Source of the DNA: Candidatus Nanoarchaeia archaeon
Lineage (GTDB): Archaea; Nanobdellota; Nanobdellia; Woesearchaeales; DATDTY01
NCBI GenBank assembly: GCA_035290625.1
Contig: DATDTY010000068.1
Location: 1 to 39,274, forward strand
Length of the DNA: 39,274 nt
Reading direction: 5' to 3'
Under the pieces are notes generated by a model. That model did not search any database, had not been told where the DNA came from, and saw only the letters and a program-made list of their open reading frames with translations. Of the stretch, positions 1 to 39,274 are shown one piece after another; the first letter of the stretch is position 1, and each line of letters opens with the position of its first letter. The translations under genes and the position numbers were made by a program.

Positions 1-3000
1 AAGATTGCCTCAACCGAGTACACGGTTGATTATGCGACCGGGAATGTGACCTTTAAGTCTTCCTATGCAGGAACAACGGTTCGGGCAGTGTACAGCTATG
101 GAGGGAAGATACAGATTATAGGAGGGAAGGCGCTGTCGAACGTCTATGACTTCATGCAGGCGAACCAGTCGGATGTGTTTACGACTGCTACAGGATCCAT
201 TTATAACAGTTATGTGGATTTCATTTTAGGGAATGGGACGCCAAGTTCCAATGGAAGGTTTATTGATGATACTGAGGCCGATTGGAACTTAGGTGTATTC
301 CTCAATACCAGCACAAACAGCTCAGGTAATGTTACTCTAAATCAATCTGGCGGAGAATATGATTCTGTCGGCAATTTCACAAGCCAAATATTCAACACGG
401 GAAATAATGCTACTTGGATTAATCTAACCAGGGGGTCTCTTGAGCCTGCTGGAACAAATATTACATTTAGAGTTAGAAGTTGTAATGATGCTGACTGCGA
501 CGGCGAGGTTCTGAGTGATGAGTTGACGTATCCTTTTACGATAAATACAACAGTTGCTCCTAATAGTAGATATTTCCAGTATCAAGCAAGGTTCCAGACT
601 AATGATACGGCTGCGACGCCGGTTTTGGAATGGGTTAATATTAGCTATTCCACTCTTGCAATATCGGGCGACAAGGGAGTTATTAACGAGTCAACAACTA
701 AAACACTAGATTTCAAGAGTGGGTTTGGTTGGAGTACAACTTCAAGCGGAGGGATATCAAGGAATGTTGATTCAAATACATGGAACTTTGTTTGGAGAGG
801 GCCAAGTAATGGAACCTTTAATAGGCAGTACAGCTATGATACTACGGTTAAAGATACGGGAGGCAATGCTGTGGTGAACACGACGGCGGAGCTCCTGGAT
901 ATTTTTGGAATGTCGCTCTTTACTGATTTGACGAATTCCAGCGGATCAATACCTACACAAACATTCACGCTGTATACCTATGGGCCTCATACCGGAAGCA
1001 CACCCACAAGCCAAGGTCCCTTCACATTGTATCTTAGAAAATATGGATATAAGTTTGTTGAGACGCAGAAAGTGTTTAGCGGGAAAACAAGCGAGGAGGT
1101 TTCCTTGGAGACTGATTCTTTCGTAACTGAGGGGGTTTCTGCTCCGGAGGCGTTAGCGGTTGCCGGAATAAAATATAACGAGCCAATAAAAGTTGCTTAC
1201 GGAGAGGAGAGTAATACGAGTTTTGGAACTTCTGGGCAGTTAAGACATTTTCCGATAACAGATTCTGAGTATTTTGCATTATTCAGAAATGGGACCAAGA
1301 TGTTCTTAGGAACAGATTTCTCTGCGTTTAGTTGCCTATCGGGAGGGATTACGTTTACGTCAGATGAGACCGGAAATAATATAACTGCAGTGTATAGTTA
1401 CGGCGGAAATGCAACATTAGTAAATGGTTTATCTGATACGAGAACTATAGATGAATTATATGATTTCTTAAAAGCAAACCTGTTTAATGGGTTTAATACT
1501 TTGGACGGAACTGCTTATATATCAGACATAAATCTGGTTATAGGAAATGCGAGTGACACGGGTTCTTTGGCAAGCCCAACTGCCTCACTTACATATACAT
1601 GCAGCCGTTCTTCTGTGTTTAGTTCTGTGGGGGGGTTCTTGGACTTGTTAGGAACAACGGTTGGGGGGGCCCTAAGTATGCGTTCCCAAACTGGGTATTC
1701 TTATTCTCCAGGAAAACAGGTTGTTGCCTATACAACTGTATTAGATGCTGACTCCAGATTAGTCAGCGCCACGGTTTCTGCCAAGATGTACTATCCTAAC
1801 ACGACATTATTAACAAGCGGGGTCGCGACAGCGGTAAGCACAGGCCGGTTCCTCTTCGCTTATAGCCTGCCTCTCACTGTGCCTGAAGGAACCTATACCG
1901 TTACATTCGATGCAAACTATCTATCTGGCGAAGTACATGACACAATAGCCTTCTTGGTCGAGAAATCTTTGGCACCGCTAAATATTCTTGCAACGGTTGG
2001 GTCAATATACTCTCCGGGCGACGAGGTAATAGTTTACCCAACAATAACAAATTCAAACGGAAATCTGGTAAATGCGACCGTCAATGTTTCTTTATATTAT
2101 CCCAATGCTACGTTGTTAAATAAAAGTAGTGCAACAGAGCAGGCTCTTGGGAGGTATAGATATAATGTTACGCTTCCCTATTCAGCTCCTGTTGGCACCT
2201 ACGAGGCCAGGCTAGACGCAAGCTATTCCAATGATGAATCCCACTATTCGTTGTCGTTTGTAGTAAGCTCTGTTCTGCAGGAGATCTTTACTCTTGTGAA
2301 TAACACCAATACGACCCTAGACACAATTAACACGAAGATAGATATTATAAACATGACTGTGAATGATATTAAAAACACAGTAAATATTATCAATTCAACA
2401 GTCACGAGGATTGGGGTTAATGTTACAAGTATCCATGGAACACTTAATACTGTTAATAGTACGGTAAACAATATTGACTCAACGGTTGCGCTTATTAATT
2501 CGACGGCCAATATCATTAATTCTAATGTGACGTATATGGGCACGTTGCTTGAGAATATCAACAGTAGCGTCCATTTCATCAATAGCACTATTGTTTATAT
2601 TAACAGCACGGTCACTAATATCAATACTACGACTACCAATAGCGGGAGCACGATAACACTAATCAATAGCACAATATATGACGTCTTTGATCTTGTTGCT
2701 GGAAAACTAAGTATAGACGTAGATACCGGAAGCAGATACGCCCCGGGAGATAATGTAAACATTGTAGTTACTGCCACGAATAGCAGTGGAGGCCTTATCA
2801 ATGCTTCAGTTGATGTTGAGGTGTTCTATCCAAATGCAACGAGACTAAATAATGGAAGCGCACAGCTTGGGGCCGCAGGCAGGCTTAATTACAGTTTCCC
2901 ATTGGATGCCTCTACGCCATTAGGGACGTACAGGGCAAATGTTGACGCGAATTACTCAGCGAATGAGATTCATAAGAACGTTGTGTTCCTTGTAGCGACC

Positions 3001-6000
3001 GCAACTGCGGCTGTTGGCGGCGCTGGTGGGCTGCCCTTAAATATATACAACGATGTCGGAAAATCATATGCGCCGGGAGACACTGTGTATATATCTTCAA
3101 ATGTAGTAAACTCATCGGGGAGCCGTGTTAATGCGACAGTTAATATTACTGTTTACTACCCATCTGGATCTGAATTTGACAGCGGAGGGTCAACAGAACA
3201 ATCGCTTGGCAGGTATGAGTATAGTTTCGAAGCGCCAGCAACAGAAGGTACGTATAGTATAGATATTGATGCAAATTATTCTGGCAATGAGATACACGAC
3301 ACCCTGGCGTTTGTTATCACGACGGGCACGGGCGGAAGCAACGCCACCTTCCCTCCTCAAGTTATTGTAGACGCCCCAAGCACCATTAACATAGACACGA
3401 AGTTTGATATCATAGCCCTTACAAAGTCATCAAGTGGGCTATTAATCGATTGCACAGACGGAGCAAATATAACCATCCGGAACACGCTAAATAGTACAAA
3501 TGTGATTAGTAACGAGCCAATGAGCAAGTTCTCAACCGGATTGTATAATTACACTTGGTCTACTGGAACGCAAGCGACTTACTTAGCAACCGTAACGTGC
3601 AGCAAGATTTCAGCAATAGCTTATACTGGAGCAAAGGAATTCTCTACGCAAAATGTTGCTGGCGCAACTGGCGGCGGGGGGGCTGCTGGCGGGCTTCCAT
3701 TGAATATGTTTTCAGGTGTTGGCTCCTTTTACTCACCAGGGGATAATGTGTTAGTGGTTTCTACGACAACTGATAATAATGGGTCCTTGATTGGCGCGAT
3801 GTTAAATGTGTCCTTGTATTACCCAAATGCCACATTATTAAATCATAGCCTTGCCGTTGGGCAAACAATCGGAAGATTCAGATATAACTTTGCGCTTCCG
3901 CTCTCTGCTCCGATTGGGTCGTATGAGGTAAGGATAGATGCCAATTATTCTGGCAATGAAGCACACGATTCTTTGGCTTTTGTCATAAGTTCTGTACTTC
4001 TGGAAATATTTAACGTTGTGAATAATACAAATACTACAGTGAACACTATCAGCCAGACGGTTGATGTTATAAATACTTCTGTGAGTAATATTGATGCCAC
4101 CGTGAATGTTATCAATTCGACTGTAAATAGGATTGACGCAAATATTACGAGCGTTCATGGAACTCTAAATACAATAAACAGCACAGTGAATTTGATTAGC
4201 AGCACAGTAATGGATATTAATTCCACTGTCATTGATATTAACAGCACAACGAATACTATTAATTCAGTTGTGACGAGAGTTGATGCGAATGTCACGAGCA
4301 TACAAGGGACCGTGAACAGCATCCAGTCAAATATAACATTCATTAGCACGTTGGTTGAGAATATCAACAGCAGCGTATATTTCATTAACAGCACTATTGT
4401 TTATATTAACAGCACCGTCACTAATATCAATACTACGACCACCAATAGCGGGAGCACGATAACCCTGATCAATAGCACAGTATATGACGTCTTTGATCTT
4501 ACTGCTGGAAGGATAAGTATAGATGTTGCTACCGGAAGCAGTTATGCTCCTGGGGACAATGTGAATGTTGTGATAACTGCTATCAATAGCAGCGGCGCCC
4601 TTATCAATGCTTCAGTTGATGTTGAGGTGTTCTATCCAAATTCAACAAGATTAAATAATGGAAGCGCCCAGCTTGGGACCGCCGGCAGGTTTAATTACAG
4701 TTTCCCATTGGATGCCTCTGCGCCGTTAGGGACATATAGAGTTAATGTTGACGCGAATTATTCGAGCAATAGTGTTCATAAGAACGTTGTTTTCGAGGCT
4801 GTTTGGGTTGAAAATCCGGAAGTTGTTGTTGATGCTCCTGCCGTCATCAATACCGGGGTTCCGTTTGATCTAATAGCTATGATAAGGTCGGCGGGCGGCT
4901 CTCTTGTTGACTGCAGTGATGGAGCCAACATAACTGTAAGGAACACGTTGAATAAGACGGACGTGATCATAAATGAGTCAATGACTAACTTTGGCCTTGG
5001 GCTTTATAATTATACGTGGTCTACTGGGGCACAATCCACTTATCTGGCGATCGTAACCTGCAACAAGATTTTAAGTAAGGAGTATGTAGGGGTAAAAGAA
5101 TTCTCCACCCAGAATGTCGCTGCTTCGGGCGTTGGCGGAGGGGGTGGTTCCACTGGAGCCCTGCCTCTGAATATGTTTTCTGATGTAGGAGGATTCTACT
5201 CGCCAGGGGATGATGTGGTTGTTGTTTCAACGGTAATGGATAACAACGGATCTTTGGTTGGCGCAATGGTAAACATTACGCTGTATTATCCAAATACCAC
5301 GCTGCTGAACCACAGCCTGGCTATGCCGCAGGCTGTTGGGAGATTCAAATATAACTTTACGCTTCCGCTCTCTGCGCCAATCGGAACCTATGAGGCCAGA
5401 ATCGACGCGAATTACACAAATGACCAGATTCACGACAGTCTCACTTTTGTGGTAAGCTCAGCTATAGAAGCAATCAAGATGAATGTGACGCAAATGATAA
5501 ATCAGATTGATGGTGTGATTGTCCCGTCCTTAAAAGAGATCAACCTTACCACCCAGGATAGTTATGATTACTTGCTGAACAATATATTCCCCCTGGTTAA
5601 CTTAACAAACACAACGTCGTTGGATATTAAGAATGAAACTGCCTCACTTCTGCTTAAGTGGGGCACCTATAATGCTGAACAATTATACAATATCTCGAAT
5701 GTTACGTATAACAATTCACAAAGAATATTAAGTTATATCGGAACCCCTTCTGATGATGAATCTGCTAACACGCTGTTCGGTGAATTTGCTTATACCAAGA
5801 ATAGGATTAGCGATATCGATGCAAACGTATCAGAGATCAAAAGAATCGCAGCAGAGGTTAATGTTACCTCAATTATAATCAATTCAACTATTTCAACCGT
5901 GCTATTGGAAGTTGATGATTTAGAGGAGCTTCATCAGTGCGCCATAACCCCAAATTCAACCCTATGTACGCTGCTTAATGATATAAAATTAAACACTCAA

Positions 6001-8379
6001 AATATTTATAGTGCGGCCCTGGCTATCAATACCACTACGTCTGCCTTGGGCCTGTTTACAATATCTTCACTGGTTGCCGGCAGCCCGAGATACGCTAATG
6101 AGAATGTGTTGGTAGAGGCGAGCTTTACAACACAGAACGGCTCGTTTGTTGCTCCAGATTCGGTCGTTCTCACCATTTTTGACAGTAATAATAATAAATG
6201 GGCTAATGCTACACTAACAGATTTTACTGAGTCCTCTTTGCATGTTTGGAAGTACTCTAAATCTTTAGGGGCAAACCCAACAACGGGGATGTATACTGTT
6301 CACTTGTTGGGTAGTTACGGTGGAGTTAATGCTTCGAAAACCACGCAGTTCAGAGTAGCGACTGGGGGCCCGTACATGGTGTTCTTGGATTGCCCGCTCA
6401 CTGCTACTGTGGGTCAGGACCTGAATTGCAATGTGAGGATACAGGATGAGGGAGAAGCAGCAACAGAAAGCACCTGTGATGTTTGGGTGGATAGCGATGG
6501 CGATACTGAACTTGACGCAGGAGAACCGCAAACGCAGTTTAGTAAGAAAACCACTCCATTGCAAAATGTCACACAATCTGTTTCAATAAATGTTCCAAGC
6601 ACGTATGCAAACGGGCTCTCTATCGCACGTGTCAGTTGCAGCTATGCGAATTCAGCTCAGCCTGATTCAACTGCATCAGACAGTGTAACCTTTGAAGCTG
6701 GCGCAGAGGAAGCGCCAACCACAACGGGGGAGGCCGGTGGCGGAGGCGGCGGTGGAGGCGGAGGCGCGGCACCAAGCGCTCCGGCTGCTCCGGCACCTGC
6801 GGTCTCACCAACCGTGGACTTCCAAGAAGTCCTTGATGTCCAGTATTATCTACAAGAAGGAAGCGTAATCACTTTCAGTCTTGATGGTGTAAACGTTCAT
6901 ACGATAACTCTTACCAAGGTTGGAGAAGACTTTGTAATTTTGATGATAGAGACGACCCCCATAGAAGTCATAGCCAGAATTGGAGAGCCCCAGAAGATTG
7001 ATTTGGAAAATGATGGTGTGTATGACCTCCTGATAAGATTGAACGATATCATCGATGGTATAGCAGACATTAGCATTGAAAGAATAAAAGAAACGGTTCC
7101 TGGGGCTATATTATTTGACGTTAAGGTTAAAATCCTGCCTCGATATATGGAAACGCCTTCTGGAAGTTCAGTGGCGGCAGAGGTGAGCTTGTACCATGTT
7201 GGGGGGCAAGGCGTAAAAGATACAGAGGTTGAGTATATGATCAAAAACGCAAAGGGGGAGGCTGTTGTGTCTGAGCATGAAATTGTTGGAATTGAGAATA
7301 AACTTGTGCTTCTCAAGGAGATCTCGATTCCGAAAGAGGTTGAGCCTGGTGAATATGTGTTTTTTGTCGAGATGAAGTATAACCAAAAGACAGCAAGCGG
7401 CGCGGCGAGGTTCAATATAGTTGGGAAAGGGGTTGAGGAGAGGCTTGCGCCAAGCAGGGGGCCCTCTAGTCTGCTGATTGTATCAACGCTGTTGCTCATC
7501 ATGGGCGGGCTTGCTTCCTTGGCTCTGCAACTCAAAAAGGGAAGTATTAAAAAGAAGTATATGCAGATTATACGCATGAAAGCCTCGATCGTTTCCATAG
7601 CAATCTTGGCGGCGGTTGTGCTCGCCTCGTTATTGCTGAATGCGTCGGTTTGGGGGATGGTAAAAGGGGTATTAGATTCCAAGGAGGTTTACATTACTTG
7701 GGTGTTGTTGGTTGGCACCATAATCCTTTTCAGTTATCTGCTTTATGAGATCAAAAAGAGAAACTCTTCTCGAAATGGTAGGAGGAAACACGGGCTGCCA
7801 AATAAACGGAAGGGCGGCGAAAGGGCGAAACGAAGAGAGCACGAGTTCAGCGAGATGAGGGTTGCGCCGCCTGCTGAAAAAATACAGGAGATTGCAAAAC
7901 CAGACAGAGAAGAACGCACACAGGAGAAGAGGGAAGAGAAAGAAGAGATATCCGCTGTTCCTCCAGTCAAGAGTTCTGAGACTATAATCACTAAGCATTC
8001 AGATTACGTAGTAAAAAGGGAAGATAGCCTGATTACCAAGCATTCAGACTATATAGTAAAAAAAGAACCGGCAGTGAGTGGGGAATTCAAAGTAATCCCT
8101 GCAGAGAACGCGTCGGCGCAGGGCAGGACCCAAATAGAAGAAAAGGATCCAGCAAAAGAACTTTCAAAATTGCTCGAGGAAGATGGCATTCGCCTTGAAA
8201 AAAAAGAGGGTAAACACCCCCTTGAGTTAACGCCGATGCAGATTGCAAATGAGAAATGGAGGTTGTTAAAAGAATTAAGGCGGCTAAAGGAAGCTTACAA
8301 ACAGGGAGTTATTCCAAATGAGGGGTATGAAGAGACAAAGAATGTGTTGATTAAAAGGATACAAGATCTGAAAAGGTGA
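1..8379 (+). CDS. Giant repeat-containing surface glycoprotein, 5' end outside window
   Basis: The frame is open from base 1 (reading KIASTEYTVDYATG before the first GTG at 46), so the N-terminus lies outside and at least 2,792 residues are visible. It contains about eight Ig/macroglobulin-like modules that start with a [YF][SA]PG[DK] motif (near nt 1690, 2000, 2727, 3060, 3720, 4533, 5190; a weaker one near 6080). Between them are long stretches with hydrophobic residues every 3-4 positions, dense in N-x-S/T sequons (about 2280-2690 and 3990-4500). A second module type, starting VDAPS/VDAPA, appears near 3365 and 4830. After a Gly/Ala/Pro linker (about 6730-6810) come two more beta domains and three hydrophobic segments (about 7465-7530, 7588-7650, 7687-7748). 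A charged cytoplasmic tail follows, with a duplicated ITKHSDY motif and a SHOCT-like end (about 8245-8376). I infer a membrane-anchored, heavily N-glycosylated cell-surface stalk or adhesin. No exact family was recognised. Confidence 0.85.
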   Translation, partial: KIASTEYTVDYATGNVTFKSSYAGTTVRAVYSYGGKIQIIGGKALSNVYDFMQANQSDVFTTATGSIYNSYVDFILGNGTPSSNGRFIDDTEADWNLGVFLNTSTNSSGNVTLNQSGGEYDSVGNFTSQIFNTGNNATWINLTRGSLEPAGTNITFRVRSCNDADCDGEVLSDELTYPFTINTTVAPNSRYFQYQARFQTNDTAATPVLEWVNISYSTLAISGDKGVINESTTKTLDFKSGFGWSTTSSGGISRNVDSNTWNFVWRGPSNGTFNRQYSYDTTVKDTGGNAVVNTTAELLDIFGMSLFTDLTNSSGSIPTQTFTLYTYGPHTGSTPTSQGPFTLYLRKYGYKFVETQKVFSGKTSEEVSLETDSFVTEGVSAPEALAVAGIKYNEPIKVAYGEESNTSFGTSGQLRHFPITDSEYFALFRNGTKMFLGTDFSAFSCLSGGITFTSDETGNNITAVYSYGGNATLVNGLSDTRTIDELYDFLKANLFNGFNTLDGTAYISDINLVIGNASDTGSLASPTASLTYTCSRSSVFSSVGGFLDLLGTTVGGALSMRSQTGYSYSPGKQVVAYTTVLDADSRLVSATVSAKMYYPNTTLLTSGVATAVSTGRFLFAYSLPLTVPEGTYTVTFDANYLSGEVHDTIAFLVEKSLAPLNILATVGSIYSPGDEVIVYPTITNSNGNLVNATVNVSLYYPNATLLNKSSATEQALGRYRYNVTLPYSAPVGTYEARLDASYSNDESHYSLSFVVSSVLQEIFTLVNNTNTTLDTINTKIDIINMTVNDIKNTVNIINSTVTRIGVNVTSIHGTLNTVNSTVNNIDSTVALINSTANIINSNVTYMGTLLENINSSVHFINSTIVYINSTVTNINTTTTNSGSTITLINSTIYDVFDLVAGKLSIDVDTGSRYAPGDNVNIVVTATNSSGGLINASVDVEVFYPNATRLNNGSAQLGAAGRLNYSFPLDASTPLGTYRANVDANYSANEIHKNVVFLVATATAAVGGAGGLPLNIYNDVGKSYAPGDTVYISSNVVNSSGSRVNATVNITVYYPSGSEFDSGGSTEQSLGRYEYSFEAPATEGTYSIDIDANYSGNEIHDTLAFVITTGTGGSNATFPPQVIVDAPSTINIDTKFDIIALTKSSSGLLIDCTDGANITIRNTLNSTNVISNEPMSKFSTGLYNYTWSTGTQATYLATVTCSKISAIAYTGAKEFSTQNVAGATGGGGAAGGLPLNMFSGVGSFYSPGDNVLVVSTTTDNNGSLIGAMLNVSLYYPNATLLNHSLAVGQTIGRFRYNFALPLSAPIGSYEVRIDANYSGNEAHDSLAFVISSVLLEIFNVVNNTNTTVNTISQTVDVINTSVSNIDATVNVINSTVNRIDANITSVHGTLNTINSTVNLISSTVMDINSTVIDINSTTNTINSVVTRVDANVTSIQGTVNSIQSNITFISTLVENINSSVYFINSTIVYINSTVTNINTTTTNSGSTITLINSTVYDVFDLTAGRISIDVATGSSYAPGDNVNVVITAINSSGALINASVDVEVFYPNSTRLNNGSAQLGTAGRFNYSFPLDASAPLGTYRVNVDANYSSNSVHKNVVFEAVWVENPEVVVDAPAVINTGVPFDLIAMIRSAGGSLVDCSDGANITVRNTLNKTDVIINESMTNFGLGLYNYTWSTGAQSTYLAIVTCNKILSKEYVGVKEFSTQNVAASGVGGGGGSTGALPLNMFSDVGGFYSPGDDVVVVSTVMDNNGSLVGAMVNITLYYPNTTLLNHSLAMPQAVGRFKYNFTLPLSAPIGTYEARIDANYTNDQIHDSLTFVVSSAIEAIKMNVTQMINQIDGVIVPSLKEINLTTQDSYDYLLNNIFPLVNLTNTTSLDIKNETASLLLKWGTYNAEQLYNISNVTYNNSQRILSYIGTPSDDESANTLFGEFAYTKNRISDIDANVSEIKRIAAEVNVTSIIINSTISTVLLEVDDLEELHQCAITPNSTLCTLLNDIKLNTQNIYSAALAINTTTSALGLFTISSLVAGSPRYANENVLVEASFTTQNGSFVAPDSVVLTIFDSNNNKWANATLTDFTESSLHVWKYSKSLGANPTTGMYTVHLLGSYGGVNASKTTQFRVATGGPYMVFLDCPLTATVGQDLNCNVRIQDEGEAATESTCDVWVDSDGDTELDAGEPQTQFSKKTTPLQNVTQSVSINVPSTYANGLSIARVSCSYANSAQPDSTASDSVTFEAGAEEAPTTTGEAGGGGGGGGGGAAPSAPAAPAPAVSPTVDFQEVLDVQYYLQEGSVITFSLDGVNVHTITLTKVGEDFVILMIETTPIEVIARIGEPQKIDLENDGVYDLLIRLNDIIDGIADISIERIKETVPGAILFDVKVKILPRYMETPSGSSVAAEVSLYHVGGQGVKDTEVEYMIKNAKGEAVVSEHEIVGIENKLVLLKEISIPKEVEPGEYVFFVEMKYNQKTASGAARFNIVGKGVEERLAPSRGPSSLLIVSTLLLIMGGLASLALQLKKGSIKKKYMQIIRMKASIVSIAILAAVVLASLLLNASVWGMVKGVLDSKEVYITWVLLVGTIILFSYLLYEIKKRNSSRNGRRKHGLPNKRKGGERAKRREHEFSEMRVAPPAEKIQEIAKPDREERTQEKREEKEEISAVPPVKSSETIITKHSDYVVKREDSLITKHSDYIVKKEPAVSGEFKVIPAENASAQGRTQIEEKDPAKELSKLLEEDGIRLEKKEGKHPLELTPMQIANEKWRLLKELRRLKEAYKQGVIPNEGYEETKNVLIKRIQDLKR
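2300..2995 (+). repeat. Copy 1 of a long internal duplication in the surface-protein gene
   Basis: The sequon-rich coil plus the following beta module is matched by a second copy 1806 bp (602 codons) downstream. Around 2605-2695 the two copies are almost identical at nucleotide level, including the run coding for TNINTTTTNSGSTITLINST. Confidence 0.85.
4090..4801 (+). repeat. Copy 2 of the long internal duplication in the surface-protein gene
   Basis: This is the partner of the copy at 2300-2995. Alignment is in register at an offset of 1806 bp from about 2605/4411 onward. The upstream coil parts differ by small insertions and deletions in units of the short sequon repeat. The low nucleotide divergence suggests a fairly recent duplication or gene conversion. 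Confidence 0.8.
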
Positions 8380-8460
8380 GCTAGAGGCATAGCCCCGCCA
8401 AAAGCCCATATTGCGCAAACATCAATCGCGTGACAAAAAGGAGGGGAGCTTACAAGAGAG

Positions 8461-9051
8461 ATGAAAAGGCTATTTTTTATGATTCTGTCACTTGTGGTGA
8501 TTGGGATATTAACTGGAGGCAGTACTAATGAGTCTGTTGATGTTACGGCTGAGAAAATTTCACAATATGGGGGGGTGACGGAAAATACAAGTATGAGAAA
8601 CGCGTCTGGGGTTGCTGCTGAAGAGAACAATGATATTTCTTGGCAAAAAGAAGATTCTTGGCCGTCTTCAGAAAAAAACACAGAGCCTGAGGTTAAGAGG
8701 TATAAACAGAAAATAACAAATAATGAGCCCTTGATTCTGGAAGGAGATGTTGTGTTTGTTATAAACAACACACATTACATCCAAAGGAACGATATTGTTG
8801 TCCGCGATAACGCCACTCTTTTGATTACAAATTCTTTATTTGAACATAGGAATGCGCCGGGTCGTTGGAGTAGTCTGGAAGCCTTCAACACTTCGCGCGT
8901 AAGTATTCAGGATAGTGAGATTCGATCGAGCAACGAGATTGACTGGAATTTTCGAAGCAATAGCTTTTATATTTTGAAGGATGTGGAGGAAGAACTGTCC
9001 TTCATCAGAGTGCATTTTGTGCTGACTCCCCCAAAAGTTGTTGAAAAATGA
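8461..9051 (+). pseudogene. Exported beta-helix-like protein, 3' end truncated
   Basis: The 196-residue reading frame begins with a clear signal peptide (MKRLFFMILSLVVIGILTGG). A low-complexity acidic stretch follows, and then from about residue 100 a pattern of short beta strands (VVRDNATLLITNS, TSRVSIQDSEIRSS) typical of right-handed beta-helix proteins. Such proteins normally run on for many more turns. Here the frame stops just after entering sequence that, on the other strand, is a transposase remnant, so the last ten or so residues (FVLTPPKVVEK) are probably not native. A purine-rich stretch (aggagggg) 15 bases upstream could be a ribosome binding site. Alternatively it is an intact small secreted protein with a coincidental end. 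Confidence 0.6.
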
Positions 9052-9292
9052 TACTGTCGTCCTTGATGCGATCGTTAATGTTCCCATTCTCTCGTTCAAT
9101 GGGATTGTTGTTGTGTTTTAATCCTGCTGATTTAATAGGAACTCCATGCGTTTTCTTTGCAACCCTTCTGACAAGTTTAGATCGTGCTGGTTTGTAATTC
9201 TCAAATCCTTCACTCGCAAACTTGATGGGCCTTCGTTTTTTCTTAACTTTGTCTTTCTCTGGCAGTTGTGTACAATGTACTGAGATTTGCAA
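9005..9292 (-). pseudogene. DDE transposase remnant (IS6/IS240-like C-terminal part)
   Basis: The minus-strand frame reads ...FASEGFENYKPARSKLVRR...THGVPIKSAGLKHNNNPIERENG... The NNPIERENGNINDRIK block resembles the last catalytic block of DDE transposases of the IS6/IS240 and integrase-like group. In that block the final Glu is followed by a basic helix. The two Asp residues of the DDE triad and the N-terminal HTH are absent, and the frame leaves the family pattern after NDRIK. It is therefore a dead fragment. Its distal end abuts the truncated secreted-protein gene at 8461, implying that an insertion and later deletion destroyed both. No flanking inverted repeats were found. Confidence 0.65.
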
Positions 9293-9562
9293 TATTTATA
9301 CCTGAGCCATAACATCGCCTCAGAAGAAGCACAGAACGCTTAAGGATAGGGTATCATTCATTGATTGGCGGCGTCGTGTTTCCGAGATTTTCGAATAAAT
9401 ATTTTCCCAGCGTCGGTTTTCCGGTGGAAACTGAGGTCAAGGCCAAAATCAAATATTCTTCTTGGATTTACAATGTAGCTACAATGGAAATAGCGGTGGA
9501 ATTGTTAGAAAAACTCCGCGTTTCCGCAATCTTTAAAAATCAGCTAATGTTTCTACTGGACA
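9293..9562. other. Intergenic stretch without a recognised gene
   Basis: A 69-codon plus-strand frame (9361-9570, TTG start) exists. It runs into the TATA box of the next gene and resembles no family I know, so I do not call it. The region may be further debris of the insertion element next to it. Confidence 0.4.
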
Positions 9563-9572
9563 GTATATAAAT
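9563..9572 (+). promoter_or_regulatory. TATA box for pyrophosphatase gene
   Basis: The string gtatataaat sits about 48 bases upstream of ATG 9616. Transcription would start near 9593, leaving a short leader that contains a GGGGGTG ribosome binding site (9604-9610). Confidence 0.6.
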
Positions 9573-9615
9573 AGACGTTGTATAGACATTGTACATAGAC
9601 CTTGGGGGTGCCGCA

Positions 9616-11661
9616 ATGGTATTGGATTTTGTGTTTATCGTAGGGATGTTATCAATAGCTGTTGGGGCGTACTTCTTCATGTATGTTGCCAGGCAGGCAA
9701 CAGGCACAAAAGAGATGAGAGCGATCTCAGACTCTATCAAGGAAGGAGCGATTGCATTCATCAAAAGGCAGTATGGAACGATTGCGCTGTTCTCTGTGAT
9801 TATGGCCCTATTGATTGGAGGATTGTATTTCTATAAGGGTGATCCGGGGCTGGCATTGAGGACAAGCATTGCAATCATCTTGGGGGCTGCAAGTTCTGCG
9901 ATTGCAGGAATAATTGGGATGTATGTTGCAGTGATAACCAATATAAGGACTGCTGCTGCTGTGAAGAAATCACTTCCATTCGGATTAAAGGTTGCTTTAC
10001 GAGGGGGGGCGGTGTCAGGCATACTGGTCATTTCATTGAGCCTGATGGGAGTTGCAGGATTGTACTGGCTGTTTGGAGCAGATCCGCTGAAGACTCCTTT
10101 CCTTATTGTTGGATATGGGTTTGGGGCAAGCTTTGTGGCATTATTTGCGCAGCTCGGAGGGGGGATCTATACAAAGGCTGCTGATGTAGGAGCAGATCTG
10201 GTCGGAAAGGTTGAGGCAGGCATACCAGAGGATGACCCAAGGAATCCTGCTGTTATTGCTGATTTGGTAGGGGATAATGTCGGAGACTGCGCAGGAAGGG
10301 GAGCTGATTTGTTCGAGAGCACTGCTGCTGAGAACATTGGAGCTATGATCCTGGGAGTTGCATTGTTTCCAGTTTTTGGGGCAAATGGAGTCTTATTTCC
10401 ATTAGTGGTGATTGCAGCAGGGATGATTGCGAGCATTATCGGGATATTCTCTGTGAAAGCTAGGGAAGGGGAAGATCCAATGAGGGCATTGAACCGGGGG
10501 TTTTATGTATCTGCTTTTCTCGCATTGATCGGGATAGCAATAAGCGTGTATTGGCTGCTGAATGCCAATGTATGGTTCTTCTATGCAGGAATGGTTGGGA
10601 TTGTGATGAGTGTTTTGTTCCTGCTTATCACTGAATATTACACGAGCCATGGATTCAGGCCTGTCAAGGAGATCGCAAAGGCGTCGCAGACAGGGCCAGC
10701 AACCAACATCATTTCAGGCATAGCAGTTGGGCTTGAGAACGTGTTTGCTCCTGTGATTGTGATATCCTTTGCATTGTATCTGTCGTATCAGTTTGGAGTC
10801 TGGTCAGGAGTTCCTCATGGAGGATTGTTTGGAACTGCTGTCGCAACTGTAGGCATGCTGTCAACTGTGGTATATGTCTTAGCAATGGACACCTTTGGCC
10901 CTATAACCGATAATGCAGGGGGGATTATTGAGATGTCCAATGCTCCTGAAGAGATAAGAAAGAGGACTGATAGCCTGGATGCTGTAGGCAATACAACAAA
11001 GGCATTGACAAAGGGGTATGCCATAGGCTCTGCTGCATTGGCTGCTTTCCTGCTGTTTTCAGCATATCTTGAAGAGGTTGCTGCATTGACAGGAAAGGCG
11101 TTTGATGTTGTGAATTTGGCAAGCGTTCCTGTGTTTATCGGAGGGCTTTTAGGAGCTATGCTTGTCTTCCTGTTCAGCTCATTGGCAATACGGGCTGTTG
11201 GAAAGACTGCCCAGTATATCATTGAAGAAGTCAGAAGGCAATTCAGGAATGATACGGGCATTATGAAAGGGACATCTAAGCCTGATTATGCTGCCTGTGT
11301 TGATATCACTACAAGAGGGGCGCTTAGGAATATGATCCTGCCTGGCCTGCTTGTTGTGGGTTTTCCGATACTTGTCGGGTTTATCCTGAAGGCAGAGGCG
11401 CTGGCTGCCTTCCTGATGGTAGGAACGATAGCAGGCATCCTCATGGCATTGTTTATGAATAATGGAGGAGGAGCCTGGGATAATGCAAAGAAGTTCATTG
11501 AGAAAGGCAACTATGGCGGGAAAGGATCAGATACCCATAAGGCTGCAGTTGTCGGAGACACTGTAGGGGATCCATTTAAGGATACTGCTGGGCCTTCAAT
11601 CCATGTTTTGGTGAAGCTGCTGGCTACGATAACGCTTGTCTTGGCGCCGCTGTTTATTTAG
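9616..11661 (+). CDS. hppA: Membrane-bound proton-pumping pyrophosphatase (K+-independent type)
   Basis: This integral membrane enzyme couples pyrophosphate hydrolysis to ion transport across the cell membrane. It is 681 residues with about 16 hydrophobic segments. Signature motifs are all present: DVGADLVGKVEAGIPEDDPR (around residue 190), DNVGDCAGRGADLFES, and the C-terminal VVGDTVGDPFKDTAGPS. The string GNTTKALTKGYAIGSAAL has Lys where K+-dependent enzymes carry Ala, which by family knowledge predicts a K+-independent H+ pump. I chose ATG 9616 over an upstream in-frame TTG (9589) because GGGGGTG lies 5 bases before it and because the TTG would start upstream of the predicted transcript start. 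It has its own promoter. In a small-genome archaeon it may be an important generator of ion gradient. Confidence 0.95.
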   Translation: MVLDFVFIVGMLSIAVGAYFFMYVARQATGTKEMRAISDSIKEGAIAFIKRQYGTIALFSVIMALLIGGLYFYKGDPGLALRTSIAIILGAASSAIAGIIGMYVAVITNIRTAAAVKKSLPFGLKVALRGGAVSGILVISLSLMGVAGLYWLFGADPLKTPFLIVGYGFGASFVALFAQLGGGIYTKAADVGADLVGKVEAGIPEDDPRNPAVIADLVGDNVGDCAGRGADLFESTAAENIGAMILGVALFPVFGANGVLFPLVVIAAGMIASIIGIFSVKAREGEDPMRALNRGFYVSAFLALIGIAISVYWLLNANVWFFYAGMVGIVMSVLFLLITEYYTSHGFRPVKEIAKASQTGPATNIISGIAVGLENVFAPVIVISFALYLSYQFGVWSGVPHGGLFGTAVATVGMLSTVVYVLAMDTFGPITDNAGGIIEMSNAPEEIRKRTDSLDAVGNTTKALTKGYAIGSAALAAFLLFSAYLEEVAALTGKAFDVVNLASVPVFIGGLLGAMLVFLFSSLAIRAVGKTAQYIIEEVRRQFRNDTGIMKGTSKPDYAACVDITTRGALRNMILPGLLVVGFPILVGFILKAEALAAFLMVGTIAGILMALFMNNGGGAWDNAKKFIEKGNYGGKGSDTHKAAVVGDTVGDPFKDTAGPSIHVLVKLLATITLVLAPLFI

Positions 11662-11696
11662 TATAGTAAGAGGATTTGGCATAGGAAGAGGTTAAG

Positions 11697-12611
11697 ATGG
11701 TCATTGCTCCAGCTGAACCAGAGGTTGAAACCATAATTGTTAATGATACTACTACTATTGAGTGGTTTCCTTGTACCAAAGAGAAGCCTTCTTATACTAA
11801 GCCAATGATGATGAATCCTACAGGCCTTCTGCTTGAGTATTCCAGGAATAAAAGAGGAACCCCCCTTATTGCCCGGTCCCCTAAGGCAGGGGGGCATGGG
11901 GATGTCTTCTATGATTGCCATGCGATTACATGGTCAAGGATCGGGGGAGACAGCGATGCGTTTTTCAGGAGCGCTCTGCTTGATGAAGCCATGATTTTTT
12001 CTGAGGGTGCAGGAAACATCTTTCATTTTAGGGGGAAGGGATATGCACTGGCCCCTCCTTTAGATTCCTTTCCCCTGCACTGCGAGCTTTCTCAGGAAGA
12101 ATACAAGGAGGCAGTGGACAGGATTTCAAGCTCTCACCTCGATAAGGCTGTGATGGAAGTGAGGCAGATTATCCTTGAGAGAGATATGCGATGCAAAGAA
12201 AAGAAAATTCCTGCATTTTACCTGCATCCCATGACGAGCCTTGACCCTTATTTTTTTGAAGTAAAGGATGGCACGGCAGATCTGGTTACGAGGGAGGCTG
12301 ACGGCAGGTACTACATGTTCAGGTACCAGAATGGGCTGTACCATATCTCTCAAATCCCTGGACAGGATCCGATCCCTGCTTGGGAAATGACGGTCATTGG
12401 AGATGCTCAGGGACGGATTGCTGAAGACTCGTCATTAGAAGTGCTTGTGACTGAAGGAAATACTTCCAAAAAGTATGAAAGAAAGCGGTTTGGCATTGCA
12501 TGGAGCTATTCTCCCAAAGGAGAGGAGGAGAAAGCAAAGGAGATCATTGCCAAGGCATTAGAATCAGTAAAGAAAGTGAGGAGCCATCTCAAGGTATGGG
12601 AGGCCTTGTAG
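11697..12611 (+). CDS. Hypothetical protein, 304 aa
   Basis: I do not recognise a family. The product is soluble, with no signal peptide or membrane segment. The middle is mixed alpha/beta, and the C-terminus is a Lys/Glu-rich amphipathic helix (about residues 275-300, EEEKAKEIIAKALESVKKV). It begins 36 bases after the pyrophosphatase gene, with a purine-rich stretch (ggaagaggttaag) before ATG 11697. The next gene starts 11 bases after its stop, so the three probably share a transcript. No catalytic motif can be pointed out with confidence. Confidence 0.7.
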   Translation: MVIAPAEPEVETIIVNDTTTIEWFPCTKEKPSYTKPMMMNPTGLLLEYSRNKRGTPLIARSPKAGGHGDVFYDCHAITWSRIGGDSDAFFRSALLDEAMIFSEGAGNIFHFRGKGYALAPPLDSFPLHCELSQEEYKEAVDRISSSHLDKAVMEVRQIILERDMRCKEKKIPAFYLHPMTSLDPYFFEVKDGTADLVTREADGRYYMFRYQNGLYHISQIPGQDPIPAWEMTVIGDAQGRIAEDSSLEVLVTEGNTSKKYERKRFGIAWSYSPKGEEEKAKEIIAKALESVKKVRSHLKVWEAL

Positions 12612-12621
12612 GTACACCAAA

Positions 12622-13071
12622 ATGAAAATGTCTTATATAAGGCAGGCAGTGGCGCAGAGAGTTAATGAGCGGCTCCAGGATATGGGATATGCAGGATATG
12701 GCGGCTTGGTTCGGTTTCGTGCTGATTTTGGAGAAGACTTAGGAATGGTCTATACCACAATCCAAATTTATATTGGCAGGGTAAGGAATGCAAAGCCCTA
12801 TCCTGCTATGAGGCGAGGCAATCAAGCGAGAGGCGATGAGGATCCTTTTGCAGCAACTGAACTGGAGAGCCTGTCAAAGCTCCTTTACGCTTTAAGGATT
12901 GACGGAGAAGAGCCTTTAATCCGGGCATTGAAATCAATATATCAGCATTTCCCCTATCCTCCAGAAAGCCAAGCTGGGCAAACGATAGACGAAAGACTAT
13001 CCCGGCTGGCTCCGGAAGACCGGCAGGCTCTGGAGGGATTGGTTGCAAGGTATGGAAAGATCCACTCGTGA
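12622..13071 (+). CDS. Hypothetical protein, 149 aa, possible HTH
   Basis: This is a soluble helical protein following the 304-aa gene by 11 bases, so it is co-transcribed. The segment FRADFGEDLGMVYTTIQIYI followed by GRVRNAKPYP, and the later ELESLSKLLYALRIDGEEPL, have the look of a Cro/C1-type helix-turn-helix and its trailing helix. This is only a visual impression, not a family match. The C-terminus is charged and helical. Poly-T tracts begin 20 bases after the stop and may terminate the transcript. Confidence 0.65.
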   Translation: MKMSYIRQAVAQRVNERLQDMGYAGYGGLVRFRADFGEDLGMVYTTIQIYIGRVRNAKPYPAMRRGNQARGDEDPFAATELESLSKLLYALRIDGEEPLIRALKSIYQHFPYPPESQAGQTIDERLSRLAPEDRQALEGLVARYGKIHS

Positions 13072-13089
13072 CCTATGTGCTAATTGCTT

Positions 13090-13118
13090 TTTTTATTATT
13101 CTTTTTTGCAGAAATCGT
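13090..13118 (+). terminator. T-rich tract after the pyrophosphatase operon
   Basis: Runs of T (ttttttt, then tttttt) lie just after the stop at 13071. Archaeal terminators are typically oligo-T without a strong hairpin, so this is a plausible terminator. The rest of 13119-13319 is A/T-rich and holds no gene that I can see. Confidence 0.4.
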
Positions 13119-13319
13119 AATGTCTTTCAATGGCTATCTCTTTTTCGTATCTCTCTTTCGTTGATTTTGTTATCATTGGATTTCTTATGATTTTCTTATT
13201 AGTTTATTATTATTTTTTAATGTTGTTTAACCTTTTTAAGTCTCTGGCGCCTTATTGCTCAATGATGCTTTCTATTTCTTTTGATCATTCGGTTTTAATT
13301 ATTTTTTAATTGATGGAGT

Positions 13320-13328
13320 GTGATTATG
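13320..13328 (+). repeat. Left 9-bp direct repeat flanking hairpin element A
   Basis: The bases gtgattatg are repeated exactly at 13502-13510. The two copies abut the two ends of the 16-bp terminal inverted repeats with no gap, as expected for a target-site duplication. Confidence 0.7.
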
Positions 13329-13501
13329 GAGGTTGGTGCGAAATCCTCGCAATGCTCGGGTTGCCATCGAGTTCGCACATGGCATATATGTCTGTGATAA
13401 TCGACATTCGTCCCGGATGGAGCATCCCCTCGAAGTCGATGCTTATTCATTAGCGATGTTGCTCACAAAATGATGGCAACCTTCAATTTCGCACCAACCT
13501 C
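13329..13501 (+). mobile_element. Hairpin element A (173 bp, MITE-like or structured RNA)
   Basis: The ends are a perfect 16-bp inverted repeat (gaggttggtgcgaaat at 13329-13344 and its complement at 13486-13501). Inside is a second 10-bp stem (13359-13368 with 13472-13481), then the box gagttcgc (13369-13376). Next come an inner stem atcgac/gtcgat (13400-13405 and 13435-13440), an innermost ggat/atcc hairpin, and the box gctcacaaaa (13461-13470). The two boxes and inner loop are shared with elements B and C, while the stems differ but remain paired. It contains no reading frame of note. It sits just upstream of the lipoprotein promoter. Confidence 0.7.
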
Positions 13502-13510
13502 GTGATTATG
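13502..13510 (+). repeat. Right 9-bp direct repeat flanking hairpin element A
   Basis: This is an exact copy of gtgattatg at 13320-13328, directly abutting the right inverted repeat. It also lies next to the TATA box of the downstream lipoprotein gene. Confidence 0.7.
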
Positions 13511-13515
13511 AATAC

Positions 13516-13525
13516 TATTATAAAT
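13516..13525 (+). promoter_or_regulatory. TATA box for lipoprotein gene
   Basis: The string tattataaat is centred about 25 bases before ATG 13545, suggesting a leaderless or near-leaderless transcript. Confidence 0.55.
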
Positions 13526-13544
13526 GAGATTCGATTAGAAAACA

Positions 13545-14009
13545 ATGATGAAATACATTCTTTTACTGGGCCTCCTGTTTTTGGCAGCCTGCTCCTCATC
13601 AATCGACCCGTCATTGAAATTCCAGCTCCTGGAGGCTGCGGATTCCCTGCCAGACGCCCAGATCCTTCAAATCCTTGTCGCTGAGCAGAGCAGGTTTGAG
13701 GAATGCAGCACAGCCATCCATGCGGCATACCAGAGCAGAGGGAAGGAGCTAAGCAGGGAGCTGTGCGGAGGAGTTATCAGAAAGGAGATAGTGGAGGAAG
13801 ACAAAGATACGTATCGGGTCGAGTTCCATGTCGATTACCCTTCCTGCAGTGAGAGTGTGATTCCCATGGCAGCGCTTATGGATCTGGAAACTGAGGATGT
13901 CCAGGTGGTGTGGGCAGCAGGGCAGCGGCCTGATCCTGAGTATGTGCAAAGAGTCCAAGAACGGCTGCAGATAAGCGATTGCGAGAAGTTTGCTGAGCAG
14001 ATTACGTGA
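13545..14009 (+). CDS. Small lipoprotein, unknown function
   Basis: The 154-residue product begins MMKYILLLGLLFLAACSSS, a classic lipoprotein signal peptide with lipobox LAAC, so it should be exported and lipid-anchored at Cys16 or so. The mature part is acidic, mixed alpha/beta, and contains four more cysteines (near FEECS, RELCGG, YPSCSE, ISDCEK) that could form two disulfides outside the cell. No known domain was recognised. A second Met (13548) could be the start. Its last 8 bases overlap the end of the convergent pilin-like gene. Confidence 0.75.
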   Translation: MMKYILLLGLLFLAACSSSIDPSLKFQLLEAADSLPDAQILQILVAEQSRFEECSTAIHAAYQSRGKELSRELCGGVIRKEIVEEDKDTYRVEFHVDYPSCSESVIPMAALMDLETEDVQVVWAAGQRPDPEYVQRVQERLQISDCEKFAEQIT

Positions 14010-14262
14010 GAAAATCCTGCTCTCTCTGCAGGTATTCTTCCTTCGAGATGCTTCCCGTGATATACTGGACCTGGAGCTTTTTAAGAGGGTCGTCTAATGC
14101 TGCGGGGTTTATCACGATGGCTGTTGGAGGCTCTGCCACTTCCTCAATGTTTATCTTGTCCACATAGGCTTTGCCCCAGTTCATTGTGACTGCCCCAATG
14201 CCGAGCGCGAAGACTAGCAGGAGGAAGGTGGCAACCAATGGGGTGAGGCCTTTCTTGTTCAT
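14002..14262 (-). CDS. Type IV pilin-like small membrane protein
   Basis: The 86-residue product begins MNKKGLTPLVATFLLLVFAL. A short basic head is followed by a hydrophobic helix, like archaeal pilin/archaellin N-terminal domains, where a class III signal peptidase cuts before the helix. The C-terminal part (PLKKLQVQYITGSISKEEYL) looks like a SHOCT-like oligomerisation motif, similar to the tail of the giant surface protein. It is last in a three-gene minus-strand operon, overlapping its neighbour by 4 bases (ATGA). It could be a pilin-like subunit or simply a small membrane-anchored accessory protein. Confidence 0.65.
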   Translation of the reverse strand: MNKKGLTPLVATFLLLVFALGIGAVTMNWGKAYVDKINIEEVAEPPTAIVINPAALDDPLKKLQVQYITGSISKEEYLQREQDFLT

Positions 14263-14564
14263 TTTCTAAGCTTCGACAGATACTCCTTCTGGAGGAGCAG
14301 GAGATAGATGAAAAGAGTGATGATGACCATCTCAAGCAGGGGAAAGACTACTGCAGGAACATCAATAATCTTTGCAATATCGAGCACAGTGATGATTTCT
14401 TCAAATATGAATATGACGATGGTTGCAAAGAGGTATTTCCAGGGAAGGAGGTAGGTGTTTTTTGCAGAACGGAACATATACCCGAACAGGATCAGGACAA
14501 TAATAACAAGGCCAAGATTATAGTAAGGGGCTGTAAGGCCGAGGGCGTCTGCAAAGCTGGTCAT
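14259..14564 (-). CDS. Small integral membrane protein, 101 aa
   Basis: Three hydrophobic segments are visible: YYNLGLVIIVLILFGYMF, KYLFATIVIFIFEEIITV and the C-terminal VVFPLLEMVIITLFIYLLLL. The string PWKYLFATIVIFIFEEI matches PWKFLIVALVLFALQQV of the upstream gene, so the two are paralogues and may form a hetero-oligomer. It overlaps both neighbours by 4 bases (ATGA) in the operon. The family was not recognised. Confidence 0.7.
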   Translation of the reverse strand: MTSFADALGLTAPYYNLGLVIIVLILFGYMFRSAKNTYLLPWKYLFATIVIFIFEEIITVLDIAKIIDVPAVVFPLLEMVIITLFIYLLLLQKEYLSKLRK

Positions 14565-14887
14565 TTCTTCCTCTTTTTGCCGCGTTTTCCGGCCTGCATT
14601 TCGTAGGTGTTAAGGACAATCTGGAACACCAGGGCTGCAATGACAAAGCCAAGCATAAAGGTAGGGTTGATGTGTGTAAGATAAGGAGAGCTGTAGACGC
14701 GAAACGCGCGAAACGCTCCAAGAACCTGCTGGAGCGCGAAAAGCACCAAAGCTACGATGAGGAATTTCCATGGCCTGAGGAACCGCTGATTGCGCGAGGC
14801 CTGAAACAAGGAGACTGCGATCATGCCGGCAACAACAGAAAGCAGGAGATTTGCAATTTTCAGGACGCCTTCAAGCTGCTCAACCAT
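14561..14887 (-). CDS. Small integral membrane protein, 108 aa
   Basis: This is the first gene of the three-gene operon. Hydrophobic helices lie at about residues 8-26, 40-60 and 77-93. The C-terminus is strongly basic (AGKRGKKRKK), likely cytoplasmic. It is a paralogue of the next gene (shared PWKFL/PWKYL helix). Together with the pilin-like third gene this suggests a small membrane assembly, possibly a surface-appendage or sensing complex. Function unknown. Confidence 0.7.
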   Translation of the reverse strand: MVEQLEGVLKIANLLLSVVAGMIAVSLFQASRNQRFLRPWKFLIVALVLFALQQVLGAFRAFRVYSSPYLTHINPTFMLGFVIAALVFQIVLNTYEMQAGKRGKKRKK

Positions 14888-14973
14888 TACACACCTCTTT
14901 TTGCCATGGCTTTTGGCGGGAGAGTATAAAAAGGTTGCGATGAGGTGATGTAAACTTGTTAACTTCTCGCTCT

Positions 14974-15131
14974 GGCTTTTTGCAGGGGCTTATCAGGGAT
15001 GCCGCCGAGTTCGCTTCCAGTTTCCTTTGTTCATATCGACATTCCCCGGGTTGGACGACCCCCTTGTCGATGCGCTTCTTTTTTGCTGCAAAGCTCACAA
15101 AAAGGCGGCACCCTTCCCCCTGCAAAAAGCC
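14974..15131 (+). repeat. Hairpin element B (158 bp), related to element A
   Basis: The outer inverted repeat is ggctttttgcagggg (14974-14988) with its complement at 15117-15131. The second stem is ggg(a)tgccgcc with ggcggcaccc. The box gagttcgc is at 15007-15014, the stem atcgac/gtcgat at 15035-15040 and 15066-15071, the inner hairpin gggt/accc, and the box gctcacaaaa at 15093-15102. Boxes and spacings match element A while both outer stems have different sequence but stay complementary. No clear flanking duplication is visible. It ends about 36 bases before the next gene's TATA box. Confidence 0.65.
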
Positions 15132-15166
15132 TTGAGGCACTTGGAAACTTTACCTGATGCAAAAGA

Positions 15167-15174
15167 TTTAAATA
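15167..15174 (+). promoter_or_regulatory. TATA box for first paralogue gene
   Basis: tttaaata, centred 27 bases before ATG 15198. Confidence 0.6.
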
Positions 15175-15197
15175 GCGGATTTCCCAAAAGAAGAAGC

Positions 15198-15809
15198 ATG
15201 CTGAAGCATAAGTATGAGGGAAAAGATCAGGTTGTTGTTGCCAATTGGAGGCTGAAATACAAGGATTACCACCATCTGAAGAATCTCTACACCACAATGC
15301 ACGAATGGCTTGTCGAGGAAGGATGGGCTTCAAGAAGCGACCCGGATTTTCCTGAGGATTACTTTGTGATGCGCGAAAAGCCCCATGAAGGGGGGAATGA
15401 GGTGTGGTGGACTGTCAAGAAGACTCCGGTTGACAAGGGAGGGCAAAACTCCTATTACCAGTGGGTCATGGATATCAATGTTCATGTCATCCTGCTGAAG
15501 GATGTAGAGGTTATCCACGAAGGCCAGAAGTTTAAGACCAACTGGGGAGAGCCTGAGATCAAGGCTGAGGCAAGGCTTATCATGGACAAGGATGATGTAT
15601 GGAAGAAGCATCCTTTGCTTAAATATTTCAATACGATCGTGCATAAGAGGATTTTGCTGGAGAAGTTTCAAGCGCAGGAGCTTGAGCTCTATAGGGAGTG
15701 CTATCGGTTCCAGGAGGCAATCAAGACCTGGCTTCAGATGAAAACATGGCTGCCTGAGCCTGAGCTTGGCAAGTTCTGGCCAGAGAAAGGCCTTGGAAGC
15801 GTGCAGTAG
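15198..15809 (+). CDS. Hypothetical protein, paralogue 1 of 3
   Basis: The 203-residue soluble protein is rich in aromatic and charged residues. It shares a pattern with the next two genes: an N-terminal KYEG or similar, then a helix with LY..M..WL...G, a Trp-rich beta sheet, and a C-terminal helical part. I chose ATG 15198 because a TATA box lies 27 bases upstream, although the frame stays open further upstream through hairpin element B. Family and function were not recognised. The three-gene array suggests tandem duplication and possibly a heteromeric complex. Confidence 0.7.
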   Translation: MLKHKYEGKDQVVVANWRLKYKDYHHLKNLYTTMHEWLVEEGWASRSDPDFPEDYFVMREKPHEGGNEVWWTVKKTPVDKGGQNSYYQWVMDINVHVILLKDVEVIHEGQKFKTNWGEPEIKAEARLIMDKDDVWKKHPLLKYFNTIVHKRILLEKFQAQELELYRECYRFQEAIKTWLQMKTWLPEPELGKFWPEKGLGSVQ

Positions 15810-15835
15810 TACAGTTGAGGAATATCCGGCGATAG

Positions 15836-15845
15836 TTTTATAAAC
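15836..15845 (+). promoter_or_regulatory. TATA box for second paralogue gene
   Basis: ttttataaac, 27 bases before ATG 15867. The transcript is predicted to be leaderless. Confidence 0.6.
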
Positions 15846-15866
15846 GCTCTGGGCTCTGAAGCGATC

Positions 15867-16412
15867 ATGGGTCCGCTTACAAAAGTTCCAGCTCCTACCT
15901 TGGTCATTAAGTATGAAGGGATATTTGATTTCGAAGGGCTGTACAAGACACTCGTAAGCTGGTTTATAGACCAGGGATACCGGTTTGAGGAGCTGAGCCT
16001 CAAGCATAAGGTGCCAAGCCTGGCTGGAACTGAACTGGAGTATATCTGGTTCGCATGGAGGAGGCATAATGAGTATACAAAATTCTGCGTTGACATGATA
16101 TTCAAGCTCTATGATGCAAAAGACCTTGATGTTATCAAGGATGGAAAGAAAAAGCGGCTTACAAAGGCGAGAATCCTGTGCGAGTTTCACGGGTATCTTG
16201 AGCTGGACTATTCCAAGCGGTTTGGAGGAAACAAATTTCTGCAGGGCTTGAATAAGTTTCTGCAGTACCAGATCCTCATGAAGCCGATGGAAGGGGTCAT
16301 CGGAAGCATGTGGTGGGATGAACTGTACTACAGGACATTGAAGCTTCATGCTGTGATAAAGGAGTACCTTGCTCTGGAAGCAAAAGGGAATGCCTATTTT
16401 GATATGTGGTGA
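15867..16412 (+). CDS. Hypothetical protein, paralogue 2 of 3
   Basis: The 181-residue soluble protein resembles its neighbours. It has KYEGIFDFEGLYKTLVSWF near the start (compare LTYEGLFVATDLYQMIDNWF in the next gene), a central beta region with DMIFKLYDAKDLDVIKDGKK, and a conserved LELDYSKRF segment (compare LETDYENRW). Its predicted leaderless promoter is its own, and its end overlaps the start of the third copy. No catalytic motif is evident and the function is unknown. Confidence 0.75.
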   Translation: MGPLTKVPAPTLVIKYEGIFDFEGLYKTLVSWFIDQGYRFEELSLKHKVPSLAGTELEYIWFAWRRHNEYTKFCVDMIFKLYDAKDLDVIKDGKKKRLTKARILCEFHGYLELDYSKRFGGNKFLQGLNKFLQYQILMKPMEGVIGSMWWDELYYRTLKLHAVIKEYLALEAKGNAYFDMW

Positions 16413-16960
16413 AGATGGTAGAAAGAGAGACAGTCATTGACAAGCTTCGCTTGACGTATGAAGGGTTGTTTGTTGCTACAGACCTCTATCAGATGATTGA
16501 TAACTGGTTCAGGCAGAAGGCGTATGATAAGAGGGAGAATAAGAATATCGAGAAGGTCACCCCTGATGGAAAATACATAGAAATCGAGCTTGAGCCCTGG
16601 AAGAAGATTACAGACTACGCCAGGATCGTGATTAAGATCCGGCTTATCATGAATGATGTCAAGGAGATAGAGATGGAGAAGGACGGGCTCAAGGTGAGGA
16701 TGAACCAGGGCAAGGTGCATGTCGTCATGGATTCATATCTTGAGACTGATTATGAGAACCGCTGGGAGGGGTCTCCTGTCTTTTATTTCATACGGGTTAT
16801 TTTTGACAAGTTTATTTTTAAGCCGCTGACTGGAGGATGGAAGAGCGAGGTTGTGCATGACACCAACCACCTGTACGGCCAGATCAGGTCGTTCCTGAAC
16901 CTGTATAAGTTCTCTACTGAAACCTTCACAGCTCCGCGGCCGCAGTATAATGCGCCGTAA
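16406..16960 (+). CDS. Hypothetical protein, paralogue 3 of 3
   Basis: The 184-residue protein is of the same family as the two upstream genes (see LTYEGLFVATDLYQMIDNWF and LETDYENRW). It is translationally coupled to paralogue 2. Possible starts are GTG 16406, GTG 16409 and ATG 16415, and the sequence does not settle which. The ggtga at 16408-16412 is too close to 16415 for a typical ribosome binding site. The C-terminus is extended and proline-rich (TAPRPQYNAP). Function unknown. Confidence 0.75.
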   Translation: MVKMVERETVIDKLRLTYEGLFVATDLYQMIDNWFRQKAYDKRENKNIEKVTPDGKYIEIELEPWKKITDYARIVIKIRLIMNDVKEIEMEKDGLKVRMNQGKVHVVMDSYLETDYENRWEGSPVFYFIRVIFDKFIFKPLTGGWKSEVVHDTNHLYGQIRSFLNLYKFSTETFTAPRPQYNAP

Positions 16961-16962
16961 TG

Positions 16963-16971
16963 TTTTTAAAT
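16963..16971 (+). promoter_or_regulatory. TATA box for tRNA-Thr
   Basis: tttttaaat lies about 37 bases upstream of the mature 5' end, implying a leader of roughly ten bases. Confidence 0.5.
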
Positions 16972-17003
16972 GAGGTTCCTTTCTTTGGGAATAACGTTTG
17001 AGC

Positions 17004-17088
17004 GCCTCCGTAGCATAGTAGCTATTGCATCTGACTTGTATATACTAAAGGAATCAGAAGGTCGCGAGTGCAATTCTCGCCGGAGGCT
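17004..17088 (+). tRNA. tRNA-Thr(TGT) with a short intron
   Basis: The acceptor stem gcctccg/cggaggc (17004-17010 and 17081-17087) is perfect, and the unpaired base after it is T, usual for archaeal tRNA-Thr. The anticodon stem tctga/tcaga encloses cttgta, giving anticodon TGT at 17037-17039. A 12-base intron (about 17041-17052) follows at the canonical position after base 37, leaving a 73-base mature tRNA. The T-arm gcgag/ctcgc has loop tgcaatt, so the nearly invariant U55 is G. CCA is not encoded. The last base overlaps the stop codon of the convergent gene. Confidence 0.9.
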
Positions 17089-17369
17089 TAATTATGCACC
17101 TTTTTGTTGTCCCTATGCTCTTTAAAGTCCCTTGCAAGGGAATTAAAGCTTCTTTGCATGTTTCTGATGTCGTGTTTATTGCCAGTTGAAGTTCTGAGCA
17201 GGGCTCCTGTTAATCCTATATTGAATATCACCAGCGACAAGATTATGTCCTCAATTGCCCATGAGCCTCCTGCCAATGCTCTTAGTATCTGATATGCAAT
17301 GTAAATCCCTAATAGGGCCAATACAATATACAAAGATAATTCCAGCCTATCTCGTTTATTTTTGTGCAT
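17088..17369 (-). CDS. Small membrane protein, 93 aa
   Basis: Two hydrophobic helices are visible (about residues 10-32 and 38-60: LSLYIVLALLGIYIAYQIL and WAIEDIILSLVIFNIGLTGA). A soluble, charged helical tail follows (RNMQRSFNSLARDFKEHRDN). This pattern, a two-helix anchor plus coiled tail, is common in DPANN genomes but I cannot name a family. It lies directly downstream of a 30-residue membrane peptide gene and ends at the tRNA-Thr 3' end. Confidence 0.7.
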   Translation of the reverse strand: MHKNKRDRLELSLYIVLALLGIYIAYQILRALAGGSWAIEDIILSLVIFNIGLTGALLRTSTGNKHDIRNMQRSFNSLARDFKEHRDNKKVHN

Positions 17370-17371
17370 GC

Positions 17372-17464
17372 TTATCCGCCTAACCTTTTTATCAAGAGTA
17401 TTGTTAAAAGGATTATTAAGAGAATTATTACAAAATAAAGAAATTTAATCTGGCCTTTTTTCAT
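17372..17464 (-). CDS. 30-residue single-helix membrane microprotein
   Basis: The minus strand encodes MKKGQIKFLYF followed by an almost pure Ile/Leu helix and LIKRLGG, then a stop. Lysines flank about 17 hydrophobic residues, the layout of a real transmembrane segment. The next gene starts 2 bases after its stop, in the same orientation, suggesting co-transcription. It is too short to be certain. Base composition alone (A/T-rich) could produce such a frame by chance. Confidence 0.45.
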   Translation of the reverse strand: MKKGQIKFLYFVIILLIILLTILLIKRLGG

Positions 17465-17511
17465 CTTATTGAGGAAAAGAGCGGGCTATTTAACTGTTGT
17501 GGTGGAGAAGA

Positions 17512-18075
17512 TTAGCCCCAATAGCTCTCTGATTTAGCCAACAAGTCCTTTAAGAATCTCTTTCCGGTCTCTGTCTTGAATTTTGGGAGGTTCCTTCCTT
17601 TGAAATACTCAAGATACTTGAGGCTGTTCTCCTTATCAAAATTTGGAGGTATGTGTTCCCAGTCTATCTTAGCGAGGCCGTCTGCCTCAAGGACCAATTG
17701 TGCGTTATGGCTGTCCAGCCTGTCTTTTTTATAATGATGGCCGATTAGAGTTGTGATCTCTTTTACTTCTGCTTCAGGGTATCCGAGCTTTTCCAGTATT
17801 GGCTTCGCAAGTTTTGCTCCGATTTCATCGTGGGATTGCTTGCTTTTCATGAGATCATCAAAGGTGTAGCCTTTTTTGAGCTTTGGATAGCCGATGTCAT
17901 GGAGGTACATGGTTGAGACAAGAATGCGTTCGTCTCCGCCTTCAGCATCGATAAGCTCTCTCATCCAGTGAACGGTTAGAAGGGTGTGGGGGATATCCCA
18001 ATCAGGTTTTCCGTCCTTGAGGTAGGCTACTGCTTCAGATTTCAGCTTTTCTTCTGTTTCTGCATCTAATCTCAT
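17512..18075 (-). CDS. HD-domain phosphohydrolase
   Basis: This 187-residue soluble metal-dependent hydrolase has the HD signature: a first His in IPHTLLTVHWM (near residue 30), then YLHDIGYPKL (near residue 58), SHDEIGAKLAKPIL, IGHHYKKD and finally EADGLAKID. These are the metal ligands expected of HD-superfamily phosphatases acting on nucleotides or related phosphoesters, though the substrate cannot be read from sequence. Its start overlaps the stop of the upstream 69-residue gene (TAATG), so the two are translationally coupled. Confidence 0.85.
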   Translation of the reverse strand: MRLDAETEEKLKSEAVAYLKDGKPDWDIPHTLLTVHWMRELIDAEGGDERILVSTMYLHDIGYPKLKKGYTFDDLMKSKQSHDEIGAKLAKPILEKLGYPEAEVKEITTLIGHHYKKDRLDSHNAQLVLEADGLAKIDWEHIPPNFDKENSLKYLEYFKGRNLPKFKTETGKRFLKDLLAKSESYWG

Positions 18076-18284
18076 TATTTCGGAGGTGATTCGCTAACAA
18101 TAATTCTTAACTTTGGTTCAACTTTCGGATCAAGCCGCAAGTTCCTAAGCTCATAGCTCTTTATGCCCATCTTCTCTGCGTATACCTTTGCAGCCTGCTC
18201 TGACCTGAAGGTCTTGGGCCTCTTCTTTTTCGAGCCCTTGTGAGTCCCCCGGAGCCTGCAGCGCTTCATAAGACCACTTGCCAT
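18075..18284 (-). CDS. Small basic protein, 69 aa
   Basis: The basic N-terminus (KRCRLRGTHKGSKKKRPKTF) is followed by a compact alpha/beta part (SEQAAKVYAEKMGIKSYELRN and KLRIIV), suggestive of a nucleic-acid-binding or ribosome-associated protein. No family is named. I chose ATG 18284 over a longer frame because a TATA box (18308-18315) lies about 27 bases upstream of it. It is divergent from the radical SAM gene and forms an operon with the HD hydrolase. Confidence 0.65.
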   Translation of the reverse strand: MASGLMKRCRLRGTHKGSKKKRPKTFRSEQAAKVYAEKMGIKSYELRNLRLDPKVEPKLRIIVSESPPK

Positions 18285-18307
18285 GCTAAACGGGGCTTCT
18301 CTGGCTC

Positions 18308-18315
18308 TTTTAAAG
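18308..18315 (-). promoter_or_regulatory. TATA box for 69-aa gene and HD hydrolase
   Basis: Minus strand ctttaaaa, 27 bases before the chosen ATG 18284. It is divergent with the next promoter. Confidence 0.5.
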
Positions 18316-18363
18316 GTTTTGTTTTTTGACGGCGCATGGCACTTGTGAAGCAGCATCCAACAA

Positions 18364-18373
18364 TTTTATATAC
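18364..18373 (+). promoter_or_regulatory. TATA box for radical SAM gene
   Basis: ttttatatac, about 27 bases before ATG 18395. Confidence 0.6.
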
Positions 18374-18394
18374 TTCCGGCAGCTGGAGAAGGAT

Positions 18395-19486
18395 ATGCCC
18401 ACTGCCTGCATCATTGACGGATTCAGCGGATGCATGCTGAACAGCTGGGATTCGCAGCTTTTCCATAAGTTCTTTGCGATGAATAACTGGAAGGTTGTTT
18501 CTGACTGGAAGGATGCTGATCTTGTTCTGCTGAATACCTGCGCTTTTGTGAAGAGCGTTGAGGACAAGGTTGTGCAGAGGATTATTGAGATCAAGGCTGA
18601 ATTAAGACAAAACCAGAGGATGGTTGTTGCTGGCTGCTTTCCAAAAATCAATGATGAAAGGCTGAGAGAGATCTTTGAAGGAGTCAGTTTTGGGCCAAGA
18701 GAAAACACACAACTGAATAAGATTATTGATGCCCAGGTTAAGATTGAAGATGTCAGGATAAATCGATTGGAAGAGCAGTACCTGAACGGCGCGCCGAGCT
18801 CAAGATTCTACATCAAGATTGAAGATGGATGTTTGGGGAACTGCAGCTTCTGCGCGATTAAGGCTGCGAAAGGGAACCTGAAGAGCATTGAGCCTGAAAG
18901 GATTCTGGAGCAGTTCAGGAAAGGCAGGGAGGTTGGGTATAAGGAATTTGTTTTGCTTGGGGATGATATCGGGTGCTATGGAAGGGATATCAGGACAAAT
19001 CTGGTTGAATTGCTGAAGAGGATTGTCCAGCAAGACGGGGAATTTTACCTTTTCCTTCATTTTGTCCAGCCGAACTGGTTTCTCGATATGATTGATGGGT
19101 TTAGGGACGTGTTTGCAACAGGCAAGGTTACGGTGCTCAATATTCCGATACAATCAGGGAATGACCGGGTATTGAGGCTGATGCGGAGGCCGTATTCCAT
19201 GAAAGAGGTTCTGCCAGTGATGCAGAAGATTAAGGCGGAGTTTCCCTCTGTACTCCTTCAGACACACGTCATTGTTGGTTTTCCCGGCGAGACCTATGCA
19301 GAGTTCCTGGATAGCCTTGAAGCTGCAAAATATTTTGATGTTGTGAAGTTCTTTGGATTTTCTGAAAGGCCAGGAAGGAAGAGCGTCCTGAGTTCAGAGG
19401 CAAAGCTGCACCGGCAGGCTGCATTTGGGCTGATTGAGGGGCAGATTGAAGAGGGGAAGGGGACTTATTTGATTGTGCAGGGTTAG
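18395..19486 (+). CDS. MiaB/CDKAL1-like radical SAM methylthiotransferase, TRAM-less
   Basis: The 363-residue product has the two-cluster architecture of methylthiotransferases. The N-terminal UPF0004 domain has cysteines in FSGCMLNSWDSQ, LLNTCAFVKSVEDKV and VVAGCFPKIN. The radical SAM domain has CLGNCSFC (near residue 147), then LLGDDIGCYGRD and IPIQSGNDRVLRLMRR. Family members add a methylthio group to tRNA position 37 or to ribosomal protein S12. In archaea the usual target is t6A37 of tRNA. The protein ends soon after the radical SAM barrel, so the C-terminal TRAM RNA-binding domain is missing. Start ATG 18395 fits the TATA box. The nearby TruD and tRNA genes fit a tRNA-modification role. 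The exact substrate is inference. Confidence 0.85.
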   Translation: MPTACIIDGFSGCMLNSWDSQLFHKFFAMNNWKVVSDWKDADLVLLNTCAFVKSVEDKVVQRIIEIKAELRQNQRMVVAGCFPKINDERLREIFEGVSFGPRENTQLNKIIDAQVKIEDVRINRLEEQYLNGAPSSRFYIKIEDGCLGNCSFCAIKAAKGNLKSIEPERILEQFRKGREVGYKEFVLLGDDIGCYGRDIRTNLVELLKRIVQQDGEFYLFLHFVQPNWFLDMIDGFRDVFATGKVTVLNIPIQSGNDRVLRLMRRPYSMKEVLPVMQKIKAEFPSVLLQTHVIVGFPGETYAEFLDSLEAAKYFDVVKFFGFSERPGRKSVLSSEAKLHRQAAFGLIEGQIEEGKGTYLIVQG

Positions 19487-19487
19487 G

Positions 19488-19495
19488 TTTAAATA
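19488..19495 (+). promoter_or_regulatory. TATA box for 19518 gene and adk
   Basis: tttaaata, 26 bases before ATG 19518. It overlaps the end of the radical SAM gene. Confidence 0.6.
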
Positions 19496-19517
19496 GGATT
19501 GCACACTTTCTGCAGCC

Positions 19518-19982
19518 ATGACAGACATCCAGAAGGCCTATGAGGGGCTGAGGAAGAGGCATCCTGAGCTGCCACTCTTCTCAGAAGTTGATTCGTTGTT
19601 TGAGATCTCTAACATGGAGAAGGAGAGATTTCTGCTCAGGTCAATCCGCCGGTCTATCCTCGAGGAGATCGAATATCTGCTGCACAGCATGGAGCCGGTT
19701 TTCCAGCCTGAGAACTCTGTTGCAGGGATGCACGAGTGCAGATTTTTGCAGGAGGATGAGAAGCAGCGTTTTTTTGACCTCTACAGAAAACTTGCAGCAC
19801 TGCATCGGAAAGGGATTGCTGCTGCGCTGAGGTATCAGGAAGATGAAGAGGCTGCATTTATCGCATCAGTATGCCGGGTGTGGAAGCCGCTGGCTGCAGA
19901 TGTCGCCACCTACTTGGCAAAGATTGCTGGCGTATGGGAGAGAGAATCGGAATCTGAAGAAAAAGCAGGGTATTTTGGATGA
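19518..19982 (+). CDS. Hypothetical helical protein, 154 aa
   Basis: This is a wholly soluble, mostly helical protein. It has a central RRSILEEIEYLLHSME segment and a C-terminal helix around EEAAFIASVCRVWKPLAADV. I know of no family match. It overlaps the start of adenylate kinase by 4 bases (ATGA), so it is translationally coupled to it. Function unknown. Confidence 0.7.
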   Translation: MTDIQKAYEGLRKRHPELPLFSEVDSLFEISNMEKERFLLRSIRRSILEEIEYLLHSMEPVFQPENSVAGMHECRFLQEDEKQRFFDLYRKLAALHRKGIAAALRYQEDEEAAFIASVCRVWKPLAADVATYLAKIAGVWERESESEEKAGYFG

Positions 19983-20605
19983 AGATTGTTGTGATGGGGC
20001 CCCAGGGCTCTGGAAAAGGAACGCAAGCGGAGAGAATTGTAAAAGAGTATAAAATCCCCCATATCTCCACAGGGGATATTCTCAGGAAGAATATTGCTGA
20101 TAAGACCCCTCTTGGAAAGACTGCAAAGTTGCATATTGACAAAGGAGAGCTTGTTCCTGACGCTGTAGTCAATGATATGGTACAGGAAAGGCTCGGCAAG
20201 AAGGACTGCAAAAAAGGATATCTGCTTGACGGCTATCCGAGAACATTGAACCAGGCAAAGGCATTGGAGAGGTATGACAAGGTGGAAAAGGTGTTTTTGC
20301 TTGAGGTTCCTGACGAGGTTTCTGTCAGGCGATTAAGTGCCAGAAGGCAGTGCTCAACGTGCGGCAAGATATTCGGGATCGATATCCCTCCGAAGAGGGA
20401 GGGAGTATGCGACAGCTGCAAAGGCAGATTATTCCAGAGGGATGATGATATGCCTGAGAAAATCAATACCCGGCTCAAGGAATACCACAAGGAAACAGAG
20501 CCTTTGGTTGGGTTCTATGGAAAAAGGATTGTTAGGCTGGATGGAACCAAGCCGATTGATGCTGTGTTTAAGGAGATTGCCAAGGTTTTGGAGGGATTGA
20601 GGTGA
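19979..20605 (+). CDS. adk: Adenylate kinase with zinc-type lid
   Basis: This soluble enzyme converts ATP + AMP to 2 ADP. It is 208 residues, the bacterial-type long form. The P-loop GPQGSGKGTQA is at residue 7, followed by the AMP-binding ISTGDILR and the LDGYPRT motif. The LID domain carries CSTCGK and CDSCKG, four cysteines that should bind a structural zinc. RLKEYHKETEPL follows. Archaea often use a different adenylate kinase type, so the bacterial-like form suggests either old lateral transfer or the DPANN norm. A fragment of another gene follows its stop immediately. Confidence 0.95.
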   Translation: MKIVVMGPQGSGKGTQAERIVKEYKIPHISTGDILRKNIADKTPLGKTAKLHIDKGELVPDAVVNDMVQERLGKKDCKKGYLLDGYPRTLNQAKALERYDKVEKVFLLEVPDEVSVRRLSARRQCSTCGKIFGIDIPPKREGVCDSCKGRLFQRDDDMPEKINTRLKEYHKETEPLVGFYGKRIVRLDGTKPIDAVFKEIAKVLEGLR

Positions 20606-20686
20606 GGGGAGCGAAGTGCTATCTTGCAAACGAATTGGGTTTTTCTGAGACAGGAAGGTATGTTCTGGATACGTTGTTGAGATAAT
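20602..20686 (+). pseudogene. Possible N-terminal remnant of a nucleoside 2-deoxyribosyltransferase-like gene
   Basis: GTG 20602 overlaps the adk stop and the frame reads VRGAKCYLANELGF. If one T is dropped from the six-T run (20640-20645), it continues SETGRYVLDTLLR. Together this resembles the start of nucleoside 2-deoxyribosyltransferase-like proteins (KIYLAGPLGFSE...). As given, the frame ends after 15 residues. The rest of the gene is absent, replaced by the end of the HEPN/MNT module. The match is short and from memory, so confidence is limited. Confidence 0.4.
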
Positions 20687-20689
20687 CTT

Positions 20690-21241
20690 TTACCCTTTAT
20701 CTCCTTTAAGCAACTCTTCCGGCACCTTAAGGGTTCCTTCTGAAAAAACAATATCTTTGCACTGGGAAATGGCTTCCTTGCATATGGCCATCATCTTATC
20801 ATAATTTTGCTCGATTTCCTTAATTTCAATAGATGTGCTGTATCTTGCTTTTTCCCTCTCATCAACATCTGACTGTCCTTCCTTTTCCCTATAAACCGTT
20901 ATTCTCTTAATAAAATCAGGATCATAGCTTATAATGGATTGATCTTTTACATATTCCAAGAAGAGCGCTGTGCATCTTTGATTTCTGCTCTCGACTCCGA
21001 ATTTGGACAAGATGGCTAATGCACAATAATAAAGGGTATAAAACCATTCTTCAGGCAGTTTGTAATCAAATCCTTGTTCCTTGTATAATGTACATAGCTC
21101 CAGATTCTTTTTTGCTTTTGTTATATATCCCTCTGCTTCTTTTAAGCTTGGTTTGATTGCCAGAAGACCTTTATGCTTCTTCCATTTTTTCTCATCTCTA
21201 AGAGCAGATGCAAAGCAAGCTCTCAAATTTTCCAAAGTCAT
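20690..21241 (-). CDS. HEPN-domain protein, toxin-like partner of the MNT protein
   Basis: The 183-residue helical protein carries a HEPN-like core: EGYITKAKKNLELCTLYKEQ, then EWFYTLYYCALAILSKFGVE. HEPN ribonucleases have an Arg-x4-6-His motif. Here the corresponding spot reads ESRNQRCTALF with no His, so catalysis may be lost or use another residue. It overlaps the upstream MNT gene by 4 bases (ATGA), the classic HEPN/MNT arrangement. By family knowledge the HEPN half is a toxin or RNase neutralised by the MNT half through AMPylation. Whether that holds here is inference. Confidence 0.75.
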   Translation of the reverse strand: MTLENLRACFASALRDEKKWKKHKGLLAIKPSLKEAEGYITKAKKNLELCTLYKEQGFDYKLPEEWFYTLYYCALAILSKFGVESRNQRCTALFLEYVKDQSIISYDPDFIKRITVYREKEGQSDVDEREKARYSTSIEIKEIEQNYDKMMAICKEAISQCKDIVFSEGTLKVPEELLKGDKG

Positions 21242-21828
21242 TCTGACAGCGCCTTTACAAATTTGATAAAAGTCTCCTGTCCAAACAGGACAATGCCTTT
21301 TTTTACAGCATCTAGGTATGCCTTGTTTTGTTCTTTCAATTCTTTCTTAAATTCTTTTTGCGTCAGATTGATTGAATGTATTTTTTTGCTTTGTGTTTCC
21401 TGCATCTTAAACACCACATCATTAACTTTACCAAGATTCTTTTCCTTGGCAATTCCGATTATATCAATATCATTTGCTTCTTTGCCGTAGAGTATGCTTC
21501 CATAGAGTATCAAAAACTCGACCTTTTGCTGCAAGCTTGAAAAGTCATACAGCCATCTTTTGTATTTTAAAGTTTCTTGGGTCAAGGAGAGCGCCAAAGT
21601 TTTCTCTGTCAAGATATTGCCCCAGTTCAGTTTTATTGTGCTTGTGCTTGTTTTTCCGCTCCCAACAGGCTCGATAAGTATCAGACTGTCCTTTTCAAGC
21701 TTTTTGAGAATTTTCCATGTGCCCCACCTGCTCATCTTTAGCTCTTTTGCTAAAGACGTGGCAGTATGCCTGCTAAAATCCTTCAGCAAGATATTCATAA
21801 TTTTTTGTGATTTGCTCATTATCTTCAT
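21238..21828 (-). CDS. HTH-MNT nucleotidyltransferase antitoxin-like protein
   Basis: The N-terminus is a winged helix-turn-helix (ATSLAKELKMSRWGTWKILK, LEKDSLILIEPVGSGK). The C-terminal part is a minimal nucleotidyltransferase with LYGSILYGKEANDIDIIGIA, the GSx10DxD metal-binding signature. This suits an autorepressing antitoxin of a HEPN/MNT pair. A TTG at 21846 would also be in frame. I chose ATG 21828 (alternative ATG 21819) because the TATA box at 21861-21870 puts the transcript start near 21839. A cluster of gttgatag repeats covers the promoter. Confidence 0.8.
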   Translation of the reverse strand: MKIMSKSQKIMNILLKDFSRHTATSLAKELKMSRWGTWKILKKLEKDSLILIEPVGSGKTSTSTIKLNWGNILTEKTLALSLTQETLKYKRWLYDFSSLQQKVEFLILYGSILYGKEANDIDIIGIAKEKNLGKVNDVVFKMQETQSKKIHSINLTQKEFKKELKEQNKAYLDAVKKGIVLFGQETFIKFVKALSE

Positions 21829-21831
21829 TTT

Positions 21832-21860
21832 GTTGATAGTTGTCAACAGATGGTTGATAG
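21832..21860 (-). promoter_or_regulatory. Candidate operator of the HEPN/MNT operon
   Basis: Two direct copies of gttgatag (21832-21839 and 21853-21860) flank a small palindrome gttgtcaac (21839-21847). They lie between TATA box and start codon, so a bound HTH-MNT protein would block transcription. Autoregulation is inferred from position and from the HTH domain. Confidence 0.5.
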
Positions 21861-21870
21861 GATATATAAA
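21861..21870 (-). promoter_or_regulatory. TATA box of the HEPN/MNT operon
   Basis: Minus strand tttatatatc, about 37 bases before ATG 21828. Confidence 0.6.
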
Positions 21871-21885
21871 CCTTCCTATTTTGAA

Positions 21886-22947
21886 TTAAGAAAAAAGGTA
21901 TCTAATAAGCACGGTTGCATAAGCTCCTTTTGGCAGGGAGAATTCAAGTTTTACGGTTTCTTTTGAATCATGCAGTATCTTGAAGCCTGTACAGGTTTCG
22001 AATGCGTTTCTTTCCGTGCCTTCAGAGCTGAGCTCAGGGAGCTGGGGGATGATGAAGTCTCTTGTGGTTAGGTTTTCTTTTTTTAGGATGGGATTAATGA
22101 GACTTTCATTGGTGCCAAAGCCAATCAAGGGCAGTTTTTTATTCTTTACATTTTTTGATTTTGATTTGTTTTCTATTGATCTGCATTTTTTTGGCATATG
22201 TTCTATTAATTTTTCTTTTTTTGGTTTATTCTCCATTGATTTAGGTTTAATTGAGGCTTCTTCTGTTGGATCCCTTTTAATTGAGTCTTTTAATAATTCA
22301 TTAAATAGCTTAGACTGGTAGGCATGGATGAATAGTCTTAATATTTTTGAGGGCATCTTCCTTAGGCAGCCTATTGCATCTGAGGGCTGGGTTTCAAAGT
22401 GCTCTCTCATCTTCTTTTCATAGCTTCCTTTGTGCTTCAGGAGAAGAGTTACCGCTTTGCTAAACTCTTGTTTTACTATGCACTTACCTATCTCTGCGTT
22501 GTCATTTGAGAATCTTTGCTCTCCGAATACGTTCGGGAAGACTATTGTTGCGTTTCTTGTATTTTTAAGGAATACTTTGTGCTCTTCAGGGGTTATCTCC
22601 CTTATGGTAATCTCAAACTGGTTTCCTTCGTGGTCTCCTAAGGAGATGGGCTCATGTAAGGAGCCTTTGTATTCTATCTTTAGGTTAGCATCATCAATGT
22701 CTCTTGCTTTCTTTCCTTTGATCGAGATATACTGTTCGGTTCTTGCTCTTTTGTCCTTGTTTCCTGCATAGCCAAAGCTGGATTCGGGGAGATTGAGGAT
22801 CCTGGAGAGCCTTGAGATGGCTTCGGGTGTTGAACGGTTGGTCTTGGAGAGGAGGTAGATATGGTAATTTCCGCCTTTTTCCAGGATGCCCTCTATTGGA
22901 AATATCTCCTTTACGATGAAGTCTTCAGGGGATTCTTTAAGCTTCAT
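21886..22947 (-). CDS. truD: tRNA pseudouridine synthase D
   Basis: This enzyme isomerises U13 in tRNA (archaeal and eukaryotic members also act on other sites). The 353-residue product opens KLKESPEDFIVKEI, and the catalytic FGYAGNKDKRARTEQY (Asp in NKD, near residue 63) is intact. NVFGEQRFSNDN and AYQSKLFN are also typical family strings. An unusual Lys/Glu-rich, low-complexity insert of about 50 residues (KPKSMENKPKKEKLIEHMPK and on, around residues 225-275) interrupts the C-terminal part. It is probably a disordered surface loop. It is divergent from tRNA-Arg. Confidence 0.92.
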   Translation of the reverse strand: MKLKESPEDFIVKEIFPIEGILEKGGNYHIYLLSKTNRSTPEAISRLSRILNLPESSFGYAGNKDKRARTEQYISIKGKKARDIDDANLKIEYKGSLHEPISLGDHEGNQFEITIREITPEEHKVFLKNTRNATIVFPNVFGEQRFSNDNAEIGKCIVKQEFSKAVTLLLKHKGSYEKKMREHFETQPSDAIGCLRKMPSKILRLFIHAYQSKLFNELLKDSIKRDPTEEASIKPKSMENKPKKEKLIEHMPKKCRSIENKSKSKNVKNKKLPLIGFGTNESLINPILKKENLTTRDFIIPQLPELSSEGTERNAFETCTGFKILHDSKETVKLEFSLPKGAYATVLIRYLFS

Positions 22948-22968
22948 AGAGCCCGGGGATAAAAAGGC

Positions 22969-22976
22969 TTATAAAA
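22969..22976 (+). promoter_or_regulatory. TATA box for tRNA-Arg
   Basis: ttataaaa, about 27 bases before the tRNA 5' end at 23000. The mature 5' end may therefore equal the transcript start. Confidence 0.6.
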
Positions 22977-22999
22977 AGGTTGAGGCTTTGCTCTGATGT

Positions 23000-23118
23000 G
23001 CGCCTGTAGCTCAGTCTGGATACCGGAAAAACTCCAGCTTTTCGGGATTGGCCGGTAGGACAAATAGAGCGAAAGGTTCCTAACCTTTAGGTCGGGGGTT
23101 CAAATCCTCCCAGGCGCG
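23000..23118 (+). tRNA. tRNA-Arg(CCT) with a 44-base intron in the D-loop
   Basis: The acceptor stem is gcgcctg/caggcgc (23000-23006 and 23111-23117), discriminator G. The anticodon stem-loop aaagg-ttcctaa-cctt gives CCT (Arg). The T-arm ggggg-ttcaaat-cctcc is normal. The D-stem gctc (23009-23012) finds its partner gagc only at 23067-23070. Removing about 44 bases (roughly 23021-23064, exact ends blurred by an ATA present at both edges) restores a normal 75-base tRNA with D-loop agtctggata. The extra segment contains a taccgg/ccggta stem (23021-23026 and 23052-23057), compatible with a relaxed bulge-helix-bulge splice site. Confidence 0.85.
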
Positions 23119-23130
23119 CTTCACAGTTAA

Positions 23131-23138
23131 TTATAAAA
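23131..23138 (+). promoter_or_regulatory. TATA box for glycosidase-like gene
   Basis: ttataaaa, about 27 bases before ATG 23162. Predicted leaderless. Confidence 0.6.
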
Positions 23139-23161
23139 GCTCCGAGTTTGTAATCTATTCC

Positions 23162-24259
23162 ATGTTCTCTCCAATCTACATCAGCGAAGGGCTTCGGATG
23201 TTCAGAAGGAAGCTGCGGGTCCAGGGAAGAGGATTTAAGCAGTATCCTGGAGATGCAGCGGACATTTGCAGGCAGATCATTGAGGACTGCTGGAATGGAA
23301 GATATTTCCAGACTTCAACAGGCCACTTCTGCGAGTTCTGGGTAAGGGATTTCAGCTGGTGCTGCAGGCCATTGCTTCGGCTGGGGTATAAGGAAGAAGT
23401 CAGGAAGACATTGGAGTACGCTCTGGGGATATATTCAAGGTGTGGAAGGGTGACTACTACGATATCTCCCAGAGGCGGGCCATTTGATTTTCCTAATTTC
23501 TCTCCTGATTCTTTGGCTTCTTTGATTCTTTGCTTAAATCAGGCTAAAGCTAAATCATTGATTTCTGGATACAAGGATTTTCTCAATAAAAAGATTTCTG
23601 AGTATGAGGAGAAGGTTTTGGACAGGGAAACAGGGCTTGTTAGACAAGGAATTCCTTTCTCTTCCATAAAGGATCATGCCAGGAGGAGCTCTTCATGCTA
23701 TAATAATGTCATGCTTGCGATGCTTGCAAGGGAGATTAAGAAAACTTCATTGGATAACCCCTTCAGGGGATTTAATTTTAAGAAGAGGGTAAAGGAGGAG
23801 TTCTGGAATGGGGACTATTTTTATGATGATATGGAGAAACTGCCTGTTGTGACGGGGGATTCGAATGTTTTTCCATTCTGGACAGGAATTTTTACTGAAA
23901 AGGAGATGATGAGACGTGCATTCAGGGCAATTGAAGAAGTAGGTTTGGATAAGCCTTTTCCTCTACGATATACCTGTAAGAGGTACAAGAGGCAGAGAAT
24001 GCTTATCTATGAAATTCTTGCACGGAATTATGAGAGGACGACAATATGGAATCATATAGGGCTTATGTATGTTTCTTTGCTGAAACAGGTTGATAGGAAG
24101 AGACACAGGAAGAGCATTGAGGATTATAAGGACGTGATAGGGAAACATAAAACATTCCTTGAGGTGTATAATCCTGCAGGGAAGCCTTATAAATCACTGG
24201 TTTACACCTGTGATGAAGGGATACTGTGGAGCAGTATGCTTCTGGAGATGTTGAGATGA
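23162..24259 (+). CDS. Alpha/alpha-toroid (glucoamylase-like) glycosidase-type protein
   Basis: The 365-residue soluble protein has the pattern of six-hairpin alpha/alpha-barrel glycoside hydrolases. The early WVRDFSWCCRPLLRLGYKEE (near residue 60) and KTLEYALGIYSRCG resemble the substrate-pocket helices of GH15/GH63-like enzymes. Later come ARRSSSCYNNVMLAMLAREI, WNGDYFYDD and TTIWNHIGLMYV. It likely acts on a glycan or on a glycoside in the cytoplasm, but the catalytic acids cannot be assigned with certainty. It overlaps the following glycosyltransferase gene by 4 bases, so a joint role in glycan processing is likely. Confidence 0.65.
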   Translation: MFSPIYISEGLRMFRRKLRVQGRGFKQYPGDAADICRQIIEDCWNGRYFQTSTGHFCEFWVRDFSWCCRPLLRLGYKEEVRKTLEYALGIYSRCGRVTTTISPRGGPFDFPNFSPDSLASLILCLNQAKAKSLISGYKDFLNKKISEYEEKVLDRETGLVRQGIPFSSIKDHARRSSSCYNNVMLAMLAREIKKTSLDNPFRGFNFKKRVKEEFWNGDYFYDDMEKLPVVTGDSNVFPFWTGIFTEKEMMRRAFRAIEEVGLDKPFPLRYTCKRYKRQRMLIYEILARNYERTTIWNHIGLMYVSLLKQVDRKRHRKSIEDYKDVIGKHKTFLEVYNPAGKPYKSLVYTCDEGILWSSMLLEMLR

Positions 24260-24960
24260 TGTTTTCTATCATTATTCCAACCTTGAATGAAGAGAGATAC
24301 CTTCCAAGGCTGTTGGGATCAATCAGGAACCAAAGATTCAGGGATTACGAGATCATTGTAGCTGATGCACATTCCAAAGATAAGACTAGGGATATTGCAA
24401 GGAGATTTGGATGCAGAATTGTGAATGGAGGGATTTCTTCCTTAGGAAGGAATAACGGAGCAAAGATTGCAAAGGGAGAGTATTTCCTCTTCCTTGATGC
24501 TGACGGGATGATTGCTGACAAAAGGTTTCTGGAGAAACTTGTAGATGTTATTAACAGAAGAAATGTGGAAGTAGGGTCTTGCTTGGCATTGCCTATTCAT
24601 GGGAGCATACTCGATAAGATTCTCCACATTAGCGCAAATGCCTATATGAGGATTGCGCAATGGACCAAGCCACTTGTTTGGGGACCCTGCATGTTTAGCT
24701 CAAAACAGCTGTTCGATAAGGTCAAGGGGTTCAACCAGAATCTGAGATTTGGAGAGGATCTTGATTTCGGCTATCGGGCTGCGAAACATGGTAAGTATAG
24801 GGCGATTCCTATATATTTTGGGGTTTCTCTGAGGAAGTTTAAGAAGGATGGGTATCTACGAACTATCTCTAACTATATCAATATAGGAATCCGTTATTCT
24901 CTTTTCACCAAGGTGGGCCAAAACCGCGTGAAGTATAGGTTTTATTCAGAGAAGAAGTAA
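24256..24960 (+). CDS. Family 2 glycosyltransferase
   Basis: The 234-residue GT-A enzyme begins MMFSIIIPTLNEERYLPRLL. It continues YEIIVADAHSKDKTRDIARR, then LFLDADGMI (the DxD that binds the metal and sugar nucleotide, near residue 80), and GFNQNLRFGEDLDFGYRAAK (the acidic ED motif near residue 165). No membrane anchor is evident apart from a short hydrophobic stretch. ATG 24256 overlaps the previous stop (ATGA), so it is preferred over GTG 24226. It probably builds a surface glycan or glycolipid with the neighbouring transferases. Confidence 0.9.
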   Translation: MMFSIIIPTLNEERYLPRLLGSIRNQRFRDYEIIVADAHSKDKTRDIARRFGCRIVNGGISSLGRNNGAKIAKGEYFLFLDADGMIADKRFLEKLVDVINRRNVEVGSCLALPIHGSILDKILHISANAYMRIAQWTKPLVWGPCMFSSKQLFDKVKGFNQNLRFGEDLDFGYRAAKHGKYRAIPIYFGVSLRKFKKDGYLRTISNYINIGIRYSLFTKVGQNRVKYRFYSEKK

Positions 24961-24966
24961 CGTGGT

Positions 24967-25806
24967 TCATCTGAGGAGCACAGAGTCAAATAGACGGTAC
25001 ATTGTTCGCAGAATTAGGTGGGTAAGTATTTTCTGTTTGTTGCAGCCCTTTCCATAACCAAAGTTTTTGAGCGGCCTTAACATTGAGTATCTTCCTGCAT
25101 TATGCACTATTGGGATTTTCTGGCCATTCTGGAGGTAGAGAACGCCCTCTTTTATTGTAAATTTAGCATCTTTAGCATCTAATGTGCTGATGATGAAGTT
25201 ATATTTAGGATTAAGCTCTTTGAATCCGTCTCTTTGGAGGACGTAATTAATAATTATCTGATCAGGTCCGAATCTGCCTTTGTCTTCTATGAGAGACACA
25301 ATTTCATTGCAGAGACCTATGAACTTGTATGATGGGCCAAGAAGAACTCCTGCATTGACTATCTTTTTTCCATGGAGGCACTCTTTCATTTTACTTGATA
25401 CCTTCCTGCTAAAGCAGGTTTTAAGGAAATAGGATTTGTACAGCTTGTTTGTGCCTTCATATGCTGCTCTGAATGCCCCCGTATCTTCTGAAAAAATGGA
25501 GCTTATGCCATCCTGAAAGATAATATCCCCTCCGTCAACAGACAATACCTGGTCGTACTCTTTTCTCTTGAGAATAATCGCCATTTCCCGCCACCTGATA
25601 TTGACTATGGCGCCGTCCTTCTTTGCCTTATGCACGATAACATTATTACGTTTCAACTCAGAAACTTGTATTTCAGTCAACCCATAATCTAAAACGATGA
25701 CATCTGTGTTTGTCAAGTCAACATTATCTTTTAGGGATCTCAACCAGTGTGTTACCAGAAAATCTCCGTATTTCTCATCAGACGATGTAAAGATAACATT
25801 TTTCAT
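24967..25806 (-). CDS. GT-A type glycosyltransferase-like protein (GT8-like)
   Basis: The 279-residue soluble protein opens with MKNVIFTSSDEKYGDFLVTH. Family-type strings are VLSVDGGDIIFQD (DxD-like, near residue 90), KKIVNAGVLLG, GRFGPDQIIINYVLQ and IPIVHNAGR, as in nucleotide-diphospho-sugar transferases of the GT8 kind. It lies convergent to the GT2 gene with a 6-base gap, inside a glycan cluster. Sugar donor and acceptor are unknown. Confidence 0.75.
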   Translation of the reverse strand: MKNVIFTSSDEKYGDFLVTHWLRSLKDNVDLTNTDVIVLDYGLTEIQVSELKRNNVIVHKAKKDGAIVNIRWREMAIILKRKEYDQVLSVDGGDIIFQDGISSIFSEDTGAFRAAYEGTNKLYKSYFLKTCFSRKVSSKMKECLHGKKIVNAGVLLGPSYKFIGLCNEIVSLIEDKGRFGPDQIIINYVLQRDGFKELNPKYNFIISTLDAKDAKFTIKEGVLYLQNGQKIPIVHNAGRYSMLRPLKNFGYGKGCNKQKILTHLILRTMYRLFDSVLLR

Positions 25807-25978
25807 AGCAATACCTTATCTTTTACGCTATTCTCCTCAGGTTTCGAGATCAAATAAAAATCCCAACAGCTGCAAGCGACGAGGCATCATAAACAAATGA
25901 TTTTTTTATGATTTTCGATTGATGGCTAATGCATGCCTTCCTATACGTGTTTTCCATAAATGTTAAGACTTTCACTCT
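25807..25978. other. Intergenic stretch between two glycosyltransferase genes
   Basis: This is A/T-rich and holds no convincing gene, RNA or repeat. It probably carries the promoter of the 24967-25806 gene, but no clear TATA box can be chosen. Confidence 0.4.
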
Positions 25979-27094
25979 TTATTCTTTGTATATTTTTTCC
26001 AGCTGGCGTATTGTGTTCTCTATCGCGTACTTCTTCACTGCAATTAATGAGCTTTTCTCCATTTTCTTCCTCAGCTTTGTACCTTTGAGTATTCTTGTGA
26101 TTCGGTCTGCCAGCATTCGGGGGTTGTTGGACGGGGCTATGAAGCCGTTGGAATCGTCTTTAACAATATCAGGAATTGCTCCTGCATTCACCCCCACGAT
26201 GGGCAGACCGCAGGCCATTGCCTCGAGAACAACAAGTCCTTCAGTCTCTATGGGAGACGCTGTTGCAAAGAGGGCTGCTGAGGAGTAGAGCTTTGGCAGT
26301 TTGTTGTGGGGAACCGATCCTAGGAACTTAATGTTCTTTACGTACTTGGCAAAGTCTTGGAGATACTTTTCCTGAGGCCCTGATCCTGCGATGACGAGCG
26401 TTGTATCTGAGGAGGTTTCCTGGATAGTCTTGAATGCTTCTATAAGGATATCAATTCTCTTTTCATAGCTGAGCCTGCCCACATGGAGTATTGTTCTTCT
26501 CTTTTTGTTTACCTTTCTCGGATAGAACAATGTTGTGTCCACTCCATTGGAGACTACACGGATTGGAGCAGTGATTCCGTGTCGTTTGAGCTCTTTCTTC
26601 ATCGCATTGGAAGGTGTTATTACTGTGTTGCACCTGTTGTAGAAGTGTTTTGTGTAGTTCCACGTAATTGATTTGGCAAATGGAAATTTGGACAGCTTTG
26701 CGTTTTTTATCGGCATCTTTACATGGTCAAGAAATTCTGGAAGAAGCGTATTATATGTCCCAATGACAGGTATGCCTTTGATTTTTCCGTATGCGAGACC
26801 CTCCCAGCCGAGGAAGGATGGCATGTGGCAATGTATGATGTCTGGCTTGAAGGCTGCAAGCACTTTAAGGCTTTGTGTTGAGGGCACGCCTATTGGGAAA
26901 TCAGGATATCTGAGGATGTCAATGCTTGGGAGATATGTGATCCTCATTTTAGGGATGGTTGTTCTTTTCTTTGCTGTTGTGAATATCATTACTTCATGGT
27001 CTTTTTTAGCGAGATACTTTGCTGCATTGAGAATTGATGTAACCACCCCATTCTGCGAAGGCAGAAATGTGTCTGTGAAGAATGCTATCCTCAG
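25979..27094 (-). CDS. Family 4 glycosyltransferase, probable CTG start
   Basis: This is a GT-B fold retaining glycosyltransferase of 371 residues. The true N-terminus LRIAFFTDTFLPSQNGVVTS is encoded upstream of the first conventional start (GTG 27046) and is essential to the fold. The only plausible start giving MRIAFF is CTG 27094, which overlaps the gatE stop as CTGA. An in-frame stop lies about 20 codons further up, and no ATG/GTG/TTG lies between. Family motifs are HVGRLSYEKRIDILIEAF, SPIETEGLVVLEAMACGLPI and GVNAGAIPDIV. It likely glycosylates a lipid or surface glycan and is translationally coupled to gatE. Confidence 0.88.
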   Translation of the reverse strand: MRIAFFTDTFLPSQNGVVTSILNAAKYLAKKDHEVMIFTTAKKRTTIPKMRITYLPSIDILRYPDFPIGVPSTQSLKVLAAFKPDIIHCHMPSFLGWEGLAYGKIKGIPVIGTYNTLLPEFLDHVKMPIKNAKLSKFPFAKSITWNYTKHFYNRCNTVITPSNAMKKELKRHGITAPIRVVSNGVDTTLFYPRKVNKKRRTILHVGRLSYEKRIDILIEAFKTIQETSSDTTLVIAGSGPQEKYLQDFAKYVKNIKFLGSVPHNKLPKLYSSAALFATASPIETEGLVVLEAMACGLPIVGVNAGAIPDIVKDDSNGFIAPSNNPRMLADRITRILKGTKLRKKMEKSSLIAVKKYAIENTIRQLEKIYKE

Positions 27095-28518
27095 TTTAGG
27101 AGCTTTTGCAATATCTCGCTCACCTTCTTCCCTTCAACCTTTCCCCTAAATCTTTTCATTGCAATGCCCATCAAAGCTCCCAGAGAGGCTCCTTTGTTCT
27201 CATCGATGATGAGCTTGATTGCCTTTTCTATCTCGGCATCGGATACTGTTTTAAATTCAGTTAGAGAGTATTTCTCATTTCTTAATTTTTTTGTGAGGAT
27301 GTCTATAATCGCCTCTTTTGGAATCTGCTTTTTTTCGTAGAAGTTGAGGACTTCCTTGAAATCCGCATGCGTCAGCTTTTTTGTGTCAAGGCCGAATCGC
27401 GACTTTATTTCTTTTGGAGTCGCTATTAAGGTGTTGGCTATGAATAAGGGCTCCAATGATTTGAATTCTTTGAAATAGGACGGAAGGCTGATTTTTCTTT
27501 TTACTGCTTCTTCTGCAAATTCTTTCGGTATCCTGTAGGTTTCCTGGAGCTGTTTTATTTCATCTGATAAGAGATTTGGAAGCTTTGCCTCAAGCATCGA
27601 TTCCGGTATCTTTATAGGCACAACATCTGTCTCTGGATATAATCTTGCGGCTCCCGGCAACGGCCTAAGGAAAGAGGTGGTAAAGCCAGGCTCTGCTTTT
27701 CTCACTTCGTTCTTTAGTGTTTTCCCCTGTTTTATTTCATTGAGCTGCCTCTGGATCTCCTGCTCGATAACTCTAGGGATAGACTTCAATTCCTGGAAGC
27801 CTTTTATCTCCGTCCTTGCGCCGCCTTTTATTGATACATTGACATCCTGCCTGATGGAGCCGATGCCGCGCTTCATCGAGCCAACGCTTCGGAGCATCAT
27901 CCCAATTATTGAGGCTGCTTCTTTCACATGCTCAGGATCCTGCAATGAGGCATCGGTTGATATCTCAAGAAGCGCAACCCCTAAGCGGTCAAGGCGGTAG
28001 GTGACTGATTCTTCGTTTTGGTCAATTTTTTTTGCTGCCTCTTCCTCCAGGAGGAGGGTCGGTATCGCTACGTTCCCTTTCGCGGTTTCAACATACCCAT
28101 TCCTTCCAATTAAGGCTGTGCGCTGGAAGCCTGTCGTGTTTGAGCCGTCAATGACTATTTTCCTCATGACCTGGATTTCGTCAACAATGGACATGTGAAG
28201 AAGGCGGGCCACGTTTACTGCGATTTCAAGCGCCTTCTGGTTTATGGTTTTTGGGGGTTCTTCATCAATTTCTATAAGACAAGAGCTTGTTGGCGCTGCT
28301 TCATAGACGTAATACTTCTTTTTTGCTTCTTCGTGCCTGGCAGCAATGTCAATTTCTCCTGTCTCTCCAACAACTGCCCGCAAATACCTTTTTATGCGAA
28401 TTGAGGCCTTGTTTGGGTCATTGACTAAAGAGGGGCAGTCGCAGAAGAGCTTTTTTGTGTCAAGCTGCTGGTGGACTTCCAGGCCTGCTTTGAAGCCGAG
28501 GTCTTTGTAATTGAGCAT
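27091..28518 (-). CDS. gatE: Glu-tRNA(Gln) amidotransferase subunit E, lacking the GAD insert
   Basis: With GatD it converts Glu-tRNA(Gln) to Gln-tRNA(Gln) in archaea. The start GFKAGLEVHQQLDTKKLFCD is the GatE form (GatB has GLEVHVQL). GIGSIRQDVNVSIKGGART and EIKGFQEL are in place, and the C-terminal GatB/YqeY tail domain (SLGALMGIAMKRFRGKV) is present. The protein is 475 residues while GatE is usually about 620. It passes straight from VIEQEIQRQLNEIKQG to TTSFLRPLPGAARLYPETD, so the AspRS-like GAD insertion is missing. A TATA box is 26 bases upstream, and its stop overlaps the next gene. Confidence 0.9.
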   Translation of the reverse strand: MLNYKDLGFKAGLEVHQQLDTKKLFCDCPSLVNDPNKASIRIKRYLRAVVGETGEIDIAARHEEAKKKYYVYEAAPTSSCLIEIDEEPPKTINQKALEIAVNVARLLHMSIVDEIQVMRKIVIDGSNTTGFQRTALIGRNGYVETAKGNVAIPTLLLEEEAAKKIDQNEESVTYRLDRLGVALLEISTDASLQDPEHVKEAASIIGMMLRSVGSMKRGIGSIRQDVNVSIKGGARTEIKGFQELKSIPRVIEQEIQRQLNEIKQGKTLKNEVRKAEPGFTTSFLRPLPGAARLYPETDVVPIKIPESMLEAKLPNLLSDEIKQLQETYRIPKEFAEEAVKRKISLPSYFKEFKSLEPLFIANTLIATPKEIKSRFGLDTKKLTHADFKEVLNFYEKKQIPKEAIIDILTKKLRNEKYSLTEFKTVSDAEIEKAIKLIIDENKGASLGALMGIAMKRFRGKVEGKKVSEILQKLLN

Positions 28519-28539
28519 AGAGGTAAAAGGTGGCGGTAG

Positions 28540-28549
28540 GTTTATAAGG
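28540..28549 (-). promoter_or_regulatory. TATA box for gatE
   Basis: Minus strand ccttataaac, about 26 bases before ATG 28518. Leaderless transcript predicted. Confidence 0.6.
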
Positions 28550-28640
28550 TTTTTTATGCGAATTTTGCTTCTCGGAGCAGAGTAAAGAGATTATTGTTTA
28601 GCGATATTCCAAACTAGCTCATACCATGCCTGTGCATTTT

Positions 28641-28768
28641 TGGTCGCTCCTTCGGAGCAGTTCGCCTTGTGCGTATGTGAGCGAGGAGCGACATATCCTC
28701 CGATGGGACGACCCCCTTGTCGCTGTGACGTCTTTTGATAAAGAAGGCTCACGGATGATGTTGCCTTC
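28641..28768 (+). repeat. Hairpin element C, diverged relative of elements A and B
   Basis: It keeps the box agttcgc (28659-28665), the inner stem agcgac/gtcgct (28687-28692 and 28719-28724; A and B have atcgac/gtcgat) and the loop string gacgacccccttgtcg. It also keeps the box gctcac (28747-28752) and the trailing ccttc. Spacings between boxes are 21, 26 and 22 bases, against 23/29/20 in A and 20/25/21 in B. The left partner of the outer stems is not evident; a local gctcc-ttc-ggagc hairpin is there instead. It ends just before the promoter of the next plus-strand gene. Confidence 0.55.
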
Positions 28769-28796
28769 ATTTTCAGAGCCCAATTCTCCGAAAGGC

Positions 28797-28804
28797 TTAA
28801 ATAT
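28797..28804 (+). promoter_or_regulatory. TATA box for AbrB-MNT-HEPN gene
   Basis: ttaaatat, 27 bases before ATG 28827. Confidence 0.6.
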
Positions 28805-28808
28805 TTGG

Positions 28809-28825
28809 GTATATACTGTATATAC
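28809..28825 (+). promoter_or_regulatory. Tandem palindromic operator
   Basis: Two copies of the palindrome gtatatac (28809-28816 and 28818-28825), separated by one base, fill the space between TATA box and start codon. A repressor here would block transcription. The encoded AbrB-like domain is the obvious candidate (inference). Confidence 0.6.
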
Positions 28826-28826
28826 T

Positions 28827-29609
28827 ATGCAAATAACCAGAACTGTCCAGCAGATCGGAAATGGGGCCCATGTCTACCTGCCGAAGGAGATGACTGGGAA
28901 GAAGGTAGTGGTAAGCCTTGCCAGGAAAAGCATGGAGGAGATTGAGACAGAAATCCTGATGATCCTGAAGAAGCATCTGAGGCATATTTCAGGGGTATAC
29001 CTGTATGGGTCCTATGCGCGGGGAGAGGAGACTCCGGAGTCGGATATCGATGTGCTGGTGATCAGCGATGTTGATATCAAGAAGAGAGTTGGGGGATATG
29101 ATATTATCTCTGCGTCTCAGGAGCAGGTAGAAAAGACGATTGAAAACAACGCTGTGCTTCTCCTGCCTATCCTGAAAGAAGCGAAGCCGATCCTCAATGA
29201 AGCGTGGTTGGACAGGCCCAGCAAGCAAAGATTGACAAAGAGGAATACACAATGGTATATTGAGACCACAGAGAGCTCTTTGAAGCTCGCTGAAGATTGG
29301 ATCCGCGAAAGGGATACCAAGGTTATTGACTCGATTGTTTACCCTTTGATCATGAGATTGAGGGGATTGATACTCATTGGATCATTGCTACACGACAAAA
29401 AGTATTCTCATAAGCAGGTATTAGAGCACCTCATAAAAGGAGATATATCCCCTGATAAGGCAAATCAGCTGTATAGGATGTACAAGGAGCATAGGGATAC
29501 TCGGCCCGTATCAAAAAATTCCTTGGACTATGATGATATTAGTATGCTGTATCGGGTTGTTTACAGGCATTTCTGCAGGATAAGATCGTTATGGGAAAAG
29601 CTAAGATAA
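28827..29609 (+). CDS. Fused AbrB-like / MNT nucleotidyltransferase / HEPN-like protein
   Basis: This is one 260-residue chain with three parts. Residues 1-32 (MQITRTVQQIGNGAHVYLPK...) look like a SpoVT/AbrB-type swapped-hairpin DNA-binding domain. Residues 45-80 (GVYLYGSYARGEETPESDID) give the GSx10DxD nucleotidyltransferase signature. The helical C-terminal half resembles HEPN and contains YRMYKEHRD, an Arg-x4-His that matches the HEPN RNase motif. HEPN and MNT are usually separate toxin and antitoxin genes. Here they are covalently joined, with an own operator. ATG 28827 is chosen from the TATA spacing. It sits between gatE and gatD. Function as a self-contained toxin-antitoxin or RNA-modifying enzyme is inference. 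Confidence 0.75.
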   Translation: MQITRTVQQIGNGAHVYLPKEMTGKKVVVSLARKSMEEIETEILMILKKHLRHISGVYLYGSYARGEETPESDIDVLVISDVDIKKRVGGYDIISASQEQVEKTIENNAVLLLPILKEAKPILNEAWLDRPSKQRLTKRNTQWYIETTESSLKLAEDWIRERDTKVIDSIVYPLIMRLRGLILIGSLLHDKKYSHKQVLEHLIKGDISPDKANQLYRMYKEHRDTRPVSKNSLDYDDISMLYRVVYRHFCRIRSLWEKLR

Positions 29610-29792
29610 GAAAGAAACTGGAGGGATATAAGAAACAATTGATAAAGCATATTTCCAAATTCAGGGAAGCTGAGGAAAGGGGGGGATGCGGGAAGCATGA
29701 ACTATATGGCAAGAGAGATGAAGGATTACATGAAGAGGATGGACCTATTGAAATCAAGAATGAAGCCAAGGAAAAAGTTAATACAAAAATGA
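29591..29792 (+). pseudogene. Small basic helical protein with a G-run frameshift
   Basis: The reading frame begins MGKAKIRKKLEGYKKQLIKH, overlapping the previous gene by 19 bases. After EERG the frame runs into odd composition. If one G is removed from the seven-G run at 29679-29685, the protein continues GDAGSMNYMAREMKDYMKRM and ends DLLKSRMKPRKKLIQK with a stop at 29790-29792. That version is consistently helical and basic. The gene therefore has a one-base frameshift, real or a homopolymer sequencing error. About 66 residues if repaired, likely co-translated with the fusion gene. Function unknown. Confidence 0.6.
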
Positions 29793-31061
29793 ATCCGGCA
29801 GTATCCTCTCTGATATCTCTCCAGTGAGATTTGTCTTGAAAAGCTCTTTTACTTTTCCTGTGTCTTTTTCTCTGCTTAAGAGCCATCCTAACTTTACAAA
29901 CGCAGTCTCAGGAGTCATGTCCTCTGCAAAGACGCAGCCTAAGCCGAGAGAGAGCTTTCTTAAGTTTGTGTAGACTAATGGGTGCGCCCTGCCATAAAGC
30001 GTTTGGGAGGCTATTGCCACGATGACACCTTTTTTTATGGCTTTTTCAAGTTGAGGGATGAATGATTTCGGTCCGTTGACAGGGATATGGCCAAGGGCTG
30101 TTGCAGAAAGCACAATTCCTTTATATCCTTTGGATACATAGTAGTCAATAATCGAGGGGTCAATTTCAGGATGGATCTGGATCAGGGCTGTTTTGGGATC
30201 AAACGATGCTTCCAAGGCTGCTTTTCCGTCGTTTCTTTTTTTATAGGAAGCGTTGACGATCCTAATTGATCCCTCTAATGGCACCTCTGCAAGAGGAAGC
30301 TCATTGATTGGGCGGAATGCATCTCTTCTTGAGGTGTGCATCTTTCTTGTTTTTGTTCCTCTGTTGAGGATGCAATGGGAATCGTTTGTCGTTCCATGAA
30401 GGCAGGTTGCAACTTCTGCGCCATCCCAAGAGGTTGCTGCCTTGACGCTGCAAATCAGATTCATGAATGCGTCTGAAGAACCTCTGTCAATGGAGCGCTG
30501 TGCTGCGGTGAAGATGACGGGTTTTGGGAGGCCCTGGAGGAAAAAGGAGAGGGCTGCTGTTGAATAATGCAGGGTATCTGTGCCGTGGGTAATGACAACT
30601 CCGTCTGCTCCTGCATCAAGCTCTTTCTTGACCTCCTTTGCAATCTCAATCCATTCCTTTGAGGCTATATCCTCGCTCATCATTGCCATGACTTTTCTTG
30701 CTTTGATGTTTGCAATCCCAGCAAGCTCAGGCAGCATCTGGACATAGTCTTCTGCGGTGTAGTCTGCGTACACTCCTCCTGTCCTGTAATCCACCTTAGA
30801 AGCAATCGTGCCTCCTGTTGAGAGAATGGAAACTGTGGGCAGGCCTTTGGTATGCCTGAGCTTTAGCTTTTTTTCCTTTGGCTTTTCATAAGGCTTAAGG
30901 ACTTTGACCTTCTGGATCTTCTTCTTTTCTATGCAGATGTTGTATCCATTGTCAAGCTTGAGGACAAGGATGTCATCTCCCAAGAGCTCTGGCCTTTGGA
31001 TGATGACTCCTTCGAGCGTCTCTTCAGAAGTTGTGATCTGGACAAGGTCTCCTGGGTTCAT
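29778..31061 (-). CDS. gatD: Glu-tRNA(Gln) amidotransferase subunit D
   Basis: This is the glutaminase subunit that makes ammonia for GatE. It is 427 residues, with an N-terminal small beta-barrel domain (DLVQITTSEETLEGVIIQRP) and then an L-asparaginase-like domain. The latter has the first catalytic Thr in ILSTGGTIASKVDYRTGG (near residue 100) and the second in VVITHGTDTLHYST. FTAAQRSIDRGSSDAFMNL follows. ATG 31061 (protein MNPGDLVQ) fits the TATA box 27 bases upstream better than TTG 31070. It is on the same strand as gatE but separated from it by two plus-strand genes. Its end overlaps the frameshifted gene by 15 bases. Confidence 0.95.
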   Translation of the reverse strand: MNPGDLVQITTSEETLEGVIIQRPELLGDDILVLKLDNGYNICIEKKKIQKVKVLKPYEKPKEKKLKLRHTKGLPTVSILSTGGTIASKVDYRTGGVYADYTAEDYVQMLPELAGIANIKARKVMAMMSEDIASKEWIEIAKEVKKELDAGADGVVITHGTDTLHYSTAALSFFLQGLPKPVIFTAAQRSIDRGSSDAFMNLICSVKAATSWDGAEVATCLHGTTNDSHCILNRGTKTRKMHTSRRDAFRPINELPLAEVPLEGSIRIVNASYKKRNDGKAALEASFDPKTALIQIHPEIDPSIIDYYVSKGYKGIVLSATALGHIPVNGPKSFIPQLEKAIKKGVIVAIASQTLYGRAHPLVYTNLRKLSLGLGCVFAEDMTPETAFVKLGWLLSREKDTGKVKELFKTNLTGEISERILPDSFLY

Positions 31062-31083
31062 GGCTGCCAAGGAGGCTAAAGAA

Positions 31084-31092
31084 CTTATAAAC
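31084..31092 (-). promoter_or_regulatory. TATA box for gatD
   Basis: Minus strand gtttataag, about 27 bases before ATG 31061. It sets the start choice. Confidence 0.6.
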
Positions 31093-31103
31093 TTTTGTGT
31101 TTT

Positions 31104-31619
31104 TTAAAAAAAGTAGGATCTATGGTTAAACCTGCCATCCGAATTGGGCAAGTGGGTTGTCTGCATCATCCGCCCGGGATACCTCAAGGATAATGGTACG
31201 CCTGTTGAGGAAGCTTCCTCAATTGCGCGTTTTGAGATTTCTTCAGGAGAAATTCCATACTTCCCTGCAGTTTCATAGAATGCTGTGATCTCTGGCCGAG
31301 CCGCACCTGGCCCTTTCGCCGCAAGACAGGCAAATTCGTGGTCTTTAAGCTGTTTGAGTATGGCAAATCTCACTTTTGACTTATGGAATTCATCCAACCC
31401 TTCAAAGCGCAAAGCTTTGTTGAGCCCATTCGAACTTGTAATAAGATTCTCCAGGAGGCTGATATTCGGCTGTTCTGCCGCTTGATTAATTGATTCCAGA
31501 TTCTGTATGAATCTCGTGAAGTAAGTGGTTCCAACCCAACCATCAACACGGCTGTTGCTCGGAAAGTACACAGCTGACTGGAGCCCTGGCCCGTACAGCA
31601 TGAAGATTTCCCGGCTCAT
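31104..31619 (-). CDS. Hypothetical protein, 171 aa
   Basis: This is a soluble, mostly helical protein with no membrane segment. It contains RFIQNLESINQAAEQ and the loop AAKGPGAARPEITAFYETAG followed by YGISPEEISKRAIEEA. The C-terminus is extended. It begins 7 bases after the cdc48 stop on the same strand, so it is very likely co-transcribed with the AAA ATPase and might be an adaptor or substrate (inference only). No family recognised. Confidence 0.7.
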   Translation of the reverse strand: MSREIFMLYGPGLQSAVYFPSNSRVDGWVGTTYFTRFIQNLESINQAAEQPNISLLENLITSSNGLNKALRFEGLDEFHKSKVRFAILKQLKDHEFACLAAKGPGAARPEITAFYETAGKYGISPEEISKRAIEEASSTGVPLSLRYPGRMMQTTHLPNSDGRFNHRSYFF

Positions 31620-31626
31620 TTCTGCA

Positions 31627-33897
31627 TCATCCCATATAACTTGGCTTTTCCTCTTTCATCTGCTTTGCCTGAGCAGAGCGGAAATGCTCCTGGATCTCAT
31701 GATAGGCCTTTTCAATCTCCTTGGTCACTGAAGGCTTTACCCTGCTGATGGCCTGCTCAAAGTGATATTGCGTGACTATTTTTGACTTGATATCTTCGCG
31801 GAGCGCAACGATGGCTGCTTCGCGGCAGATGGCTTCGATGTCTGCTCCGACATAGCCTTCTGTCAGGCTGACGAGGCGATCCAGATCAACATTGGAGAGC
31901 GGCATCTTTGATGTGTGGACCTTGAATACCTCCAGGCGAGCCAGGGCATCGGGGGAGGGGGTCAGGATGATCCGGTCAAACCTGCCTGGCCTGAGGAGCG
32001 CAGTATCCAGCATATCGGGCCTGTTTGTGGCAGCGATAACAACCACTTCATTAAGTTCGTCCAGGCCATCCATTTCTGTGAGCAGCTGGTTTACCACGCG
32101 CTCAGTAACATGAGAGTCTGAAGATGCTCCCCGTACAGGGGCAATAGCATCAATCTCGTCAAAAAAGATGATAGTAGGAGAGGTCTGCCGCGCCTTTTGG
32201 AATATTTTTCTAATGCCTTTCTCTGATTCACCTACCCACTTTGACAGCATTTCGGGGCCTTTTACAAGGATAAAATTCGCTTCAGATTCTGTGGCGACTG
32301 CTTTTGCCAGGAGTGTTTTCCCGGTTCCAGGAGGGCCGTAGAGGAGAATTCCTTTTGGAGGGCTGACACCAAGCGCCCTGAATGCTTCAGGAGTCTTGAG
32401 CGGCCATTCCACTGCCTCCTTGAGCTGCTGCTTGACTTCCTCCAAGCCCCCAATCTGGGCCCATTTGATATTGGGAATTTCAACCAAGACTTCGCGCATT
32501 GCAGAGGGCCTGACAACCTTCAGTGCTTCCTGGAAGTCCCTCTTGGTAATCCTGAGCTTCTCGAGCATCTCCGAGGGGATTGCCTCATCATCCTTCAGTT
32601 TAAGCTCCGGAAGAAGTCTCCTCAGGACAATCATGGCCGCCTCTTTTGCCAATGCGCTCAGGTCAGCCCCCACAAAGCCGTGCGTAACGGCTGCCATGTC
32701 CTTCAGAAGTACGTCCTTTGCCAGGGGCATGTTCCTGGTATGGATTTTGAGGATTGTGTGCCTTCCCTTCTGCTTTGGCACGCCAATCTCAATCTCGCGG
32801 TCAAACCTGCCGGGGCGGCGCAGCGCAGGATCGAGAGAGTTGGGGATATTGGAGGCTGCAATCACAACAACCTTCCCCCTGGATTTCAACCCATCCATTA
32901 AGGCGAGAAGCTGGGCAACCACGCGGCGCTCAACCTCTCCGTGCGTGTCCTCTCTTTTGGAGGCAATTGCATCGATTTCGTCAATGAAGATTATAGATGG
33001 GGCATTTTTTTCAGCATCTTCAAATTTTTTCCTGAGATTTTCTTCGCTCTGGCCGTAATATTTTGACATGATCTCGGGACCATTGATCAGGATAAAGTTC
33101 GCATTGGTCTCATTCGCGACTGCCTTTGCCAGCAGCGTCTTCCCGGTTCCGGGCGGACCGTGCAAGAGAACTCCCTTTGGGGCCTCAATGCCCAGGCGCT
33201 CGAAGAGCTCAGGATGTTTGAGGGGAAGCTCGACCATCTCACGGACTTTTGCCAGCTCTTCATCCAGGCCGCCAATATCCTCGTAGGTCACTTCAGGGAT
33301 CTTTTCCTCAGTGACCTCGACCGCCTCAGGGTTAAACACAATCTCCGTGAGCTCTGAGATGATGACTGGCTGCTTGGGCTGGGTATCCACGACGATGAAT
33401 TTCAGGTCGCCGAATCCAAAGCCCATAAATTCCTCATCAAGCATTCCAAAAACATCTTCGAAGAATCTGGAGTCTGACATCGTGGTCCTTCTCCTCCTTG
33501 TTCCGCCCAGAGAGATGATATCTCCCTTCACAGTGGCGCGGCCGAGCAGACCCTGCTTGAAATAAGAGGGAGAAGTCCGGACAATGATCCCTTTCTTTGC
33601 CGGGGCAATCGTGACCTTTTTTGCCTCCTTGACCTGGGCCTTGGTGATCTTGACCTGCTCGCCAATCCCTGTCCTGGAATTTCTCCTTGTAATGCCATCC
33701 ATGCGGATGATGCTCAAGCCTATATCCCCAGGATATGCCCTGTCCACTATCGCAACAGTCTTTCGCTCTCCTTCAAGCTGGACAATATCTCCAGGCCGGG
33801 CTCCCAGCGTCTTCATATGGGTTGAATCTATCCTGATAATGCCCTTGTTGACGTCGTCTTGAACCGCTTCTGCAACTTTGAGCTTGATTTCAGTCAT
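31627..33897 (-). CDS. Cdc48/VAT AAA+ unfoldase
   Basis: This cytosolic hexameric ATPase unfolds proteins for the proteasome and other machines. It is 756 residues, full length for the family. The N-terminal Cdc48-N double-psi barrel region ([31 protein letters not shown]) is followed by two AAA modules. Walker [16 protein letters not shown] occurs twice (near residues 240 and 515), and Walker B appears as [11 protein letters not shown] and [11 protein letters not shown]. Arginine-finger regions [13 protein letters not shown] and [11 protein letters not shown] are intact. The C-terminus lacks the HbYX motif (ends EKPSYMG). Start ATG fits a TATA box at 33919-33928. It leads a two-gene operon. 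Confidence 0.95.
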
Positions 33898-33918
33898 GCG
33901 GAAGAGTGATGCTTTGGA

Positions 33919-33928
33919 TTTTATAAAA
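33919..33928 (-). promoter_or_regulatory. TATA box for cdc48-like gene
   Basis: ttttataaaa (palindromic), 26 bases before ATG 33897. The remaining intergenic bases to 34107 contain no gene that I can recognise. Confidence 0.6.
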
Positions 33929-34107
33929 TGAGAAGTTTCAAGGAAGGAAGCTGGTGGAGGGAGGGGAAGCGAATTTCCGGACAGCGCCTTGAGGTTTTGT
34001 AAACGCGGGATCTATTACGGGAAACCCAGAATTCCATATCAGTTTTATTTCAAAAATTCGTTATTGAAAATTCGCCGGAGAGGGGCGCGTGAGCCACAAG
34101 TTGCTCT

Positions 34108-34530
34108 TTACTTCACCTGAGCGTCATTCGCCTGAACTCTGGGAAGCTGCAATGGAGGCGGCAGTCCAATGTCCTGGCTCAGGATAAGGGCCTGGATATG
34201 GCATTTCTGGACAATGCCGTTCAGCACATCCACCATGACCTCCTTCGGAATCTTCTTGTCTTTTTTCCAGCTTGCTGCGATGTCTTTCATCGTTTTTGGA
34301 TCGTCCAGGTAAATCACATCGCCATAGAGGCCTATAACACCGAGCCCGGGATCATAGGTGGTTACAAACTCGAAGGTGAAGCGGAGGCTGTCCTGCGACA
34401 TCTTTCCAAGGGGGAGCTTCTTCTCCTCGACGTTCTTTATCGCAACATTGTTATTTATTTTAATCTCGCCCTGAGTAGGAATTTTTTTCTCCACATTTAT
34501 TTTGCTGTAATTGAATCCAACAATAACCAT
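34108..34530 (-). CDS. SecB-like conserved protein
   Basis: The 140-residue soluble beta-rich protein begins MVIVGFNYSKINVEKKI, continues NNNVAIKNVEEK and SLRFTFEFVTTYDPGLGVIG, and ends with a helix then QALILSQDIGLPPPLQLPRV. The layout (antiparallel beta sheet, long helix, proline-rich end like SecB's PPLNL region) suggests a SecB-fold protein, as seen in several archaeal hypothetical families. I infer a chaperone-like role without direct motif proof. It has a TATA box (34561-34570) and a ggtgat ribosome binding site 4 bases before ATG 34530. Confidence 0.55.
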   Translation of the reverse strand: MVIVGFNYSKINVEKKIPTQGEIKINNNVAIKNVEEKKLPLGKMSQDSLRFTFEFVTTYDPGLGVIGLYGDVIYLDDPKTMKDIAASWKKDKKIPKEVMVDVLNGIVQKCHIQALILSQDIGLPPPLQLPRVQANDAQVK

Positions 34531-34560
34531 AGTATCACCAAGGCTGCGGGTGTTCCGGTT

Positions 34561-34570
34561 GTATATAAAT
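34561..34570 (-). promoter_or_regulatory. TATA box for SecB-like gene
   Basis: Minus strand atttatatac, divergent with the promoter at 34606. This gene has a leader with a ribosome binding site, unlike most neighbours. Confidence 0.55.
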
Positions 34571-34605
34571 ATTCCTGTTTAGCATCTATCGTCGAAAACG
34601 TAAAA

Positions 34606-34613
34606 TTTAAATA
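34606..34613 (+). promoter_or_regulatory. TATA box for zinc-ribbon / alaX operon
   Basis: tttaaata, 27 bases before ATG 34637. Confidence 0.6.
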
Positions 34614-34636
34614 GAGCAGGCGGCTTAAACACCCAA

Positions 34637-34786
34637 ATGAAGAAATGCATCGTGTGCGACGCAGAGCCCGAATTCTGCGTGAAGGGCATCCCGCATGATG
34701 CGTATTGCAGGGAATGCGCGCAGGAGCATTTTAGCGAATTGGATCTGCTCGAACGGATAGAGAAGGAGGATCGAGCCCATGGCTGA
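34637..34786 (+). CDS. Small zinc-finger protein, 49 aa
   Basis: The product begins MKKCIVCDAEPEFCVKGIPH, and later has YCRECAQEHF. Two CxxC pairs (KKCIVC and YCREC) plus nearby Cys and His make a treble-clef or ribbon-like zinc site very likely. The C-terminal part is an acidic helix (SELDLLERIEKED). It has its own leaderless promoter and overlaps the next gene by 8 bases. The role is unknown, but the operon ends with the tRNA-editing enzyme AlaX. Confidence 0.75.
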   Translation: MKKCIVCDAEPEFCVKGIPHDAYCRECAQEHFSELDLLERIEKEDRAHG

Positions 34787-34940
34787 GGTCAGTATCTGGG
34801 TCTGGATTTTAGGGGTCGGCGTTCTTCTCTATATCGCCAGCCGAGTCTTCAGACTTTTTTCTCAGGAAGCCGCAATTGATAGAGAGATGGAGAAAGTCCT
34901 GACATCTGATGAACACAAAGTGAAGGGACAGTACGATTGA
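34779..34940 (+). CDS. Single-span small membrane protein, 53 aa
   Basis: MAEVSIWVWILGVGVLLYIA leads into SRVFRLFSQEAAIDREMEKV and a charged tail. One membrane helix with its basic edge and a soluble acidic helix behind it are seen. It overlaps the zinc-finger gene and is followed without gap by alaX, so all three are probably translated together. Function unknown. Confidence 0.7.
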   Translation: MAEVSIWVWILGVGVLLYIASRVFRLFSQEAAIDREMEKVLTSDEHKVKGQYD

Positions 34941-35645
34941 ATGACACGGCAACTCTATCTTGAAGATGCATACCGGCGCGTCTTTGATGCAAAGGTTGTG
35001 AATATCTGCGAAGAAGGGATTATTCTTGATCAGACACTCTTCTACCCGGCTGGAGGCGGGCAGCCTTCTGACAAAGGGGCAATTCGGAAAGGAGCGAGCA
35101 GCTATCCGGTCTCAGAGGTTTCCAAGAAGGGAAAGGATATCCTGCATCGGATTGAAGGGAACGGGCTGGCTGCAGGCGATTCTGTTACAGGACAAATCGA
35201 CTGGGATCGGAGATACCGGCTCATGAGGATACATACTGCTGCCCATATCATCAGCGGAATTGCCTCTAAGGAGTTCCATGCAAAGATCACAGGCAACCAG
35301 CTGGAGATTGAGAGGGGCAGGATTGATTTTGACCTGGAGCGGTTCTCCCCCGATGTTGTGAGCATGCTTTTCGAGAAATCAAATGAGATCGTAAGAGGGG
35401 ATCTAGCTCTGAAGACCTATGACATGGCCAGGGAGGAGATTGAGAAGGACCCTGAGATGGTAAAACTCGCTATGGGCCTGCCGCCGCATCTGAAGGTGCT
35501 GAGGATTGTGGATATCATAGGTTTTGACCGGCAGCCTGACGGGGGAACGCATGTGAAGTCGACAAAAGAGGTAGGAGATATTGGGTTTTTACGGTCAGAA
35601 AACAAGGGGAAGAACAACAGGAGAGTCTATTTCACGATACCGTAA
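34941..35645 (+). CDS. alaX: Alanyl-tRNA editing protein AlaX
   Basis: This trans-editing enzyme removes wrong amino acids (mainly Ser or Gly) from tRNA-Ala. The 234-residue product is AlaX-M-like. An N-terminal beta barrel with LFYPAGGGQPSDKGAI is followed by the editing core with zinc ligand motif MRIHTAAHIISG (HxxxH). The second half-site is DRQPDGGTHVKSTKEVG, where archaeal AlaX has Asp in place of the first Cys. The ATG follows the previous stop with no spacer. It ends an operon starting at 34637. Confidence 0.93.
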   Translation: MTRQLYLEDAYRRVFDAKVVNICEEGIILDQTLFYPAGGGQPSDKGAIRKGASSYPVSEVSKKGKDILHRIEGNGLAAGDSVTGQIDWDRRYRLMRIHTAAHIISGIASKEFHAKITGNQLEIERGRIDFDLERFSPDVVSMLFEKSNEIVRGDLALKTYDMAREEIEKDPEMVKLAMGLPPHLKVLRIVDIIGFDRQPDGGTHVKSTKEVGDIGFLRSENKGKNNRRVYFTIP

Positions 35646-35731
35646 GTTTTGCATTCTGTGTTAAAATAGACCGGCAGGATAGTATGCTAGAAGGCTATGT
35701 TAGGATATAAACTGGACAATGGATAACACAG

Positions 35732-36118
35732 TTAGATAACGTCTTCTTCATCAACAGAGACTTCTTCATCGGATTCGGGCTCATCGGATTCGGGCTTATC
35801 CTCCTGCTTCGATTCAGCCTGGGGCTTTCCTTTTTCTATGATCTCAATCTTGCCGAACCTTCCTGCAGTCAGCTGCATCTCGCCCTGCCACTCATTCACA
35901 AAGCCATTAGTAATCCTGATGGTGTCTCCTTTATTGACCTGGTCAATTTCATCGTTCCAGAGCGTGAGCTTGATTTCGCCGGTGTCATCCTTAAGCCGGG
36001 CGTTGCATACCCTGCCCTGCTTGCCGAATTTCTCCCAAGTCCGGGGGGTCTCCTTGTCAACGACAGCAGCAGTGATGTCCACGTTTCCCTGCTTTGGCTG
36101 GAGGTCTTTGATTGGCAT
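35732..36118 (-). CDS. RPA-like single-stranded DNA-binding protein, one OB fold
   Basis: The 128-residue protein opens MPIKDLQPKQGNVDITAAVV and has the OB-fold strands RVCNARLKDDTGEIKLTLWN and GDTIRITNGFVNEWQGEMQL. A strongly acidic tail follows (SDEPESDEEVSVDEEDV), typical of SSB/RPA proteins, where it recruits partner proteins. It probably protects single-stranded DNA in replication and repair. It has a clear leaderless promoter and is a single-gene unit. Confidence 0.88.
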   Translation of the reverse strand: MPIKDLQPKQGNVDITAAVVDKETPRTWEKFGKQGRVCNARLKDDTGEIKLTLWNDEIDQVNKGDTIRITNGFVNEWQGEMQLTAGRFGKIEIIEKGKPQAESKQEDKPESDEPESDEEVSVDEEDVI

Positions 36119-36140
36119 ACAGGCAATTAATCGAGGAGAG

Positions 36141-36149
36141 TATATAAAG
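36141..36149 (-). promoter_or_regulatory. TATA box for RPA-like gene
   Basis: Minus strand ctttatata, about 27 bases before ATG 36118. Confidence 0.6.
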
Positions 36150-36195
36150 ATGACGGTGATGGGTTGACAAAAAGTTCGGGGGAGAGTTTAGCAAG

Positions 36196-37701
36196 TCAAA
36201 TGATTGCACCACAAGACTCTAAAGGCTCTCCATCCATCAGCCTTCTGAGTGCTGTTTTCAGCTCTTCAATCTTAATGCGTATCTGCTTTGTCGTGTCTCT
36301 TGAGCGGATCGTAATTGATTCGTCTTTCATTGAGTCGAAATCAAAGGTTATGCAGAAGGGGATTCCGATCTCGTCAGCTCTTGCATATCTTCGTCCGACG
36401 CTGCCTTTGGAATCATAAAACGTGTTAAAATCGTCTTTAATTTGACCATATACTTTTTTTGCATGCTCATCAAGTTTTGTGATCAAGGGGAATACTGCCG
36501 CCTTATAGGGGGCAAGCTTTGGATGGAGCTTCAGAACAATGTTGCCGCGCTGCTTGTCATCCTGATAGGCGTCGAAAAGGAAGACGAGGAACGCCCTATC
36601 AACCCCCTGAGAAGGCTCTGAAACAACATGGGGCACAACCCTTTTCTTTGTTTCCTCGTCAAAGAGGCTGAGATCCTGCTTGGAATGCTTGATATGCTGC
36701 TGGAGGTCAAAATCCCCCCTATCAGCAATGCCCTGCAATTCCTTAAAACCGAAGGGAAACTGATATTCGATGTCCCAGGTATCTCTCGCATAATGCGACT
36801 TTTCCTTCTCGAGATGCTGGCGGATACGGAAGTTACCGGGATTTGCTCCGTTGGCTGTGAACCATTCAATCTCCTTCGCAAGCCAATACGCCTGCCATTG
36901 GTTTTTTATGATGCTGGTGTTAAGGCAGGTCTCGATGGTCATCCTCTTCGGAGGAATGTTTTTTTCCTGCATCTCTGCAGAGAAGACGGCAAGCGTATGC
37001 TTCTGCACTCCATCAATCAGAGGGCATTCCTTCTTTTCAGGATGGCAAAAATACTCGATCTCCATCTGCTCAAATTCTCTGGCCCTGAAGAGGAAATCCC
37101 TGGGAGAGATCTCATTACGGAAGGCCTTTCCGATCTGGGCGATGCCAAAGGGGAGCTTCAGCCTTGAATTTTCTGCAATCAGCTTGAAGTTTGCGAAGAT
37201 GAGCTGGGCAGTTTCCGGCCTGAGATAGGCCTGGATCCCGCCTTCTGGGCCGATTTCCGTCTTGAACATGAGATTAAAGGGCTTTGCTTCCTGCAGCGTT
37301 CCTTTGCAATGCGGGCACTTGATGTTTTTTTCCTGGACGAGCTTTGTGGCCTCAGATACGGTCATGCCTTCTGTGGGAATATGAAGCGCATCTGCAATCA
37401 GATGATCCCCGCGGACCTTTTGGCGGCACTTGCTGCATGCCAGCATGATATCTTCAAAGCTTTCGACATGGCCTGAAGCTTTCCAGACAAAGGGATGCGT
37501 GATGATTGAGCCGTCCATACCTACAATATCTTTCCTTGAATGGACATGGAAATGCCACCAGGACTGCTTGATGTTGTTCTTCAGCTCTACTCCTAATGGA
37601 CCGTAATCAAAGAAGCCTGAAAGGCCGCCGTAAATCTCTGAGTTTGGATACACAAATCCCTTGCGCTTGCAGAACGCAGCCATTTCTTCTATGGTGAGCA
37701 T
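36196..37701 (-). CDS. glyS: Glycyl-tRNA synthetase, class II alpha2 type
   Basis: This charges tRNA-Gly. It is 501 residues, somewhat shorter than the usual 550-600 for archaeal GlyRS. Opening motifs are KRKGFVYPNSEIYGGLSGFF and DYGPLGVELK. Zinc-type cysteines (LACSKCR and IKCPHCKG) lie in the insertion. Class II motif 2 is FRNEISPRDFLFRAREFEQM, with YLRPETAQLIF before it. Motif 3 is VSEPSQGVDRAFLVFLFDAY. The anticodon-binding domain closes the protein. A TATA box is 27 bases upstream. Confidence 0.95.
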   Translation of the reverse strand: MLTIEEMAAFCKRKGFVYPNSEIYGGLSGFFDYGPLGVELKNNIKQSWWHFHVHSRKDIVGMDGSIITHPFVWKASGHVESFEDIMLACSKCRQKVRGDHLIADALHIPTEGMTVSEATKLVQEKNIKCPHCKGTLQEAKPFNLMFKTEIGPEGGIQAYLRPETAQLIFANFKLIAENSRLKLPFGIAQIGKAFRNEISPRDFLFRAREFEQMEIEYFCHPEKKECPLIDGVQKHTLAVFSAEMQEKNIPPKRMTIETCLNTSIIKNQWQAYWLAKEIEWFTANGANPGNFRIRQHLEKEKSHYARDTWDIEYQFPFGFKELQGIADRGDFDLQQHIKHSKQDLSLFDEETKKRVVPHVVSEPSQGVDRAFLVFLFDAYQDDKQRGNIVLKLHPKLAPYKAAVFPLITKLDEHAKKVYGQIKDDFNTFYDSKGSVGRRYARADEIGIPFCITFDFDSMKDESITIRSRDTTKQIRIKIEELKTALRRLMDGEPLESCGAII

Positions 37702-37723
37702 GGCAAGGCAATGGTGAGAGAGG

Positions 37724-37733
37724 ATTTATAAAG
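37724..37733 (-). promoter_or_regulatory. TATA box for glycyl-tRNA synthetase
   Basis: Minus strand ctttataaat, about 27 bases before ATG 37701. Confidence 0.6.
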
Positions 37734-37748
37734 TATTTGGTGGAAAAT

Positions 37749-37800
37749 GCTCTCGTAGAGAGTTATCGGGATGCAGTGGTTATTCAGTAGTTATTCAGTA
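37749..37800 (-). repeat. Small hairpin and tandem 11-bp repeat after the RT gene
   Basis: A ctctc-gta-gagag hairpin lies at 37750-37762. Two exact copies of gttattcagta (37779-37789 and 37790-37800) follow, with a diverged third copy reaching over the RT stop codon. It may terminate the RT transcript or mark the retroelement edge. The function is not evident. Confidence 0.45.
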
Positions 37801-37801
37801 T

Positions 37802-38884
37802 TTATTCCAAATTCTGCTGGCTACACATTGCATGTATTCCTCCTGCCATAGCTTTCCTTAGATTATAGGTGTTTGCCCATTGAGCATAGCCAGACCATCC
37901 TTGGAGGCTTTCGTGTATCGCCTCATAGGAGTATCGCCCCCCCCCAATTTTAGACATCTGCGGTTTTCTTTCAGAACTCTTTTGGAATTTCCTTAGATTG
38001 CTTCTTCTTAATAGCTTATAATGGTAGAAAATTCTGTATCCTAAAAAGGTGAGTCCATTTCTTAGCGGCATTATTTTTGATTTGTCAGTGTGAAGTTCTA
38101 ATTTTAATGTTTTAAGATAGGCATTTATTTTGTTTTGGCAGTGTCTAAGCGTATTTTTATCTTCATGGAGGACAACGAAGTCATCAACATATCGTATGTA
38201 ATATTTTGCTTTTAATTCGTGTTTCACGAAATAGTCCAATTCATTGAGATAGACATTGGCAAAGAACTGGGAGGTTAGATTCCCGAGGGGCATGCCTCTG
38301 CCTTTTACTTTTGTATCGAAATTGCTGAGGATTTTTTGGATAAGCCGAATAACTTTTTCGTCTGTTATTTTTCTTTTGATAATCCTTATCAAGATTTGAT
38401 GATTGACAGCCTCAAAATAGTGCCTGATGTCTGCTTTCAGCGCATAGCCTTGTATTTGGTTATTGTTTTGTGCATTCCTGACTTGTTTTCCATTCTTTGA
38501 TGCTTTTCTTTTAAATCTGTCAAATCTTGTGATGGCATTATGCGCTCCTTTCCTTAGTCTGCCTGCATAGGAGTCATAAATAAAGATTTTCTCATATATC
38601 GGCTCAAGAATATTGACAAGAGCATGATACACAACCCTGTCTCTGAACTTAGAGGCATGGATTACTCTTGTTTTTGGGTCTTTAATGATAAATCTCTGTA
38701 ATGGTTTTGGATTATAGGTTCCTGTTTCTAATTCATGCCGCAGTTTTTCCAGTTCGCTGCTGAGGTTTTTTTCGAATTCAATGACATACCATTTCTTTGT
38801 TTTTCTTTTTCTTGCCTTTTTGAAAGCCAATTCCAGGTTTTCCGGAGAACAGAGTTTTGTGTAAAGATTTTTGTAGGTTTTCAT
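37802..38884 (-). CDS. Diversity-generating retroelement reverse transcriptase
   Basis: The 360-residue error-prone RT copies an RNA template repeat with A-directed mutation into a target gene. The palm motifs are YALKADIRHYFEAVNHQIL (first Asp, near residue 150), GRGMPLGNLTSQFFANVYLN (near 193) and YYIRYVDDFVVL (catalytic YVDD, near 230). The C-terminal SYEAIHESLQGWSGYAQWAN and TYNLRK are also typical. The GNLTSQ loop and short size without maturase or endonuclease domains are those of DGR RTs, not of group II introns. A nine-G run encodes IGGGRY near residue 316, so base count there should be checked. The template repeat lies 25 bases upstream. Confidence 0.9.
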   Translation of the reverse strand: MKTYKNLYTKLCSPENLELAFKKARKRKTKKWYVIEFEKNLSSELEKLRHELETGTYNPKPLQRFIIKDPKTRVIHASKFRDRVVYHALVNILEPIYEKIFIYDSYAGRLRKGAHNAITRFDRFKRKASKNGKQVRNAQNNNQIQGYALKADIRHYFEAVNHQILIRIIKRKITDEKVIRLIQKILSNFDTKVKGRGMPLGNLTSQFFANVYLNELDYFVKHELKAKYYIRYVDDFVVLHEDKNTLRHCQNKINAYLKTLKLELHTDKSKIMPLRNGLTFLGYRIFYHYKLLRRSNLRKFQKSSERKPQMSKIGGGRYSYEAIHESLQGWSGYAQWANTYNLRKAMAGGIHAMCSQQNLE

Positions 38885-38908
38885 AGGTGCCCAAGAACTT
38901 GGATTATT

Positions 38909-39030
38909 CCGATGGAGGAAGTCTCGTCTTTAGCAGATTTCGAGTTCGAGGGCTCCCTGTTGCAGTTGAGCCTGGCACCGCCAGCATCAGAGTCGAACCT
39001 GGCGACAAGCAGAGCAGAGTAGCAGATCCA
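38909..39030 (-). repeat. DGR template repeat (start not fixed)
   Basis: On the minus strand this non-coding stretch can be read as ...ALLVARFDSDAGGARLNCNR, EPSNSKSAKDETSSIG..., which is the typical end of a DGR variable protein (ARLNCN.PSNS...IG). Its Asn and Lys codons (AAC, AAA) supply the adenines mutated in DGRs. A TGA lies in the same frame just before it (39031-39033) and no start codon exists, so it is a template and not a gene. It ends in ccatcgg followed by a mismatch (aataatcc, not ggtacg as in the target), as expected for IMH* versus IMH. The left limit is only an upper bound. Confidence 0.75.
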
Positions 39031-39167
39031 TCAAGGAACTGATTCATTCAGTTTCCGCTGGATGTTTCCAGCTTTCACCATGCCTTTAGTGTTCGCGTAA
39101 TCACTACTTGCTATCGGCATTGTATTTTATGGCATCATGTAAGGATGCGCTGATGAATCTGCGTGTA

Positions 39168-39182
39168 GCCCAAGTTCTGGGC
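39168..39182 (-). other. Hairpin downstream of the DGR target gene
   Basis: Minus strand gccca-gaact-tgggc forms a 5-bp stem about 50 bases after the target stop. DGRs commonly have a hairpin or cruciform just after the variable repeat that aids target recognition. Its sequence resembles the ccaag-tt-cttgg palindrome found right after the template repeat (38892-38905). Confidence 0.5.
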
Positions 39183-39233
39183 AAGAATTATTTCTTTGTT
39201 CTCCTTTAATATGTTTCTCTTTTTCCCTGACCT

Positions 39234-39274
39234 TCATTTCCTCTGGAGAATTTTTGCCTGACGTACCCCGATGG
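39234..39274 (-). CDS. 3' end of the DGR variable target gene (cut by window edge)
   Basis: The last codons on the minus strand read ...IGVRQAKILQRK then TGA (39236-39234). IGVR at the end is the signature of DGR targets, in C-type-lectin-fold proteins that show variable residues on the surface. The preceding bases (cc at the edge) match the template repeat's ccatcgg, so the variable repeat must start within the first bases beyond this window. Rank as likely, given the tiny part visible. Confidence 0.65.
   Translation of the reverse strand, partial: IGVRQAKILQRK

What the first reader, a model, noticed from the sequence alone, without database searches (positions are those of the whole stretch)
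13329..28768. Three hairpin elements with conserved boxes and covarying stems
Elements A (13329-13501), B (14974-15131) and C (about 28641-28768) share gagttcgc / (a/g)cgacat...ccccttgtcg / gctcac boxes at nearly fixed spacing. The stems holding the boxes differ but remain paired: the A and B outer stems are unrelated in sequence yet perfect; the second stem is ggttgccatc in A and gggtgccgcc in B; the inner stem is atcgac/gtcgat versus agcgac/gtcgct; the innermost hairpin is ggat/atcc versus gggt/accc. This is the mark of selection on structure, as in a non-coding RNA of about 160-175 bases or a protein-bound DNA hairpin. I know of no described family with these boxes.
Basis: seen in the sequence. 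Interest (0 to 1): 0.9.

Follow-up and report, generated by a model that had tools for sequence, protein, structure and literature searches.

The report
Mobile DNA hairpins of Woesearchaeota
The three hairpins are copies of a small jumping DNA element, present about 145 times in this archaeal genome and in dozens of related Woesearchaeota, whose intricate folded core is strongly conserved although it encodes no protein and is moved by a transposase that was not identified.

Summary
A (13329-13501), B (14974-15131 plus longer arms) and C (28637-28781, lacking its left end) are copies of a miniature inverted-repeat transposable element (MITE). A has 16-bp perfect terminal inverted repeats flanked by a 9-bp target-site duplication, GTGATTATG. 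A covariance model finds about 141 copies in the 1.37-Mb genome (some missed) and relatives in 39 of 279 sampled phylum-mates, all of the window's order. A sequence pattern scanned over 84,980 GTDB species hit essentially only Woesearchaeota-type MAGs. Rfam has nothing like it and no paper was found. Pairing is maintained despite heavy sequence change (94% of cells paired; double changes about three times shuffled controls, in own and foreign copies). The folded core is unusual for a MITE: conserved asymmetric internal-loop boxes, an apical CCCC/GGG/CCCC hairpin, and a central internal loop of about 18 + 18 bases of near-fixed length and random sequence. This core occurs with several terminal-repeat types. 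RNA function is not supported: no G-U excess over A-C in the arms or foreign cores (weak excess in own-genome cores), random orientation to genes, no promoter seen. Best reading: a MITE family whose core acts as a DNA hairpin. The partner transposase and the core's role remain unknown.

The parts
13320..13328 (.). left target-site duplication of element A, GTGATTATG
   Evidence: exact 9-bp direct repeat abutting both ends of the inverted repeat
13329..13501 (+). element A: complete 173-bp MITE
   Evidence: 16/16 terminal inverted repeat, 9-bp TSD; 96% and 95% identical full-length copies on contigs C15 and C1
13329..13344 (+). left terminal inverted repeat of A, gaggttggtgcgaaat
13486..13501 (+). 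right terminal inverted repeat of A, atttcgcaccaacctc
13362..13478 (+). folded core of A (covariance model R1 match; A is in the seed)
   Evidence: 102.6 bits; pair counts
13369..13376 (+). left box gagttcgc of A
   Evidence: sequence; conservation in 139 copies
13377..13399 (+). left side of the central internal loop of A (variable, length nearly fixed across copies)
13400..13440 (+). inner stem and apical CCC/GG/CCCC hairpin of A
13441..13460 (+). right side of the central internal loop of A
13461..13466 (+). right box gctcac of A
13502..13510 (.). right target-site duplication of element A, GTGATTATG
14945..15158 (+). element B including its degenerate outer arms (approximate ends; arms compared with the B-like copies on C24, C80 and C59)
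14974..15131 (+). element B as given: perfect 15-bp arms ggctttttgcagggg / cccctgcaaaaagcc
15000..15110 (+). folded core of B (model match; B is in the seed)
   Evidence: 94.4 bits
28637..28781 (+). element C: copy lacking its left end; right arm gatgttgccttcattttcagagcc at 28758-28781; left edge approximate
   Evidence: model match 28658-28752, 41 bits, not in the seed; flanks
28687..28724 (+). inner stem and apical hairpin of C

Best explanation
SHOWN: A, B and C belong to a very abundant, Woesearchaeota-restricted family of short non-coding transposable elements (MITE type, usually about 160-170 bp). Complete copies end in inverted repeats of about 16 bp, usually beginning GG, and are flanked by 8-9 bp target-site duplications, the mark of insertion by a DDE-type transposase. 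Inside the ends lies a conserved fold: a second stem, a short asymmetric internal loop with conserved letters (left RGYUC, right YUCRCAA), 2-3 base pairs, a central internal loop of about 18 + 18 unpaired bases of near-fixed length and unconstrained sequence, an inner 6-bp stem, and an apical CCCC/GGG/CCCC hairpin. The same core is carried by elements with different terminal repeats and with 8-bp or 9-bp duplications. INFERRED: the elements are mobilised in trans by one or more DDE transposases that change over time, which explains why the ends differ. The core works as a folded DNA strand (hairpin or cruciform extruded from the inverted repeats) needed for the element's own propagation, for example as a docking structure for a host or transposase protein on single-stranded DNA at replication forks. 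Pairing of the arms is maintained jointly by selection and by template-switch repair of inverted repeats.
For: Transposon: TSD and TIR of A. 44 of 145 own copies have a TIR of at least 12/16 with an 8-10 bp direct repeat, up to one mismatch. Of 171 copies with a clear TIR, 27 have an exact 8-bp duplication at the edge, against a mean of 0.27 and maximum of 2 with shuffled flanks. About 141 copies at E<=0.01 in 1.37 Mb. Many contigs end inside copies, as expected of repeats. Mostly intergenic. Fold: 94.2% and 94.0% of cells paired in 133 own and 96 foreign distinct copies; 428 and 409 double-changed cells against 137 and 124 in shuffles; slid structures fall to 23-56% paired. Central loop: only the first two positions pair above expectation, the rest at chance, and lengths cluster at 20-23. 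Core shared between TIR classes. DNA rather than RNA: G-U is not in excess over A-C in the arms (39:49 own, 33:36 foreign) or in foreign cores (15:14); orientation in tandem gene pairs is 27 sense to 27 antisense. The resident multi-copy IS also makes 9-bp duplications, so a 9-bp DDE activity exists in this genome.
Against: No autonomous element with these terminal repeats was found. The genome has no DDE_Tnp_1, IS1595 or Transposase_mut hit, and its one IS has a different TIR, GGTTAAGTCAAC. Within the own genome G-U does exceed A-C in core stems (25:8 among cluster representatives), which leaves room for RNA. Nothing tests directly that the fold is needed for movement. Template switching could account for part of the compensatory change.
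Confidence: 0.55

Rival explanations
1. A mobile non-coding RNA: the core is transcribed and works in trans, its two fixed-length variable loop strands serving as guides; the transposon ends only spread the RNA gene.
For: Conserved unpaired boxes next to stems of free sequence look like a structured RNA. The loops are variable in sequence, of near-fixed length, truly unpaired, and seem to reassort between copies. G-U exceeds A-C in own-genome cores (25:8).
Against: No G-U excess in foreign cores or in the arms. Orientation to genes is random. No internal promoter was noticed by eye. The loops match nothing in 355 kb of the own genome except what appear to be further copies of the element. No Rfam match.
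Confidence: 0.2
2. An ordinary MITE family in which the inverted-repeat arms are kept paired mainly by replication template switching (quasipalindrome correction); the core has no function beyond ancestry.
For: Template switching homogenises inverted-repeat arms and creates perfect hairpins (PMC8794818, PMC8604942). Extra perfect hairpins are inserted in many copies. Pairing is nearly all Watson-Crick, and G-U equals A-C in the arms.
Against: Correction would also close the bulges and the central loop, yet these stay unpaired in essentially all copies; the central loop keeps its length while its sequence randomises. Box letters are 93-99% conserved in the own genome and recognisable across dozens of species.
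Confidence: 0.2
3. The boxes are double-stranded DNA protein sites spaced two helical turns (20-21 bp) apart, binding a symmetric protein; the hairpin is incidental.
For: Central spacers cluster at 20-21 bp on both sides in the own genome.
Against: Stem sequences vary freely among copies of one genome while staying complementary, which sequence-specific binding does not need. Left and right boxes are not each other's reverse complement. Foreign copies often have 22-23 on the left side.
Confidence: 0.05

Closest known systems
Miniature inverted-repeat transposable elements of prokaryotes, e.g. QMITE2 of Coxiella burnetii (review PMC10969869: direct repeats 7-9 bp, TIRs 23-29 bp, core 113-145 bp)
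   Same: Short, non-coding, multi-copy, TIRs, 8-9 bp duplications, intergenic, able to fold into a stable hairpin.
   Different: From general knowledge MITE cores are internal-deletion remnants or unrelated filler; here one folded core with conserved boxes persists across dozens of species and several terminal-repeat types. No parent IS was identified.
Insertion sequences with a 9-bp duplication and a GG end, e.g. the resident IS of this genome (G000:C49:1-916; InsA-type zinc ribbon plus DDE_Tnp_IS240) and the DDE_Tnp_1 IS in L258 (TIR GGCTAATATGAAACCCTC, 9-bp TSD)
   Same: Ends begin with GG; 9-bp duplication.
   Different: Terminal repeats do not match those of the MITEs; neither carries the core.
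IS110/IS1111 bridge RNA (from memory)
   Same: Hairpin with internal loops that hold variable sequence.
   Different: No IS110 recombinase seen near copies; these elements have TIRs and duplications, and near-identical loops sit at different insertion sites.
Integron attC sites (from memory)
   Same: DNA hairpins with conserved unpaired positions and variable remainder.
   Different: No integrase or cassette array seen; insertion leaves a duplication, unlike tyrosine-recombinase insertion.

Membership tests
MITE (non-autonomous DDE transposon) | terminal inverted repeats at both ends | tested here: met
   A 16/16; 171 copies with a TIR of at least 13/16
MITE (non-autonomous DDE transposon) | target-site duplication of fixed length | tested here: met
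   8 or 9 bp depending on TIR class; 27 exact at the edge against 0.27 expected
MITE (non-autonomous DDE transposon) | short and dispersed in many copies | tested here: met
   mostly 160-170 bp, some with inserts up to 507 bp; about 141 copies
MITE (non-autonomous DDE transposon) | codes for no transposase | tested here: met
   too short; no ORF of 100 aa or more lies within complete copies, though some neighbouring frames run into them
MITE (non-autonomous DDE transposon) | shares ends with an autonomous element that moves it | tested here: not met
   no TIR pair with transposase found in 0.4 Mb of own DNA or in about 0.5 Mb of foreign loci; Pfam searches of the genome. The genome is a draft, so absence is not proof.
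Rfam RNA families (release 15) | match to a covariance model | tested here: not met
   none over A, B, C at gathering score, none credible over A and five other loci at lax E-values
Structured non-coding RNA | covariation of stems | tested here: met
Structured non-coding RNA | strand-specific wobble (G-U tolerated more than A-C) | tested here: inconclusive
   no in arms and in foreign cores, weak yes in own cores
Structured non-coding RNA | transcript | not testable with these tools
   no transcript data
IS200/IS605 REP-type elements | no target duplication, no TIR | tested here: not met
   both are present
IS110 bridge RNA | guide loops match donor or target sites | tested here: not met
   near-identical loops at different insertion sites; no matches in own DNA outside apparent copies

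The most novel reading that the evidence does not exclude
The core is a new kind of mobile guide: a lineage-wide folded nucleic acid whose two fixed-length, fast-changing loop strands recognise something (a host, partner or virus sequence), carried in about 140 different versions per genome and spread by borrowed transposon ends.
Probability: 0.08. Interest if true: 0.9.

Novelty: new variant of a known kind. Interest (0 to 1): 0.55.

Why it matters
No paper linking MITEs with Woesearchaeota, a large DPANN lineage, was found here, and this family fills about 1.7% of one genome and occurs across the order. A selfish element without a gene can only conserve what it needs to propagate, so the conserved fold, boxes and loop lengths point to an unknown requirement in the life cycle of a MITE, or to a service to the host. 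The family also gives a natural test bed, with about 140 copies per genome, for separating selection on structure from template-switch repair.

Tried and rejected
Autonomous partner: TIR pairs 0.4-4 kb apart with duplications in own and foreign loci (one search timed out) and unpaired ends: only an expanded 507-bp copy (L152) and an unrelated IS (L258). Transposase families DDE_Tnp_1, IS1595, IS240, Transposase_mut and InsA zinc ribbon over 40 genomes and the resident transposase: homologues of the latter occur in 3 genomes, all MITE-positive (13 of 40), too few to be evidence. Guide targets: the excess of 12-mer matches (289 vs 161) is at least partly missed copies; the longest matches inspected all lie in further copies. 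Loop inversion: left loops are not reverse complements of right loops of other copies beyond chance. Virus collection: 0 hits. Rfam at lax threshold: nothing credible. One search overstated G-U because one subfamily is misaligned; the cluster-representative count is used. The exact pairing of the box loop (RG with CU, or G with C beside the covarying pair) could not be settled.

Full report
WHAT IS THERE. The sequence was read directly and folded. The first search of the own genome (G000, 1.37 Mb, 84 contigs; the window is contig C68) with element A returned 19 places, three of them full length and 95-100% identical. A is a transposable element: GTGATTATG / gaggttggtgcgaaat ... atttcgcaccaacctc / GTGATTATG.

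FAMILY. A covariance model built on ten copies finds 145 places in the own genome, 141 of them at E<=0.01, and gives no match at E<=0.01 in 27 of 40 genomes of the order, so its false-positive rate is low. A and B are in the seed, so their scores are circular; C and the great majority of the other copies are not. Some copies are missed: more were seen by eye or with lower scores. At about 165 bp each the copies make up about 1.7% of the genome. A pattern of the inner hairpin (expected chance hits 0.8 in the collection) scanned over 84,980 GTDB species gave at least 108 stretches. All listed records are Woesearchaeota, Nanoarchaeota/Nanoarchaeia or unnamed archaeal MAGs, except one 'Thaumarchaeota' MAG, probably mis-binned; nearly all of the listed loci searched were confirmed by the model. 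IMG/VR gave none. A sampled search of the phylum found 39 of 279 genomes at E<=1e-5, all of the window's order; this is a lower bound because few candidates per genome were scored. Even genomes with few copies have them as TIR-bounded insertions with duplications (G004, G018); no fixed, immobile version was seen.

ENDS. 44 of 145 own copies and 37 of 101 foreign copies show a TIR with an 8-10 bp direct repeat, allowing one mismatch. The duplication is 8 bp for GGTNGCATTGAAAAGT ends and 9 bp for GGCTTCCCTGAAAATC, GGCTNCGGTGAAAATC, GGCTCAGTAGAAAGTC, GGCTGCGTTCAAAATC and GGCTCTGTAGAAAATC ends. Other species also have a quite different class, GTATTTGTTTAGCT or GTACGTGGAAAGCT, with 8 bp. Against shuffled flanks, 27 exact duplications are observed and 0.27 expected. 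Nested insertions occur (C43:29865 and C43:30027). The ends change while the core stays. The copy on C59 combines B-like outer arms with an inner hairpin nearly identical to that of A.

FOLD. On 133 distinct own copies 94.2% of pair cells are standard pairs, with 428 double-changed cells against 137 +/- 9 in shuffles. On 96 distinct foreign copies the figures are 94.0% and 409 against 124 +/- 15. Sliding the partner by 1-3 columns drops pairing to 23-56%. Both alignments were fitted to the model, so they lean towards the structure; the seed alignment made by MAFFT without structure gives the same picture (97.0% paired, 20 double-changed cells against 4.0 in shuffles). One isolated pair next to the boxes is C-G in 83 copies and G-C in 43. 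Unpaired box letters are 93-99% conserved in the own genome. The central internal loop was tested position by position over 80 and 75 clusters: two pairs at its outer end are real, and every other position pairs at about the rate expected from composition. Its strands measure mostly 20-21 (own) or 20-23 (foreign) bases including those two. So the loop is unpaired, nearly fixed in length and free in sequence. Loops differ even between copies whose stems and inner hairpin are 90-100% identical, and left and right loops appear to reassort.

RNA OR DNA. RNA helices tolerate G-U more than A-C on the sense strand. In the arms the counts are 39:49 (own) and 33:36 (foreign). In the core the counts over cluster representatives are 25:8 (own) and 15:14 (foreign), with G-U only 3.1% and 1.7% of pairs. 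Orientation between tandem genes is 27 sense to 27 antisense; divergent 25, convergent 7 (ORF calls are crude). No internal promoter was noticed. The balance is against an RNA function, without excluding it. Template switching during replication can create and repair hairpin arms without selection (PMC8794818; PMC8604942, abstract). It may explain the strict Watson-Crick pairing and the extra perfect hairpins in many copies, but not the persistent bulges and loop.

MECHANISM. Shown: insertion with TIR and duplication, hence DDE-type transposition in trans. Inferred: the transposase is not in hand. The genome has an IS (916 bp, InsA zinc ribbon plus IS240-type DDE) in several copies with 9-bp duplications: ends at C62 and C15 share AGAGGACAG, C1 and C62 share GCAAAAAAG, C41 and C49 share GCTAGTAAC. 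It has another TIR. A DDE_Tnp_1 IS in a relative has a GGCT...GAAA end and a 9-bp duplication. Inferred: since a gene-less parasite conserves only what it needs to propagate or what pays its host, the fold most likely serves propagation as DNA.

COMPARISON. It meets every tested MITE criterion except identification of a parent element. It is not an Rfam family. It differs from known MITEs in the conserved folded core shared between end types. Searches of the open literature for MITEs or structured RNA in Woesearchaeota found nothing; most subscription papers are not held.

Noticed in passing
window 37802-38884 (-) and 39014-39181 (-): A 360-aa reverse transcriptase (RVT_1) with an Rfam RT-16 RNA just upstream (81 bits).
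   Followed up: partly
L270 / G000:C49:1-916; fragments at ends of C1, C15, C23, C41, C62: Resident multi-copy IS with InsA-type zinc ribbon plus DDE_Tnp_IS240 domain, TIR GGTTAAGTCAAC and 9-bp duplications; an IS1/IS6-like combination.
   Followed up: partly
L152:4272-4778: A 507-bp copy between GGCTCTGTAGAAAAT ends with 9-bp duplication GTAGAATGT, swollen by several perfect small hairpins.
   Followed up: partly
own genome, e.g. L133 around 1040, L088 around 1449, window 28637-28659: A recurrent insert of perfect hairpins (CAAAAATGCTTCGCATTTTTGGTCGCTCCTTCGGAGCA) in the left arm of several copies, including C.
   Followed up: no
L150 (JACPBJ010000150.1): A MAG labelled Thaumarchaeota carries the element; probably a mis-binned Woesearchaeota contig.
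   Followed up: no
own genome, contigs C9, C27, C42, C45, C56, C67, C75: Several contigs start or end inside a copy, so assembly breaks at these elements and the copy number is a lower bound.
   Followed up: no
window 28827-29609 (+): Nucleotidyltransferase gene downstream of C; its first residues weakly resemble DUF2080, a putative transposon-encoded protein (E 6e-4, below cut-off).
   Followed up: no
window 46-8379 (+): 2777-aa repetitive ORF with many N-S/T motifs, probably a giant surface protein (by eye).
   Followed up: no

Follow-up and report, generated by a model that had tools for sequence, protein, structure and literature searches.

The window, by which we mean the whole 39,274-nt stretch of DNA analysed here, is an entire contig (C68) of an 84-contig, 1.37 Mb genome assembly. 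Its gene content is cellular and archaeal, with GatD, a GatE-type amidotransferase, Cdc48, TruD, an H+-pyrophosphatase and a class II tRNA synthetase; a protein of more than 2770 aa with an MG2 domain (alpha-2-macroglobulin type) occupies positions 1-8379 and is open at the contig edge. In the final 1.5 kb, the minus strand carries in order the end of a target gene, a gap of about 50 bases, a folded RNA, a template repeat (TR), a 20-base spacer and a reverse transcriptase (RT) gene, and the contig stops at 39274, inside the variable repeat (VR). The first-pass annotation had placed a diversity-generating retroelement (DGR) at this contig edge in the order target, template, RT. The RT motifs, the non-coding TR and the target tail were all confirmed, about 70 relatives with A-specific TR/VR differences were found, and the order was verified on the minus strand, with mostly the same layout in relatives. 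The features of the locus are as follows.

37802..38884, minus strand: DGR-type RT of 360 aa, full length, with MPLGNLTSQ and YVDD; RVT_1 match at 4e-24
38889..38902, minus strand: 3' strand of the long-range clamp, CCAAGUUCUUGGGC, within the short spacer between TR and RT
38905..38910, minus strand: IMH*, GGAATA, at the 3' end of the TR; NNAATR in relatives' TRs vs NNGGTR in their VRs
about 38909..39018, minus strand: TR, non-coding; 5' boundary inferred to about 6 nt from relatives' TR/VR pairs
39014..39181, minus strand: RT-16 RNA (Rfam RF03019), read as the 5' scaffold of the template RNA; 81.4 bits against a gathering threshold of 50
39022..39031, minus strand: 3' strand of helix A, AUGGAUCUGC, closing RT-16 just ahead of the TR; ensemble expectation of 9.99 of its 10 pairs
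39080..39120, minus strand: inner hairpin domain with stem P3 (AUGCC/GGCAU), supported by covariation, with conserved AAAAUACA and GGUG flanks
39153..39162, minus strand: 5' strand of helix A, GCAGAUUCAU; changes on both sides at 10/10 pairs across 89 sequences
39164..39168, minus strand: box 1, CUACA (CYACA in the family), directly 3' of the clamp strand; both A in 89/89 sequences
39170..39182, minus strand: 5' strand of the clamp, GCCCAGAACUUGG, pairing with 38902-38889; cognate-specific across 54-68 loci
39234..39274, minus strand: 3' end of the target gene, truncated by the contig end; IGVRQAKILQRK and a stop codon in frame at 39272-39234
39274-39264, minus strand: 3' end of the VR including IMH, the initial 11 nt of the target tail, CCATCGGGGTA

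The RT met the criterion used for the DGR clade ([LIV]GxxxSQ plus YxDD), and the same RT occurs in the loci with TR/VR pairs; no tree was built. With the profile of the RT family, the best PDB match was chain 8ub7_A (E 1e-64), and the phage RT family phrog_1423 matched the window RT across almost its full length. RT relatives that are 47-62% identical are widespread among DPANN genomes. Within the RT gene, a run of nine C at 37937-37945 (G in the coding strand) is a possible slippage site or assembly error, and it sits where the RT has a two-residue insertion compared with its relatives. Two further RTs, at L033 9264-10922 (minus strand) and L036 7643-9076 (minus strand), have a C-terminal extension of 130-200 residues that looks helix-turn-helix-like by eye.

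The TR of the window ends in CCATCGG-AATA and its frame reads VARFDSDAGGARLNCNREPSNSKSAKDETSSIG, a peptide that matches the C-terminus of the target at L098. The target tail is in frame with a stop codon at its end, so that the VR is C-terminal in the target, and its IGVRQAKILQRK before the stop matches the tails of relatives' targets, which finish in LGVRFARKKISERKK and a stop; it resembles those of L027 and L060. The first-pass annotation had read the shared ccatcgg, followed by differing bases, as the IMH/IMH* pair. This reading held, since the window pair CGGGGTA (IMH) and CGGAATA (IMH*) follows the family pattern of GG-GGTA in the VR and GG-AATA in the TR found in 47/55 relatives. Taken by itself, the 7-nt TR/VR match in the window is weak evidence (about 6e-5 for a fixed position), and a chance origin is unlikely given the conserved IMH pattern. 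In the part of the published account available to us, DUSEL4 nanoarchaea are given TGGGGT as IMH and TGGAAT as IMH* (PMC4372165). The template had been placed at 38909-39030; its 38909 end stands, while the 5' end lies further in, at about 39018. In 57/66 relatives the TR starts 1-11 nt past GCTAC.

A script tolerating mismatches at A detected TR/VR pairs in 66-67 of the 87-88 loci with RT-16, and the 67 best pairs contained 906 mismatches at A and 25 elsewhere. In a scan with a uniform penalty over 71 loci, the mismatch rate was 0.49 at template A, and 0.012, 0.008 and 0.007 at C, G and T, respectively. When the base free to mismatch was varied as a control, A recovered 66 loci, while C, G or T recovered none. 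The membership of the window in the DGR family is thus secure on the evidence of sequence, and activity at the window locus is not shown. Pattern, blastn and homologue searches of its own genome found neither the target nor a second TR copy in the other 83 contigs. Because the VR is truncated and no copy lies elsewhere, A-specific mutagenesis of the window locus itself cannot be demonstrated. We infer a hypervariable binding protein as the missing target. No member of the FGE-sulfatase family was found in the genome, and the AlphaFold model of one relative's target, from a family of seven, reached a pLDDT of 49. Just 3' of IMH lies a weak inverted repeat (TTCTC-CA-GAGGAA), seen by eye only and without statistics.

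The position of the contig end was compared with that in 279 sampled genomes of the phylum. Of the plus-strand matches, 13/68 had RT-16 no more than 400 bp from the start of the contig, which for them is the target side; of the minus-strand matches, for which it is the RT side, 0/53 did (p 5e-4). Assemblies therefore tend to break at the variable repeat rather than at the template, which explains why the window ends where it does. Such a bias fits population variation or the presence of several VR copies.

Between target and RT lie about 350 bases, in which the first-pass annotation had seen no room for an Avd-like gene and had overlooked a conserved RNA. Most of the interval is the RT-16 RNA (39182-39019), whose outer strand pairs across the template. 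When the flanks of the TRs were listed, a conserved motif stood 5' of nearly every one, and Rfam identified it as RT-16. A covariance model of our own, built from 17 loci, gave 75.8 bits on the window element and detected 89 places in 100 DPANN sources, and most DPANN loci tested scored above or near the Rfam gathering threshold. Among other DGR-type RT loci, bacterial or viral, our model matched 0/63, and the Rfam model matched 0/13 other DGR-type RT loci. In 60 related genomes, RT-16 was present in 13/16 with a window-type RT and in 0/44 without one (Fisher 1e-10); the three RT-positive genomes without RT-16 held only RT fragments, most at contig ends. Across the 279 sampled genomes of the phylum, 80 carried RT-16. 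In a few relatives (L116, L053 and L063), the detected TR starts far from RT-16.

The structure of RT-16 was supported by two alignments. For helix A and P3, 97.5% of cells were paired in the 17-sequence alignment against 77.1% after shuffling, and 97.1% in the 89-sequence alignment against 72.7% after shuffling, with slid controls at 33-49%; the 89 sequences held 452 double changes against 125 in shuffled alignments. Because the 89-sequence structural alignment was made by fitting to the model, its counts are biased in favour of the structure; the 17-sequence alignment is plain MAFFT, yet the structure was read off the same alignment. All RNA helices are intact in the window.

A second pairing spans the template. 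In relatives, the bases just 5' of box 1 complement those just 3' of IMH*, with a second outer helix beyond; in one of them, for instance, GTCTTAG and CTAGGGC precede box 1, and GCCCTAG and CTAAGAC follow GGAATA. In the window, GCCCA-GAACUUGG pairs with CCAAGUUC-U-UGGGC to give 13 pairs and one bulge. Cognate duplexes had a mean of -22.2 kcal/mol compared with -15.4 when a locus was combined with the flanks of other loci, and none of 20000 permutations reached this difference. The same outcome (0/20000 in each case) was obtained for the inner register alone, with 6.3 cognate against 4.8 non-cognate of 8 pairs, and for the outer part, at -16.2 against -10.8. An unconstrained fold of the 311-nt window RNA gave an expectation of 12.9 of the 13 clamp pairs and 9.99 of the 10 of helix A, with a z of -4.4. 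Two local features weigh against this picture, namely that the C of box 1 stands opposite the first base after IMH* as a mismatch, and that a local hairpin, CCCAGAACUUGGG, competes with the clamp. From IMH* to the RT start codon there are 20 nt in the window, and relatives have a median of 33.5 nt between the end of the TR and the RT match. It follows from the clamp pairing that the template is looped out, with the folded domain on its 5' side and only a very short flank on its 3' side, and that box 1 comes to lie beside IMH*.

In most loci RT-16 and the RT gene share a strand with RT-16 on the 5' side, a position that would also suit a cis-regulatory leader of the RT mRNA (a riboswitch or attenuator) in an otherwise ordinary BPP-1-like DGR, with no part in the template RNA. 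We regard this as highly improbable, because RT-16 tracks the TR and not the RT, and because the clamp spans the TR. In one genome (G005:C22, loci L036 and L208), the RT lies on the other strand at a distance of about 6 kb, and RT-16 still abuts the TR. At eight further loci (L078, L083, L090, L102, L103, L106, L110 and L135), RT-16 and the RT occupy opposite strands, with a TR still beside RT-16; an alternative layout that includes L114 likewise has RT-16, mostly with the TR, on the strand opposite the RT and often 3' of it. Four cassettes consist of target, RT-16 and TR without an RT nearby.

L205 41-521: target, RT-16 and TR
L206 3352-3774: target, RT-16 and TR
L207 5757-6308, minus strand: target, RT-16 and TR
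L208 958-4406: target, RT-16 and TR

At L205, L206 and L207, no RT match was found within the 8-13 kb examined, and an RT is present elsewhere in those genomes. All four cassettes carry A-specific TR/VR differences, and action of the template RNA in trans is therefore probable. One further place, L204 5786-5937, has RT-16 with only about 40 TR-like bases and neither RT nor VR, and we take it for a decayed cassette.

We read RT-16 as the template-RNA scaffold of archaeal DGRs that lack a linked Avd, on sequence evidence alone and without data on expression, binding or cDNA. The interval from target to RT holds no Avd gene, as the first-pass annotation had stated, and the surroundings of the RT in 70 loci share no recurrent small gene; an Avd was not taken as a condition for counting the element as a DGR. 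We considered whether an Avd-type protein supplied in trans would leave the mechanism BPP-1-like in all but gene linkage. The genome does encode, at G000:C39:14237-14551 (L213 1486-1917) and unlinked to the DGR, a PF05635 four-helix-bundle protein of the fold family of Avd, and proteins physically similar to Avd have been identified with archaeal DGRs (PMC5006420). Against this, PF22296 (bAvd) is absent from the window genome, PF05635 occurs in 7/16 RT-positive and 8/44 RT-negative genomes (p 0.09), its best PDB match is an uncharacterised protein, and no small gene is recurrent near the RT. A trans-acting helper remains possible given the unlinked PF05635 protein, and a BPP-1-like mechanism with Avd in trans seems to us unlikely on balance. 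The gene for the PF05635 protein, on contig C39, adjoins a Kae1/TsaD-like gene.

Taken together, we hold it very likely that the window carries a cellular DPANN DGR in which one non-coding RNA bears the clamp, RT-16, the TR and IMH*, and in which the RT copies that RNA with errors at A. As far as comparison of sequences can establish them, the DGR anatomy, the A-specific TR/VR differences of relatives, the structure of RT-16 with its tie to TR and RT, and the clamp pairing are in place. The steps beyond them are a proposal. The RNA would run from the outer clamp strand through the RT-16 domain, the TR and IMH* to the second clamp strand, and the clamp would join both ends, leaving the template looped between the folded 5' domain and the short 3' flank. 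The RT is inferred to bind the RT-16 scaffold, without binding data. Synthesis of cDNA would start near IMH*, where the clamp would set box 1 (CUACA) beside it so that initiation occurs there, and box 1 is inferred to supply or position the primer; that one of its adenines is itself the primer is a guess by analogy. The RT would then copy the template with errors at A until helix A, by inference, stopped it and set the TR boundary, a stop that would explain why VR homology ends at GCTAC. The resulting cDNA would replace the variable repeat of the target gene. The wider form of this proposal, an Avd-independent class of DPANN DGRs in which RT-16 is a portable scaffold, a box 1 adenine primes, helix A terminates and RT-less cassettes are diversified in trans, is put forward only tentatively and has, in our estimate, somewhat less than an even chance of being right.

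Two other readings bear on whether the window holds a working DGR at all. The element could be decayed, with RT and TR persisting after the target was lost or the element fell inactive; no copy of the target occurs in the 84 contigs, and the nine-base C/G run in the RT could slip. The RT, however, has its full length and its motifs preserved, the target tail reads in frame to a stop codon, and the RNA helices are intact, while a contig break is what assemblers produce at variable repeats (13/68 on the VR side vs 0/53 on the RT side), so we give decay only a small chance. The RT might also be of a group II intron-like or defence (DRT) kind beside a chance repeat, its best NCBIfam and PADLOC matches being models of group II RTs and UG/DRT RTs. 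The NCBIfam matches all fall far under their cut-offs, however, and phrog_1423 covers nearly the full RT; the A-specific TR/VR pairs of about 70 relatives contradict a group II or defence RT, and this reading can hardly be entertained.

Retron msr-msd elements also place a folded RNA beside the RT, with long-range pairing of the ends framing the template. They lack A-mutagenesis and a target gene and their RT is of another clade, so the likeness to the DGR proposed here is one of layout only. With the DGR of Bordetella phage BPP-1, the window shares TR/VR, IMH/IMH*, A-mutagenesis and the RT. In BPP-1, RNA structure flanking the TR recruits the RT and controls where the cDNA starts and stops: a structured 3' spacer recruits RT and Avd and has an adenine that primes the cDNA, and synthesis ends at a motif in the mRNA of avd, the upstream gene that forms the 5' flank (PMC12875486). 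The window differs in its 3' spacer of about 20 nt, in its folded domain 5' of the TR and in the absence of a linked avd, and it has no structured spacer of the BPP-1 type 3' of the TR (20 nt from IMH* to the RT start).

That DGRs were already known from DPANN archaea, as the first-pass annotation had noted, is borne out by published examples with IMH motifs and orphan targets. The available part of the report on DPANN and ANMV-1 DGRs (Paul et al. 2015, PMC4372165) describes archaeal cassettes with IMH/IMH*, orphan targets and several DGRs per genome, in all of which they are alike, as well as partial DGRs with only a target, VR and cis elements; that part makes no mention of a conserved RNA 5' of the TR or of a clamp. 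A literature search that did not extend to the source description of RT-16 yielded no tie between RT-16 and DGRs, no clamp and no RT-less cassettes of RNA plus template. The novelty of the RT-16-DGR link and of the clamp is hence provisional.

The RT-16 family reportedly comes from work by Weinberg in 2017. By score (81.4 bits vs a gathering threshold of 50), the window element is a member of RF03019, entered in Rfam as an sRNA gene whose entry line names no function. In that model, which stops at the TR, the first strand folds into a local hairpin, whereas here that strand pairs across the TR. A function is thereby proposed for a catalogued RNA of unknown role, and the working of archaeal DGRs without a linked Avd becomes open to direct test. 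As a starting point for tools of targeted mutagenesis, a template RNA that is compact and self-clamped would be simpler than the BPP-1 system, and RT-16 offers a sequence handle for DGR templates, including those without a nearby RT or with a target lost in assembly. At another locus (L068 51-164), the Rfam model RT-11 scored 61.9 bits, below its cut-off of 143.5, on the same element that RT-16 matches, and RT-11 and RT-16 may be related RNAs.
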